Below, in pieces: positions 1 through 64,000 of a DNA stretch of 64,000 nucleotides. The position numbers were made by a program, and so were the translations under genes. Under the pieces are notes generated by a model, which was given only the letters and a program-made list of their open reading frames with translations, was not told where the DNA came from and did not search any database. The stretch is from Terebella lapidaria. Its lineage: Eukaryota; Annelida; Polychaeta; Terebellida; Terebellidae. The DNA is taken from contig OX424567.1 in NCBI GenBank assembly GCA_949152475.1, positions 16,703,402-16,767,401 on the forward strand, given 5' to 3'. The number at the start of each line of letters is the position of its first letter. The first letter of the stretch is position 1.

Positions 1-1195
1 AAATTGCGATTTTGTGACTTTTCATCATACCTAGATTTCATCTTGGCTTGCGCCTGTTTCAGATTTTTTTGAGCCAACTCGAAGGCTCTACTGAGCTTAG
101 TCTTAAGTTTTGCGACATAGTCTATCAAATTGACCTCAGCATCCTCATTCAGCAACTTTTCTTTGAACAGCTTCATGGGTCCTCGGACGTTGTGCCAAAA
201 GACTAACTCATTCGGGGAAAACCCCAAAGATTCTTGACTCACTTCTCTAACAGCAAACAGAATCAAATGCACATATTCATCCCAGTCCCTCTCATTCTCA
301 TGACAAAGCGTTCTAGTCATAGTTTTCATGGTCTGATGGAAGCGCTCCAAAGCTCCCTGTGACTGGGGATGATAGGCACTTGATGTCACGTGATCAATGC
401 CCAACTGATTCATAGTCTGTTTGAACACCCGAGACGTGAAATTAGTTCCCCTGTCGGACTGAATCACTTTCGGTAGTCCGAAGACTGAAAAGAACTTTAA
501 CAGTGCCTTTGTTACTGTTTGTGCGGTTATCTTCCTTAAAGGTATAGCTTCTGGGAACCTTGTGGAACTACACATGATCGTGAGTAGGAACTGATTTCCT
601 GATCTAGACTTCGGCAAAGGACCTACACAATCAATCAGCACTCGGCTAAAAGGTTCTTGGAATGCAGGGACAGGTTTCAAAGGTGCTGGTGGGATAGTCT
701 GATTTGGCTTCCCAACCATCTGACAACTATGACAGCTCTTACAGTATCGACTAACGTCCTTTCTGAGACCTGGCCAATAGAAATGATGCAGAATCCTGTT
801 ACAGGTTTTCTCAACACCAAGATGGCCTGCCATTGGTGAATCATGGGCCATACTGACTGCTTGAGCACGGTACTGTGGCGGTAAAATAACTTGATTCACC
901 ACACGCCACTCATCACTTACTAGAGCATCAGGAGGTCGCCACTTCCTCATCAACACGTCTGACATCATGTAATAACCGACTGGAACTTCACTGATTTCCT
1001 TTTCAGACAAAGCCTTATCACGCAACAGCGATAACTCAGGATCTTGTTTCTGACGGAGTATCAGATGTTGTCGGGACAAAACAGACTGTGATAGATCACT
1101 TCTTCCATCAGTATTTGCAGCTTTCACCATAGGAACGAGGTAGTCTTCTTTAAACTGATCCCCGATGAAAGTATCAGCCAACACCACATTATCAT
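1..1195 (-). mobile_element. Integrase part of the Gypsy fossil, incomplete at window edge
   Basis: The minus-strand reading shows an HHCC zinc finger (HLGVEKTCNRILHHFYWPGL ... CKSCHSCQ, about 720-860) followed by a DDE core: LIDCVGPLPKS, then IQSDRGTNF near 430-470, then YHPQSQGALERFH near 330-400. This is standard Ty3/Gypsy integrase order. The C-terminal part and the rest of pol lie outside the window. The linker between protease and zinc finger includes a short CTGAGGCTC tandem repeat at about 1295-1340. Confidence 0.8.
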
Positions 1196-1397
1196 CTACC
1201 TCACTGTCTCTCTGCTGTCTCGCTTGAGAACGTGTAACCACACACGAGGGAAAAATACCTGGGAACGCAACTTCCAAATATTCAGTAGCTTCAGACTCCT
1301 GAGGCTTTTCCTGAGGCTCCTGAGGCTCCTGAGGCTTTTTTTTTTTTGAACAACTTCATCACCAGCAATATCATTGCCCAAAATTAGTGATGCACCC

Positions 1398-2798
1398 TCA
1401 TTCAACAGGTAAACGAGGTCTCACCCCCACCACAACAAGATCAGACACTAAGTCTGATTGCAATATGATCTGATGTAGAGGAACATCCACAGTGCCCATT
1501 TCAACGCCTTGGATCTGAATACTCGAATCTGATTCTTCACTGGATAGAGGCAAAACTCCCTCGAGCAACAATGACTGAGCAGCACCAGTGTCTCTAAGAA
1601 TCTTAATGGGATGAGGGTTCCCACCAGACGGTAGTGTAACACTGCCATCAGAAACGAAAGGTTTGAACTCGACGGCAATATTATCCTTAACGCCATGAAG
1701 AACAGGATAAAGGTCTTCACTGAAAAAGTGCTGTTTTGCTGAAACTAACGCGTTTGACACCTTGCTCTTCTTTTTCAGCAATATTGGACAATCTTTTGCC
1801 ATGTGGCCACGTTTCTTGCAATAGAAACACATGACATTACTGCTACCTGCCTTCTCAGGATCACTTGATCCGTCTTGCTCTGAGGTGCTGGAAACATCTT
1901 TCTCGACTTGAGTGCTACCACTTTGTTTTCTGTCAACACCGGACTGTTTCCTCTGAGACTTATGTGTGAGAGCATATTCTTCAGCCAACACAACTGCTTC
2001 TTGAAGATTCTTGGCTTTCTGTTCAATCAAGTAACAGCTGATATCAGAACGAATAGAACGCCTGAACTCCTCAACCAGGATTAACTCTCGTAATTTGTCA
2101 AAATCCTTGCTCACATCAGTAGACATGCACCATCTATCAAATAAAGTCTCTTTCTCCCGAGCAAATTCCATGTAAGTCTGTGAATCTTGTTTTTTCCAAC
2201 GACGAAATTTCTGGCGGTAGGCTTCAGGGATTAACTGATAAGCATGTAGTATCGATTGTTTAACAAAGTCATAATCTTTACTTTGTTCAACACCAATCGA
2301 TGCATAGACATCTTGTGCTTTCCCTACCAATGCACTCTGAAGTAAAATAGACCAGTACTTGCGAGGCCAATCAAAGCTTTTAGCCACTTTTTCGAAATGG
2401 AGGAAAAACTTGTCAACATCTTTCTCAGAAAATGCTGGAACAAATTTCACGTACTTAGCTGGATCAAATTGAGGCTGGGAACGTAACTGTAACTCTTTAA
2501 CCTCGAGTTCCTTCAGTCGAATTTGACCCTGCAACTTCTCACGCTCCAGCTGCAGTTTAAAGTCATATTCCAACTTTCTTAACTCTCTGATCTCTTCCAC
2601 GGAGAGAGGATTTTCACTACCAGAACCTGCACCCACTAAGCCCTCATTGATCAGATGGTCCAACACCAGTTTCTTAATGTCCGCTTTCTTAGCACCAATC
2701 TTATAATACTCAGCAATCTCAATCAAATCAACTTTCCTACAAGCGTCAAGTCGTTTCAACGATGGTCCAGAAACAAATTCTGTCAAACTGAACGACAT
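1398..2798 (-). mobile_element. Gag (SCAN-like capsid, CCHC knuckle) and protease part of the Gypsy fossil
   Basis: Fossil part encoding about 466 residues. An N-terminal charged coiled-coil-like stretch (about residues 65-110) is followed by a capsid region (about 115-285) whose pattern YRQKFRRWKK ... LILVEEFRRSI ... EAVVLAEEYA matches the SCAN/Gmr1 capsid layout. Next come a Ser/Asp-rich linker, a zinc knuckle CFYCKKRGHMAKDC near residues 325-340, and an aspartic protease start LRDTGAAQSLL near 405-415. In the family this protein forms the particle shell and matures the polyprotein. Confidence 0.85.
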
Positions 2799-3531
2799 AG
2801 TGAATTCAAAGAACTACATTATATATACAAACAAGAATGACATAAGCCGCCACCGTCACGAGTAAGATTGATATAACACAGAGCTGAGCTGAAGCAACGG
2901 TCACACACAAAATATCCACTTCAGTGAGGATATTACCTTCACTGACAAATGAATAACGGAACGCAGTTTTATGCGCTCTGGTGTAGATAACAAAAACACA
3001 ACATAAGCAAAATGGATTAGTCTGGCTGCCAAATTTACAAACACCAGAGGAAAAATAACAAATGACAGCAAATACCAATGACAGTATGACTACAAAGCTG
3101 TCAACAAATTGTTCTTTCAACAACAGTTTTGCTTATTAGCAACGTCGGTTCATCGCTTTGGGATGTTAGTCGACCAAAAATTTCTTGACAATGTAGTTTG
3201 CCTACAACCGCCTATATACAAATACAAAACCAATGTATAATACAAAAGTGCAACGACAAAATGACCTAGCCGAAGCAGTGTTCGACTTACAGCCAAATTT
3301 GAAACAAATCGTAGCTACAAACAGTGAAGCAGTCTGCTCACCTAAAATAGTACGGTTTCAAGTCATAGAAATTTACTAACTCCACCGATTAAACCACAAA
3401 CTATCTGTGCACAAAATGAACGAAATGCACAGAACTGCCCGAGGCAGTTAACAAAGCCGCTTTGGCAAAAATACAAAGTTCAATGCATGAACTGTGAGAC
3501 ATCCCAGAACTGTGAACTGTGATGAACGTCT

Positions 3532-3549
3532 CCCAATATCGCCCACCAT
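3532..3549 (-). other. Primer-binding-site-like sequence of the Gypsy fossil
   Basis: On the minus strand this reads TGGTGGGCGATATTGGGA. It starts with TGG, the complement of a tRNA CCA end, and lies about 735 bases ahead of gag, just inside the proposed LTR. I could not assign the tRNA. Confidence 0.4.
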
Positions 3550-3550
3550 T

Positions 3551-3930
3551 TGCGGTGTGTATTTTTCATTACGTAAATAGGAATCATATGCCACAAACGA
3601 ACTAGTGAAATGACACATACTGTTTCATGCTATAACTTCGTAGTGTTTTATTTACTGAACAACAGAAAATGTTTTCTTTTTGCACTCATCAGAAACACCT
3701 GAGATACTGGATGAGAAATAAAACTATGCAAATATTTTTTTTAGGATTTTCTTGTCTTTTACCTGTTGCAAGGTACTATATATGTTATACATCTTCATCA
3801 GATCACGTAAAGTTTGCATAAAATCTCGAAAAATCAGATTTTTACAGATAAACAGATCTAAATAAGATTCCTGTGTTGTCTACACTGTAAGTTTGTCAAA
3901 CTTGTCAATGTACTCAAATTCAGGACTATA
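3551..3930 (-). mobile_element. Candidate LTR of the Gypsy fossil
   Basis: Upstream of gag on the minus strand, a TATA-rich patch (about 3770-3790), an AATAAA signal (TTTATT on the plus strand near 3648) and the primer-site-like sequence at 3532-3549 occur in the order expected for an LTR promoter, polyadenylation signal and primer-binding site. The outer LTR end was not defined. A related sequence lies at 4885-5165. Confidence 0.4.
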
Positions 3931-4884
3931 ATTGGTGCATATTAGCCACACGACGTTTCAAGTGCATGGTCATTTTAACTTCTGCCCTGGCTACCCGTAA
4001 TCTCCACTGACCCCAGCGCCAGCAAAGTCAGACAACTGATTCCAAGATCTGCCTAGTCAACAAGCTAATAGTCGATTGGATTTAGACATGATGTTTAGGA
4101 TTATCCACAAGCTCGAGGATCTCTTTGCAGTGAAGTGACCAAGTGGCCGGGTCACTATTGGCCATGGACCGGCGTCCGCGTGGATTATATGACTTAATGT
4201 AGAAGGTTCCTACTTGCAGAAATAGTAACCTGGTCGAAACCTTGTTCAATTTTAGTAAACAGTCAACAACAAGGTAATCGGCCTAATCATGCATTAAGTA
4301 ATATTAATGATAATTAGGAAAAAAAAACTGTCCCCTTCCGCTGGCATTAACATTTATGTGCATGCAAGGTTATTAAATCGAATTGCGAAGCATGGTCTCC
4401 AAAACCAATCAAAAGACGATAGATAGTTCATTCAACTTATGTCATCAATGGATTGCAGGTCTAGTGCTTTACGTTTTTTACACACGGGTGCTATATTCAA
4501 GCTGCTTGTCACATAACCAGACTGTAGCGCCAACTTCTTTTTTGTTCGGCTAGAATAATGTTCCAGGTTGTATACATGCACCTGTGTGGTTTTCCTCTCT
4601 TTAGCATTGTCATTTTTATCGAGTTTTTTGTGCATTTTTCTTCAACGACAGATATTTACAGGGCTATCGGTCACCATAAACACGGAAAAACCACGTAACT
4701 TCCCGTTGGTGACATTTACTTTTTCCACTTCGACTGAGTGTAACTTGACACGAGCACAAACTTCAGAGAAGCCTATACCCTCATTACCCCACCATCTGTG
4801 GCACATATATCGCATGATGTAATTCTGAGTCTATGGACAACCCACAGTGAATTGTATTTCAAGACGAGCCCGTTAAATGGCATG
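3931..4884. other. Noncoding DNA between LTR-like repeats
   Basis: Only short open frames occur here, with no recognisable domain. I see no RNA gene or clear repeat structure. Confidence 0.5.
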
Positions 4885-5165
4885 TGTTAGTGCTAGATTC
4901 CGTCTGTACTTTACTGAACAACAGAAATGTTTTCTTTTTGCACTCGTTCAGTACACCTGTACGAAAGCATTGCAACTATACATCTTAGGATTTCTTCTTT
5001 TGATTGTTTTGCTGTTTATGCGTTTCACAAGGTCCTCAATATATTATATAACTACATCAAATTATATAAAGTCCGCATAAAATCTCGAACAATCTAAACA
5101 GATTTAAAGAGAATTGCTATTTTATTTACAATATAAGTCTGTCAAACTTGTTCCAAAACTCGCTC
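4885..5165 (-). repeat. Diverged second copy of the LTR-like sequence
   Basis: The segment resembles about 3625-3920 in the same orientation. Shared blocks include TTTACTGAACAACAGAAA, TGTTTTCTTTTTGCACTC and GCATAAAATCTCGAA, with the order kept and several indels. The spacing of about 1.26 kb and loose similarity suggest an older solo LTR fragment of the same family rather than a recent duplication. Confidence 0.5.
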
Positions 5166-6922
5166 ATCAGGTCTTTAATTTGGTTCCCTCCTGTGAAACA
5201 CTGAACAATCCAACTTGAATTCCTGTGACGTCAAAGCAGCCTCAATTTTTGACCTGAATACAAATGACCGGATCTGCCCCAATATCTCGCATGAGAAAGT
5301 GTCACCCGTCAAACACCGACAGATTGACACCATGAATACCGTATTTTGCCGCATAACAGATAGTGGAGTCTAGGAATCTGGCGCTTTGGACACTTCAAGG
5401 TTTGAAGTTGGACGATGTGGGTTCTTGTGACCTCCAATTGAATGACAGTAAGGTCAAATTCGGCGGCTTGTTTTCTTGTCGGTGTATGATTTGTTATCTT
5501 CTGCAAAGATAATAACTACATTTGGTGGTTGTATGCGAGTTTATCTAGGGAACGGGGTGGCTACCAAATGGACCCCATGGAACGGTTGAGTGCTGCAGCT
5601 ACTTCTGATCTATAATTTATTCAAATTAATGCAAATTTTCAGAGTTTAGTCCACGACTGCAACTCCATCAATACCGACGCCACACTGACCATCTCACCTA
5701 TCATACGCTACCCCGTCCCCCTCCACCATCCACCATGCATCCACCAATTTGGGACAGCGTTTGGCCGAATACCACCCTCAATTTAGCAAGCTGAAAGGTT
5801 GAAATTCTGGTTCAACGCAGCCGCCTAAATCTTCCTCAGATGTATATTTCATCTTGCCGAGCATTCTTTCTACCCTTTAAAGCCTTTTAATAATACCCCC
5901 ATAAATATTTTAAGTACTAACAAGCGGAAAGTTAAGACATTCTAGAAATAACAGTGACCAGAAAAACGCGCAAAATGCCCTCAAAAAACCAAAAGAATAA
6001 TGGAAGCATGTATATATCAACACTGTGGCTGTCAAGCACACTTGAAAGAACCAGTTTAACTGTAAATCAAGTCATCGTAAGACGCCAGATGACATCATTT
6101 CACTGTCTAGTCTGCGGTCAAATTTCACAACACTCGTTATGAAATATCGCTTCTAATAATGTCCCTTTCCTCTGTTTTCCTCGTAATGAAAAGCTGTCAA
6201 AATTCTTCATAACAGTCTCCACAAAACCAACATAAAACGCCGAGGAAATCGCCCGGCGTAGCATGTCCTTGAATTCTGAACCCAATAATTGGTTTACAAC
6301 TGAGAAACAATTGCCAAGTGACAGATTCGCAATAGTATGCCACCTTTTCAGTAGGATGTCGATGACTCCGTTATTATGAATGTATGTAGCCTGCAAGCCA
6401 TCCCAATTAGGTGTAACTGTAATAAAATCTACGGACCGCTTAAGGCTCTGCACCTAAAAATGTCGCCTTCTTGTTGTAATTTACGACCAATGGAGTATTC
6501 TACTCCATGTAGAAATCTCAGAACAATAATTGTAGGACACTAAAGACATTGACGTTGAATTTTATTACGCCCTGGGTACAAGAAATGGCCGCCGTTTATC
6601 TGTCAACTTGGTGATTTGTGGCTCTCGAAATTTTCACTGGACGTTTGTTTTTATCATTTGTTTATATATATGGAATTAATTAATGACAGTACATGATCCA
6701 TAATACAACATCATGACATAAACTAAGCTGAATTAGATTTTCTAAATGTTATTGAATAATTATAAAATTATTGAATAATCATAAAATTATTGAATAATTG
6801 GAAAATTATGATTAAAACATAAATGTAATATAAATGTAAATGCATAAGAACATACAAGCGTGCGCAGAATGATTATCAGAAATATTAGCATCCTATGGCA
6901 ATAGCAGTGCTGCGAGGCCGTG

Positions 6923-6958
6923 GATCGAATTGGATCCTACGAATGATCCAATTGGATC
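6923..6958. repeat. Paired GATCCAATTGGATC palindromes
   Basis: A near-perfect copy (GATCGAATTGGATC) and a perfect palindrome (GATCCAATTGGATC, 6945-6958) lie 8 bases apart. The same motif returns at 7120, 9134, 9225 and 14322, so this is a dispersed local repeat and not a single chance site. Confidence 0.6.
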
Positions 6959-7119
6959 ACACCTGAGCTGCCATGCAAACTAAACGCAAACAACAGTTTT
7001 AAATATTTAAATATTAACAGACAGTAAAGGGTGTCTACAATGTATATCTAGATGCAAAATGTAACCTGGATTGTCATTTTTTATTTATTTATTGACCCGT
7101 GGCGAGTTGCTATCGAAGA

Positions 7120-7152
7120 GATCCAATTGGATCATCCATGATTCAATTGGAT
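7120..7152. repeat. Second GATCCAATTGGATC palindrome pair
   Basis: A perfect palindrome at 7120-7133 is followed after a few bases by the variant GATTCAATTGGATC at 7139-7152. The perfect/variant pairing mirrors the cluster at 6923-6958. Confidence 0.6.
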
Positions 7153-7662
7153 CTTTGGTGCGATTTTGCGAATCAGCAGCTGGGTTGCTACATATGTATA
7201 CTCAAAAGTTTGAACAGCACTGCTAAATTCATTTAAATATATATGCGCAATGTAGAGATGTATAATTATATAGACTATTTATGTATTTATTTTATTTAAT
7301 TTTTTATTCATTTATCATTTTTCTTTATTCACTTGGTTATTTAATATTCATTGATTATTCATAAGTTTGAACGAACATGAATAGGGGCTTGTGTAATACG
7401 CATGGTTTGTTTTGTTTCGTGAATGCAGTGGTTTCAAGTACGAAGTCTACAATATTCTATAATATTGTGTCATTCTTTCCCGCCTACGCACTGTATCAAC
7501 AAAAACATGAAGCGATTTCGTCCAGACCAGTTCTAGACTTTCTCTCTGATATTTCATACAACTTATAAAAGTACCCATCGAATATTTTTTTTGACAACAA
7601 TTGTCGGCCAAAAGAAACAAAAAAAGTTTTTGATGTGTCTGCGTCAGGATACCGTGATATTT

Positions 7663-7712
7663 TCGGGTTTGAGAAGAAACAGATTGCGAGAGAGAGAGAG
7701 AGAAAAAAAAAA
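7663..7712 (+). repeat. GA-rich simple repeat upstream of the CpG-rich exon
   Basis: A GAGAGAGAGAGA run followed by an A tract lies about 100 bases before the CpG-rich segment. GAGA tracts are common in animal promoters, but a simple microsatellite is equally likely. Confidence 0.45.
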
Positions 7713-7805
7713 CAGACCTGAAAATCATGTAGCAAAATTGGTCGGAGTATGCAAGTAGACATACCAAGAGCAATGCCTCGGCAAAATTCTTCAAGAAGAA
7801 GTCGA

Positions 7806-8275
7806 ATTGGGGGGCGCGCGTAACTCCAACAAACAACTCAAGAAGGCCCCGGCGAGAGCGGGGTGCGCGCTTCGACGGAGACGACTGCGGGGGGACTTCA
7901 CCTCCTGTCCAGCGAACCGTGGCCCGAGAGAGAGACGGCATCGACAGGACAGGCAGCCTGGCTCCTCGGTTGCTCGGTCTGCCGTACGTACGTTGGTGGT
8001 GTCGTGGTGGATTTGGCGACTAGCTAGACCTAGCTGAAGACCCCAACTCGGCACCGATACAGGGTCGACGGCGGTTAGGGATCGATTTCCCCCTATCCTT
8101 CCTGCGATCTCCGGCTGATTGTGAATGATTTCGTGCTCCCGATCCGGGCGCAAAGCATCACGGTAGCCGGAAAACGTACCCCATTTATCCGGGGAGATTT
8201 GACTGTTTTTTCTAAAGGGGAGTACGTCAAAAACGAGAGAAGGACCCGCGGACGGATCGTTGACCGGCAGAGGGG
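7806..8275 (+). promoter_or_regulatory. CpG-rich promoter and proposed noncoding first exon of the collagen gene
   Basis: This is the only sharply GC- and CpG-rich block in the first 17 kb. It ends in a consensus donor (AGGGG|GTAAGTGG, boundary 8275/8276) facing the collagen gene. The signal-peptide exon at 16841 begins with a good acceptor ten bases before its ATG, so an upstream 5' UTR exon must exist, and this block is the best candidate. Its own short frames match no protein I recognise. The transcription start is not defined; no clear TATA box is seen. The exon pairing is inference and would need a transcript. Confidence 0.5.
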
Positions 8276-9133
8276 GTAAGTGGTTTGCTTTTGTTGTTGT
8301 TTGTTTCCCTAGCTAGTTACTTTCCCTAGCTAGTTAAATGACCACATGTAAAACTTGTGCGCCCTATTCCAATATCGTACATGACGTGCCCGTCATTTTG
8401 CATCCGGCCAGAGTAATTTGTGTGTAATTGGCGTGATTGGAATGTGTATGTTTTTAGCCGTCATATTTCAATGAACAGAAATACTTAGGTCCCTTCTACA
8501 TGTATGTGCAATCAATTAATATTCGTGTATTGACACAAACATATCTTCCTAAATAACGCCCCACTGTACTTCATGTATATACCTAAATGTTAATATGATA
8601 CCCTGATATGTGCCAATAAATATATTATGATGTAATGGCCAGACATATAGTCGTTTGTAGGCAGGTTTCACAATTCCTCAGAATTAATGTCAAGACGCTT
8701 ATAATTACTTCACACTGTGTGTAGGCTTTTTCATTCTGAAAATATCCACGAATTTAGCACGATAGCATATGATATTGGCCCAAATCCCCACCCTCAATTC
8801 TATCCACCCAGACTTCCGTAGTAGGCAACGAGTACATAATTTATCTGGCTGAAATATGTACTAAATGTTTAACTAACCGAATATTTGACATACAACATCG
8901 GTGCCCAATTGGTGGTTTGCATTTAATTCCACTTTCTAGTGCTTTAGTCACATATTATCAACATTGCCAACACACAACAAATAATATTAATATGAATGTG
9001 CCATCGTCTAAATATGCATAGTTACATCCGTAAGTGCATTAACTGATCCGTAAAATATACTGCAAATCAGCGAGAGTTCGAAAGGTCATATCGATCTTAA
9101 TTACATGAAAAACACCCGACTCATAACCATTAT

Positions 9134-9238
9134 GATCCGAATGGATCATTTTGGATCAGCCATGTATTATCGTATACCACGCCGTCCCTGGGCGACATTG
9201 GGGCTTTGAATGAAATCGAGTAATGATCGAGTTGGATC
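9134..9238. repeat. Two variant GATCC-N4-GGATC palindromes
   Basis: GATCCGAATGGATC at 9134-9147 and GATCGAGTTGGATC at 9225-9238 are each followed about 8 bases later by a further TTTTGGATC half. They belong to the same family as those at 6.9-7.1 kb and 14.3 kb. Confidence 0.5.
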
Positions 9239-11033
9239 CTATTTTGGATCTCGCTGATTCGACGCCCACTCAGCCAATCAGAGCGCAGTGTTTGGACCCA
9301 CCCCCTCACTGCTAGAACCAGTCCGCAGGCTAACCACGCATTACGACTTTTCTGTTGTTTGCCTTATACACTGTTATAGTGAGTGATACAGGCAAAAATG
9401 TCAGACAACTTTGAGTGTCTACCGTATGGATATAATATATATCAGACATACAATATTCGGCGAGCACGAGAAACAATATAGCTGATCTCCTTCTATTGAC
9501 ATTAAACAAGTTATGTTTATTTGAAGGGATGATATACAAATAACAGTGATGATGAACGTAACAGGAGAATTTTTTTGTTATTGGAACGAACACAGCTAAT
9601 AACTTGACCACAAAGTAAAGATTACATTTTTTCAAAAGCAAACAGGAAAAGCCAGAATAAGAGAGAGAGAGACATAATCATAGCTCAAATATCACCAGAA
9701 ATCAGCTGTTTTAAGAGTGTGACTTGATAAGTATCATACATAAAAACTTCGACGACGGTTATTCAACATGTCACACTTGGCAAAAATGACCCACCGCGCT
9801 TTGACAAATAAACACCGCTCAGTTGTGATACGTTCATGAATACCCCAACAATATTGCCCCTCTTGTGTGAAACCGCGATAAACTTGCCATAAAAGTGCTC
9901 TAGCTAGAAGAAAGAGTCTGTTTTGATGGCATGATTTCCTACTCCACCTTCTGTTTATTGGGACTTGACTTGTACACATGAAAGAAACAATAACATTGAG
10001 ATAACCTGTACAATATTACGCTGTCTACTGCAGTGATTTATAAATAGTGCGTGTTTTCGACACGCATGCTATTTCTGTTCGTTTCTTGGCTGATGAAAAT
10101 TTCGCGACTCGGTATTTTATATCATTGCTAATTCTAGACTTCAGTCGAATTTCAGTTTTTTCATGATTATATCCTAGATTCTAGACAGTCTGAACCACTG
10201 ATATTGAAATCTCCACCAGACGTGTACTAAAACCTCTAGAAAACTCAAGATTGCCAAGAATATGTACATAACATTTTCAAGAGCGAAAAATCTCAATAGT
10301 ACCTTACTGCACGCCGATTTTTCTATATTTCTTATATAAACCGTACATATATTTTATGATTCCTTTCATATTAGTTCCGTTCAGGTACAACTTTCATGCG
10401 CAATACTGTCCGCATATACAGTATATGACGCCATTCTGCATAACAAAGAGGTCGGGCCAGGTTTCTATGCAAACCTGCTTTTTGTCCATCCATAGAATCT
10501 CTCTCCCATGAAGTTTCGCTTGCTTATCAGTTTTCTTCAAGTTTAGAAAAGTCAGAGACATGAAATTGAGCATGTTATTATTGGCACCCATGTCAAAGGG
10601 GACATGCTCTATGGGTAGGCAAAATGCAATATTTCACATATTTTTATTCGGTCATGTAAGGCTAATATTATTAACCCGTCAAGCATTATGTTTCTGAGTG
10701 ATAAGGACAGGCCCATGAGTTTAGAATAGATCTATAACGTTCCATTATGTTCATATGTATGCCTTTTCGATGCAATACAAATTCTGTTCATTCCATTCCC
10801 AAGTTTACGGACTTAATTGAATAATTGATTGCACCTTTGAATAAGCTTTTTTATGCAACTATTTGTGAACAGGTAACATTATATAAGACGCATCTAGATT
10901 CTGTAAAGAGGAATACGAATGGAATGCAAAATGGAATAGGATCTCATAGATTATTTGTTTTTCAAATTGTCAGATCAACGTCATGTCCAATTGCACAAGT
11001 GGCTATTATTATTTCTTGTATGACCTCGGGTTT

Positions 11034-11136
11034 AAGCCCCAGTCACATTACGGGTCATGTGAGCTCATAATCCGTGCTCTTCTGTGTTCGTCTGTGTTGG
11101 TCCGTGTCGGTCTGGCTTCATATGGGACTGGGGCTT
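11034..11136. mobile_element. Short fold-back (MITE-like) element
   Basis: An 11-base perfect inverted repeat, AAGCCCCAGTC at 11034-11044 and GACTGGGGCTT at 11126-11136, encloses about 80 bases. The size and termini fit a miniature inverted-repeat element. No target duplication is evident. Confidence 0.45.
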
Positions 11137-12099
11137 TAGCAGCTCAGACATTCACTCTAAATGAGACCAAGCCTTTACGTTCTATTATGTCACTCTACCC
11201 TCGGGTCTAAATTCCGATCAACATCGTCTTTCTTTGTCCTTGCGATTTTGTTGTTGTGAATTTCAATGCGAATGTGAAATGCTGCGAAGAGTGAAGGGTA
11301 TTTCACTGTAATCTATTCAGTTATAACTAACTTATGGACGTCATTCCGTACGTGATGTATGGCAAGCCACAACTTCTAACGTCTGGAAAGTCATTTGAAA
11401 GGCTGAACAAAAATAAGAAAAAGAAAATATTGTGAAAGTTGGTGATATTTTACGACACCCCGGTATCACCCTCCAGTTATATTTTTTTCTTCTAAACGAA
11501 GCCACTCAATGTAATTGTAATAAGTTGCAGAGAATAACCTGATATTGTTATCACGAACAGCGGGGTATACCAATATTCAAGGTCACGTGACACCAAAACA
11601 ACAAACTTCATAATAGCCTTCCAACTATCGCAATAATAGGTTATGTATATTGAATTAAAATCAACATTTTGAATAGCATATGTGCAGCATAACCATAGGT
11701 TCTCGAATTTATAAATATTCATATATATCACAAAAATTTACTTTCCATGAGAAAGACAAATGTCCCACCATGATACCGTGAAAACTAATGATTCTGAAAA
11801 TGTATTGAAATTGTACAGAGTTCGTTGTATGCTAGATGTATAGCAAAATAAGCTGCTGTCTGGCCAATGATCTGGTCTAGTTCTATCTCGTCCAGATTTT
11901 CTTCTTTCATTCCAAAAGCAAGGTGTTATTTATTGTTGCACGGTATAATTCTGTGTGGCTTTTTTATTCCGAAGCCCTAGTGACCGTATAGAAAGCCAAT
12001 AAAATGTGTACGTATCTGTCTGGCATACGAAATTTATACATACTTGAGCATTCGTGAAGACGCAGCCGAATTGACGACCAAGAATTCATGTTATTTTTT

Positions 12100-12153
12100 G
12101 TTATTTTTTTGCGCCTGATGTATTTTCTTATTTTTTGCGCCTGATGTATTTTC
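12100..12153. repeat. 28-bp tandem duplication
   Basis: Two adjacent copies of TTATTTTTTGCGCCTGATGT followed by ATTTTC, differing by one base in the T run. A small local duplication in the first intron with no sign of function. Confidence 0.7.
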
Positions 12154-13126
12154 ATTGCATTGGATGGCGTAACTTGTCTAAAAGATATCAATCTTTAACC
12201 CGCTGGTTTTTTTGTGAGTTTTAATTATCATCATGTTTTTCGAATTTCAAAGTAGAGGTGGAAACACGCATTAAGTATAGTCGTTTGCTGTGAACAGCTA
12301 TTGATAAAGCAACTGAGCATGCATTAGTATGATGCGATTAAAATGACTGGTTATGTTGATTAATACACCTTGACTTCGTATAAAGTCCCAGACATTAACT
12401 CTTTCAGATTCACACTTTTCAGAAGTGAACATTAGAGACACGAATGGAACAAAAATATAAACGTTTAAAGCGATTCAATGCGTCTAGTTTGAGAAATGCC
12501 GCAGAACCAGTTTTTCCGAGCCTACTGTTTTTTTTTATATTCGAGAAGTTTGTGGTTGCACGTTGGCGTTTGGCGCAATGCTTTTTAGGTTACGTGTGTA
12601 ACCAAAATAGCTGCATCTGGGTGGTTTTCGTCACTAAACTGGTTTGAAATAATTTTTTTGCACGTTTGCACATGCCTAGAATAAATCATAAATAGGACTA
12701 CATGTCCGTAAAATATGCTTTATACAATATACATGGATCCTACGTTATTAACAAATAAAATCCTAATTTTATAACTTCACCCCACTCGTGAGGGCACACT
12801 TATTCTTGAAATAATATCCGACTGGACACCGTTGACCTGAAGTCAGCCATTATCGCCCAAGGGCATCCATTGTGTTAAACTACCAGGTCCGCCCAAGAAA
12901 TGATATATCAGAAGACACCCCGACTCACCTTCGGTTAGATCACCCACCTATGGCAACTATAGGGTGGAGTTCGTGGTTAGCTGCACGGGAGGACATGCTC
13001 CGACTAAAACAAAACTTAGGCACCCTACGGGTAATTCTCATTTTAGTTTGGGTTTTTTGCTAAAAGGCAAATTATATGTTTTCTGCGGGTTTATGGCAAT
13101 AATATTAAGTGACTGGCGAGAATGGT

Positions 13127-13155
13127 AAATAAATAAAGTAAATAAATAAATAAAT
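13127..13155. repeat. AAAT microsatellite
   Basis: About seven AAAT units with one interruption (AAAGT). Confidence 0.8.
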
Positions 13156-14319
13156 TTGCAACTTTTTAACGAAGCTCCGTGGCCTTGTCATTTCTTGAGC
13201 CACAAGACACATGCAGACGTAGAGATCAGAGCAGCTGGATAAACACATACACGGTTCTATCCCGGCATTGAGATCCCCCATATAGTGTCAACATGCAGAA
13301 TTTCTCAGGAAATAGTGGCTTGGTAGACCATCACGGATGGCAACACATCGATAAAACCCCTTTATATTCTATTTGTAGGTTTTTCAACGGTTTTAGAATA
13401 TTTCCATGTACATGCAAATTGTGGGTCAAAAACGAGTGGTCATTACCCCAACTTGGGACTTTTAGAAGGGTCACTCAGGGTCAACATAGCGAAATTAGCG
13501 AGAAGGCATTAAATAGAGTGCGGACATGCAACTATATAAATGTGATTTATATATATAAAGGTGCCTATTTAAAGCGTGTAGAGCCTTTCAACTTTGTAGA
13601 CACGTCTATGCACATGTCTCGAGCCATGATGGCGTAGAAGACGAATGACTGACTCCAAAACTTCTGCCCATCAGGCCATCGTAACTGGAGCGGCACAACG
13701 GCAAAAACAACTCTAGCAGAGGTCAAATGTTCATACGTAGTCTGGTTTTCACCAGAGTAGAGAGGCTTGTTATAAAACAACCGTAGTTACACGTTTTTAT
13801 TTCACTTTTAATACCGGTATTATAGCCTGGACAAATTGTTCACATGTGACATGCTTAATTTTAAAGATGCTACGCTCAGATTATGGATGACCTCGAATTT
13901 GCATGGACATTTAGAGCTTTAAGTTTCGTCTACTGTCCCACCAACTAAGAAACAATTACCGCTCAGTTACCGTACAAAATAAAACTGGTTGGACAGCTAG
14001 AAACTTTATAGCAAATAAATGGTCGGTCGCTGGGAAGGCGCACAGAGGCACGTACGACAAATACAAGTACCCACGAGTCGGCATGGTACCACGCGACTGG
14101 CTACTGGTGGTCGGGGGTCACCATGTTTGTGCAGGGTGGGATGTCCAACTCTAGGAATGTCAAACTCCTTCCTTAATTGAGTGAAAATCGTCACTTTTAT
14201 TTCCGTGAGTGTGGGAGGCTTGGTTCCAGTGCATGATGCACTAAAATAGAAAAACATGACTCCCCATGCCTTGGTAGGAAAGGTTCGTGTGTGCACATCA
14301 AAAACTAGTACGATCCAAA

Positions 14320-14337
14320 ATGATCCAATTGGATCAT
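14320..14337. repeat. Perfect 18-bp palindrome ATGATCCAATTGGATCAT
   Basis: The longest perfect member of the GATCCAATTGGATC family in this window. It is immediately preceded by a GATCCAAA half-site, as in the other clusters. Confidence 0.6.
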
Positions 14338-15270
14338 TTCTTGTGAGCGGGGCCTCTGTCGACAAGAGTAGGGGTCGGGGGGTAGCTGGGGTCCTCCAAA
14401 TGAGGCGACTAATATTGGTTTTGTAAAACTACACTTGCAATGTGGTTTCATACACTCATCCGTGGTTATTTGTTGGTTTTTGTGACCGATATTGGCCACA
14501 CTTGAGTTTATTTTAAAGCTGGGAATTCGACGACAAGCGTGGCATTGGCAAATATGTCGAAGTGTATATTTGAGTTGAAGCGATACAAACACTAGATGGA
14601 ACCTTGAGTGCGTTATGAATATTTTATTTATTTTGTCAGTGCAGGAAACTTCACGTTGGGTCAGGCCAACCTGTAGTTCTCATGCAGCTTCTAGACCATA
14701 GTGAATATACTGCTTGACAGGATTAAATCAGTTAAGCTTTAGTATCATTATTTATTTGATATAGGCCTACTTTTTGTACAGTGTATAATCTGATGCACTA
14801 TTTCTGATATGAATTTGGTACATATTTCAGTACACTATCGGTCATTCGGTGTAGACTATTTTTTTCCCCAGAAGTATACATCGAATATCCATTATATAGG
14901 CTTAGATATAATTCAAATAGATATGATGCCCTGTGTAAGTTTGCGATTTATAGATCATTGGTTTACACGTATTGGGCAGTTGACCTTGAAAACTAAACAT
15001 CTATGTAAACACTGTGAAGTGACCGTGGAGAAAAGTTGAAATATTCTGGCAATGGCCCTAGGTAGCCCACAGAAATATGTGATGAGATCTCATTTCTGTA
15101 AATCAAGCTTTTGACCTTGCAGTCATGCAGTTGTTCATTGTTAGCGCTTTCGTCGGTCCGAAGTGTCCAAGACGGCTCCTCGCGAAGTAGTATTATATTT
15201 TTGTTGGAGACTAAAACCCGCATGCTACGTTGACCGCTGACGGGGCCTTAGATGGGACATATCTCCAAGT

Positions 15271-15312
15271 TGTGGGGGGTGGGCGAGGGGTGTTGGGGAG
15301 GGGGGGGGGGGG
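15271..15312 (+). repeat. G-rich tract with a run of at least 12 G
   Basis: Several G runs (GGGGGG, GGGG, GGGG) lead into an unbroken G run, enough to form a G-quadruplex on the coding strand of the first intron. Confidence 0.6.
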
Positions 15313-16518
15313 TATATGAAATATGCAATTCGGATATACCAACTAATTTGTGCATTATCATACTTATAATGTTGCATAACATACGACATTATAAAACCCG
15401 TATTTATTGTATTCCAGTAGTAGGTGAAAATCCCGATATGAATTGAATTATAAGCACGATATTGATACAAATACCAGACTACAGTCACGTTGATATTTTA
15501 ATATTCGATTTCTCTCATATGACGCATGAAACTCATGTGTAAAACGCACGCAGTCAATGGAACACGGCAGTGTGTGGTTAGTTTGAGTGCAGAAAAACAC
15601 ATCTGGTTTGACCTTGAATTGGAACGAAACAACCCTCGAGTTGAATAAGCATCTATAAGACATTCCGATATCCTCTTCTAGGGGACATACATGTATGCAC
15701 CCCCCTTCCTATTTGGTTTTAACTCGATATACGGACGCATCCCACTTTTTCAACCTTCTCAAACCATTCCTCAATGACAGATGTAGCGTAGAGCTGTTTG
15801 CTCGGTTTTTGTGAAGGATTCGAAACCTGTTTTTGGTCAATAAACAAGAATTTCGGAAGAGTAATTGAAAAGGACGGGAAAGACATAAAAAAGAACTGAT
15901 ATTTGCCTCGCTTCGAGCTAGGTTATTTACATTTTAGGTGCACATTTTTGTGTTCCATTCCGTGAAGGTCACTTACGTTGTATTAACAATGGGAAATCGG
16001 CGATATTCGACTTCTCATACTCGTGTGAATTTTCATCATTTTGAGTGATATTTCATAATGCGTACGGGCGTTATCAATATTATAACGTGTTAGATTTATT
16101 ATAGCATCCAATTCTCATTTCCAACAGTAACAGTGTTACAATAATACAACCAAAAGTGAACGGTGAAAATGCAAAATATTGGCCTTATGTCTAATGATTA
16201 GAAATTATGTCGCCTACTACTCTATAATAATGATTTTGAATTTATATTGATAAACCACCCATAATTTCCATTACTTCTGTTGACTTCGGCATATTGTATT
16301 CATGCTTCGTATGAAGCATCAACACACATGATTGAAGCCTGCATGTGATATTTTATGTTTAATCAAAATTAAGTAACATGCCCTTTCCTCTCACAAAGAA
16401 CCCCAAAAAATAACAACTACAAGAAAGAAATATTGTCCACAATGATTTTCGCATATATATGGTTTCTGTACAATTATTGTCTTGTTTGTTTCAGGTTTTC
16501 GGCCTTTGATTATCATCA

Positions 16519-16585
16519 GGCCTTGTCTGGTAAAGCTGCCTAGTGTGACGTCATAACGCTAACAGGCAGTTGTACAGACAAGGCC
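16519..16585. promoter_or_regulatory. Intronic hairpin with a CRE (TGACGTCA) in its loop
   Basis: An 11-base perfect stem (GGCCTTGTCTG at 16519-16529 with CAGACAAGGCC at 16575-16585), with an inner CTGCCT/AGGCAG stem, carries the palindromic cAMP-response element TGACGTCA at 16546-16553 near its tip. It lies about 300 bases ahead of the start-codon exon. It may be a transposon relic, an enhancer or an internal promoter element; nothing decides between these. Confidence 0.4.
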
Positions 16586-16724
16586 CTTGCGCAGTATCAC
16601 CCACAGGCTGGGTTGTCATAGCAACAAGTCCACGGCTAGTACAGGGGGCACAGGGCACCCCGAGACATCTTTCTTCCAGACTGATGACCTGACATGTCTA
16701 ATACACATAGGCAATTAAAGGTGA

Positions 16725-16725
<1 letters not shown>

Positions 16726-16776
<51 letters not shown>
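16726..16776. repeat. CAAT tetranucleotide microsatellite
   Basis: About twelve CAAT units about 65 bases before the acceptor of the start-codon exon. The short open frame across it (repeated INQS) is a repeat artefact. Confidence 0.9.
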
Positions 16777-16840
16777 CAACCTTCTATATGTTCTAAGCTT
16801 GTTCCACAATCGTAAGATACAAACGTTGTTCGTTTCACAG

Positions 16841-16983
16841 ACACGAGAGAATGGGGCCGCCTGCAGGTCCCGGTCATAAGCCGCCTGGACACAGAAAAAG
16901 ACTTGGACTACCAAAAAAATCGAGTATATTCGTACTCGTCATAACGCTCCTTACGACTTTCACAGATTTCGGACATGCTCAAG
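16841..16983 (+). CDS. Exon 1: start codon and signal peptide (ATG 16851)
   Basis: After acceptor TTTCACAG the exon carries ten untranslated bases, then ATG. The 44 codons encode a Pro/Gly and basic n-region ([17 protein letters not shown]...), a hydrophobic core [12 protein letters not shown] and a plausible cleavage site after GHA, before Gln. The last base is the G of the first helical glycine, and the donor is GTGAAT. No longer in-frame start exists because the acceptor lies just upstream. The long basic n-region could instead make this a signal anchor, but the Ala-Gln site favours cleavage. The collagen helix starts one residue later, so there is no propeptide. Confidence 0.85.
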
Positions 16984-19900
16984 GTGAATTTAAATGTCCA
17001 AAGGTTTTGCAGATATGATTTGGCTGCGTCATGACCAGAAATGGTCATGAAACGGACGATATCATAACGCTGTCATAACGATACTGTCATAACGATATTG
17101 AAGTCCCTTGAATGTTGTTCAGTTTCCAACAGTACTACTAATTGATTATAAACCCTACATTAGTGATTTAATACTAGAGAACTCACACAACTACATGATG
17201 TTCACTCACCATGTTGCTGTTTTTTGTACGTTCAACTGAATATATAGGACCAGCTGGAGAAATGGGACCACCTGGTCCACCTGGAGCGACAGGACCGACT
17301 GGGGCAGATGGACAACCGGGGCGCGAGGGTCCCATTGGACCCCCCGGCGTCTTGGGACCTATCGGTGATGGGGGTCCTACTGGAGCCACTGGCGCAACAG
17401 GTGAGAGAGTCAACATTGTAACACTGTAACAATAATTCAGTGTTCAGTGAGTGATAAACTAAAAGTAATTCCTGCTAAAGGATGATAGATATAACATAAA
17501 CCATTCCTAACAAAATACATTACAATACCAAATAATTTCAGGACGTTCTGGGCCATCTGGACCTCCCGGACCGCCGGGTGATGAGATAACTCAGGGCGAG
17601 CCAGGAAACCCCGGTCGCCCTGGTCCACCAGGCCCACCTGGTCGCACGGGTCCCCCAGGCAGCCAGCCCGGCCCTCCAGGCTCCATCGGCCCGAGAGGAA
17701 CCACGGGCGACAGAGGCGACCCTGGTCCGCCTGGAGAGTCAGGCCCACGGGGACCCACTGGCCAACCCGGACAATCAGGCTCACCCGGACCCACTGGAGA
17801 ACGAGGACCACGTGGATCTGATGGACAACCTGGTACCGACGGAGTCAGTGGACCCCGAGGCCCCACAGGTCCAACCGGACCTACAGGACCCACCGGACCT
17901 ACAGGTCCTTACTTTTGTTCATTAAAACTGAACGAACTTTCTCATTGCCCTCAAATAGCCTTCAAACCATTTCATTTAACATTTATTAAGCGCTCCTTTA
18001 TAGAACGTAGTGCTAAGCAAGGGCGCTGTACACTTTACCCCAGTCTAGAATTTAATACTACACAGCTGCCACAGTCCGGCGCTACACTATAACATCCTAT
18101 TGAATGACCGGTACCATTCAATCCTGGGTAGAGATAGACAATTAATGGTACACACCTTGCCTAAGGATGTTAGCGAAATAACTCGGTGGTCCAGCCTGAG
18201 TCTCGAACCCTAGACCTTTGCGTTACGAGACCAGCGCCTTATCCACTGTGCTACCCACTCCACGGGTAATTCCTGTCTGTTAACTGTAGTTTCGACATTA
18301 TATCATCGTTTCCAGGCGATAGAGGCTCGCGTGGCCCCGATGGACCTTCTGGAACTACGGGTCCTCGAGGCGAAACTGGCGAGACTGGACCATCAGGCGA
18401 CAGGGGTTCTCGAGGTCCCACCGGCCCAAGTGGCCCAACTGGCCCCAGCGGCCCCTCGGGCGATCGGGGACGACCGGGACCCACAGGACCTCCAGGCTCC
18501 CAACCAGGCGAACCAGGACCCCCAGGCGAGGCTGGACCTTCGGGCCCAACAGGTCCTCCCGGCCAGTCAGGCGGTCCTGGGGAGAGGGGACCCAGGGGGC
18601 CGTCTGGACCTGCCGGACCGAGTGGACCATCTGGGCCGACTGGACCAAGCGGTTAGTAAAAAATACAAGTGCTTCTTCGGCGATATCTTTGCTGAACATA
18701 GCCAGCTTCAATAATGTAAATACAGCTGAATTGACACAGTGATCAAATTCGTTGAGATGGACTCCCAGCTCAGAGATTATGAGAAATATTGGATTTAATA
18801 GTCTGTGTAATTATAAACCTGATGTAGGTTCGTAGTTTCACGAATATATGTTAACGCTTTCTCGACCAAAGCACAGATGGTGTTCGAGTCGCTCGTCTCA
18901 TCTTAGCGTTCCTTGCATGTACTTCCAGGTCCAGGTGGACAGACAGGACCACGTGGAGACCCAGGTCCTTCAGGGCCTACAGGACCTACGGGTCCGACCG
19001 GACCCAGTGGACTCCCTGGAGCACCAGGCCCCAGTCCTGATGGACCCCCGGGACCTCCTGGACGCCCAGGACCGACCGGACCCGCAGGGTCTCCTGGTAA
19101 CAGGGGCCAGGCTGGGTCTCCTGGCCCTAGGGGTGTAGGCGGCGAGCGTGGCCCTGTAGGACCGAGTGGACCTACAGGACCTGCTGGACCTTCGGGATCT
19201 CCCGGACAGACCGGAGAACGAGGAGGCAGAGGAGGTGTAGGAGCCACGGGAGCTACTGGACCTGCCGGTGGGTGGATATTATTGCAAAGACAGATAGATC
19301 GTGCTTCATTTTGAAAACAGTTTAACTTTCAAAGAGTATGGGAGCCCATGGGTGATATGTGTGGGGAAAATGGTGTTTTTTATTATTAAAACTTATCACG
19401 TTCGCACGTAGAAAGATTTTAGGCTTCCAAGTTCACATGTAGAAAGTCCAAAGCTACCACGTTCACACTTGGGAACATTATATGCTTTCACGTTTGCACG
19501 TGGAAACCTTAAAACCTATCACGTACGAACGTAAAAAGATGTAGGTTTCCACGTTCACACGTAGAAAGTTTCAAAGCTGCCACGTTCACATGTGGAAGCA
19601 TTTATACCCTTTCACGTTCGCACGTAGAAAGATTTAGGCTTCCATGTTCACACGTCACGTGGAAGCATTTGAGGCTACCACACCCGAATCTTTGCACATG
19701 CGAACGTGGTAGCTCCTGAAATTTCCACGTGCGTACGTGGAAGCGTTAAATGCTTCCAAATGTGAACGTGGTAGTCTCGGACTTTCTAAGTGCGAACATG
19801 GCAGCTTTGAATGCTTCCACGTGTGAATGTAATAGTAATTGACACTTGCACGAGTGAACGCAGTAGCCCTAACTGTTCCCACGTGCGAACGTGATAGTGT

Positions 19901-22900
19901 GTTGAATGTTCCACGTTCGAACGTGATAGCCTATTGCTAGAAAAAAACACAACATAGATTTTTTTTCGCGCATGTCACCTATGGGCTTCCGTAAAAGAGT
20001 AACCACTGGAGTAAACGTAAAAATGTTGTGAAAATGAATACTGTTAGTCGAAAATTGACTGAGCCTATTATATTTCGAAATAGATAACTACTGTAACTTT
20101 CATCTCCGCCAATATAGTATTTTAAAGCTTTAATTCATAATTGTCAGGTACCCTGTATACTAACACAATACTCTTATGGAAAATTTATTATTTATACTCA
20201 TATGTACTCCCTAGGACCCACTGGTGGACCTGGAACGACGGGAGAAGTCGGTCCTCCAGGTGATTCAGGACCTCGAGGTCCATCTGGTCCAAGTGGTCAA
20301 CCAGGCTCCCCTGGAGGCCGGGGCCCAACCGGACCGATAGGACCAGCTGGACCCTCAGGCGAGTCCGGAACTCGCGGTGAGCCTGGACCCCCGGGAGGCT
20401 TTGGTAGCACGGGAGCTACCGGTCAGCAAGGCGCTACTGGACAAGCAGGCCCTTCGGGACCGACCGGACCCACAGGCCCCACAGGACCTCTTGGCCCGGT
20501 CGGCGAGAGAGGCGAGCGGGGACCGAGAGGCGGTCCTGGGGGCCTAGGAGGCACTGGACCTGCCGGACCTAGAGGACCTCGAGGACCCGCCGGACCTTCT
20601 GGACCTCTCGGTATGCAATAATTCATGGTTACGTTAACTGACAAGCCAGGCATGTATTTAATGACAGTAATCAAACAGACATTTGACGTTTCTGAGGACA
20701 TTCTTTAAGCAATATATTATTCATGTCATGAAGCTTCATCGCTATATTGCTTATACTCGCAGGACCTATCGGACCACGAGGCAGCACAGGACAATCTGGA
20801 CCCCCTGGTGGACCTGGGCTAACGGGACCAGACGGACCAACTGGCCCAGCAGGCCCATCCGGCCAGCCTGGCCCTCAAGGACCTACTGGACCCCGAGGAA
20901 GCCAGTCTGGTCCCCCAGGACCAACCGGTCCTCCCGGAGAATCAGGACCTAGAGGGCCTGCCGGACCATCAGGTCCCAGTGGACCACCAGGTCAGTAGCG
21001 TGACCGTGAAAATCACACATGATGCATCATGCATGATTGTACTGAATTGTAGTATGGTGAGCAATGAGCACTTTGCTTTTTCGGTTCTCTTTTATGTTCA
21101 CATAAGAGGAACCAAGACATTCAAATTGTGTTGGAGATTTTCCACGATCATCATTCACACCACGGCACCTAATACCAATCAATAACTTCGTAATACATGT
21201 AGACGAACTGTAACAGTAATGTTATGTATACAATACAGGTGAAACTGGACCGAGAGGCCCAGCCGGACCTAGTGGTCCCTCGGGTGGACCTGGTACTCCG
21301 GGAGAACCAGGGTTACGTGGGCCTGATGGGCCCACTGGACCCGCCGGACCGAGTGGCGAAGGTGGATCTCAGGGCCCTAGAGGTCCTACCGGTCCATCAG
21401 GACCAGACGGCCCAGCCGGCCCCTCGGGACAGTCGGGACAGGACGGAGACACTGGACCTCCAGGACCAAGAGGCAACCGCGGACCAGCCGGGCCTAGTGG
21501 TCCAACTGGACCGACAGGTGGCAGAGGCGGCCCAGGTCAAGCTGGACCTAGGGGACCAGCGGGACCATCCGGACCAACCGGCCCAAGCGGACCGACTGGA
21601 TCACCAGGAAGACCGGGAGAGAGAGGAGAGAGAGGTCCCACTGGTCCACCTGGATCCGAACCAGGACCACCGGGCCCAACAGGTGAAATACGGAATTGTC
21701 CCAGATATACCCTGAAGCTGTGAAATATTTTTGAATAGGTATCAGATTCAAACATTACATTGCAATCGCTATGTGCATACTTGTGATATCCTAATTTTCT
21801 AAACATTTTTTGCAATCGTTTTGCCTGCAGGACCTACTGGACCGACCGGACCCAGTGGTGAGCGAGGTCCTTCTGGAACTCCGGGACCGGCAGGTCCTAC
21901 AGGCGGCCCGGGTCCACGAGGTCCTTCTGGACCGTCTGGACCCGCAGGAACCTCCGGACCACCGGGTACTCAAGGCGAACTAGGACAAACAGGGCCTGCT
22001 GGACCGGCTGGAGAACCAGGCGAGCCAGGACCTACAGGACCTTCCGGTCCCACTGGACCATTGGGACCCTCGGGCGAGCGAGGACCTCGAGGTCCCAGTG
22101 GAGGCCCTGGAGTTACCGGGCCAATTGGACCAGTAGGACCTGCTGGACCTAGCGGCCCGGCCGGAGAACCAGGCGAGAGAGGAACACCCGGAGGACAAGG
22201 CGAGTTCTACAAAGAAAAAGAGAATGTTTTTTTTTGTTGAAAATTTCTCCAGCTCGAGAAATAAATAAATACTCATAATTACACCACACACTAGTCTCAC
22301 TAAGAAATTAAGCGTTAAGCCTTAGCATTTTCGTGTTGCAGGACAAACTGGACCACTCGGCCCAGTCGGCCCTGCCGGCCCATCAGGCTCGCCAGGCCCT
22401 ACAGGGGAAACTGGAGGACCCGGCCCACGGGGTCCAGCCGGACCCCAGGGCGAACGGGGCCCTGATGGACCCGCTGGTGGACCTGGACCTACTGGACCAC
22501 TGGGACCTGCAGGACCTGCCGGACCCGCTGGTGAACAGGGCGAGCGAGGTTCACAAGGAACAGCAGGTCCGTGTTCTTGACAGACATCGATATCACATCT
22601 ATTAGGATTTCTAGTGGGATTGCAAGGAGTACAAAACGTGCCTTGAGTAATTTGTGATGATATATGGTTGCCGAGCTAGAGTATATTTTCCCATTACCCA
22701 TCTCGTTTCCACCAGGACAACCTGGACAGCCCGGAGCACCTGGACCCGATGGACCCCAAGGCGAGAGAGGGCAGCAAGGTTCACCAGGACCAACCGGGTC
22801 TAGAGGCCCTGACGGCGAACAAGGCAGACAAGGACCCAGAGGTAAGTGAGTGGTGGAGTGAGGAATAGACAGTGATCTAGAAATAAGGGTGTAGGGTGTG

Positions 22901-25900
22901 AGGAATATAATGTAACCACCCAAGTTTAGGGTATTCGGAATAATCGATACCCACTCTCCATTTACCAGGGCCTGCTGGCGAGACAGGAGAGCCAGGAGGA
23001 CGAGGTGGCGATGGACCCCCAGGGCGTGCAGGCGAGCAAGGTGCCCCTGGACCTATTGGAGCCCCTGGTACGACTGGCGAGTCTGGAGACAGAGGCGGAC
23101 CAGGACAACCTGGACCTAGCGGACCTGCCGGACCTGCCGGGACACCCGGAACACCAGGCGAGACAGGACCACTTGGACCCGTCGGACCACAGGGTAATTT
23201 TAAAATCTTCTGCTATAAATTTGTTCCTAGCAGTCATATCCTGCAGCTAGTCGCCGAACGTCAGTTTACTTAATTCCAGTGTGTTGTGGTCACGTCAGGT
23301 TTATTTTGATTTCCTAATGCCTTTAAGATTCGGACAAAATCATAACACGTGGCTTTAAATAGTGAGAAGTTACAATTACCAAGTGAGTACATGTTTATCT
23401 ATCCAATCTATCCAATTCCTTGTCCGAGGATGTTATTTAAGAATATGCTAAAATCAGGGATGGATACAAACTTCGCTCAATTTGGAGCATGAAAAATATG
23501 CATTTTGGAGGGAAATTTAGCGTATGGGTACAAAGGTTGTTCAGTTTGAAGTCTTTATACAATACATTGTCGTATTTGTCTGATATATTTGTGTTGTCAA
23601 TTTATTCATGACATAGTAACGTTCTGAGGCTTGTGTTAACGTTCTATTTATAATTGGTATCATAGATTCTTCCCTTCGCCATCTGAGAAAGAAAATAGGG
23701 TTGAAGTTCCCATGCATTTGGGTTCTTTGTTCTGTACATGTGTTTTGTACGAACGAGACTGATCAGCGCATATAATCAAGACTGGCTATTATTGGATCCA
23801 CAGAACGTTAGCCACGGTAGCAGAGCACCATAATAATAAAAATAAAACAACAATCATATGTGTAGTAAACCCACCAGGCCCTTTTGTCATCATCATGTAC
23901 TGCCCAATCAGTGCAGTCAAAGTTACATATGAAATTTCACAGTATTCCGTTATATCTAAAAGTAAGTACACAAATGTATTGAATGGTGAACGATGTTTGA
24001 AAAAAGTAGGCAAAGTGTCAACATTACATGACAGTTTTCATTTTGGGCTACCAGATGAAGACTCGGTGCAATACATACGATTTTAGGTATTCGGGACATG
24101 GGATCCACGTATAGTCGATGCACAAACTGAACAATACAATAAAGAAAATATATTCTTTGCTCCTATACTCCTCCTATCGGCGAAATATCACGTCAACCCT
24201 AACATGACCTGACCCCAACACAGTAGGTGTGGGTTAGATAACGTTTGGCGGCTAGCTGCAAGGTGGTTATGTTATGCAGTAAATAATTAACCAAATCAAC
24301 TATTATCAAGAAATGACGAAGAATACTTAAATATATATTACCATCTTATCAAATAATGGTAGTTAAGAACAAAACTCAAGTTGGAAGATGCAAAATGCGT
24401 TCGATGAATAATGTACACACTATTCCAGGACCACGGGGCCCAACTGGCGAGCCAGGCGAGTCTGGAGACCGTGGGACCGTGGGACCTCCTGGTCCATTAG
24501 GTCCTAGCGGCCCGGCCGGCGAGCGTGGTCCAGCTGGACCCACAGGCGAAACTGGCAGTGACGGCGAGCAGGGCCGCCCAGGACCCACCGGACAACAGGG
24601 AGAGCGCGGACCGACTGGGCCCTCGGGAGGCCCTGGCGAGTCTGGGCGACCCGGACCTGTAGGACCAGCTGGACCATTAGGGGAACCGGGCGAGAGAGGC
24701 GGACGAGGACCTGTCGGACCAAGCGGACCTCAGGGAGAGACTGGTGCGTTAGAGCTACTAAACAATGATTGCATTAAACCTACCCCACTACCAAATGTCA
24801 AATAATTTTGAATGCATTGGATATGTTATTGTAGATCTTTTTAGAATTGCTTCACACCATTCGCTACTTTACACACACATGCTTAACAAATTATCCGTTA
24901 TTGGCGACCAAAAGGACGACCTGGCCCTGGGGGTGAGCGTGGCTCACAGGGTGGCCCCGGGGAGTCTGGTGAACGAGGACCCCCAGGACCCGTCGGACCA
25001 GCCGGACCCACAGGCGAACAGGGCGAGAGAGGACCAATCGGACCACAGGGTGAACGTGGCGAGCAAGGTGAGGTTTAATATGCTGGTTATAAAGTGGGTC
25101 CTGTGCGTCGGACCCATCTTCACAAACGGCAATTTCCCAAACTCACTCTTCAACGATGTAAATTCAATACATAAATTGTCATATTCCTGTATACATGTAT
25201 TTGTTTTGAAGATGATATAGTTCATGATATAGGGAAAAAAGTAACTGCATGTGTGTATCCGTAGGGTTCGTCGTTTCCCTACAATACATCATTACAGTAC
25301 AATAAACTTGCATTCTGGTCGGTGCTCGGGCAAAATGGAGAATTATATTCATGACATTTGTTAAAGCTAGTTCCTACTCATATTAGATGAACAATTGATA
25401 CTTTAACTTATTATAAATTGATCTTTGGAATCAATAATTGTTTACTAATCTCTAAGCAATAGAGATTAGTTGAGATGAAATACCTTACATTAATGAATAT
25501 CCCTACAAGTAAAGCCACGTCTGGAATCGTTCGGCAACTGATTAATCCCTAAATTCCTACAGTTCACAACTCAGATATTGAGATGTAATATCCACACATC
25601 GTTGAATATCCCTACAATGATGCAAAATAGGAGTCTGAAGTTAACTACATGATCCACCCAAACATTCTACAGAGTACTACCAAATAACAACTCAGATATT
25701 GAGATGTAATTTCCCTACATCATTGAATATCCCTACAAATGAAACCGAAATGCTTCTAGAATCGTCCTGGCAACTGATTAATACCTACGTTCCGTAAAGT
25801 CCCTATATTCACAACTCAGATATTGAGATGTAATATCCCTACATTATTGAATATCCCTACAAATACAGCCAAAATGGCTTCTGGAATTGTGAACGCAAGT

Positions 25901-28900
25901 CATTAATCCCTACGTTCTGTAAAGTCCCTACATGTCACAACTCAGATATCGAGATGTAATTTCCCTACATTATTGAATATCCCTACAAATACAGCCAAAT
26001 GGCTCCCAGAATCGTGAACGCAAGTGATTAATCCCTACGTTCTGTAAAGTCCCTACAGTTCACACAACTCAGATATCGAGATGTAATTTCCCTACATTAT
26101 TGAATATCCCTACTAAAGCCAAAAGGGAGTCTAGAATCGTCCTCGCAACTGATTATAATCCCTAAGTTCCGCCAAGCCCCTACAGGTCACAACTCAGATA
26201 TTTAGATGTAATATCCCTACATAATTGAATATCCCTACAAATAATGCAAAATAGGAGTCTAAAGTTAACTACACACTTGATTAACCCAAACATTCTACAA
26301 AGTACTGACAAGTAACAACTTGGATATTGAGGTTTTAATTTCCCTACATCATTGAATATCCCTACAAATTTTCTCATAAGGAGTCTGGAAGTCCACACAA
26401 TTAGTTAATCCCTACGCTTCGCAAAGTTCATACAGTTCACAACTAACATTATTGAATATACCTACAAGTAATGCCCAATGATAACGAGATGAAATTTCCT
26501 ATTGAAGATCTCTGTAAATGGTACCAAAGAGTAATATGAAATTGAACACGCTACTGTAACCTTATCTTTCCAAGTCTGTTCGTAATATTGTGTCAACTCA
26601 CACCTCAAAAGGGAAACAAACACTGTTCAGTGTGTAAGGTAAGCATTTATTCCGAATACACACACTTTAATTTCTGAAATGTACATGTAGGGAGTTTCGT
26701 GATTGTAGGGATTTTTTCTATAGTGGAGAGAAAAATTGATCAGTGCTTCTTTTATTACTGTGGAGACAGAATCACACCGAACACTATATTTATTATTACT
26801 GAGTGCGCAGAAGCGTAACTCCTCTGAATTTGATAGTACGTATGTAGGGCCCTACAAACACCCATATCATAAACCATTTTACCTATATCATGAACCAAAT
26901 GTTGAAGATTCCTATCAAAATAGGGACCTTGGTGTATTGATGTCCATTTCGCGCTGGAAGGCCAAATTGGCACTAGATATCAAATTTACATCATATAACA
27001 TTATCAACTAAAACATTACACTAAAATCTTTTCACTATAGGATCACCAGGACGTACTGGTGGCGCCGGCGAGCCGGGTGCTATTGGCCCAGTGGGTGAGG
27101 CTGGCGAGCGGGGCCGGCCCGGTGTGCCTGAACGAGGCTTGCCTGGACCCCCAGGACAGCAGGGCACTAGGGGACCCGCGGGTAGCATCGGTCAGCCTGG
27201 GCCAGCTGGAGAGTCTGGTACTCCTGGGGAGACTGGACGTCCTGGAAACCCAGGTACGGAGCATGTGTCTGACCTACTGGGGGCTTGCTCAGCATTTGAA
27301 TAGTTGGTTTTCAAAGAAAGCCTCGGAGATAAATTTATTCGTGGCAGAGTGGATCTATTTCATTATATTTTGTGGTTATCACTTTAAGCCTGATGACTAA
27401 GCCTGATACTTGCACGTACAAAAATGTATATATCATTTTACAGGTCGTGATGGAGCACCTGGTCCACGAGGCCCCTCAGGACCTACAGGACAGACTGGAC
27501 CCCAAGGCGAGAGTGGCCCTCGAGGTCCTGCTGGCCCTGCGGGACCTTCAGGATCTCCCGGACGAGAGGGGCCCTCAGGCGTGGAAGGTCCGAGAGGCCC
27601 TACTGGTCCAACGGGTCAAGCTGGCGAACCAGGTGAACAAGGACAAAGAGGAGAGCCTGGTACAGGCGGCAGTCCGGGTAACCAAGGCGAACAGGGACCT
27701 CGGGGTCCCAGCGGTCCTGCCGGACCTTCAGGAGAGCCTGGACCCCCGGGATCCGCGGGACCTACTGGCCCGAGAGGCGAACAGGGCGAGAGAGGCCCAC
27801 AGGGAACTGACGGTAAGCGCATTTGTAGTCATTTGTGTCTATGGCATATTTCCCAATTCTACTAGTGTATGGGTTAATTTTTCCCAAGACCATGCAACGC
27901 AATCTGGTTCAGTCCCAATCATTATTTATAATAATAATCAAAGATTTGCATCCCTTTGTGAACATATCGCAAATTTTGAAATATTTACTACATTCTCTGA
28001 CAGTAGGATGCTATGATTTGCTCGTCATGACATAGTATGCCACAATGTTGTCGCAAGTTTAAACGCTTGGACGCATGAATTAAGCATCAATGCCGTGCAG
28101 GTGTTCCTGGCCCCGATGGACCTACCGGACCCAGTGGACCTGCTGGTCCGGCCGGCCCACTTGGCGAGCGTGGAGAACGAGGGCCTGGAGGACCCCCCGG
28201 TGGTCGAGGGGAGAGAGGCCCAGCCGGACCGTCAGGCCGATCAGGTCCTGATGGCAGTGTGGGAGCTACAGGAGAAAGCGGACCCCGTGGCGAACGAGGA
28301 CCTCGCGGCCCTTCTGGAACACCAGGTACATTCTCTTTTACTTTTATGGCAAGAAATTTGGGATTTGATCGGGTAACTTGAAGAAATGCGCAGGTTTTAT
28401 ATTATGAGTTTTTACGCATTTTTTACCCAGGCCAAGACGGCATAGCAGGCCCTACTGGCGAGACAGGACCACGTGGCCCTGCTGGTCCATCTGGCGAACC
28501 AGGTCCCAGGGGCGAGCAGGGCGAGAGGGGACCACCCGGACCAGATGGACGCCCTGGCGAGTCCGTGCCTGGACCAGCCGGACCAGCTGGACCAGCCGGA
28601 CCTGCCGGCGAACAAGGCGAGAGAGGACCACGTGGACCAGATGGACCTCAGGTAGATTGCTTTATCGTAACATTCATGGCCCCATCGTCAAACTCATGCT
28701 AAGAGCTGGCCTTCTATGTTGGTAAGACGCTTGTGGAGGACATTGTAGAAGGTGATATGTAAAGTTGCGAAGTTGAGCCACAGTTTTCTTTTCCTTAGTT
28801 TCTCACAAAATTCAAGATTATATCATAATCGATAAACAGCCATTCTGAAGACCCAATTTCATGTTCGGCCAGGGTGAGCGAGGCCAACCTGGCGAAACTG

Positions 28901-31900
28901 GACCCCAAGGACCAAGTGGTGAGCCTGGCGCGAGAGGGCCTGCGGGACCTGCTGGCCCAGCCGGCGAGACCGGGGAACTCGGTACGATTGGCGAGCCTGG
29001 CCGGGCCGGTCAGCCAGGGCCTACAGGAGAACAAGGCGAGCGTGGCTCTCCGGGCATTCCAGGCGAGACTGGAGAGATAGGGTCTCCCGGGCCTGGTGGA
29101 CCTCGCGGAGAGAGAGGACAACCCGGAGAACCTGGCCCATCAGGTCCCACAGGACCTCTGGGACCTGCAGGAGAACAGGGACCTCGAGGCGAACGTGGCG
29201 AAACAGGCACTGTCGGACGTCCAGGTACGTTAGATGATATTTTTCATTTTAGGATTCTACATTGTCAACTTCCAAATAGAGAACAATGAGATGATTAACT
29301 CTTTTTTATTCTCCTTTGTAGGATCTGAGGGACCTGAAGGACCTTCAGGACCCCAAGGTGAGCGAGGTCCAGCTGGCGAACCGGGTGAACCCGGTGGTCC
29401 TGGCGAGCGAGGCGAACGTGGCAATCCTGGACCTGCGGGACCTGCGGGCCCAGCAGGAACTCCAGGACAGTCTGGCTCTGAAGGACCTGAGGGACCCACT
29501 GGACCAACAGGCCCCAGGGGTCCACGAGGACAGGCAGGTGAGCGAGGCGAACGTGGCCCTCTAGGACCGATTGGGCCCTCAGGACCAACTGGAGAGGCGG
29601 GATCTCGAGGCGAGTCAGGCCAACCTGGACAGACTGGCGAACCAGGGGAACAAGGACGCGCAGGACCACAAGGTCAGTGATTCTCTTCTCATACAATAAG
29701 AGATCAAATAACACGTCGTCAAATCTCATTTTACTACACTTGATAATAACTCAAATACTGGGTCTGTGATTGTATTTTTTTCAAATAACATGAAAGACAA
29801 AAGACACAAAGACAAAATTCATCAAACATGCAAATAAATCACACAACAGTATAAAAACTGATGTTTTAATGACTAATTTTTCATCCAATATCTGCTTCAT
29901 TTTGCAAAACGAAATCAAACCCATCCTATATCTCCCACTTTTTCTGCCAGGACCTAGAGGCCCAGCCGGCCCCGCAGGAGAGCCGGGAGAGCGAGGCGGT
30001 CCAGGACCTACAGGCGAGGCTGGAGAGCGTGGGCGGGCTGGCGAACCAGGCGAACGGGGTGGAGCGGGATCTCCGGGCTCTATCGGACCCGCTGGACCTG
30101 CTGGACCAGCTGGCCCTGCCGGCGAACAGGGCGCGCGAGGCGAGCCAGGAGAAGGAGGCCGCGATGGACAACCAGGTTTGAAAAATATAATTCCGGGGTT
30201 TTCTTTTTGGGAAACCCAGATTTTAATCGCAACATGTTTTTCTTAGAAATATGCATTATGACTAATTCATTGCAATTTGGAAGTTTTTAGTTCTAAGTGA
30301 CTTATTGCCAATCGTAGATCATTGCTAGCATTCATGAGTCTGGAAACCACAAGGACCAAATTATAATGTGAATGAAGCCTGGAAACGTTGTGGAATTTTC
30401 AACCAACCCTTTATTCTAATCCAAAGGAGAACGAGGCCCGGACGGCCCGAGAGGCGAGCGTGGCTCTCCCGGTCAGCCCGGTAGGGCGGGCGAGCCGGGC
30501 TCTCGAGGACCTCGAGGTCCCCAGGGTCGAGAGGGAACCCAAGGTGAAAGAGGCGAGAGAGGTTCCCAGGGTCCATCGGGACCAACTGGGCCGTTAGGTC
30601 CGAGTGGACCAGCTGGACCCCAAGGCCAACGAGGCGAACAGGGCGAGAGAGGAGGCCCTGGTCCAGATGGTGCCCAAGGCGAGAGAGGACCAAGGGGGCC
30701 TGCTGGACCCGCCGGACCATCAGGCGAAACGGGAGAGGTCGGCAGAGCTGGCCAGCCTGGAGCCACAGGATCCGCAGGTTGGTAGCACCGGTTGAAAATC
30801 GATGTTTTTTTCCATTAACAAAAGGATACAAGCAAATATTTTGCTCAAAGTGTAATTAACGCCAAATACAAATTATTGTGCATATGCTACTAAGCTTTCA
30901 TACTCTTGCTTTATGGATCCATGTATTTGATAATGTATGATTCAGTTTAAAGCAATAGGCATCAAAATCTCCTAAATTTATCTTTCTGATATACGTGTAT
31001 AATTCTGTATATACACCGGAAAACTGCAGGTATATGTGCCTTTCCTACACAGGAGCGACAGGGCAACCAGGCCCTGCTGGCCAGCCTGGTGAGACCGGAC
31101 AGCCTGGCCCCCTGGGACCTCAGGGTGGGAGAGGTGCTCCCGGACCTCAAGGCGAGCGTGGTGGTCAGGGACCCACGGGCGAGTCAGGTGAACAGGGACC
31201 TAGGGGCCCCGCAGGACCGTCAGGATCCCCGGGCGAACAAGGCGAGCGAGGCAGCCCCGGGCAGCCTGGACAGCCAGGTATGTGGCAGAGTGAAAAACAT
31301 TACAAGTGTTCATAACTTTCTTTCGCACTCCTGCCAGGGTATGATGCAACATGTAGGCCTGGTCATGAATAGTCGTTATTAATATAGATATAATTATATT
31401 ACTTGTATTACTCATAATGCAAAACCGAATGTAAAAATAACTAGTATTGAATAATTTTGACTTGGGTAAAATTTTCAACATCACATCACAAGTGTTTATA
31501 CCATCTATCCAAGGACCGCTCGGACCCGCTGGACCTCAGGGTGAGCAAGGCGAACGTGGACCTGTGGGCGAGATTGGCCGCGAGGGTGAACGAGGAGCAC
31601 AGGGCCCCTCGGGTGAACCTGGCGAGAGAGGTTCCCGAGGTGAACCTGGTCCAGTCGGACCCGTTGGACCCTCGGGACCTCGAGGTCCACGTGGCGAACA
31701 GGGCGAGCGTGGAGAACAAGGCGAGCGCGGAACACCGGGTGAAGCTGCTGAAAGGTCAGTTGAAACGTACACGATTGACCTGAAATCCAAGTTATGGATA
31801 AGTTTTCACGGTATCCCATTTATTGCATCCTCCCACAACCAAGTTCGGCGGATACTATGGATATGCGATGGTCGCGCCACCGCGTCCGTCACAGCGACCT

Positions 31901-34900
31901 TTTTGTGAATGCTCAATAGGTTGCGTTTGTCATCTGATTTCGATGAGTTTTACGGACATATATACTATGGTAAGGTCAGGCCGTGACATCTGTCGATTTG
32001 TGTTGCCATAACATCCGAAATGGCAGATTGACAACACATTTTGTTAAGGAAACAGCCTTTTTGACAAACATGGTTTTGCAAGCACTCTCGATGTGGCAAT
32101 TTTGCAGGAATAGTTGTGTTATCGACCAGGCATGTTGACCATCACTCCTACACGAAACCTCTTGTTTTTGGGAAAGATTGAATGCACTTTAGTAAGTTAA
32201 GTGAGGTAAAATTACAGCATAGTCGAATACCCAGTTTGCGGCGTGATGCTTTTTATAACAAAACATAGTAACATGAATTTCATTCGTTAAATTTATTATT
32301 GCTTACGAGAAAAATAAATAAATGTAAGGTAAGAAACATGTAAAATTGGACTAACCGAGATTTTATAGCTGTATCATTATTACATACTAGTTAAAATTCC
32401 TAACTGTTTATGCAGAACATCAAAATCATCGAAATCAACAAATATAGAATACTGGGCTCACTTGTGTCTTGTACTGTCTGTGATTGAGCAAGGTCTCATA
32501 TTCCAATGTTGAAAAGATTATCTGGAAAGTGTTTGCTGAAAAATAATAAGGTAATTAATGAATATCTCATTTGCTAAGAATGATGCTGCATGGAATACAA
32601 TAAGTAAGGCGTGGACACATTTATTACTGAGTTTGATGAAAGAAACTGGTCTGGTAGTAAAGATGCATTGTCTGAATTACCATATATTGGGCAACAGAGA
32701 TGATAACATATCAGCGGGATACACCCAAGCGGTGAGCACTTAGTTTATTGCATACATCGCTATGCAATATCTAGACAATATTGCGCATTACAATCATTAG
32801 TTTGGTGAAATTATATATGTTTTCCATATCAGAGGTCAACCAGGCCCAGCAGGACCTGCTGGCAGACCTGGCCCAGATGGTGAATCAGGGCAGCCCGGCG
32901 AGCCGGGACCACAGGGCGCTCAGGGCGAGCGAGGTTCTCCCGGACCTCAAGGTCCTCGGGGTCCCGCTGGACCTACAGGCGAAGCTGGAGGGCGAGGACC
33001 TGCCGGCCCAGCTGGAGCTTCTGGTAGTCGAGGTGAAGGCGGCGAGAGAGGACCTCCCGGACCGACAGGATCTCGTGGCGAACGTGGACAAGACGGAAGA
33101 CCTGGCGAGCCAGGATCTCCTGGGGAAACCGGCGAGCGAGGCGAGCGAGGACCCGCTGGACCTGCAGGCGAGCCTGGCCAACGTGGCGAAGACGGACGAC
33201 CGGGATCTCCCGGATCGGATGGCCGACCCGGCGAGACGGGCGAGAGAGGCCCGACTGGAACGCCAGGACCTAGGGGACAGCCAGGAGAAGGGGGATCTCG
33301 CGGACCTCAGGGCCCAGCCGGCCCAAGGGGCGAACAAGGAGAGCGTGGTGAGCGTGGACCCACGGGACCGACTGGACAACCAGGAGAGGATGGCAGACCC
33401 GGCGAAACTGGACAACGTGGCAACCAAGGACAAGAAGGCGTTTCAGGCAAGAACTTCATAACATGCTACTTTTTTCTGCAAACCCCATGTTGAACAGTTC
33501 AGTATCTGAATTCAACAAAGTTGGACCCGAATTCAGACTTGTGAAATGGAATGCATGTATGTACATATTGATCTATGTATGTATGTACATTTTTGTATCT
33601 AATAACACCATTCGTTTTCATAGGTGAGCGAGGCACACCAGGCCCGGCAGGTCCCACTGGACCGACAGGACCCTCCGGCCCAGCTGGTCCAAGTGGCGAG
33701 ACCGGTCGTCCAGGAGAACGGGGAGGCCAAGGTTCGCCCGGGGAAAGAGGTCAGAGGGGCCCAGCTGGACCCGCGGGACAGTCAGGATCACCTGGAACCA
33801 CAGGCGAGACCGGCCAGCGTGGACCTCAGGGCGAGCGGGGCCAACGTGGAGAACAAGGCGAACGTGGACAACCTGGCGAAACTGGTTAGTACAACAACAG
33901 CAAAATTGAGCGATTAGTATATTTTAAATCATGATAACTCGTTTGTCTTCCTACCTCACATAAACTGGACCATAAAATAAATGAGCAATGCAGAAATCAT
34001 TATGGATAATCATATAAAAAATACTAATATCACAGGACCATCTGGCCCATTGGGACCGGCTGGCGAGCCTGGACCTCGTGGCGAGAGTGGGCGCCCAGGC
34101 TCTGACGGTGAGCAGGGACCTCCAGGCCCTGCAGGCGAGGCAGGACCCCGCGGCGAACAGGGCGAGCGTGGAAGCCCGGGAGGCCCAGGAACTAGCGGCC
34201 GACCTGGCGAGGCAGGAGCTCCCGGTCCCTCAGGACCGAGAGGGCAGCCTGGACCTGCCGGAGGCCCTGGCGAAACGGGAGAGAGAGGGGAGCGTGGTTC
34301 ACGTGGACCAAGGGGACCTACAGGTCAGTCTCAGAGATTCCATGAAAACGATTCAAGGGATAAACACATATAGATGTTAGCAAATGTCAACCACATCTGA
34401 ACATTGAGAAAACATTGTCTTTATTCAATGAGGAAATGCGTGCATATATCAGAGCCTGAAATAAAAATAAATAATCCAAATCAGAAGCGGTTAAGTACAG
34501 GCAAGCAACATCCAATACATTTGGAATAAAAAATATATGTCGATCGAATATGATATCCGGTGATATTTTGTGTGATATTTCTCTTCAGGACAAACTGGCG
34601 AACGAGGCCCTTCAGGCCCAACTGGCCCATCTGGGCCAGCAGGACCAAGTGGAGAGCAGGGTCAAAGAGGTGAGCCAGGTGAGCGTGGACAAGATGGGCG
34701 ACCTGGCGAAACAGGGCTTCGTGGTCCGGCCGGAACCCCTGGTCAGCCTGGAGTTCCTGGGGAACCAGGCGAGCCAGGCCAGCGAGGGGAACAGGGCTCC
34801 CGGGGTCCCCGTGGACCGGCTGGACCAGCTGGTGAGCAAGGCACGAGGGGAGAGACTGGCTCGCCAGGTAGCCCCGGACGGCAGGGGTCATCAGGCGAGC

Positions 34901-37900
34901 GTGGAGAACCTGGGCCCACTGGAGAGGCTGGGACACCAGGAGAGCCTGGTCGGCAAGGGGAGCAAGGTCCTAGAGGCGAACAAGGACAAAGAGGAGAGAG
35001 TGGACAATCTGGTAGCCAAGGACCAGCAGGTCAGAAATGATGAAATAAATTCAAGTAAACAAATACGCATCACTGATCTTGAAACAAGGGTTATGCCTGC
35101 ATGACAACACGCGCTTTTTAAATTCCTCCAGGACCACCTGGCAGTGAGGGGCGACAAGGCGAACGTGGTGAGCGTGGACCAAGTGGTCCTCGTGGTGGAC
35201 CAGGAGTGTCAGGCCCTCGAGGCCCTGCCGGACCAAGTGGACCTCAAGGGTCTCAAGGTGAACGTGGCGAGCGTGGATCTCCAGGTGAGCAAGGCTCAAG
35301 AGGACCAGATGGGCCAGCCGGACCAAGAGGTGAACCTGGTGAGAGAGGAACCTCAGGCGAAGCAGGATCTCGAGGTCCTGATGGTCCGTCTGGCCCTGCA
35401 GGACCAGCTGGCACCCCTGGCGAGAGAGGTACTGCTGGCACCCCTGGCGAACGTGGCTCACCCGGTGAGAGAGGACAGCCTGGACCTGCTGGACCCTCGG
35501 GAGAGAGAGGCGAGCCCGGCCGAGCTGGGTCGCCAGGGTCACCAGGACCCGATGGACAGCCTGGTAGACAAGGGGAACAGGGCGAGCGAGGACAAGCTGG
35601 AGAACCTGGCAGACAGGGATCTGACGGCACACCAGGAGAAGCTGGCAAGAAATATTTATGTTTAATATCTGCATTTCACTGATTCCGAGCTGCATGTAAT
35701 TTTTGTTATGCACTGATTAGTACAAGGCACCTAAGTACTCGTTATGTTTCAGGCTCGCCTGGCGAGACTGGACAACAAGGACCAGCAGGACCTGCAGGAC
35801 GACCTGGTACGCCAGGTCCCAGTGGGACCCAAGGAGAGCGTGGCTCCCCTGGTCGCTCAGGGCCTGATGGCGAACAAGGCGAGAGAGGTTCTCCTGGACC
35901 CCAGGGACCTGCTGGTTCCCCAGGCCAACAGGGTGAACAAGGCTCTCGTGGACCCAGAGGACCCGATGGAGAATCCGGCCAAAGAGGTGAACCCGGAACT
36001 CCTGGAGCGCGAGGCGAGCAGGGCGAGCGAGGACCTCAAGGAGCAGCTGGCTCTCCAGGACCGAGAGGAGTACAAGGGGAAACCGGTCTTAGGGGACCAG
36101 ATGGACCCAGAGGTGCTGATGGCGAGAGGGGAACCGCTGGCGAACAAGGCCAGAGGGGAGAACCTGGAGCCCAGGGGCCACAAGGCGCAGCAGGTGAAAA
36201 TACTAAGCTTTCATAGCTTGGACAATAATCATGATTATAATGGGAATGACCACTGACTCAATTTATGAAGCACAACTCTTACATGTATTTCCTGAACACA
36301 TGCATTCTCACCACTGATATATATTACTGAATCGCAGGACGTGAGGGATCACCTGGAGCACCAGGCGAGCGTGGTGAGCGTGGCCCTGATGGCGGACCAG
36401 GAGTCACTGGGCCACGAGGACAAGAGGGCTCAGCCGGCCCTGCTGGACCTCGTGGACAAGCAGGTACACCAGGACCTGCAGGCAGTGATGGCGAGACCGG
36501 ACTCCGAGGACCTGCAGGACCACGTGGTGAGCGTGGTGAACGAGGCGAAAGAGGACCAATTGGGAACCCAGGACAGCCGGGACCAGATGGTGCCCAAGGC
36601 GCGACTGGTGAGGCAGGACCACGTGGTGAAATTGGAACACCTGGCGAGACTGGCCTTCGTGGTCCTGATGGGCCTAGAGGCAATCCTGGTCAGGCAGGGA
36701 CCCAAGGAGAATCTGGCGAACGTGGTAGTCCTGGCAATGCTGGCAGACCTGGCCCAGATGGCCGGCCTGGACCTCCGGGAACTCCAGGTGAACCTGGTGA
36801 ACGTGGCGGTCGTGGGCAAACTGGAGAAACTGGTCCAAGAGGTCCTATAGGTATGTCCTGATACAGCTTCTATTGGACTCAATCATATGCACACGGTAAA
36901 ACCAGTTGATTGATATACATGTATGCACTAATAATATTCAGGATAAATATACCGTATATCATCATATCCAGTTTGAGAGCCGAACTAATGCTCCTTTGTC
37001 TACCTTCAGGAGCCACAGGCGCTACAGGCCGTCGTGGTGGAGACGGTGTACTGGGTGTGCAAGGACCAAGAGGTCCCCAAGGTCCTCGAGGAGAACAAGG
37101 CCCGCGTGGAGTCCGAGGTGATCCTGGCACCATTCGCGGTGCACAAGGCGAGCCCGGACCCATTGGACGACAGGGACCCAGGGGGCCGCCAGGAGAACGA
37201 GGCCAACCGGGAATTTCAGGCGAGAGGGGCGCTCTAGGTCCGTCTGGAACACCGGGACGCGATGGCGAGCAAGGTGAAACGGGGCCATCAGGGCGGCCCG
37301 GAACACCTGGCGCCACGGGACCTGACGGACCGCGCGGCAGCCGGGGGCCAATTGGACCACCTGGACCTACTGGGGAGAGAGGACCAGCGGGAACTCCAGG
37401 ACAAGATGGTAAAATAATCTCAATATAGAGATTCTTGAGTGTTTCTTGAATCCGAAAATTCCTGAAAGATGTGGAAAGCAAAGTAATATTTCTTTGAACA
37501 TATATACTAAATATATGTAAGGACATGACGATGGTAATGAGATTGATGATTTTATGTTTACATGGTATTTGATATGTGTTTCTTTTATAGTGCATTTTTT
37601 TTATTGAATTGACAGTGACATATTTTCAACTATTGTGAATGGACTTATAGGTGATACTGGACCAGCTGGAAGACCGGGTACCCCAGGTACTGATGGGCTT
37701 CCCGGCAGACCAGGGGTTGCCGGTCCCACTGGACCATCAGGACGTCCAGGAGATACCGGACCTTTGGGCGACCCAGGGAACGCCGGTTCTCCTGGAGGAG
37801 CTGGTGAACGTGGACCTAGAGGACCTACGGGTCCAGCGGGTCCAACTGGACCCCAAGGAGAAGCTGGTAGACCTGGCGTGGGTGGCCAGCGTGGTCCTTC

Positions 37901-40900
37901 TGGACCGGCAGGACCCGCCGGGCCCACGGGACCTTCTGGAGATCGTGGATCACCCGGCGATCCTGGACGACAAGGAGAGCAAGGACCACGTGGACCTGCT
38001 GGTCCAACTGGGCCACAAGGCGAAAGTGGATCACAGGGACCATCCGGGTCTCCTGGACAGAGAGGTCCGGATGGACCAGCGGGACCTGCTGGGCCATCGG
38101 GAGAACGAGGGGCCCCTGGATCGATCGGAACGCCAGGAACGGACGGTCGACCAGGATCACAAGGTAAATACAATTATTATACTTCTTCAGCATGGTTATT
38201 CACACAGAGAAGAAGGTCCGTGCAATTGATTGTATAATATTCGCCAAAACTCAATTGTTTCATATCTATTCAGGTCAGCCTGGGCGAGCTGGACCCTCAG
38301 GTCCTGCAGGTGAGCGTGGAACTCCGGGAACAACTGGTGAGGTCGGTGCACCAGGTGAGAGAGGCGAGCCTGGACGAGCAGGTGAACAAGGACCTCAGGG
38401 AGAAAGAGGCGAGCCAGGACCTTCGGGAACAACTGGACCAGCCGGACCAGCGGGTCCTGCTGGACCTCGTGGCGAAGCCGGACCGCAAGGCACACAGGGT
38501 GAGCGAGGAACACCTGGGGAGCAAGGTACTAGAGGCCCGAGAGGACCAGCTGGACCCGCCGGCAGTGCCGGTACCCCCGGCGAGCCCGGACCCCAAGGAC
38601 CTCAGGGACCTACTGGGCCAGTCGGAGCTGCCGGTCCCCAGGGTGAAAGAGGACCCCAAGGAGAGCGTGGTACATCTGGTGAAACTGGAGAACCTGGACG
38701 ACCAGGAAGTCAAGGTATCAGTACATACACTACATGTAGATCTAGTAATCAATTCACTTATATAAATCCGTGATCATAATAAAACGAACACAAGGTTCGC
38801 ACAATACATGTCAATATCTGCAAACCTAATGTTGTTGTCATCGCAGGACGCCCTGGACCAACTGGCCCTGCCGGCCCTGCCGGTGAACAAGGTGGTCGAG
38901 GCAGCCCAGGTGTGGGTGGAGTTAGAGGTCCTGATGGTCCCGCCGGACCAGCTGGACCTACAGGCTCTCCGGGTGAGCCCGGCTCTCCTGGTGAACGAGG
39001 AGAGGCAGGCCGCCCAGGCAGTGCAGGACAGCAGGGACCGAGAGGCGAGCGAGGACCAGCGGGCGGACCTGGTGGCCCAGGACGAACGGGTCCCATTGGA
39101 CCAGCTGGACCTGCCGGTGAGAGAGGCACACAAGGAGAGAGGGGACAGCCGGGAGATAGAGGTGCACCAGGACCAGATGGGAACCCAGGACGTGACGGTC
39201 AGTGATATCATGGCCATGGGCTGTTATAATTTGGAGTTGTTAGGCTAGATTGGTTGTATACATGTAGTTGGTATTACTATATATTTGAGGTGGATTTTCT
39301 ACTTTAAAACGTAATATAGATAACATCTATGTTTTATGGATAACGTAAATCTTGGAACGTACAAAAAAAAAACAACAACAACCAAATTCTGAAAAATTCA
39401 CATGTACGTATTTTTCGCACCACCGACAGGAAGCACAGGAGCTACTGGCCCTGTCGGCCCGCAAGGCGAACGTGGACAACCCGGACCTACTGGTGAGACT
39501 GGGGGACCGGGAGAGCGTGGCGAGCCTGGAGCACGTGGTTCTGCCGGTCAGCAGGGTGAGCGTGGCGAGGCGGGCCAGCCCGGCCCAACTGGACCTTCAG
39601 GATCACCTGGCTCGGATGGTGCCCAAGGACCCAGAGGCGAGCAGGGACCCAGAGGAGAGCGCGGTCCTGCCGGCGAGAGAGGCGAACCAGGTAATAAATG
39701 TATACATACCTGGATGCCAACCGGGGTTTTTGTTGCAATTTTAAGGGTTTACATGGAAAAGCGAACATCGCTTTCATGCAAACCTTGAGAATGTAATGTA
39801 AACGATAATTTAATACGTTTCACATATCTCCATAGTTGTCATTGTTGCAATTTGTATTTATTATGAACAATGAAACACCACTTGTGATGTTGTTGTGTAG
39901 GTACCCCGGGCACAGACGGTAGTGATGGTGAGCCTGGACCAGCGGGATCTCCTGGACGACCAGGGCCTGACGGAGAAGCAGGACCTGCTGGACCAGCCGG
40001 CGAGCCCGGGTTGCCAGGAGAGACTGGAGAACTTGGAGCCCAAGGGCCTAGAGGACCCCGCGGCCCCGCCGGACCCACGGGTAAGATTGTTAATGGATGT
40101 GTGAATACCCAGTTTTGGGAAAATTGCATGTTTATTTCACTGGCAAAATGACAAAATCATTGTCTCAAATTTACAGAATACTAACATAATCATAACATAA
40201 CGTTCCATGTGACAGATACAAAAAGTGTGTTCATTTTAAGGCGAACGCGGAGAGCCAGGCCGAGACGGTGGCCTTGGAGTCACAGGCCCTCGTGGTCCAG
40301 CTGGTCCTGCTGGCCTCTCTGGTCCTAGTGGCGAGACTGGCGAGCGTGGAACTCAAGGTGAACGGGGACCCCCGGGACCGGCCGGACCCTCAGGTGAGCC
40401 AGGCGAACGTGGCTCCCGCGGCCCTGATGGACCCTCGGGACCAGCGGGACCTGCCGGTCGTCCAGGCGAACAGGGCGAGAGAGGCATCGCTGGGACACCT
40501 GGCAACGACGGAACAGATGGTATGTGTTAGAGGTCTTTTGGGTGTGTTACATGAATACGGGAGTTTCAAATAACTTCCTTCCACTAATTGGTGACAATCA
40601 CTCACCACAGCTAAAATTTATCTAACTGTTGCTCTGCAGGACAAACTGGACCTAGTGGACCTCGTGGACCACGAGGACCTCGTGGTCCTGCTGGACCTGC
40701 GGGTGGTATAGGCCCGTTGGGACCCCAGGGCCCGAGAGGACCACGTGGTAATCAAGGCCCTCAGGGCGAAAGAGGTGAGCCTGGACAATCGGGTGTCAGT
40801 GGACCTGAGGGCCGCCAGGGACCGAGCGGACCTATTGGCCCAGCAGGTGAACAAGGACCTCGAGGGGAACAGGGCAGCCCGGGCGCCGTCGGTGAGACGG

Positions 40901-43900
40901 GACGACCTGGCCGAGGGGGACCAAGAGGCGAACAGGGCGAGCGAGGAACAGGTGGAGAGCCTGGCCGTGTTGGGCCTCCAGGACCCGCGGGACCAGCTGG
41001 ACCTCGGGGCGAGCAGGGCGAGAGAGGCGAAACCGGCGGACCTGGAACTCCTGGCGAAAGCGGTACGTGCCATTCATGCCATAACATGGCTTGAGTTTTT
41101 TTGTAATTAAATAAAGTAATACTTCGTGCATATCATGATTAATTAAATAAAGTAAATACTTCGTGCATATCAAGACATGCGAATGCACGACAATTCTTGT
41201 ATTGGATATTGCCACTTCTGCAATTGTATTACATTGCATTGATATATTAGTTTCACCTCCTTAGTTTCACCTCCTTGGTTTCAGCTATGACAAAAATTGT
41301 TACCTTCACTTTGGTGATCCAGTTGTAATTGTACACCATGGACGTCATTCCTGTATATATGTACACCACAACTTTGCCTATCGGTATACATGCATAAAGC
41401 ATGGACGTCATTGCATTATACAACACAACTTTGCCTATCATTGGACAGGACTTCGAGGTCCGGCTGGCCCAGCAGGCGAACGTGGTGAGCGAGGACCTCA
41501 AGGCGAACCTGGCGTCCAGGGACGAGACGGACCTCCCGGACCTGATGGCTCTCGTGGTCCGTCGGGTACGCAGGGCGAGAGAGGCGAGCGAGGAGAACCA
41601 GGACCCCAGGGACGACGTGGACCTGATGGACGACAAGGAGAACGTGGATCGCCTGGACCGACTGGACCTGCAGGACCTGCTGGCGGACCCGGCGAGGGTG
41701 GCAGTCAGGGACCCCAGGGTGAACACATAGCTTTTGAACTCCCTCAATACACATGCTAAGCAAATAGATATAGTCGTGAAATTTATACCTGTAAAATATT
41801 CACATCCAAGTTACAAAGTGGAAAAAATGAATCGTCTGAAGGATCGAGTGTGATGCTCATCTGCACGTCGTATACGTAGCCACTGCATGAATGATATATA
41901 CAAATGATTGTATGGATGTACAAGTGTAGCTATTCATCTAACTTCAAGGCGAGAGAGGGCGACAAGGCGAGCAAGGAAGCCCAGGACAACCGGGTACCCC
42001 AGGCGAAGCCGGCCCACAAGGACCCACTGGACCCAGAGGCCCGGTTGGACCAGCGGGACCGGCTGGCGAGCGTGGTGAGCGTGGACCTACTGGTGCCCCA
42101 GGCATTGGTACTCCCGGGCGGCCAGGCGAGAGAGGCGCACCTGGCCCCGCGGGTACGCCTGGCGAGAGAGGAGAGCCGGGTACCGAGGGAAGACCAGGAG
42201 CCGACGGTCGACAGGGCGAGCAGGGCTCGAGAGGACCCGCTGGACCTGCTGGCGAGACTGGAGAACCAGGAGGACCTGGACCTGATGGTAAGTACATGAT
42301 CAGTTTGTAATGATCTTAAATGTATTTGCAATATGCTCACCGTGTGCAAGTTAAATAACAACATATAAAAAAGTATACATTAGAAGACGAGAACGATTTT
42401 TTGAGACAGTGAAATAGTGATTTGAGCTTGAATTCAATCAAAGTTACACAATCGACTGAGTATGTCTCTACACATAGACCTAATCGGATATTGACTTTGT
42501 GTCGTTCCCAGGCCGCCAAGGGCCGCGTGGACCGCGTGGTGAGCGTGGAGAGCGAGGAGGACCTGGCGGCATTGGGCCCATTGGACCTCAAGGACCCCAG
42601 GGCGAGCGAGGTCCCAGCGGTCCGGCCGGACCGGCCGGCGAGACAGGCGCAGCAGGACAACAAGGATCGGTGGGCGGTCATATACATAGTCTGATTGGTG
42701 GCACTGGCCTCTAGACCAATTGTTTAAATCGAGTTTGTGTTCAGGATTGTACACTTAGCTCTGTTATGTCTGAAACGTCATACCATTCGGTCATGATCAG
42801 TCACTTGTCATGCCATTAATGTAGGTGATTGGAAATATAACTAAAAATCGTATTTATCACTGAACCTCTCTGCGATTCAGCAATTAGTGTCAGTAGACTT
42901 TCCCATGCATTCAGACATTTTTCGTTGCACGTATTTCCAATGACACAATACTTGATACTTTTGATACCCACGTCCAACCATACCTCGTTGTTCGTAGCGT
43001 GGACCGGCTGGACCAGCAGGACCAAGAGGCTCCCAGGGTGAGCAGGGAGGGCCCGGACCCTCAGGGGCTGCGGGAGCCACCGGACCTCAGGGCCCGAGGG
43101 GTCAGGCTGGACCCAGTGGGGAGACGGGTGAACCCGGCGTCACGGGACCCACCGGTCAGTTTCCATGACAATTTGAACATAGGTGCAGCACAATCGATTA
43201 TATATGTCTTCTTTATTTGTCTTTTCGTATATGTCTTCATCAAGTTTCAGGCTGCAAATGGAGAGCTCCAGTTAGTTTTGTATCAAAGACATTTCAAAGT
43301 GACATAATCCGTTCTTGGAATTTAATTGGCTAGCATATGTTCGATGATATATAAAGATTGATCTTCCAGAACACGCTCTGGTGTCCCGGTTGACGTTCGA
43401 ACATACCAAACACATACCCAAAACAATACAAAAGATTGGTTCCAACACTATTACAGAGCATATACATGCCAGCTACAAACGGAATAGCAAGACATTGCCC
43501 ATATAACCCTTATTTTGATATCATTTTACGGGAACACTGTTTGGCGCGAAACTATGCAGAAATGATGACTTTCAATGTAAAATGTTTCCCAAATGTTGCA
43601 GTTATTATTTCATAGCGCTCATCCGTCTTGTATTCAGCTACAAAACAGTCTCGCACAGAAAACCACAAACAGATCATGCCACTCAAATAATGTGTTGTTT
43701 ACATGTACCATTATAAGATGAGATGATAAGAGACGTACATTACCGTTGTAGGACCCAGAGGTCGCCCAGGACAACAAGGCGGACGTGGAGAGCGAGGACC
43801 TGTCGGCAACGCGGGCGAGGTCGGCGCTACGGGACAACGCGGCGAGCGGGGACCGGCCGGACCGGCTGGAGAAAGTGGCGAACAAGGCCCCATCGGTACG

Positions 43901-46900
43901 CGCCTAACGCATATTAATATTACACATCAAACAAATCAAGCTGATATTGTCACGCTCAAATCAATGCATTTTCGTTTGTGTCTGTCATTTGTATGGGTAT
44001 ACTGGTTTGAGAAACAACAAATACAATCACAATCAATATACACGTAGTATTATTGTCTACCTTTAACCCACCCATCGCTCTCACCTTTGTCGTAGGTGAG
44101 CCTGGCACGGACGGATCCCGCGGGCCTGATGGACAGCCTGGCCCCGCCGGCCCAGCAGGTAGCCCCGGCGAGCGTGGCGGCCCTGGTGAGCCTGGACCCC
44201 AAGGTCCCCAGGGAGCTCAGGGACCACGCGGACCGCGAGGACCAGCTGGACCGCAGGGAGAAGCGTAAGTCGTTAAGTTATTTATTTCAATATCAAAAGT
44301 GTGATGCTGGTAAACCAGTAGTCATTTCGACTTTTTTTTTCAATTTATACACGCGTATCATTTGTCGTGTAACATAATACATGTAGAATCATTTTTATAC
44401 AAATTTGCATATATGTGGTATCACAGTGGGTCTGCTGGACCAACTGGACCTTCAGGACCACAGGGAGCCCAGGGTGAGCGAGGCCCACAGGGCGAACGCG
44501 GATCCCAGGGAGAGGCTGGTAGTCCTGGCAATACTGGACCCCAGGGTAGGCATATACTTGTGTTACGACAACTTATATATACAGTCAATTCAAGTTGCAT
44601 TATAAATAGCAATAAAAATCAGAATAGCTATTGTGTATTTCTGACATGCTTTTTCTTTTGTATACATCACCGTACATGTACATGTTGTTCGGTTGACAGG
44701 TCGCCGTGGACCGGCAGGACCAACTGGCGAGCGAGGTGAGCCCGGTACCGAGGGACGACAGGGTGTGGACGGACCTCGCGGCCCGAGTGGACCTCGGGGT
44801 GAGAGAGGTCAGCCAGGTGAACGTGGAGAGCCAGGTTCTCCTGGAGAGACCGGTCCCAGAGGACCAGCCGGACCAGCTGGACGAATTGGCGAAAGAGGCG
44901 AGAGTGGAGAACCTGGAGGCATTGGTGTCGCAGGCCCAAGTGGACCACGAGGTCCGAGAGGACCGGCTGGAGAGAGAGGGCAGCCTGGTGAGGCTGGTGA
45001 GACTGGAGCTACAGGACCTGATGGACGAGCTGGGAGCCGAGGGCCGGACGGACCGGCAGGACCTCAAGGCGAGCGAGGACAACCTGGAACCCCTGGAGAA
45101 GATGGCACGCAGGGTGAAAGAGGTCCAGCTGGACCTGCTGGGCCTCAGGGAGAACGTGGCGAGCCTGGTCCACTAGGACCCATTGGACCAGCTGGACGAG
45201 CTGGACCTTCAGGACCCAGAGGCGAGCGTGGTGAACCCGGCGAAAGAGGCGAACCTGGACCAGGTGGACCACCTGGAGGTGAAGGACGACAGGGTGAAAG
45301 AGGACCCCGTGGACCGGCTGGACCAGGTGGCTCTACGGGAGCGACTGGCTCTATCGGACCCGCTGGCAGGCCTGGTGAAAGAGGCGAGAGAGGAGAGCAA
45401 GGAGAACAGGGGGGTCCAGGTGAACCAGGACGTGCAGGCGAAGTTGGCCCTCAGGGCCCCAGAGGACCTCGTGGTCCAGCTGGAGAAAGAGGTGGTCAAG
45501 GTGAACCAGGTACTGCAGGTGCTCCAGGTGCCCAAGGGGAACGCGGACCCCGCGGCAGAGCTGGACCACAAGGACAAGCAGGCCAAACAGGACCTCAAGG
45601 GGAAGCTGGTGCTCCAGGTGGGTCAGGATCCACTGGAAGCACTGGACCAGCTGGCCCACGAGGCGAACGTGGAGAGGCAGGTCAACCAGGTACCATTGGT
45701 GAACCTGGCCCTCAGGGACAACAGGGACCCAGAGGCCCACAGGGTGAACAAGGTACACCTGGAGAAGCAGGTCCTTTAGGACCGATTGGACCTGCTGGAC
45801 GTGCTGGACCTGCCGGACCTCAGGGTGAGCAAGGTCAGCGTGGCGAGATAGGAGAGCCTGGTGAACAAGGCAATCGGGGATCTCCAGGACCACGTGGTGC
45901 CCGGGGTCCCGATGGTTCCCCAGGAATTGCGGGACCCACTGGAGCTACCGGAGGAGTTGGGCCGCTAGGACCTGCTGGACCACAGGGTGAGCGAGGGGAG
46001 CGTGGTGAACCTGGTGAGGCAGGTTCCCCAGGACAACCAGGGAGAGATGGAGAGGCTGGCTTGAGAGGACCAGCTGGTCGTCCTGGTGAGACAGGTGAAA
46101 CTGGAGAACCAGGCGAATCCGGCTCTCAAGGAAGCCCTGGACGACAAGGACCTCAAGGCCCACAAGGTGCCAGAGGCGAAATAGGACAACCTGGCGAAAC
46201 TGGCGAAGATGGACGCCCGGGACCAACTGGACAGAGAGGTCGACCTGGACCGACTGGCGAACAAGGCGAACGAGGAGGCCCAGGTCCTATTGGAGAGCAG
46301 GGTCCTCAGGGCGCACAAGGACAGCGGGGACAACAGGGACCACAGGGTGAGCGTGGCGAACCTGGACCACTTGGACCCCTTGGGCCAGCTGGGCCGTCTG
46401 GACCACGAGGAGAACGGGGAGAGAGAGGCGAACAGGGACCTGCAGGGCCTGAAGGACCATCTGGCAGACAAGGTATGAATGATTGATTATTGGAGTTACT
46501 GATATCTGATAAATTGATTTTATCCACACATGGATATTATCAATCCATTAATCATACATAGTTAACAAAACGTTCCCTTGATTGTTTGACCACATAAGAA
46601 AGTATCCACAATGTTTAGTATTAGTACCTACATTTGTGTATATGAAATACTTGTTGAGACTACATATCTTCTGACAAACCCTCAGGGTCACGAGGTCCAG
46701 CCGGTCGACCGGGTGAGACAGGTGAGCGAGGCGAGCCCGGAACAATTGGAGAACAGGGCGAGAGAGGACCTCGAGGTCCTGCTGGACCACCTGGATCCAC
46801 CAGTGAGAGAGGCGAGGCTGGTATTCCTGGTCCAACGGGAGCCACTGGATCCACTGGACGTCCTGGACCACTTGGACAAGCCGGAGAAAGGTGGGAATGA

Positions 46901-49900
46901 AGACAATCACTCCAAATCGCTTCCTTTTGAAATGTTTTACGTGTAGTTCAGGCGAAATGTCAGAATTTTTCATCTTTTTTTATTCGCCGTTTTCCTCTCT
47001 GTGCGAAAAATCTAAAACGCCTCAAACGATCATCTTGAAATTTTCACCACTGCTCGGGTGTATGTATTGTGTTGTATCGGTTTGGAGCCAGATCCGAGGT
47101 CCGTGGGTCCCGTGAGAATGAAATCGATGTCATTTTTCTTTTTACTTTGCTGAGCGCGATAACTCAAAACTTCCTTAGGCAATGGCTGCAAAACTTTGTA
47201 TAGAGGTCCATCTATTACCGGGAAGAAACCCTGTCGATTCACATGGTCAAACGACTTTTGATCCAGAGCTTGATTTTTTTTCGCTGAGTTATCCTTGGGC
47301 TCTCTGCATATATCGGGAACGGTGCGTCGTATGGCGGCATTAGCGATGACTACCTACATGTACCTTGACCTGTATTGTTTTGGCCGAGTTGGCATTTCTA
47401 AAATATTTCGTTTATATGTCAGAATCAGTACATCCAAGAGCAAAACGGATATTATTTTTGAACTCGTCCCCATAGACAAACATATCTCAGGGGCATTCTC
47501 GAAAGCAGTGTATCATACAACAAAATACGGACGTTATTGTATCCCCCGAACAAAGTTCGGCGGATACTATGGATTTGGCTTCGTCGTCCGCGTCCGCGTC
47601 CGCGTCCGCGCCCGCGTCCGCGTCCGCGTCCGTGTCCGCGTCCGTGTCCGCGTCCGCAGAGATTTTCTTGTGAACGCGCTACAGGCCGCAATTCTCATCC
47701 GATCACCATTATTTTTTGCAGGCACATATATAATGGTAAGATCCCGACACCAATCGATTTTGGTTGCCGTGGCAACTGAATTGGTCGTTTGGGGACACAT
47801 TTTGCATTGAAAACAGCCTGTTTGAGACACATGGCTTGTGAACGCGCTGTAGGCCGCAATTCTCACCCGATCACCATTATTTTTCGCAGGCACATATATT
47901 ATGGTAAGATCCCGACACCAATCGATTTTGGTTGCCGTGGCAACTGAATTGGTCGTTTGGGGACACATTTTGCATTGAAAACAGCCTGTTTGAGACACAT
48001 GGCTTGTGAACGCTCTACAGATGGCAATTTTTGACGAATCTCGATAATATTTGGAAGTGTTGTTGGGAAGGGCTGTCACACGAAACCAATCGTTTTTTAG
48101 AATGATCATATACATATTAATATGTTAACAGCCTAACTTATTACAGAATTTTGAAATATCCATTTTGACATGTACGATCATTCCAATAGCCTGTACAGTG
48201 GAAGGTAATGACACTGGTTTCTTGTTCAGAATGGAGAACTGAAGTTTCCAGTGAAAACAGGACAATATTACTGAATAAGTTAACATTAGTTCTATTAGTT
48301 AAGTCTATTATTGTCCACAATAAAAATAGTTAAGACGAGAAACGTTTATTATTAAGCTCAACAAGGTAAAGGTTTTGTCCAGTACAAATTTCATGGGTGT
48401 AACTGAATAAGTTAACATTATTTTTAATAGTTAAGTCTATTATTGACCACAATAAAAATAGTTAAGACAAGAAATATTTATTATTAACCTCAACAAGGTA
48501 AATGTTTTGTCCAGTACAAATTTCATTGGTGTAACTGAATAAGTTAACATTATTTTCACTAGTTAAGTCTATTATTGACCACAATAAAAATAGTTAAGTC
48601 TATTATTGACCACAATAAAAATAGTTAAGATGAGAAATATTTATTATTAAGCTCAACAAGGTGAAAGTATGTCCAGTACAGATTTCATGGGTGTACTGAA
48701 TAAGTTAACATTATTTTTTACTAGTTTAGTCTATTATTGACTACAATAAAAACAGTTAAGACAAGAAATATTTATCATTGGGCTCAACAAGGTAAAGCTT
48801 CTGTCCAGTAGACATTTTATGTCTGTAACCAAATAAGTTAACATTTTTTTTGCTAGTTAAGTCTATTATTGACCTCAATAAAAATAGTTAAGATGAGAAA
48901 CAATTATTATTGAGCTCAACAAGGTTAAGGTTTTGTCCGGTAGAAATTTCTGGGTGTAACCGAATAAGTTAACTTTATTTTTACATGTTAAGTCTATAAG
49001 TGACGACAATGAAAATAGTTAAGACAAGAAATATTTATTATTGGGCTCAACAAGGTGAAGGCTTTGTCCAGTAGAGATTTTATGGCTGTGACCAAATAAG
49101 TCAACATTATTTTTTTGCTAGTTAAGTCTATTATTGATCACAATAGCTTTTTATGAAAACATTGATCAACTTTTACTTTGAATTTCAACTTGAGACCATG
49201 TTTGGCTCAAATTATGAGTTAAAATATAACTTATGGTGAAAAATTCGATCTGGCTCCAATTTTGTCATCTTGAAATGCAGTTTTGGTCAACTTTTACTTT
49301 GAATTTCAACTTGAAAGCATGTTTGGCACATATTATGAGTCGAGATATAACTTATGGTGAAAAGTTCGATTTGGCTCCATTTTCGTCATCTTGAAATGCA
49401 GTTTTGGTCAATTTTTAGTTTGAATTTCAACTTGAAACCAAGTTTGGCACATATTATGAGTTAAAATATAACTTATGATGGAAAGTTCGATCTGGCTCCA
49501 ATTTCTTCATCTTGAAATGCAGTTTTGGTAAACTTTTAGCTTGAATTTCAACTTGAAACCAAGTTTGGCACATATTATGAGTTAAAATATAACTTATGAC
49601 GAAAAGTTCGATCTGGCTCCAATTTCGTCATCTTGAAATGCAGTTTTGGTCAACTTTTACATTGAATTTCAACTTAATACCAAGTTTGGCACATATTATG
49701 AGTTGAAATATAACTCATGGCGAAAAGTTTGATCTGGGTCCAATTTCGTCATCTTAAAATGCAGTTTTGGTAAACTTTTAGTTTGAATTTCAACTTGAAA
49801 TCAAGTTGGGCAGGTATTATGAGTTAAAATATAGCTCATGACGAAAAGTTTGATCTGGCTCCAATTTTGTCATCTTGAAATGCAGTTTTGATTACCTTTT

Positions 49901-52900
49901 ACTTTGAATTTCAACTTGAAACCATGTTTGGCACATACATGTATTATGGATCGAAATATAACTTATGGTGAGAAGTTCAATCTAGCTCCAATTTTGTCAT
50001 CTTGAAATGCATTTTTGGTCAAATTTTACTTTGAATTTCAACTTGGAACCAAGTTTGTAAAATATTCTGAGTTGAAATATAAATAGGTGAAAAGATTGAT
50101 CTATCTGTATTTTCGTTATTTTATCAAACATGTCGAATGGAAATTCATATAAAGAGATTTCAGTGGTGATTTTGAATTCGACCTTCAATAACCTCGGAAA
50201 ATCAGTGCAGCAATTTTGGTGGGGAAAAGAAAACAGTTGTGACTTGAGATTTAACATTTCTCTGGTAATCTTTTTTAGCCCTTACTCTAGTTTTTCACAA
50301 TTGACAGCGATATATTTGGGGCAACAGAGATGATAGGGCTACGGGGGATACACCCAAGCGGTCGTAGGCGACCGGAAGCGTCTAGTTTTAAGTCACTATT
50401 GGAAAAAACAATCTTGGGGATACTACGGGTGAACCTTGACCTAGAATTTTTCTCTTGGTCGGGCTTTTCCACTTCTCGTAGATATCTCAGAAAGAATGTA
50501 TCAAATACATGTAGCGAAACGAACGTTATTGTCAGACTCGCCACACAAGAACATGTCTTAGAGGTATTAGTGATGAACTTTGACCTTGATTTAGAATTAG
50601 TCTTCATATTTCCTTAGGCATAACTCGGTAGTGGTACATCATATGACTCGGAACTGGTGCGCTGTAGACTCGTCACTCTAGATTGACATGTTTTTGGGGT
50701 TCAGGGATGAACTTTGATATTGACCTAATTTTTTTTATTTAGTCGACATTTTTTTTTTAATTTTCGTCGATAAATTTTTAGTTCGAAAAAAGTAGTTTTG
50801 TAGTCTTTTTGCCTTACACATATATATCTCAGAGGTATTAGGGATAGATTTTGAGCGTTGAATTGACATATCTTACAAACATGTTATAGGAGACTGGAGG
50901 ATATCTGATTTCGGGTTTGTATCTAAAATTCAGGTCGTCTCAAATGATGTTTTACACTGAAAGACCTTGACGTTTGAATTATATTCAAAATGTCACATAC
51001 CAGGAGCACGTAATAAATATTTATTAGTAATATTTACGTGCAATACACAACAATTTCATTCCAAGCAAAATTCAGAAGAACAAAACTCAGAAAATATATT
51101 TGCATTAAAGTAAATGCAAAATTCCCATTTGGGTTTTTGCAGAGGCGAGCCGGGTACCACTGGAGAGACAGGTCGCCCAGGTCCGGTCGGTCGACAGGGC
51201 CCCCGCGGCCCAACTGGGGAACAAGGCGAGCCTGGAACCCCCGGTGGACCCGGACCCCAGGGCTCTCGTGGAGAGAGAGGTCCCCAGGGCCAGCGGGGCG
51301 AGCCTGGTATACCTGGCGAGACTGGAGAAGGTGGAAGCATAGGTGAATATTGGTCCGCGTTTTGTGTGGATTTTCAGTGGTTTTGAACGTTGTATATGGT
51401 TTCGTATATATATAAATATTAAGGTCCTACATCGAATACATCTTACAATTCCTACTAGGACCTGCTGGACGACCCGGACCACGAGGTGAGCAGGGCGAGC
51501 GAGGAGGTCCCGGCCCCACTGGAGCCACAGGACCCTCGGGAACATCAGGCCCACGAGGACCACGCGGTCAGCAGGGTGAGAGAGGCACTCCAGGCGAGCA
51601 GGGAGAAGTCGGCACCCCAGGACAAACTGGACCACAAGGACCTCAGGGTACACGCGGCGAGCGAGGTTCATCAGGTCCAACTGGTGCCACGGGACGAGAG
51701 GGACCCACTGGGCGAGCTGGACCAAGAGGACCGAGAGGTGAACAGGGTGAACGAGGCGAGGCCGGTGGACCTGGAACTGATGGCCGAGATGGATCGCCTG
51801 GTGAGAGAGGACTTCCCGGACCTAGAGGACCAAGAGGCCCTGCTGGAACTGCAGGCGAACCTGGAGAGGAAGGTTCCATTGGCCCCGCTGGTGCTACAGG
51901 CCCCAGAGGTGCGCGTGGCGAGAGGGGACCAGCAGGGACACCGGGAGTAGACGGCGAAGTAGGTGCACCTGGATCAGATGGAAGGCCTGGATCTGTGGGA
52001 CCACGCGGCCCTGCAGGCGAGAGCGGCGAGCCTGGAACACCAGGAGAGGTTGGACCCATTGGACCAGCAGGAGCCCGAGGTCCAGCCGGCCGACAAGGCC
52101 CGCAAGGTGAAAGGGGTGAGCGCGGCGAAGGTGGACCCATTGGGCGAATTGGACCAGCCGGACGACAGGGCGAGAGAGGTGCTCAAGGTGAACGTGGTGA
52201 GCCTGGCACCCAGGGAGAAGCTGGCAGACAGGGTGAACCAGGACGACAAGGCGAACAGGGCCAAAGAGGGCCAGCTGGAGAACCGGGTGGTCCCGGAGAG
52301 CAAGGACCTTTAGGCCCGCAGGGACCACAGGGACCAAGAGGACAACGTGGTGAGCAAGGCGAGAGGGGCACTCCAGGCACTGATGGTCCAGATGGAACAA
52401 CTGGAGCCACCGGACCGACAGGACCAACGGGACCTCGAGGCGAACAGGGCGAGCGTGGTGAATCCGGCGAGCAGGGTGAACAGGGATCAGTTGGACCGGC
52501 AGGACAACCAGGCATGTATTACACGCACCTCTGTGATTCCTCTGCCGATAAGCTATTATCGTGGTTTTTCGTCCGATGTCCGTCGTCCGTCGTCCGTCCG
52601 GGTCTGTAACTTTTTTTTGGCATGATGAATTTCCCCATAAATTTGTCAGAACATACCTTAGGCCAATATCTAAAAATGTTTTTATTTATTTTTTTGATTG
52701 AATTGTTTGTGCCGATTTGGCGGCCATTTTTGACGAAAAATTGCCAATTTTGGACTTTGGTGGCCATTTTCTCAAAAACTGTCTGATCAGTTTTGAGATT
52801 TTTGTTTCAAAACATTCCCCTCATGTACCTCTATGACATGTATAAGTTTAGTTGCCCTTGAATTGCCGGTCTGCGTGTGGCGGCCATTTTGATTTTTTGA

Positions 52901-55900
52901 CGGTTCGGCGAAAAAAAATTTTTTTGTCCCAAATCAAGTCACTATTCGTTTTGAGCCATTTCCAGCAAAGAAAAAAAAATTTTTTTTTGACCATTGAAAT
53001 TTTTTTTGGACAGAAAATTTCACCCAATTTTTCCTTCATAATGGGAGCTATGCAGAGTAATCTCATAGAACACTTCAAGATAGAGCCTAAGTATTGGCAC
53101 ATTCAAATGGGAAGTCATATATTGCGGTTTGAGTGGTGACCTTGAATTTGACCTTCAATGACCTTGAAAGGTCAAAACGACCTTTTTTGTCGAAAAAACA
53201 ATGAATTTTGCCTTTGGTGGTCATTTTCTCGAAATTTATTCAGACAGTTTTCCTCAAAATCATGTATAAGATTCTCCTTATGTACCTTTGTGATGTGTAT
53301 AAATTTTTTTGCCTTTGAAATGATGGTCTGCGTTGGGCGGCCATTTTGATTTTTTGACGAGTCGAGAGGAAAATTTTTTTGTCCCAAATCGAGTCACTAT
53401 TCGTTTTGAGCCATTTCCAGCAAAAAAAATTTTTTTTTTGGTCATTGAAAATTGTTTTGGACTTTCAATGACCTTGAAAGGTCAAAACGAAAAAACAATG
53501 AATTTTGTCTTTGGTGGTCATTTTCTCGAAATCTATTCAGACAGTTTCCCTCAAAATCATGTATAAGATTATCCTTATGTACCTTTGTGATGTGTATAAG
53601 TTTTGCTGCCTTTGAATGGACTGCCTGTGAAAATTTGTCATTAACGAAAAAAATCTTTCAAGATGTAACTTGACTTCGTATTGAAGTCCATACAGAAAAT
53701 GTGTTTCTATCAACATTTACGACATGTTTTCACATATAGATTTTAACATCAGAGTAACAATTTATATGTATTCAGCATTCCACGCAATTCACATGATTGA
53801 CGGTAAGCTACAGCACCCTTGGTGCTATGTTTAGTATTCAGTATTTGATCAAATCGAGTAGTGATGGTTTCGAGAGATGAAAATGATCCCAACACCCATT
53901 TAGTACCATGTTTGGAAAACATTATTAGCAGAGTTATGTGAAACTTTATGATGTCAAAGTTACACGTGGCACGTCTATGTTTTAGGACGCCAGGGTCCAC
54001 GAGGACAGCCTGGGGAGACTGGTGAACGAGGTGTTGCCGGTCAGACCGGCGCCACGGGAGCGGCGGGAGGCGCAGGCGAACGTGGTCCACGTGGTCCTGC
54101 CGGCCCTGCTGGCGAGCCTGGCACTCCTGGTGAGGAAGGACCCTTGGGCGCCCAGGGTAGACAGGGACCACAAGGCACCAGAGGCGAGAGAGGTCAGCCC
54201 GGCCCAACTGGAGCCACTGGAAGGGAAGGCGAGCGTGGACCACAGGGGGCTAGGGGCCCACGTGGTGAACCTGGCGAGGCGGGAACTGCTGGACAACCGG
54301 GAACGGATGGAGAAGTCGGACCGGACGGCCCAGCTGGCCCTGCAGGACGACCAGGCGAGGGAGGTCCACGAGGTGAAGCTGGTTTGCCAGGAACTGACGG
54401 ACGGCCTGGGGAGCCAGGTCTAACTGGACCACAAGGTCCCAGAGGTGAACAAGGCGAGCGAGGTGAACCTGGAGAGGCTGGCGAGATTGGATCGATTGGA
54501 TCTCCAGGCCGCAGGGGACCAGCAGGCCGACCTGGAGCACGTGGTGAAACTGGAGAAGCTGGCGGACCTGGTGAACAGGGAACGATAGGTGAGAAAAAAA
54601 ACATAATATCCTGCCAAGCAGAAATTTCATTATGTATGTCATCGCAGGTCAGAGAAAGAGAGCTACATTCGGTACCCATTTCGTGTGTTGAACTTACATA
54701 ATATCCTAAGAACAAAATTGAACAGAAGTGCTAAATACAAGTATCAAGAAACGTGCAGAAAATAAGTCATGTCTTAGTTATTATCAATTAAATAATATGC
54801 CAAAATAATATTTTTCCGAAGTCATTCAAATTCCTAGCTATTTCTTTCTGACAGGACGAGCTGGTCCACGCGGTGCCGCTGGTGAGCGTGGCGAGCGAGG
54901 ACCTCTGGGACCTATCGGCGCTACTGGTCGCCCAGGAACTGATGGTGCAGTTGGTGAGCGCGGTCAGCGCGGCCCAGCAGGCGAGCGAGGTGAACCAGGA
55001 GGTCCTGGAGAAGATGGGACTCCCGGCTCAGATGGTCGTCCCGGCGAGCGTGGACCTCGTGGCCAGCCAGGATCCCAAGGACCGAGAGGCGAGCCTGGAG
55101 AGGTCGGCAACCCTGGCCAGGTGGGTGCTCCTGGAGCTCGAGGAGCAACTGGCCCCGCAGGACCCAGAGGCGAGTCTGGAGACCCCGGCACCACGGGAGC
55201 CACTGGATCAATCGGACGAGTCGGCGAGCGTGGTCCTAGAGGACAGCAAGGCGAGAGAGGCAATCCTGGAGAACCTGGCGAGGGAGGACCCATTGGAAGT
55301 CCCGGAACCGATGGTTTGTAAAATTCAATTTAATTCAAGATCGGTATAAGGAGTGGAATATCATTATTCAAGCTTTCAGTGAAGTCAACTGATCCCTTCA
55401 TCATGGTCATATTTCACTTAATTATTTCTGTAATTATTTCCTAACTCTGATCAAAATAACAAATATTGTTTGCAGGACGCACTGGCCCACGAGGTGCACC
55501 TGGTGAGAGAGGTGAGCGTGGAGGGCCCGGCACGACTGGAGCCACTGGCAGTGTTGGTCGTGCAGGCGAGCGCGGGCCGAGAGGACAACAGGGACCCCAG
55601 GGCGAGCAAGGAGAACCGGGAGAGCCTGGTGCCCCAGGCACGGATGGCCGAGACGGCGCCCAAGGTGAGAGAGGCCCACGTGGTCCAGCTGGACCGGCTG
55701 GACCCACTGGCGAGACAGGCGAGCCTGGAACAGACGGCGAAACGGGACCCGTTGGACGAACTGGCGAACGTGGTACCGCAGGCAGACCTGGATCTCGTGG
55801 TGAGCAGGGCATCCCGGGAGATACTGGAGCCACTGGAGGCATTGGAGCCCCCGGCCTTCGCGGACCGAGAGGACCCCAAGGCGCTAGAGGTATCCCAGGC

Positions 55901-58900
55901 GAGGCTGGAGCGACTGGAACCGACGGACTATCTGGCGAGCGTGGACCTAGAGGACCTGCTGGTCCAGCTGGCCCTGCTGGTGAGACCGGCGGGCCTGGCG
56001 AGCCTGGACAGCCCGGAGCACTGGGACCGAGGGGCACTGCAGGGCCACAGGGGGAACGAGGTGAACCAGGCCCACAGGGCGGTCCAGGACCTGACGGACC
56101 CCTGGGACCAGTTGGTCGACCAGGGCCGCGTGGAGAACGAGGAGAACAGGGCACAAGAGGCGAGACCGGCGCCACAGGAACTGTTGGCACACCAGGTAAA
56201 ATTATCCTAATTACAATAAGTAGAATTGTAATTTTAATGGGAATACCGAACCTACATGTACCGGTATCAAAAAAAAGCCCATTTAGATTATGGATTGAAA
56301 GAGTGAATGATGTTGGGTTGTATTGCATTATCTGCTTCCATGAATATTGATTATCACGTTTATTTAGTAACAAAAGAATATCCACATGCTTTGACATCTT
56401 AGTTTGAAAGATAATTTGAGAAAACAACTTGGAGTTCCATATGTATACCGGTATAATATACAATTGTTCTGGCTAGGAACACGAGGTAACCGAGGTCGTC
56501 AGGGCCCGCAAGGTGAGCGCGGTCAGCCTGGAGGTCCAGGAGCTACTGGCACGGACGGACTACCAGGACTGCGAGGGCCTCAGGGTCCACGTGGCACCCC
56601 AGGTGACCGAGGCGATCCGGGTGAGACTGGCGCCACTGGACCTACTGGACCAACTGGACGACAGGGTGAGCGAGGTCCGCGAGGCGAGCCAGGTGAGACT
56701 GGAGAGCAAGGAGGACCAGGACAGCTAGGCAGCCCCGGCCGCCAGGGACCCAGAGGACCCCAGGGAGAACGTGGTTCGGGTGGTGATATCGGCAGGCCTG
56801 GCGAGACAGGTCGCATTGGACCAGTGGGACCTGCTGGACCAGCTGGTGCTCCTGGTGAAACTGGGGAACCTGGTACGACTGGAGCTACCGGAGGGGCTGG
56901 ACCGAGAGGACCTTCCGGGCCCCAAGGCGAGAGGGGAGAGCCTGGTATCCAGGGATCTCAGGGCCCAGCTGGACGGGATGGTGCCCCGGGAACGCGTGGT
57001 GCTAGAGGTCCGAGAGGCGAGACTGGCGAACCTGGAATCGGAGGCGAGACAGGCGCAACTGGACCACAGGGTGTGTGTTGCTCCAACAAAGCAGTCAAAA
57101 CAATGTAAACGTCAACATTATTTTTTAAAGCTCGGAATAATAATTTAATACAATAAATGTCATTACTGGTATACCGAAACATGCCTTTGGTGTTAAGAGA
57201 GAACCTTGTTGCAACAGTATGCCATTCGATTATCATCATGTACAGGATCCCAGGGACCGAGAGGTGCCCCAGGTCCGACTGGTGAGCTGGGTATTGGCGG
57301 CGACACGGGTGCTACCGGTGCTACAGGCCCACAGGGACCACTTGGCCCCATCGGCGAAAGAGGCCTACGAGGCGAGACGGGTGCTACTGGAGAACAGGGC
57401 CCTCTTGGACCCATTGGGCGTACAGGCGAACGTGGAACCCGAGGGGAGACTGGACCGCCAGGCGAGGAAGGAATCATGGGCCGCCCCGGCGAGCAGGGTG
57501 CCACTGGGCCAAGAGGAGGGCAAGGAGAAAGAGGAGAGCCTGGAATCTCTGGAGGCTCTGGACGAGCAGGAGAACGTGGACAGCCTGGACCTGCTGGCGC
57601 GAGAGGTCAGTATGTCAGATGGAATATTCAACCATGTTACTATTATTTTCGAGAACTGTTTAAAAGCGTTTCCTTATTTAGATTTGTTGCATAATCACTT
57701 ATTTGATTATTTTAAAATACGAATCAATAATAATCCTATTGGTGGATTTGCCGTGCTTCCTTATTATTTTTAACACATGAATCAAGCGTAGGTAATATAA
57801 TGGGTGGATTTGTGGTGTTTTGCTATATACACATACCTTGTCCTCATCGGGTATATATTTGATGATAAATACGCTTTAACGCAGGTGCTCCCGGAGATCA
57901 AGGTGAGCCTGGTATTCTTGGACCGGCCGGTCAGCCAGGCAGACAAGGACTACGTGGACCCACAGGCGAACAAGGCCCCCGTGGCATTCCAGGCGAGACC
58001 GGAGCAACAGGAACGATTGGATCCATGGGACCTCGTGGTACTCAGGGTGAGCGCGGTCAACCAGGCGAGACGGGCGATCCCGGCGAGACAGGCGCCACAG
58101 GACCTGCCGGCAGGACTGGACCTCGTGGTCCCACGGGACAGCGAGGACAGCCCGGAGACGCTGGCGGGGCTGGGACAACTGGAGCCACTGGAGCCACCGG
58201 CAGACAGGGACCAGCAGGCGAGCGCGGACAGCGTGGTGAGCCAGGCGAACAAGGAAATCAGGGACAACCCGGCGAGACTGGACGACCTGGAACTGCTGGC
58301 GCTAGAGGTCAGACTTGTCTTTGAAATTTATAATATAATGAAAAAAACTTTGAGGATTATAAGTAATATGCTCGGCACTCCGTATTATATCACTGCGTAG
58401 TATACAACATACAGGTACTTATGGCAACTTTATCCAGTACTAAATAATTGATACTGATCTGAAAACATATAAATTGACATGAGTAGTTATACGAAGACTC
58501 ACATCTGGAAATCAATATGTTCTTCCATGTGCATTTCAAAGTAATTTATCTGTTTGTTGACAGGCGAGCGTGGCCAGCGAGGCGAGACAGGTCCCGCGGG
58601 AGTGGAAGGCCCTGCAGGACTTCAAGGTCTTCGAGGTCCTCGCGGTGCAGCAGGTCCGCAGGGCGAACGGGGTGGTCCTGGCACCACGGGTGCTACGGGT
58701 ACCATCGGCCGCCAAGGACCGACAGGCCAGCGCGGAGCTCCAGGCGAACGTGGTGAGCCAGGAGAAGTTGGAGGCCCGGGCTCTGATGGTCTGCCTGGTC
58801 TCAGAGGACCCACCGGGCAACAAGGAGAGCGAGGTATGTGTGTGTGTGTGTGGGGTGGGGGAGGGGTGGGGTGTGTATATATGTTGTTTAGCTTAATGAC

Positions 58901-61900
58901 TTAATGACTTTTAGCTTTGAGATCGCATCTAACTATAATATTCAACTGTATTTGTGTGTGTTATTCGGTTTATCGTATTGACAATTATGTCCCCCGGAGG
59001 GGCACATATAGTTGTGAAGTAGCTCCCGTCAGACGTCAGGCGTGTGGCGTGAACCACCGAGCTTGTACACCTTTTCGGGATATTTTAATGAAACTTGACT
59101 TGCAGGTACATGTATAATATTGTAATATGATGATTGGTATTGATTTCGCCAAAATCTGATACACAATATGGCCGCCATTGCAAAGTTTCTGGCAGAATTC
59201 GGCCATGTAACTTGTTATGCAGGTACATATAGGATATGGTAATATGAAGATTGGCATTGAAATAGCAAAATCTAAAAACATATGTGGTCACCATTGAAAA
59301 TTTTGTGCCGAACTCGGCCATGTAGTCTGTACACCTATTAAAAAGGAGAGTCTTCAAGATACCTACACGAAACTTGATATGCATGTTTACATGTACGTGT
59401 TATATGACGATTGGTGACGATTTTCCCTGAAATTCCTAAAACTAGATGTCCACAATCTCACGTTTCGCCCTGAACCCGGGAGACGCTTAAATTACACTCT
59501 CTAAAGTACATAGTTCTCGGGATATCTTCTGTCACTGATGCTGAGCCAATGCCTAAATACCCTTTCATAACATCAACTTTATTCTATACCAAAAATACCT
59601 GCAGTCATTGATATTTATCCTCCGGGGGATATCCTTTGCGGTCGCATGCAACCGAATATACCCAATCATAAATTGATCTCTAATTGAATACATACATTTA
59701 CTACACCAGGTGAACCTGGACCCATTGGTATTGAGGGTGAAGCTGGTCTCTCTGGCCCTCGAGGGCGCCCAGGCGCCGCTGGTCCGAGAGGCTCAGCTGG
59801 TGAGGCAGGACTCCCTGGTCAAGTGGGCGCACCAGGATCACTCGGTCGCGCTGGCGAGAGAGGCGAGCGTGGACCTCCTGGCGAAATCGGCTCGCCTGGT
59901 GAGATTGGCTCGCAGGGACCTCGTGGTCAACCTGGCCGCCAGGGCCCCCAGGGAGAGCGTGGACAATCTGGCATAGAAGGCGAAGCAGGGCAGACTGGCG
60001 CTACTGGTCTCCAAGGTCCGAGAGGACCAGCTGGACCACTTGGCGAACGTGGTGAACCAGGCATTGAAGGGCCTACTGGGCGAATGGGACCCACTGGACC
60101 ACGCGGTGAACGCGGAGAACGCGGACCCATTGGAATTGGAGGTGAAACTGGCGCGACTGGATTAGTTGGACTTCCAGGCTCTGCTGGCGCTACAGGCGAA
60201 CGTGGCGATCGAGGATCCCAAGGAGACACTGGTGCAACCGGTTCTATTGGCCGTCCTGGGACGAGAGGACCTCGAGGTCCCGCTGGCGAACCAGGTGACC
60301 GAGGAGAGACTGGCGCTACTGGGACTCCAGGACGTGACGGGGAGCAGGGATTGAGAGGCCCGAGAGGGGAGCGTGGACCGGCTGGATCGATAGGAGAGTC
60401 TGGTGAACCAGGACCCACAGGACTCCGTGGTCCACGTGGGCGCACCGGCGAACAGGGAACCAGGGGTGCCCCGGGCGAGCAGGGTAAGGAAATAGTATCT
60501 TATACAGACCGTTCAGTGTTTGACTGTTATTCAATATGCACTGAAACACTAAAAATAGAATGGCAAGAAACTGCCTTCATACATTTTGAAAACAAAAATG
60601 TATTCAGTATTCTATTACATTGCATAATATCTTGCAACAATGGAATTGACTAAACTGCAAGATAAAATAACAATACATTTACATGTACCATCGTCAAACA
60701 GGTGAGCTCGGAACGGAAGGACGACCTGGCGAACAAGGACTGCGCGGTACTCAAGGACAGAGAGGCGCCCCGGGTATTGTTGGCGAACCTGGTGAACTCG
60801 GAGCCCCCGGACTGCCGGGCCTTAGAGGTCCCACTGGCGAGCGAGGTCGGTTCTGCATATGGTTGCTGCTTTATTACCAATTATCGTGAAAACCACTAGA
60901 AAGCGCCCACATGATATGATATGTAGGCCTAATGGCTTCCAAAATACAAATTTGTCATTCTGTTATTGTTCATGAATTTGAAGTTGATATCAAGCTTTTA
61001 ATATTCAGTGCACATTGTGGCATTTCGAAACTATATGATTATCCAATATTTACTCATGTCTTAAGGCCCTGCTGGCGGTATTGGAGACGTGGGTGAGACG
61101 GGTGCTACTGGCCAGATCGGCAGAACTGGACCTGCTGGACCCGCCGGCGAACGCGGTGGCCGAGGAGAGACCGGGGCAATTGGTGCCATCGGCAGCGTCG
61201 GTCGCCAAGGACCCCGCGGCCCTGCAGGCGAGCCAGGAGAGAGGGGAGAGCCAGGCAGACTGGGTGAGGTTGGCAGGATCGGAGAACAGGGACGACAGGG
61301 TGAAAGAGGACCCACTGGAGGCCCCGGTGATACGGGAGCTACGGGCGGTATTGGACAGCCCGGAAATAGAGGTCAGTACGACAGTGTCTTGTGCATGTTT
61401 GACAATACAACATGACAGTCAGTGCTAGTACCGAATAAATATCAATATCATATATGGTAGTATGTCGATATGAATTCTAATAATTTTTCTACAAAATGAT
61501 TGCCATCAGCTCATCTCGTTTGTCAAATATATCCGATGACCCAGTATTTAAATACCACTAGCATACATGTATACCGCTGACAATATTAATATTTTCCCTA
61601 GGACCACGAGGCCCGCGTGGACCCGCTGGTGAGCCTGGCGACTTGGGCGTTACTGGGGGAACTGGAGCCACTGGCAGACCTGGAGGTCCAGGACCTCGAG
61701 GGCCTGCAGGAGAGACTGGGCTGCGAGGGGACACAGGAGCCACAGGCGGATTTGGACCGAGAGGAACTGCGGGTTAGTGATTACGAAGTCATTGATATGA
61801 AAGAAAATAATTATTAATTTATCATCAACACGATCACGATGAGATTATGACGATGATGATTAAATAAAGAAGCCTAAACATCAAATTCCACGAGTACATG

Positions 61901-63879
61901 GTTGAAAAGATATAGTATGCAAATTTCACGAACTGAATAATGACCTGACATCTATTGCAAGTTTGGCACATACATGGGCAGTGTCATTCAGTGCGCCCAA
62001 GTGTAATTACATAGTAATATCTAGAAGGAAAACCCTTCAAAACATCCCTCCTGTGTGTTTCGGATACACCGATTTGGAAAGAGTTAATAGTTATAATCAT
62101 TTGGGCGTTGTGTTCACTAGTAACATGAGCTGGCATGAGCATATCAAATGCAAAATCGAAAAAACATCGAATGTAACAAATTTGCTACTAAGATCGACAC
62201 CCTTCCTACCTAGGCGTAGTAAGGAGCACATTTATGTGTCATTTATCCGCCCCATCCTTGAATATGGATGTCTATTGTACGACAATTCCCCTACATATCT
62301 GTTGAACCAGTTGGAAAAATGTCAACGTAATCTCGCCATAATCTGCACCGGAGCCTACCGACATACCAACCATGAATTATTGTTGTCGGAATTAGGCTGG
62401 TCAAAGCTAACTACTCGCAGGCAATACTACAAACTTACGTTGATGTACAAACTTGTGCACTCAAAGGCACCACTTTATTTATGTAATCTGTTGCATGAGC
62501 AGCCCCAACAACATGCGCATCTACTTCGCAACGACAACAATATACGGGCCCCATTCTGCAAAACTGAATCATATAAACGATCTTTCTTACCATCAGGTAT
62601 TCGGACTTGGAATGACCTTGAAAATAACGTTCGACATTCACAAACCATCTACAGTTTCAAGAGATCACTCAAATCGAATCTGTTCCCGAACAAAAATGTT
62701 TTGTTTACACTTGGTTACGGCTATGGTCAAACAAATCATGCAAGAATGAGAGCACAGATGCAATTACAATTTTATTAGTGACTCCATATGTACAAATTGC
62801 CCAAACCCTAGAGAAGATAATTTACATTTCTTCCTCGTATGCCCTGTATATCGTGATCATCGTACAGAAATGCTTACAGAAATTGCAACAAAATTTCCTG
62901 ATATCAATGTGTATTCCAAATCCAATGATAAAAAACAAGAACTTTTGAAAATATTATTGTATGGTAGCAACCATCTGTGCATCAACGACAATATTGACAT
63001 TTTTAGAGCTGTGTTCGTTTACATATTGAAAACTAATAGATTTCGTGAAACGAACAAAGATTAGAAATCCCATCGATGTTTGTATCTAGTTTTACCTTGC
63101 CATTGTATATTATTATTCACTATGTAAATATGTTTATGACAGATTTGTTTGTAAATATAAAACCACCCTGCCAACAGTTATGTTCTTATGTTGAGGAGAA
63201 TACCTAGTGCCAAGAAATTGGCGTGTACCATCCTCGTTAAATAAATATTGTATATAAAAAAAAAATCACGCTCTTAGATTAATATTACATGAATAATAAT
63301 ACATGCATAATATGAGGATGTGTTACTGACTGTTTGCAGGACCGACTGGCGAGCGCGGTGAGCCTGGCGGTCCAGGAGGAATTGGACCAATTGGACGAGC
63401 AGGACCCACTGGACCGCGAGGTGAACAGGGCGAACAAGGCGAGCGTGGTGAACAGGGACCCATTGGACCCCAAGGTCGCCGTGGACCTCAAGGTCCCCAA
63501 GGCATTCGAGGCGATCGAGGTGAACCCGGTACGGTGGGCGAGCTTGGACCGCAAGGCCGCCGTGGTAACCAAGGACCGCGAGGCCCCACAGGCGAACAAG
63601 GCAATAGAGGCACGACTGGAGCAACTGGTGACGCAGGAATACGAGGTCGAACTGGTCCTCGAGGTCAGCCCGGTCCGAGCGGCAGATCAGGACCTACGGG
63701 TGCGACTGGAGGACAGGGACCAATCGGACAGCCTGGAGAGAGAGGTCGACCTGGACCGCTTGGTGAAGCAGGCGAGACTGGCGAGCCGGGACCAATCGGA
63801 CCTGCCGGACGTCCCGGACCATCTGGACCTGCTGGAGAGCGTGGGAACACTGGAGAGACTGGTGCTACTGGTAGTCCTG
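16851..63879 (+). CDS. Giant cuticle-type collagen gene, 62 coding exons in window, 3' end outside
   Basis: The spliced product is a secreted, near-continuous triple-helix chain. A 44-residue signal-peptide exon is followed by about 7,438 Gly-X-Y residues (about 2,480 triplets, about 2.1 micrometres of rod), with no stop and no noncollagenous domain before the window ends. Exon sums keep frame exactly (22,447 coding bases). The frame shows no Lys, Cys, Trp, Tyr or His that I can find and only two Phe. Composition shifts from Pro/Ser/Thr-rich (exons 2-14) to GER/GEQ/GEP-rich (15-50) to GATG/GETG-rich (51-62). Twelve imperfections were seen. Micrometre length, Ser/Thr in Y positions and lack of lysine fit annelid cuticle collagens, secreted by epidermis into the body-surface matrix; that family call is inference (about 50 percent). 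Fibrillar collagen is excluded by length, exon phase and the missing N-propeptide. A trimerisation or C-terminal domain must lie downstream. Confidence 0.9.
17248..17400 (+). CDS. Collagen exon 2
   Basis: Seventeen perfect triplets ([10 protein letters not shown] to GATGAT). Both ends split a Gly codon (phase 1). It joins exon 1 as CAA-G|GA, which fixes the start of the helix. It contains one of the very few Met. Donor GTGAGA. Confidence 0.92.
17542..17904 (+). CDS. Collagen exon 3, two imperfections
   Basis: 121 residues. One triplet has Ile in place of Gly (GDE-ITQ-GEP), and one GSQPG adds an extra residue, so the exon is 40 triplets plus 3 bases. It carries an RGD (GDRGDPG). The donor GTCCTT is weak, but phase and the next exon require it. 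Confidence 0.85.
17905..18315 (+). other. Intron 3, containing a tRNA-derived SINE
   Basis: A 411-base intron occupied mostly by a minus-strand SINE, listed separately. The acceptor is GTTTCCAG. Confidence 0.85.
17945..18265 (-). mobile_element. tRNA-derived SINE
   Basis: On the minus strand a tRNA-like head has a perfect RNA polymerase III A box (TAGCACAGTGG, about 18246-18256) and a B box (GGTTCGAGACT, about 18199-18209). Between them is a loop reading CTCGTAA, like a tRNA-Thr(CGT) anticodon loop with a degraded stem. A body of about 230 bases follows, ending near an ATAAATGTTAA-like tail. The head is not a working tRNA because the stems do not close. Confidence 0.7.
18316..18651 (+). CDS. 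Collagen exon 4, GSQPG imperfection
   Basis: 112 residues, 37 triplets plus one extra residue in GSQPGEPG. Rich in GPSG and GPTG with a few GDR triplets. Phase 1 at both ends; donor GTTAGT. Confidence 0.92.
18929..19267 (+). CDS. Collagen exon 5, GPSPDG imperfection
   Basis: 113 residues. Two extra residues in [12 protein letters not shown] account for 37 triplets plus 6 bases. It contains RGD in GPRGDPG. Long [13 protein letters not shown] run. Donor GTGGGT. Confidence 0.92.
19268..20214 (+). other. Intron 5, with a palindromic minisatellite
   Basis: A 947-base intron. About 540 bases are a 30-bp tandem array (19390-19930, listed separately). The rest is AT-rich with no other features. Acceptor ACTCCCTAG. 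Confidence 0.9.
19390..19930. repeat. 30-bp palindromic minisatellite, about 17-18 units, two opposed halves
   Basis: CACGTTCGCACGT-type cores recur near 19398, 19428, 19458, 19488, 19519, 19549, 19581, 19612 and 19643. Reverse-type cores (CACGTGCGAACGTGGTAG and variants) recur near 19698, 19724, 19757, 19788, 19818, 19848, 19879 and 19911. The period is about 30. Each unit is itself nearly palindromic (TTCCACGTTCACACGTGGAA), and the array changes orientation near 19660-19690. Confidence 0.8.
20215..20610 (+). CDS. Collagen exon 6
   Basis: 44 perfect triplets with a [13 protein letters not shown] core. It holds one of only two Phe seen in the helix (GGF). Phase 1 at both ends, donor GTATGC. 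Confidence 0.93.
20763..20990 (+). CDS. Collagen exon 7, GSQSG imperfection
   Basis: 76 residues, 25 triplets plus one extra residue in GSQSGPPG, the same kind of break as in exons 3, 4 and 8. Donor GTCAGT. Confidence 0.93.
21239..21682 (+). CDS. Collagen exon 8, GSEPG imperfection
   Basis: 148 residues, 49 triplets plus one extra residue in GSEPGPPG near the 3' end. Rich in GPAGPSG. Donor GTGAAA. Confidence 0.92.
21831..22199 (+). CDS. Collagen exon 9, GC donor
   Basis: 41 perfect triplets ending GGQ. The phase and multiple-of-9 length place the donor at CAAG|GCGAGT, a GC-AG intron; no GT in the required phase is present. Same length as exon 16. Confidence 0.87.
22342..22566 (+). CDS. Collagen exon 10
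   Basis: 25 perfect triplets ([10 protein letters not shown] to GTA). Donor GTCCGT. It follows a 369-bp exon, as exon 17 does, giving the repeated 369/225 size pair. Confidence 0.92.
22716..22841 (+). CDS. Collagen exon 11
   Basis: 14 perfect triplets, among the shortest helical exons. Starts [10 protein letters not shown], ends GPR. Consensus donor GTAAGT. Confidence 0.94.
22969..23193 (+). CDS. Collagen exon 12
   Basis: 25 perfect triplets, starting [10 protein letters not shown] and ending GPQ. The acceptor TTTACCAG is followed by GG, so the first codon is GGG. Donor GTAATT. Confidence 0.92.
23194..24428 (+). other. Intron 12, no recognised content
   Basis: A 1,235-base AT-rich intron. 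I see no repeat array, RNA gene or coding exon in it. Confidence 0.8.
24429..24743 (+). CDS. Collagen exon 13
   Basis: 35 perfect triplets ([10 protein letters not shown] to GET). The first exon with frequent GER/GEQ triplets, marking the shift from Ser/Thr-rich to charged helix. Donor GTGCGT; its position is set from reading frame, plus or minus one base. Confidence 0.9.
24915..25067 (+). CDS. Collagen exon 14
   Basis: 17 perfect triplets ([10 protein letters not shown] to GEQ). The acceptor ACCAAAAG lacks a good pyrimidine tract, the weakest in the gene, but frame and length fit exactly. Donor GTGAGG. Possibly an alternatively used exon. Confidence 0.82.
25068..27040 (+). other. Intron 14, with a long tandem array
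   Basis: A 1,973-base intron dominated by a 115-127 bp tandem repeat, listed separately. The remaining 500 bases before the acceptor TTCACTATAG hold nothing recognised. Confidence 0.88.
25440..26520. repeat. Satellite-like array, about nine units of 115-127 bp
   Basis: The core TTGAATATCCCTACAAAT recurs near 25490, 25603, 25720, 25845, 25970, 26099, 26225, 26350 and 26450, with conserved CAACTCAGATATTGAGATGT and TTAATCCCTACGTTC blocks between. Units diverge by substitutions and short indels and decay toward both ends. Confidence 0.85.
27041..27253 (+). CDS. Collagen exon 15, GVPERG imperfection
   Basis: 71 residues, 23 triplets plus two extra residues in [12 protein letters not shown]. Starts [10 protein letters not shown]. 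Donor GTACGG. Confidence 0.92.
27444..27812 (+). CDS. Collagen exon 16
   Basis: 41 perfect triplets ([10 protein letters not shown] to GTD), the same length as exon 9. Donor GTAAGC. Confidence 0.93.
28101..28325 (+). CDS. Collagen exon 17
   Basis: 25 perfect triplets ([10 protein letters not shown] to GTP). Completes the second 369/225 size pair. Donor GTACAT. Confidence 0.93.
28431..28651 (+). CDS. Collagen exon 18, GESVPG imperfection, phase-0 end
   Basis: 74 residues, 24 triplets plus two extra residues in GESVPGPAG. It ends on a complete CAG codon, so the following intron is phase 0, one of only two in the gene. Donor GTAGAT. Confidence 0.88.
28873..29224 (+). CDS. Collagen exon 19, phase-0 start
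   Basis: Starts with a whole glycine codon GGT after acceptor TTCGGCCAG, then 39 perfect triplets to a split Gly. GER, GEP and GEQ dominate. Donor GTACGT. Confidence 0.88.
29322..29672 (+). CDS. Collagen exon 20
   Basis: 39 perfect triplets ([10 protein letters not shown] to GPQ). Strong acceptor TCCTTTGTAG, donor GTCAGT. Confidence 0.94.
29951..30175 (+). CDS. Collagen exon 21
   Basis: 25 perfect triplets ([10 protein letters not shown] to GQP), including a [13 protein letters not shown] run. Donor GTTTGA is weak, but phase and length fit. Confidence 0.92.
30427..30777 (+). CDS. Collagen exon 22
   Basis: 39 perfect triplets ([10 protein letters not shown] to GSA). Part of the 351/225/351/225 size alternation of exons 20-23. 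Donor GTTGGT. Confidence 0.93.
31053..31277 (+). CDS. Collagen exon 23
   Basis: 25 perfect triplets ([10 protein letters not shown] to GQP). Donor GTATGT. Confidence 0.94.
31514..31754 (+). CDS. Collagen exon 24, AER imperfection, phase-2 end
   Basis: 27 triplets, the last of which (AER) lacks Gly. The Arg codon is split AG|A across the intron (phase 2). Donor GTCAGT. The loss of Gly lies exactly at the exon edge. Confidence 0.87.
31755..32832 (+). other. Intron 24, with dispersed repeat copies
   Basis: A 1,078-base intron. Bases 31836-32110 match the 168-bp repeat family of intron 48, and 32688-32735 match a segment at 50309-50365. The rest is AT-rich and unrecognised. Confidence 0.75.
31836..32110 (+). 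repeat. Dispersed repeat related to the intron 48 family
   Basis: It begins AAGTTCGGCGGATACTATGG, as does the copy near 47553. It keeps the order of the 168-bp unit there (TGTGAATGCTC..., ATATACTATGGTAAG, TTGCCATAACA, AACAGCC), but at much lower similarity. Probably a non-autonomous transposon copy. Confidence 0.6.
32833..33446 (+). CDS. Collagen exon 25 (614 bp), GC donor
   Basis: Begins with the A that completes Arg, then 68 perfect triplets, mostly GER, GEP, GRP and GPA. The donor is CAG|GCAAGA, a consensus GC-AG site required by phase, since the next exon opens with GT GAG. Confidence 0.88.
33624..33884 (+). CDS. Collagen exon 26
   Basis: 29 perfect triplets ([10 protein letters not shown] to GET), ending in a [13 protein letters not shown] block. 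Donor GTTAGT. Confidence 0.93.
34036..34323 (+). CDS. Collagen exon 27
   Basis: 32 perfect triplets ([10 protein letters not shown] to GPT). Donor GTCAGT. Confidence 0.93.
34589..35029 (+). CDS. Collagen exon 28
   Basis: 49 perfect triplets ([10 protein letters not shown] to GPA). First of the 441/513 exon pairs. Acceptor CTCTTCAG, donor GTCAGA. Confidence 0.93.
35132..35644 (+). CDS. Collagen exon 29, GC donor
   Basis: 57 perfect triplets ([10 protein letters not shown] to GEA). The donor must be CTG|GCAAGA, the third GC-AG intron; the next exon opens GC TCG, which completes Gly. Confidence 0.88.
35753..36193 (+). CDS. Collagen exon 30
   Basis: 49 perfect triplets ([10 protein letters not shown] to GAA). 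Second 441-bp exon. Donor GTGAAA. Confidence 0.93.
36338..36850 (+). CDS. Collagen exon 31
   Basis: 57 perfect triplets ([10 protein letters not shown] to GPI), with [10 protein letters not shown] near the start, a sequence like the GAOGER integrin site if Pro is hydroxylated. Donor GTATGT. Confidence 0.94.
   Translation, partial: DVRDHLEHQASVVSVALMADQESLGHEDKRAQPALLDLVDKQVHQDLQAVMARPDSEDLQDHVVSVVNEAKEDQLGTQDSRDQMVPKARLVRQDHVVKLEHLARLAFVVLMGLEAILVRQGPKENLANVVVLAMLADLAQMAGLDLRELQVNLVNVAVVGKLEKLVQEVL
37010..37408 (+). CDS. Collagen exon 32, GTIRG imperfection
   Basis: 133 residues, 44 triplets plus one extra residue in [11 protein letters not shown]. It opens with the unusual [13 protein letters not shown]. 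Donor GTAAAA. Confidence 0.93.
37651..38163 (+). CDS. Collagen exon 33
   Basis: 57 perfect triplets ([10 protein letters not shown] to GSQ), third 513-bp exon. Donor GTAAAT. Confidence 0.94.
38274..38714 (+). CDS. Collagen exon 34
   Basis: 49 perfect triplets ([10 protein letters not shown] to GSQ), third 441-bp exon. It contains [10 protein letters not shown]. Donor GTATCA. Confidence 0.93.
38847..39197 (+). CDS. Collagen exon 35
   Basis: 39 perfect triplets ([10 protein letters not shown] to GRD). Donor GTCAGT. Confidence 0.94.
39430..39690 (+). CDS. Collagen exon 36
   Basis: 29 perfect triplets ([10 protein letters not shown] to GEP). Same length as exon 26. Donor GTAATA. Confidence 0.93.
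39901..40080 (+). CDS. Collagen exon 37
   Basis: 20 perfect triplets ([10 protein letters not shown] to GPT). Acid-rich start. Donor GTAAGA. Confidence 0.93.
40241..40519 (+). CDS. Collagen exon 38
   Basis: 31 perfect triplets ([10 protein letters not shown] to GTD). Acceptor CATTTTAAG, donor GTATGT. Confidence 0.93.
40640..41062 (+). CDS. Collagen exon 39
   Basis: 47 perfect triplets ([10 protein letters not shown] to GES). It starts with the Arg-rich run [10 protein letters not shown]. First exon of a 423/270 size pair that recurs at exons 56/57. Donor GTACGT. Confidence 0.94.
41063..41448 (+). other. Intron 39, with nested small duplications
   Basis: A 386-base intron. It holds an adjacent duplication of about 37 bp (AATTAAATAAAGTAA...TTCGTGCATATCA, 41104-41171), a doubled AGTTTCACCTCCTT (41250-41278), and a pair of GGACGTCATT...ACTTTGCCTATC segments (41340-41443), the second of which runs into the acceptor. 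Confidence 0.8.
41449..41718 (+). CDS. Collagen exon 40
   Basis: 30 perfect triplets ([10 protein letters not shown] to GPQ). Its acceptor TTGGACAG lies in a locally duplicated sequence. Donor GTGAAC. Confidence 0.92.
41949..42287 (+). CDS. Collagen exon 41, GIG imperfection
   Basis: 113 residues: 38 triplets with one residue missing in GAPGIGTPG, the only deletion-type break seen. Donor GTAAGT. Confidence 0.92.
42512..42669 (+). CDS. Collagen exon 42, phase-0 end
   Basis: 53 residues ending GGA TCG, so the intron lies between X and Y residues of a triplet (G-S | R). Donor GTGGGC. The junction is confirmed by exon 43 starting with CGT GGA. Confidence 0.87.
42670..42997 (+). other. Intron 42, no recognised content
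   Basis: A 328-base AT-rich intron, acceptor TTGTTCGTAG. Confidence 0.8.
42998..43154 (+). CDS. Collagen exon 43
   Basis: Starts with the Y-position Arg of the previous triplet, then 17 perfect triplets to GPT. Donor GTCAGT. Confidence 0.88.
43155..43751 (+). other. Intron 43, no recognised content
   Basis: A 597-base AT-rich intron, acceptor CCGTTGTAG. Confidence 0.8.
43752..43895 (+). CDS. Collagen exon 44
   Basis: 16 perfect triplets ([10 protein letters not shown] to GPI). Donor GTACGC. Confidence 0.93.
44096..44264 (+). CDS. Collagen exon 45, phase-2 end
   Basis: Starts [10 protein letters not shown] and ends in GEA, with Ala split GC|T (phase 2). Consensus donor GTAAGT. Confidence 0.9.
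44427..44545 (+). CDS. Collagen exon 46
   Basis: The shortest helical exon: it completes Ala, then 13 perfect triplets ([10 protein letters not shown] to GPQ). Acceptor GGTATCACAG, donor GTAGGC. Confidence 0.9.
44700..46472 (+). CDS. Collagen exon 47, giant exon of 1,773 bp
   Basis: 197 perfect triplets without one break ([10 protein letters not shown] to GRQ), a single uninterrupted 591-residue block in one exon. GER, GEP, GEQ and GPA dominate. The exon is about 33 times the usual 54-bp fibrillar collagen exon. Phase 1 at both ends; donor GTATGA. Intron loss or internal triplet expansion are the obvious explanations. Confidence 0.95.
46686..46890 (+). CDS. Collagen exon 48, SER imperfection, phase-2 end
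   Basis: Starts [10 protein letters not shown]. One triplet has Ser in place of Gly (GST-SER-GEA). It ends GER with Arg split AG|A. Donor GTGGGA. The glycine change could be a real kink or a variant. Confidence 0.88.
47553..47657 (+). repeat. Repeat terminus plus GTCCGC hexamer array
   Basis: A fold-back-like start (CCCGAACAAAGTTCGGCGG, about 47545-47563) is followed by about twelve GTCCGC units (47584-47657). Confidence 0.8.
47667..48060 (+). repeat. 168-bp tandem repeat, about 2.3 units
   Basis: CTTGTGAACGC recurs at 47667, 47835 and 48003, exactly 168 apart, with nearly identical sequence between. Because 168 is a multiple of 3, the repeat keeps a minus-strand frame open for 182 codons, which is an artefact. 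Confidence 0.9.
48230..49150. repeat. Tandem array of about 130-bp units, seven copies
   Basis: GAATAAGTTAACATT recurs near 48273, 48405, 48537, 48698, 48829, 48960 and 49093. Each is followed by AGTCTATTATTGACCACAAT and a CTCAACAAGGTAAAGG block. Confidence 0.88.
49150..50100. repeat. Second tandem array, about eight units of 120 bp
   Basis: TTTGAATTTCAACTTGAAAC and TCATCTTGAAATGCAGTTTT recur about every 120-121 bases from about 49170 to 50050. It directly abuts the unrelated 130-bp array. Confidence 0.88.
50309..50365 (+). repeat. Segment shared with intron 24
   Basis: GGGCAACAGAGATGATA and GGATACACCCAAGCGGT occur here and, in the same order and spacing class, at 32688-32735. Part of a wider dispersed repeat. 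Confidence 0.65.
50366..51142 (+). other. 3' part of intron 48
   Basis: Degenerate sequence with recurring TTTGACCTTGA-type phrases, probably decayed repeat. The acceptor TTTTTGCAG precedes exon 49. Confidence 0.5.
51143..51342 (+). CDS. Collagen exon 49
   Basis: Completes Arg with A, then 22 perfect triplets ([10 protein letters not shown] to GSI). Donor GTGAAT. Confidence 0.9.
51459..52511 (+). CDS. Collagen exon 50, giant exon of 1,053 bp, GC donor
   Basis: 117 perfect triplets ([10 protein letters not shown] to GQP) without a break. Phase places the donor at CCAG|GCATGT, the fourth GC-AG intron. No in-phase GT is available. Confidence 0.88.
52512..53985 (+). other. Intron 50 (1.47 kb), with duplicated blocks
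   Basis: Bases 52868-53008 and 53325-53454 are copies (GTCCCAAATC..., GAGCCATTTCCAGCAAA), as are about 53160-53330 and 53470-53630 (CCTTGAAAGGTCAAAACGA...). CGGCCATTTTGATTTTTTGA recurs. Likely decayed repeat. Acceptor TATGTTTTAG. Confidence 0.8.
53986..54588 (+). CDS. Collagen exon 51
   Basis: 67 perfect triplets ([10 protein letters not shown] to GTI). Start of the GATG/GETG-rich zone. Donor GTGAGA. Confidence 0.94.
54855..55313 (+). CDS. Collagen exon 52
   Basis: 51 perfect triplets ([10 protein letters not shown] to GTD). Donor GTTTGT. Confidence 0.93.
55476..56195 (+). CDS. Collagen exon 53 (720 bp)
   Basis: 80 perfect triplets ([10 protein letters not shown] to GTP). Acceptor TTGTTTGCAG, donor GTAAAA. 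Confidence 0.95.
56477..57070 (+). CDS. Collagen exon 54
   Basis: 66 perfect triplets ([10 protein letters not shown] to GPQ), with RGD in GDRGDPG. Donor GTGTGT. Confidence 0.94.
57246..57605 (+). CDS. Collagen exon 55
   Basis: 40 perfect triplets ([10 protein letters not shown] to GAR), with GATGATG and a Met (GIMG). Donor GTCAGT. Confidence 0.94.
57885..58307 (+). CDS. Collagen exon 56
   Basis: 47 perfect triplets ([10 protein letters not shown] to GAR). Same length as exon 39 and, like it, followed by a 270-bp exon. Donor GTCAGA. Confidence 0.94.
58564..58833 (+). CDS. Collagen exon 57
   Basis: 30 perfect triplets ([10 protein letters not shown] to GER). Donor GTATGT, which opens a GT microsatellite and G-rich tract (58838-58872). 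Confidence 0.93.
58834..59709 (+). other. Intron 57, with an inverted-repeat-bounded element
   Basis: An 876-base intron: GT/G-rich tract first, then the element at 58990-59629, then AT-rich sequence to the acceptor CTACACCAG. Confidence 0.85.
58990..59629. mobile_element. Non-autonomous element bounded by TCCCCCGGAGG inverted repeats
   Basis: TCCCCCGGAGG at 58990-59000 and CCTCCGGGGGA at 59619-59629 form an 11-base perfect inverted repeat. Inside, GAAACTTGACTTGCAGGTACA-like units of about 117 bp repeat two to three times. It has no coding capacity and is a likely DNA-transposon derivative. Confidence 0.6.
59710..60483 (+). CDS. Collagen exon 58 (774 bp)
   Basis: 86 perfect triplets ([10 protein letters not shown] to GEQ), Ile- and Thr-rich for this gene, with RGD in GERGDRG. 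Donor GTAAGG. Confidence 0.95.
60702..60845 (+). CDS. Collagen exon 59
   Basis: 16 perfect triplets ([10 protein letters not shown] to GER). The donor GTCGGT is weak, but phase fits. Confidence 0.9.
61066..61371 (+). CDS. Collagen exon 60
   Basis: 34 perfect triplets ([10 protein letters not shown] to GNR). Acceptor ATGTCTTAAG, donor GTCAGT. Confidence 0.93.
61602..61772 (+). CDS. Collagen exon 61
   Basis: 19 perfect triplets ([10 protein letters not shown] to GTA), with RGD in GLRGDTG and the second Phe of the helix (GGF). Donor GTTAGT. Confidence 0.93.
61773..63339 (+). other. Intron 61, hosting a LINE fragment
   Basis: A 1,567-base intron of which about 1,340 bases are a same-strand non-LTR retrotransposon relic. 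Acceptor CTGTTTGCAG. Confidence 0.9.
61928..63266 (+). mobile_element. 5'-truncated non-LTR retrotransposon (LINE), reverse transcriptase C-terminus
   Basis: The frame from about 61930 to 62778 reads [16 protein letters not shown], then [30 protein letters not shown] and [16 protein letters not shown], the thumb and post-catalytic region of a LINE reverse transcriptase (Jockey/CR1-like group). The catalytic palm is missing, as expected from 5' truncation. After an apparent one-base frameshift near 62755 the frame continues with [21 protein letters not shown], a C-terminal zinc-binding tail, to about 63064. A 200-base 3' UTR and an A run at 63257-63266 end the element. It is a dead copy on the same strand as the host gene. 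Confidence 0.85.
63340..63879 (+). CDS. Collagen exon 62, last in window
   Basis: 60 perfect triplets ([10 protein letters not shown] to GSP) with GATG motifs. It ends in a split Gly at donor GTATGT, so the gene continues past the window. Confidence 0.94.
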
Positions 63880-64000
63880 GTATGTACATGTAGAGCCGCT
63901 CAGTGATTCTTCAACAATCCAATATCAAACAATGGCAAACAGCAAATACATTACTACATTCTTGTACTGTTGCTCCCATCACCACTGAATTCAACTGATG
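63880..64000 (+). other. Start of intron 62
   Basis: Begins GTATGTACATG. No further exon before the window end. Confidence 0.85.

Follow-up and report, generated by a model that had tools for sequence, protein, structure and literature searches.

Does the long series of collagenous reading frames at this locus belong to one gene, what kind of collagen would such a gene encode, and could the chain carry information on how its rods are packed? The window, i.e. the whole stretch of 64,000 bases that was analysed, was scanned in all six frames for Gly-X-Y runs of at least five triplets. On the plus strand there are 71 such runs with 7,557 residues; the 25 runs on the minus strand are all short (411 residues in total). 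As 24 of the latter lie fully within plus-strand exons and the remaining one overhangs an exon by 4 bases, they are interpreted as antisense shadows. The longest run has 198 triplets, whereas ten shuffled versions of the window (dinucleotide blocks) gave maxima of 3–5.

Splice-aware joining on the plus strand resulted in one predicted signal exon followed by 61 exons of collagenous sequence (CDS 16851–63879). We used a dynamic programme which combines phase-matched acceptors and donors, admits no stop and gives a bonus for the Gly register. Phase compatibility at all 61 junctions (AG acceptors) is therefore built into the procedure, and all exon ends are sequence-based predictions, picked so that no stop is read. 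The first model had eight GC donors and 7,381 post-leader residues. For refinement, five donors (four GC, one GT) were shifted to downstream in-phase GT donors, which lengthened the helix; 57 GT and four GC donors (exons 9, 25, 29 and 50) are now used. The refined model has 62 exons and 22,447 coding bases for 7,482 residues with zero in-frame stops. A leader of 44 residues is followed by a chain of 7,438 residues, a count which includes 12 interruptions. With 0.286 nm for each residue, the helix would be 2.13 µm long; the mass is 687 kDa before modification. The earlier note on this DNA had listed 61 collagenous exons, 7,438 residues and about 2.1 µm, and recomputation reproduced these values. 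The first model underlies the X and Y composition, the triplet enrichments, the self-matches, the scans of introns for open reading frames and signal exons, the test at lag 78, the whole-chain periods, the folding into zones and the rat collagen controls. The refined model underlies the wave power in the second half, the autocorrelation, the packing score, the junction phase test, the interruptions and the intron phases.

Introns are in phase 1 in 56 of 61 cases, each of these splitting a Gly codon; three are in phase 2 and two in phase 0. The median intron has 221 bases, and eight introns are longer than 700 bases. Read-through beyond every donor reaches a stop within 64 residues.

All exons are on the plus strand. 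The coding part of exon 1 (16851–16983) encodes a predicted signal peptide with a basic stretch, a hydrophobic core and the end ...TDFGHA-Q (cleavage site judged by eye); its 44 residues precede a Gly codon split by a phase-1 donor. The helix begins directly after the leader with exon 2 (17248–17400), and no non-collagenous or globular N-terminal domain was seen between the two. The initial 99 residues of the model match Pfam Collagen with an E-value of 5.1e-08. The N-terminal helix region, exons 2–12 (17248–23193), is rich in Pro in X and Thr or Ser in Y and contains six of the 12 interruptions; exon 2 is followed by exons at 17542–17904, 18316–18651, 18929–19267, 20215–20610, 20763–20990, 21239–21682, 21831–22199, 22342–22566, 22716–22841 and 22969–23193. 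Within exons 13–24 (24429–31754) Glu in X and Arg in Y increase and three interruptions occur (24429–24743, 24915–25067, 27041–27253, 27444–27812, 28101–28325, 28431–28651, 28873–29224, 29322–29672, 29951–30175, 30427–30777, 31053–31277, 31514–31754). Exons 25–34 (32833–38714) have one interruption (32833–33446, 33624–33884, 34036–34323, 34589–35029, 35132–35644, 35753–36193, 36338–36850, 37010–37408, 37651–38163, 38274–38714). Lengths of 441 and 513 bases appear repeatedly among them: they alternate in exons 28–31 and return as 513 and 441 bases in exons 33 and 34 (34589–38714), possibly a trace of an old exon-pair duplication.

A charge wave of 28 residues, described below, sets in within exons 35–46 (38847–44545), where one interruption is found, and is clear from about residue 4,000 (38847–39197, 39430–39690, 39901–40080, 40241–40519, 40640–41062, 41449–41718, 41949–42287, 42512–42669, 42998–43154, 43752–43895, 44096–44264, 44427–44545). 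Exon 47 (44700–46472), with 1,773 bases the longest, encodes 197 uninterrupted Gly-X-Y triplets. Exon 48 (46686–46890) carries the final interruption (GSTSER) and ends in phase 2 inside an Arg codon. Intron 48 (46891–51142) has 4,252 bases, being enlarged by tandem arrays, and its phase-2 donor and acceptor fit. The wave is strong in exons 49–62 (51143–63879), which are located at 51143–51342, 51459–52511, 53986–54588, 54855–55313, 55476–56195, 56477–57070, 57246–57605, 57885–58307, 58564–58833, 59710–60483, 60702–60845, 61066–61371, 61602–61772 and 63340–63879. Exon 62 terminates at the donor G|GTATGT (position 63879). Ending at a GT donor, the gene continues past the window end and its 3' end is open, in line with the earlier note.

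Lys, His, Tyr, Trp and Cys are completely absent from the 7,438 residues of the helix, and the whole helix has only two Phe and four Met. From the codon-position composition, 127 Lys, 273 His, 30 Tyr and 19 Cys codons would be expected. Per 1,000 residues there are 348 Gly, 186 Pro, 94 Arg, 88 Glu, 63 Ala, 61 Thr, 59 Gln, 44 Ser and 18 Asp. In the first model, the X position is occupied by Pro (35%) and Glu (25%), the Y position by Arg (21.8%), Pro (20.4%), Ala (13%), Thr (12.8%) and Gln (12%). Thr-rich Y positions, which the earlier note had associated with annelid cuticle collagens, are thus a local property here: Thr makes up 24% of Y in the first 250 triplets, 8–12% in the middle, and 18% and 20% in the two final segments, which comprise 442 triplets; over the whole chain Arg and Pro are ahead of it. 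Relative to a position-based expectation, the triplets GER (1.72-fold) and GPA (1.85-fold) are enriched; GPP is found at only 0.26-fold. GLSGER occurs once and RGD seven times; further motifs (18 protein letters, not shown) had zero occurrences in the joined chain of the first model.

Both hydroxylysine-based glycosylation and lysyl-oxidase cross-links require Lys. According to the model, neither would be possible inside this helix; the missing C terminus might carry Lys. A helix of 7,438 residues free of Lys raises the question of whether and how such fibres become cross-linked.

The 12 breaks in the Gly-X-Y repeat across the 61 helix exons are short. Four of them (at 17658, 18495, 20897 and 21652) have the form GP(P/R)GS(Q/E)(P/S) followed by Gly, and all four are within the first 800 residues. 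The common motif points to a hinge function or a common origin of these breaks.

Along the whole chain, net charge varies most strongly with a period of 28.13 residues; its power of 25.4 was reached by none of 200 block shuffles (first model). The signal comes from the region encoded by 38513–63879: for residues 3,600–7,482 the period is 27.9 residues with a power of 51.7, while the maximum of 500 first-order Markov chains was 13.4. Ten equal windows gave powers in the 26–31-residue band of 20.8–39.2 for the last four and 1.2–8.3 for the first six. Analysed as a whole, the first half shows no 28-residue peak (best period 8.2 residues, power 10.8). There are earlier traces, namely a net-charge period of 26.1 residues (power 6.4) near residues 1,460–2,170 and a 27.7–28.2-residue period of Pro in X already in windows from residues 2,761 and 3,211. 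The autocorrelation peaks at 10, 19, 28, 38, 47, 57, 66, 75, 85, 94, 102 and 111 triplets, and the fitted spacing is 9.35 triplets, equal to 28.05 residues or 8.02 nm. That the charge wave is real is practically beyond doubt.

Several properties share this period. The strongest peak falls at 28 residues for net charge and Pro in X (no shuffle of 200 as high), Glu in X, Arg in Y and the residues LIVMF (one shuffle each) and Pro in Y (three shuffles). It is elsewhere for absolute charge (10.6 residues, 27 of 200 shuffles as high), Thr in Y (18.1, 50), Ala/Ser/Thr in Y (40.3, 114) and Gln (40.3, 6). Folding on the local phase resolved successive zones of Pro-X/Arg-Y, Glu-X/Arg-Y, Glu-X/Pro-Y and Thr-Y with Ile, Leu and Val. 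In the second half, the unit of about 28 residues reads as Arg-rich GPR/GRQ, GER, acidic GEP/GET and Thr/Ala/Ile-rich GAT/GPI. Thr in Y ranges from 3% to 27% over the folded wave; its 28-residue peak for the whole chain is not significant.

As controls we used pieces of rat COL1A1 (237 triplets) and COL1A2 (225 triplets), taken from PDB-chain alignments. Unlike the second half of the window chain they lack a 28-residue wave (band power 0.9 and 2.0). Bacterial collagen-like stretches had a band power of at most 3.9 in the 15 of 35 loci with 60–183 triplets, short stretches which limit the power.

How might such a chain function? We regard as likely a joint explanation in which one gene encodes a secreted, giant and nearly unbroken chain of the annelid cuticle type, whose rods are packed by charge zones. 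Three chains would form a rod more than 2 µm long, stabilized by Glu-X/Arg-Y pairs and Pro, possibly with glycosylated Thr as reported for Riftia, rather than by frequent Gly-Pro-Hyp. Rods would pack sideways with positive against negative zones. Parallel rods would be offset by half a wavelength (14 residues, 4 nm); in antiparallel rods, charge and hydrophobic contacts could both be satisfied. Such packing would produce long fibres that lack both lysine cross-links within the helix and the 67-nm banding seen in type I collagen. The balance tips slightly in favour of the wave being an electrostatic packing code. If so, it would represent a quantitative sequence rule which predicts fibre packing. 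It is a tentative extension, for which we put the chances somewhat below even, that giant worm collagens carry an assembly code, a 28-residue charge wave which provides sideways contacts every 8 nm over about 1 µm, allows rods to be arranged antiparallel or offset by half a wavelength, and replaces lysine cross-links in a helix that has lost all its Lys and His; the wavelength is close in scale to the triple-helix pitch.

A contact score for residues from about 3,895 on, which leaves real trimer geometry aside, illustrates the options. For parallel rods the charge optimum is at staggers of 14, 41–43 and 70–73 residues and the hydrophobic optimum at 24–28, about 60 and 87 residues; the two scores conflict (correlation −0.75). 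In the antiparallel arrangement their correlation is moderately positive (+0.39, compared with −0.13 to 0.16 in 60 shuffles). By the best charge score, antiparallel packing is no better than parallel packing (43.4 versus 42.2). As it is missing from the first half as a whole, the wave cannot by itself organize the entire rod. PMC3933592 lists true repeats of 8.58 nm (10/3 helix) and 6 nm (7/2 helix) for the triple helix, together with repeats of 6.3, 7.7 and 9.85 nm in native collagens of types I and II. A spacing of 8.0 nm is within this range, so that successive copies of a zone could lie on roughly the same side of the rod.

Some features of the window lie outside the coding sequence. Five of the eight large introns (5, 14, 48, 50 and 57) contain tandem or direct repeats. 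Repeat types differ between introns 14, 48 and 50, three of the longest: tandem units of about 125 bases at 25470–26455, tandem units of 121–168 bases at 47667–50122, and diverged direct repeats of about 130–300 bases (72–87% identical) at 52721–53629, respectively. Intron 5 has arrays of 31- and 61-base units, partly inverted (19397–19896), and a smaller array is present in intron 57. Upstream of the gene, a direct repeat of about 260 bases with 71% identity is located at 3651–3905 and 4910–5151. In intron 61, two overlapping open reading frames (290 and 104 residues; 61906–63061, plus strand) resemble by eye the tail of a non-LTR reverse transcriptase (zf-RVT, E 0.079, below the cutoff), so that this intron likely contains a retroelement piece. 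Pfam was also run on four open reading frames upstream of the collagen gene. One of them, a retrotransposon gag-like frame of 471 residues, open, on the minus strand (1398–2813), has a SCAN-type domain (E 1.6e-12) and a CCHC zinc knuckle (2.7e-05); its aspartyl-protease match (0.078) is below the cutoff, and no relative was found for it in viral_contigs. Neither Rfam at gathering threshold nor ARAGORN (tRNA) gave a match in the window.

Other collagen families were considered. Fibrillar collagens have about 1,000 helix residues, contain Lys and share the triple-helix repeat and charged zones with the window chain. Their genes are built from exon units of 54 bases which contain complete Gly codons (phase 0). 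Only four of the 61 helix exons are divisible by 54, and phase 1 predominates as described above, so this pattern was rejected. A 234-residue D-period was not detected, there being no peak at a lag of 78 triplets for charge or hydrophobic residues (first model). Type IV collagens have about 1,400 helix residues, many interruptions and a C-terminal NC1 domain; the window chain matches such a basement-membrane collagen neither in helix length nor in how often the helix is interrupted. Nematode cuticle collagens, which have short Gly-X-Y blocks flanked by conserved Cys, were rejected on account of the lack of Cys. MACITs carry an uncleaved N-terminal transmembrane segment; here, the hydrophobic core is followed by a plausible cleavage site, as judged by eye. 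According to PMC4678570, no MACITs have been identified in either Annelida or Mollusca.

Biochemical work established long ago that the cuticle collagens of annelids are very long. The earlier note had contrasted the gene with sequenced fibrillar and basement-membrane chains of 1,000–1,500 helical residues, a contrast which is out of date. Published annelid collagens, predicted or assembled, have 8,859 residues in Alvinella pompejana, 8,689 in P. pandorae, 8,413 in P. grasslei and 7,719 in P. fijiensis, and Eisenia andrei also has a very long collagen (PMC12403961). No siboglinid prediction, Riftia included, attains such length according to the same source. Chains of comparable length in the surveyed literature are from annelids only (PMC12403961). 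The new gene most likely joins this published kind, the giant annelid collagens. In the literature searched there is little on annelid cuticle collagen genes and nothing on packing rules, and the window supplies an exon-level model for a large part of a giant annelid-type collagen gene.

Which alternatives compete with this explanation? A single gene across the span is very probable, and here the proposal of the earlier note held up: a scan for a second signal exon was negative, and the wave, which is independent of the joining, runs on over most junctions tested. The scan covered all introns for ATG open reading frames of at least 22 residues with a hydrophobic core (Kyte–Doolittle mean of at least 2.0 over 12 residues). 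Exon 1 passes it; 16 intron frames had such a core, none of them followed by a phase-1 G|GT(A/G) donor. The junction phase test, with a period fixed at 28.05 residues and up to 130 residues per side, covered the 28 junctions from exon 34 on, the first half being outside its range. At 24 of these the phase shift is below 0.25 cycle (mean shift 0.01 cycle), with a weak signal on one side in many of the 24. Among junctions with at least 56 residues and a power above 1.5 on both sides, 11 of 12 are in phase, and the mean cosine of 0.56 was matched by none of 5,000 permuted exon orders. Out of phase are junctions 35–36, 36–37, 50–51 and 52–53. Two or more tandem collagen genes, misjoined across large introns, could account for the eight introns above 700 bases, for the changes in composition along the span and for the shifts at intron 50 (1,474 bases, −0.28 cycle) and intron 61 (1,567 bases, 0.22 cycle), out of four large introns within reach of the phase test. 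However, around exons 50–53 the local period is about 29 residues, which moves the phase by itself, and the wave crosses introns 48 (4,252 bases) and 57 (876 bases) with shifts of 0.04 and 0.02 cycle. Across intron 48 the split Arg codon fits in phase 2, and the median intron is short. The eight large introns hold 83 stop-to-stop open reading frames of at least 50 residues, 34 of which were scanned with Pfam (all 33 on the plus strand and one of the 50 on the minus strand); none of the 34 had a match above the cutoff. Six sub-cutoff matches (zf-RVT 0.079, EGF_FBN_1st 0.044, FN3_Tor_3rd 0.018, Rhodanese 0.056, UPAR_LY6_2 0.014, Rhv 0.07) were put down to chance, or to a retroelement in the case of zf-RVT. 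Taken together, tandem genes are very improbable. An assembly artefact or a decaying pseudogene is more improbable still, to the point of being nearly negligible. PMC12403961 itself warns that repetitive collagens are prone to misassembly, and the stop-avoiding choice of exon ends could mask a few decayed ends. Yet 61 helix exons with 12 small interruptions contain no in-frame stop, and near-identical exon copies are absent. Self-matches between exons (E 1e-8) are 56–200 bases long and 66–86% identical; longer ones are outside exons, mostly in intron arrays. Third-position GC is 0.37, close to the intron GC of 0.36, in exons with an overall GC of 0.67, a mark of coding constraint which also counts against a pseudogene. 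The exon model bears on the misassembly concern which PMC12403961 raises for its own giant chains.

By the lengths and identities of the exon self-matches, the charge wave of this single gene is not due to a duplicated repeat. The wave might still be a mere relic of an ancient duplication of a 9–10-triplet unit, without any role in packing. We consider this rather unlikely. Triplet identity is also elevated at lags 9, 10, 18, 38 and 47, exon lengths of 441 and 513 bases are repeated, and Gly wobble bases agree at lag 28 with a frequency of 0.345, which is 1.9 SD over the mean. On the other hand, wobble identity is barely raised at lags 9 and 10 (0.339 and 0.328; mean 0.326, SD 0.010), the period of 9.35 triplets is not a whole number and yet its peaks recur out to 111 triplets, and the wave has no fixed phase at exon junctions (Rayleigh p about 0.1). 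The class of the collagen also allows for a second opinion. The chain could be a single giant collagen other than an annelid cuticle collagen, for example of a fibre, a tube, a tether or an internal matrix in another invertebrate, which reached its length by convergence. In favour of this, the Rfam, ARAGORN and viral_contigs searches yielded no taxonomic clue and Thr does not dominate in Y, but comparable lengths in the surveyed literature (7,719–8,859 residues) are confined to annelids and close to that of the window chain, and Pro in X fits the long annelid chains (PMC12403961). This makes a non-cuticle collagen improbable, and an annelid-type cuticle collagen is the probable assignment.

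As a probable annelid cuticle collagen, the window chain can be compared with the long alvinellid and earthworm chains. Those of Alvinella pompejana, Paralvinella and Eisenia andrei also consist of thousands of Gly-X-Y repeats (about 7,700–8,900 residues for the four alvinellids; PMC12403961), and the window chain has the near-continuous helix of this kind, with 12 short interruptions in 7,438 residues. Table 1 of that paper counts more repeats than a chain has triplets (5,698 for the 8,859 residues of A. pompejana), so only Pro fractions were compared, counted with the paper's own pattern. Pro in X is 0.353, inside the range of 0.331–0.403 of the five long annelid chains in that table; Pro in Y is 0.198, just under their range of 0.215–0.333. 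In this respect the chain is nearer to the earthworm (0.215) and to P. pandorae, a cold-adapted species (0.217), than to the chimney dwellers (0.326–0.333). Section 12 of PMC12403961 makes no mention of exon structure, lack of Lys and His or a charge wave for the long annelid chains. A search of the literature on annelid collagens, leaving out most subscription journals, found no charge wave reported; the helix free of Lys and His and the 28-residue wave are the parts without precedent in the literature searched.

The charge wave has a counterpart in a different protein architecture. The myosin rod has alternating positive and negative zones with a wavelength of 28 residues, which set the staggers in the filament. 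It is an alpha-helical coiled coil, in which 28 residues span about 4.2 nm, whereas the window chain is a collagen with 8.0 nm per wave; the likeness is thus an analogy of mechanism and not of descent. Among collagens, the cuticle collagen of Riftia shares with the window chain a very long helix, Thr in Y and, probably, the annelid cuticle type. Thr is reported to dominate the Y position in Riftia; in the window chain it accounts for 12.8% overall and at most 24% per 250-triplet segment. As the Thr-rich Y of Riftia cuticle collagen is species-specific (PMC11766948), it was not taken as defining for giant annelid cuticle collagens. The stability of the Riftia helix is tied to abundant glycosylated Thr (Mann 1996, cited in PMC11766948), while the Y position of the window chain is led by Arg and Pro.
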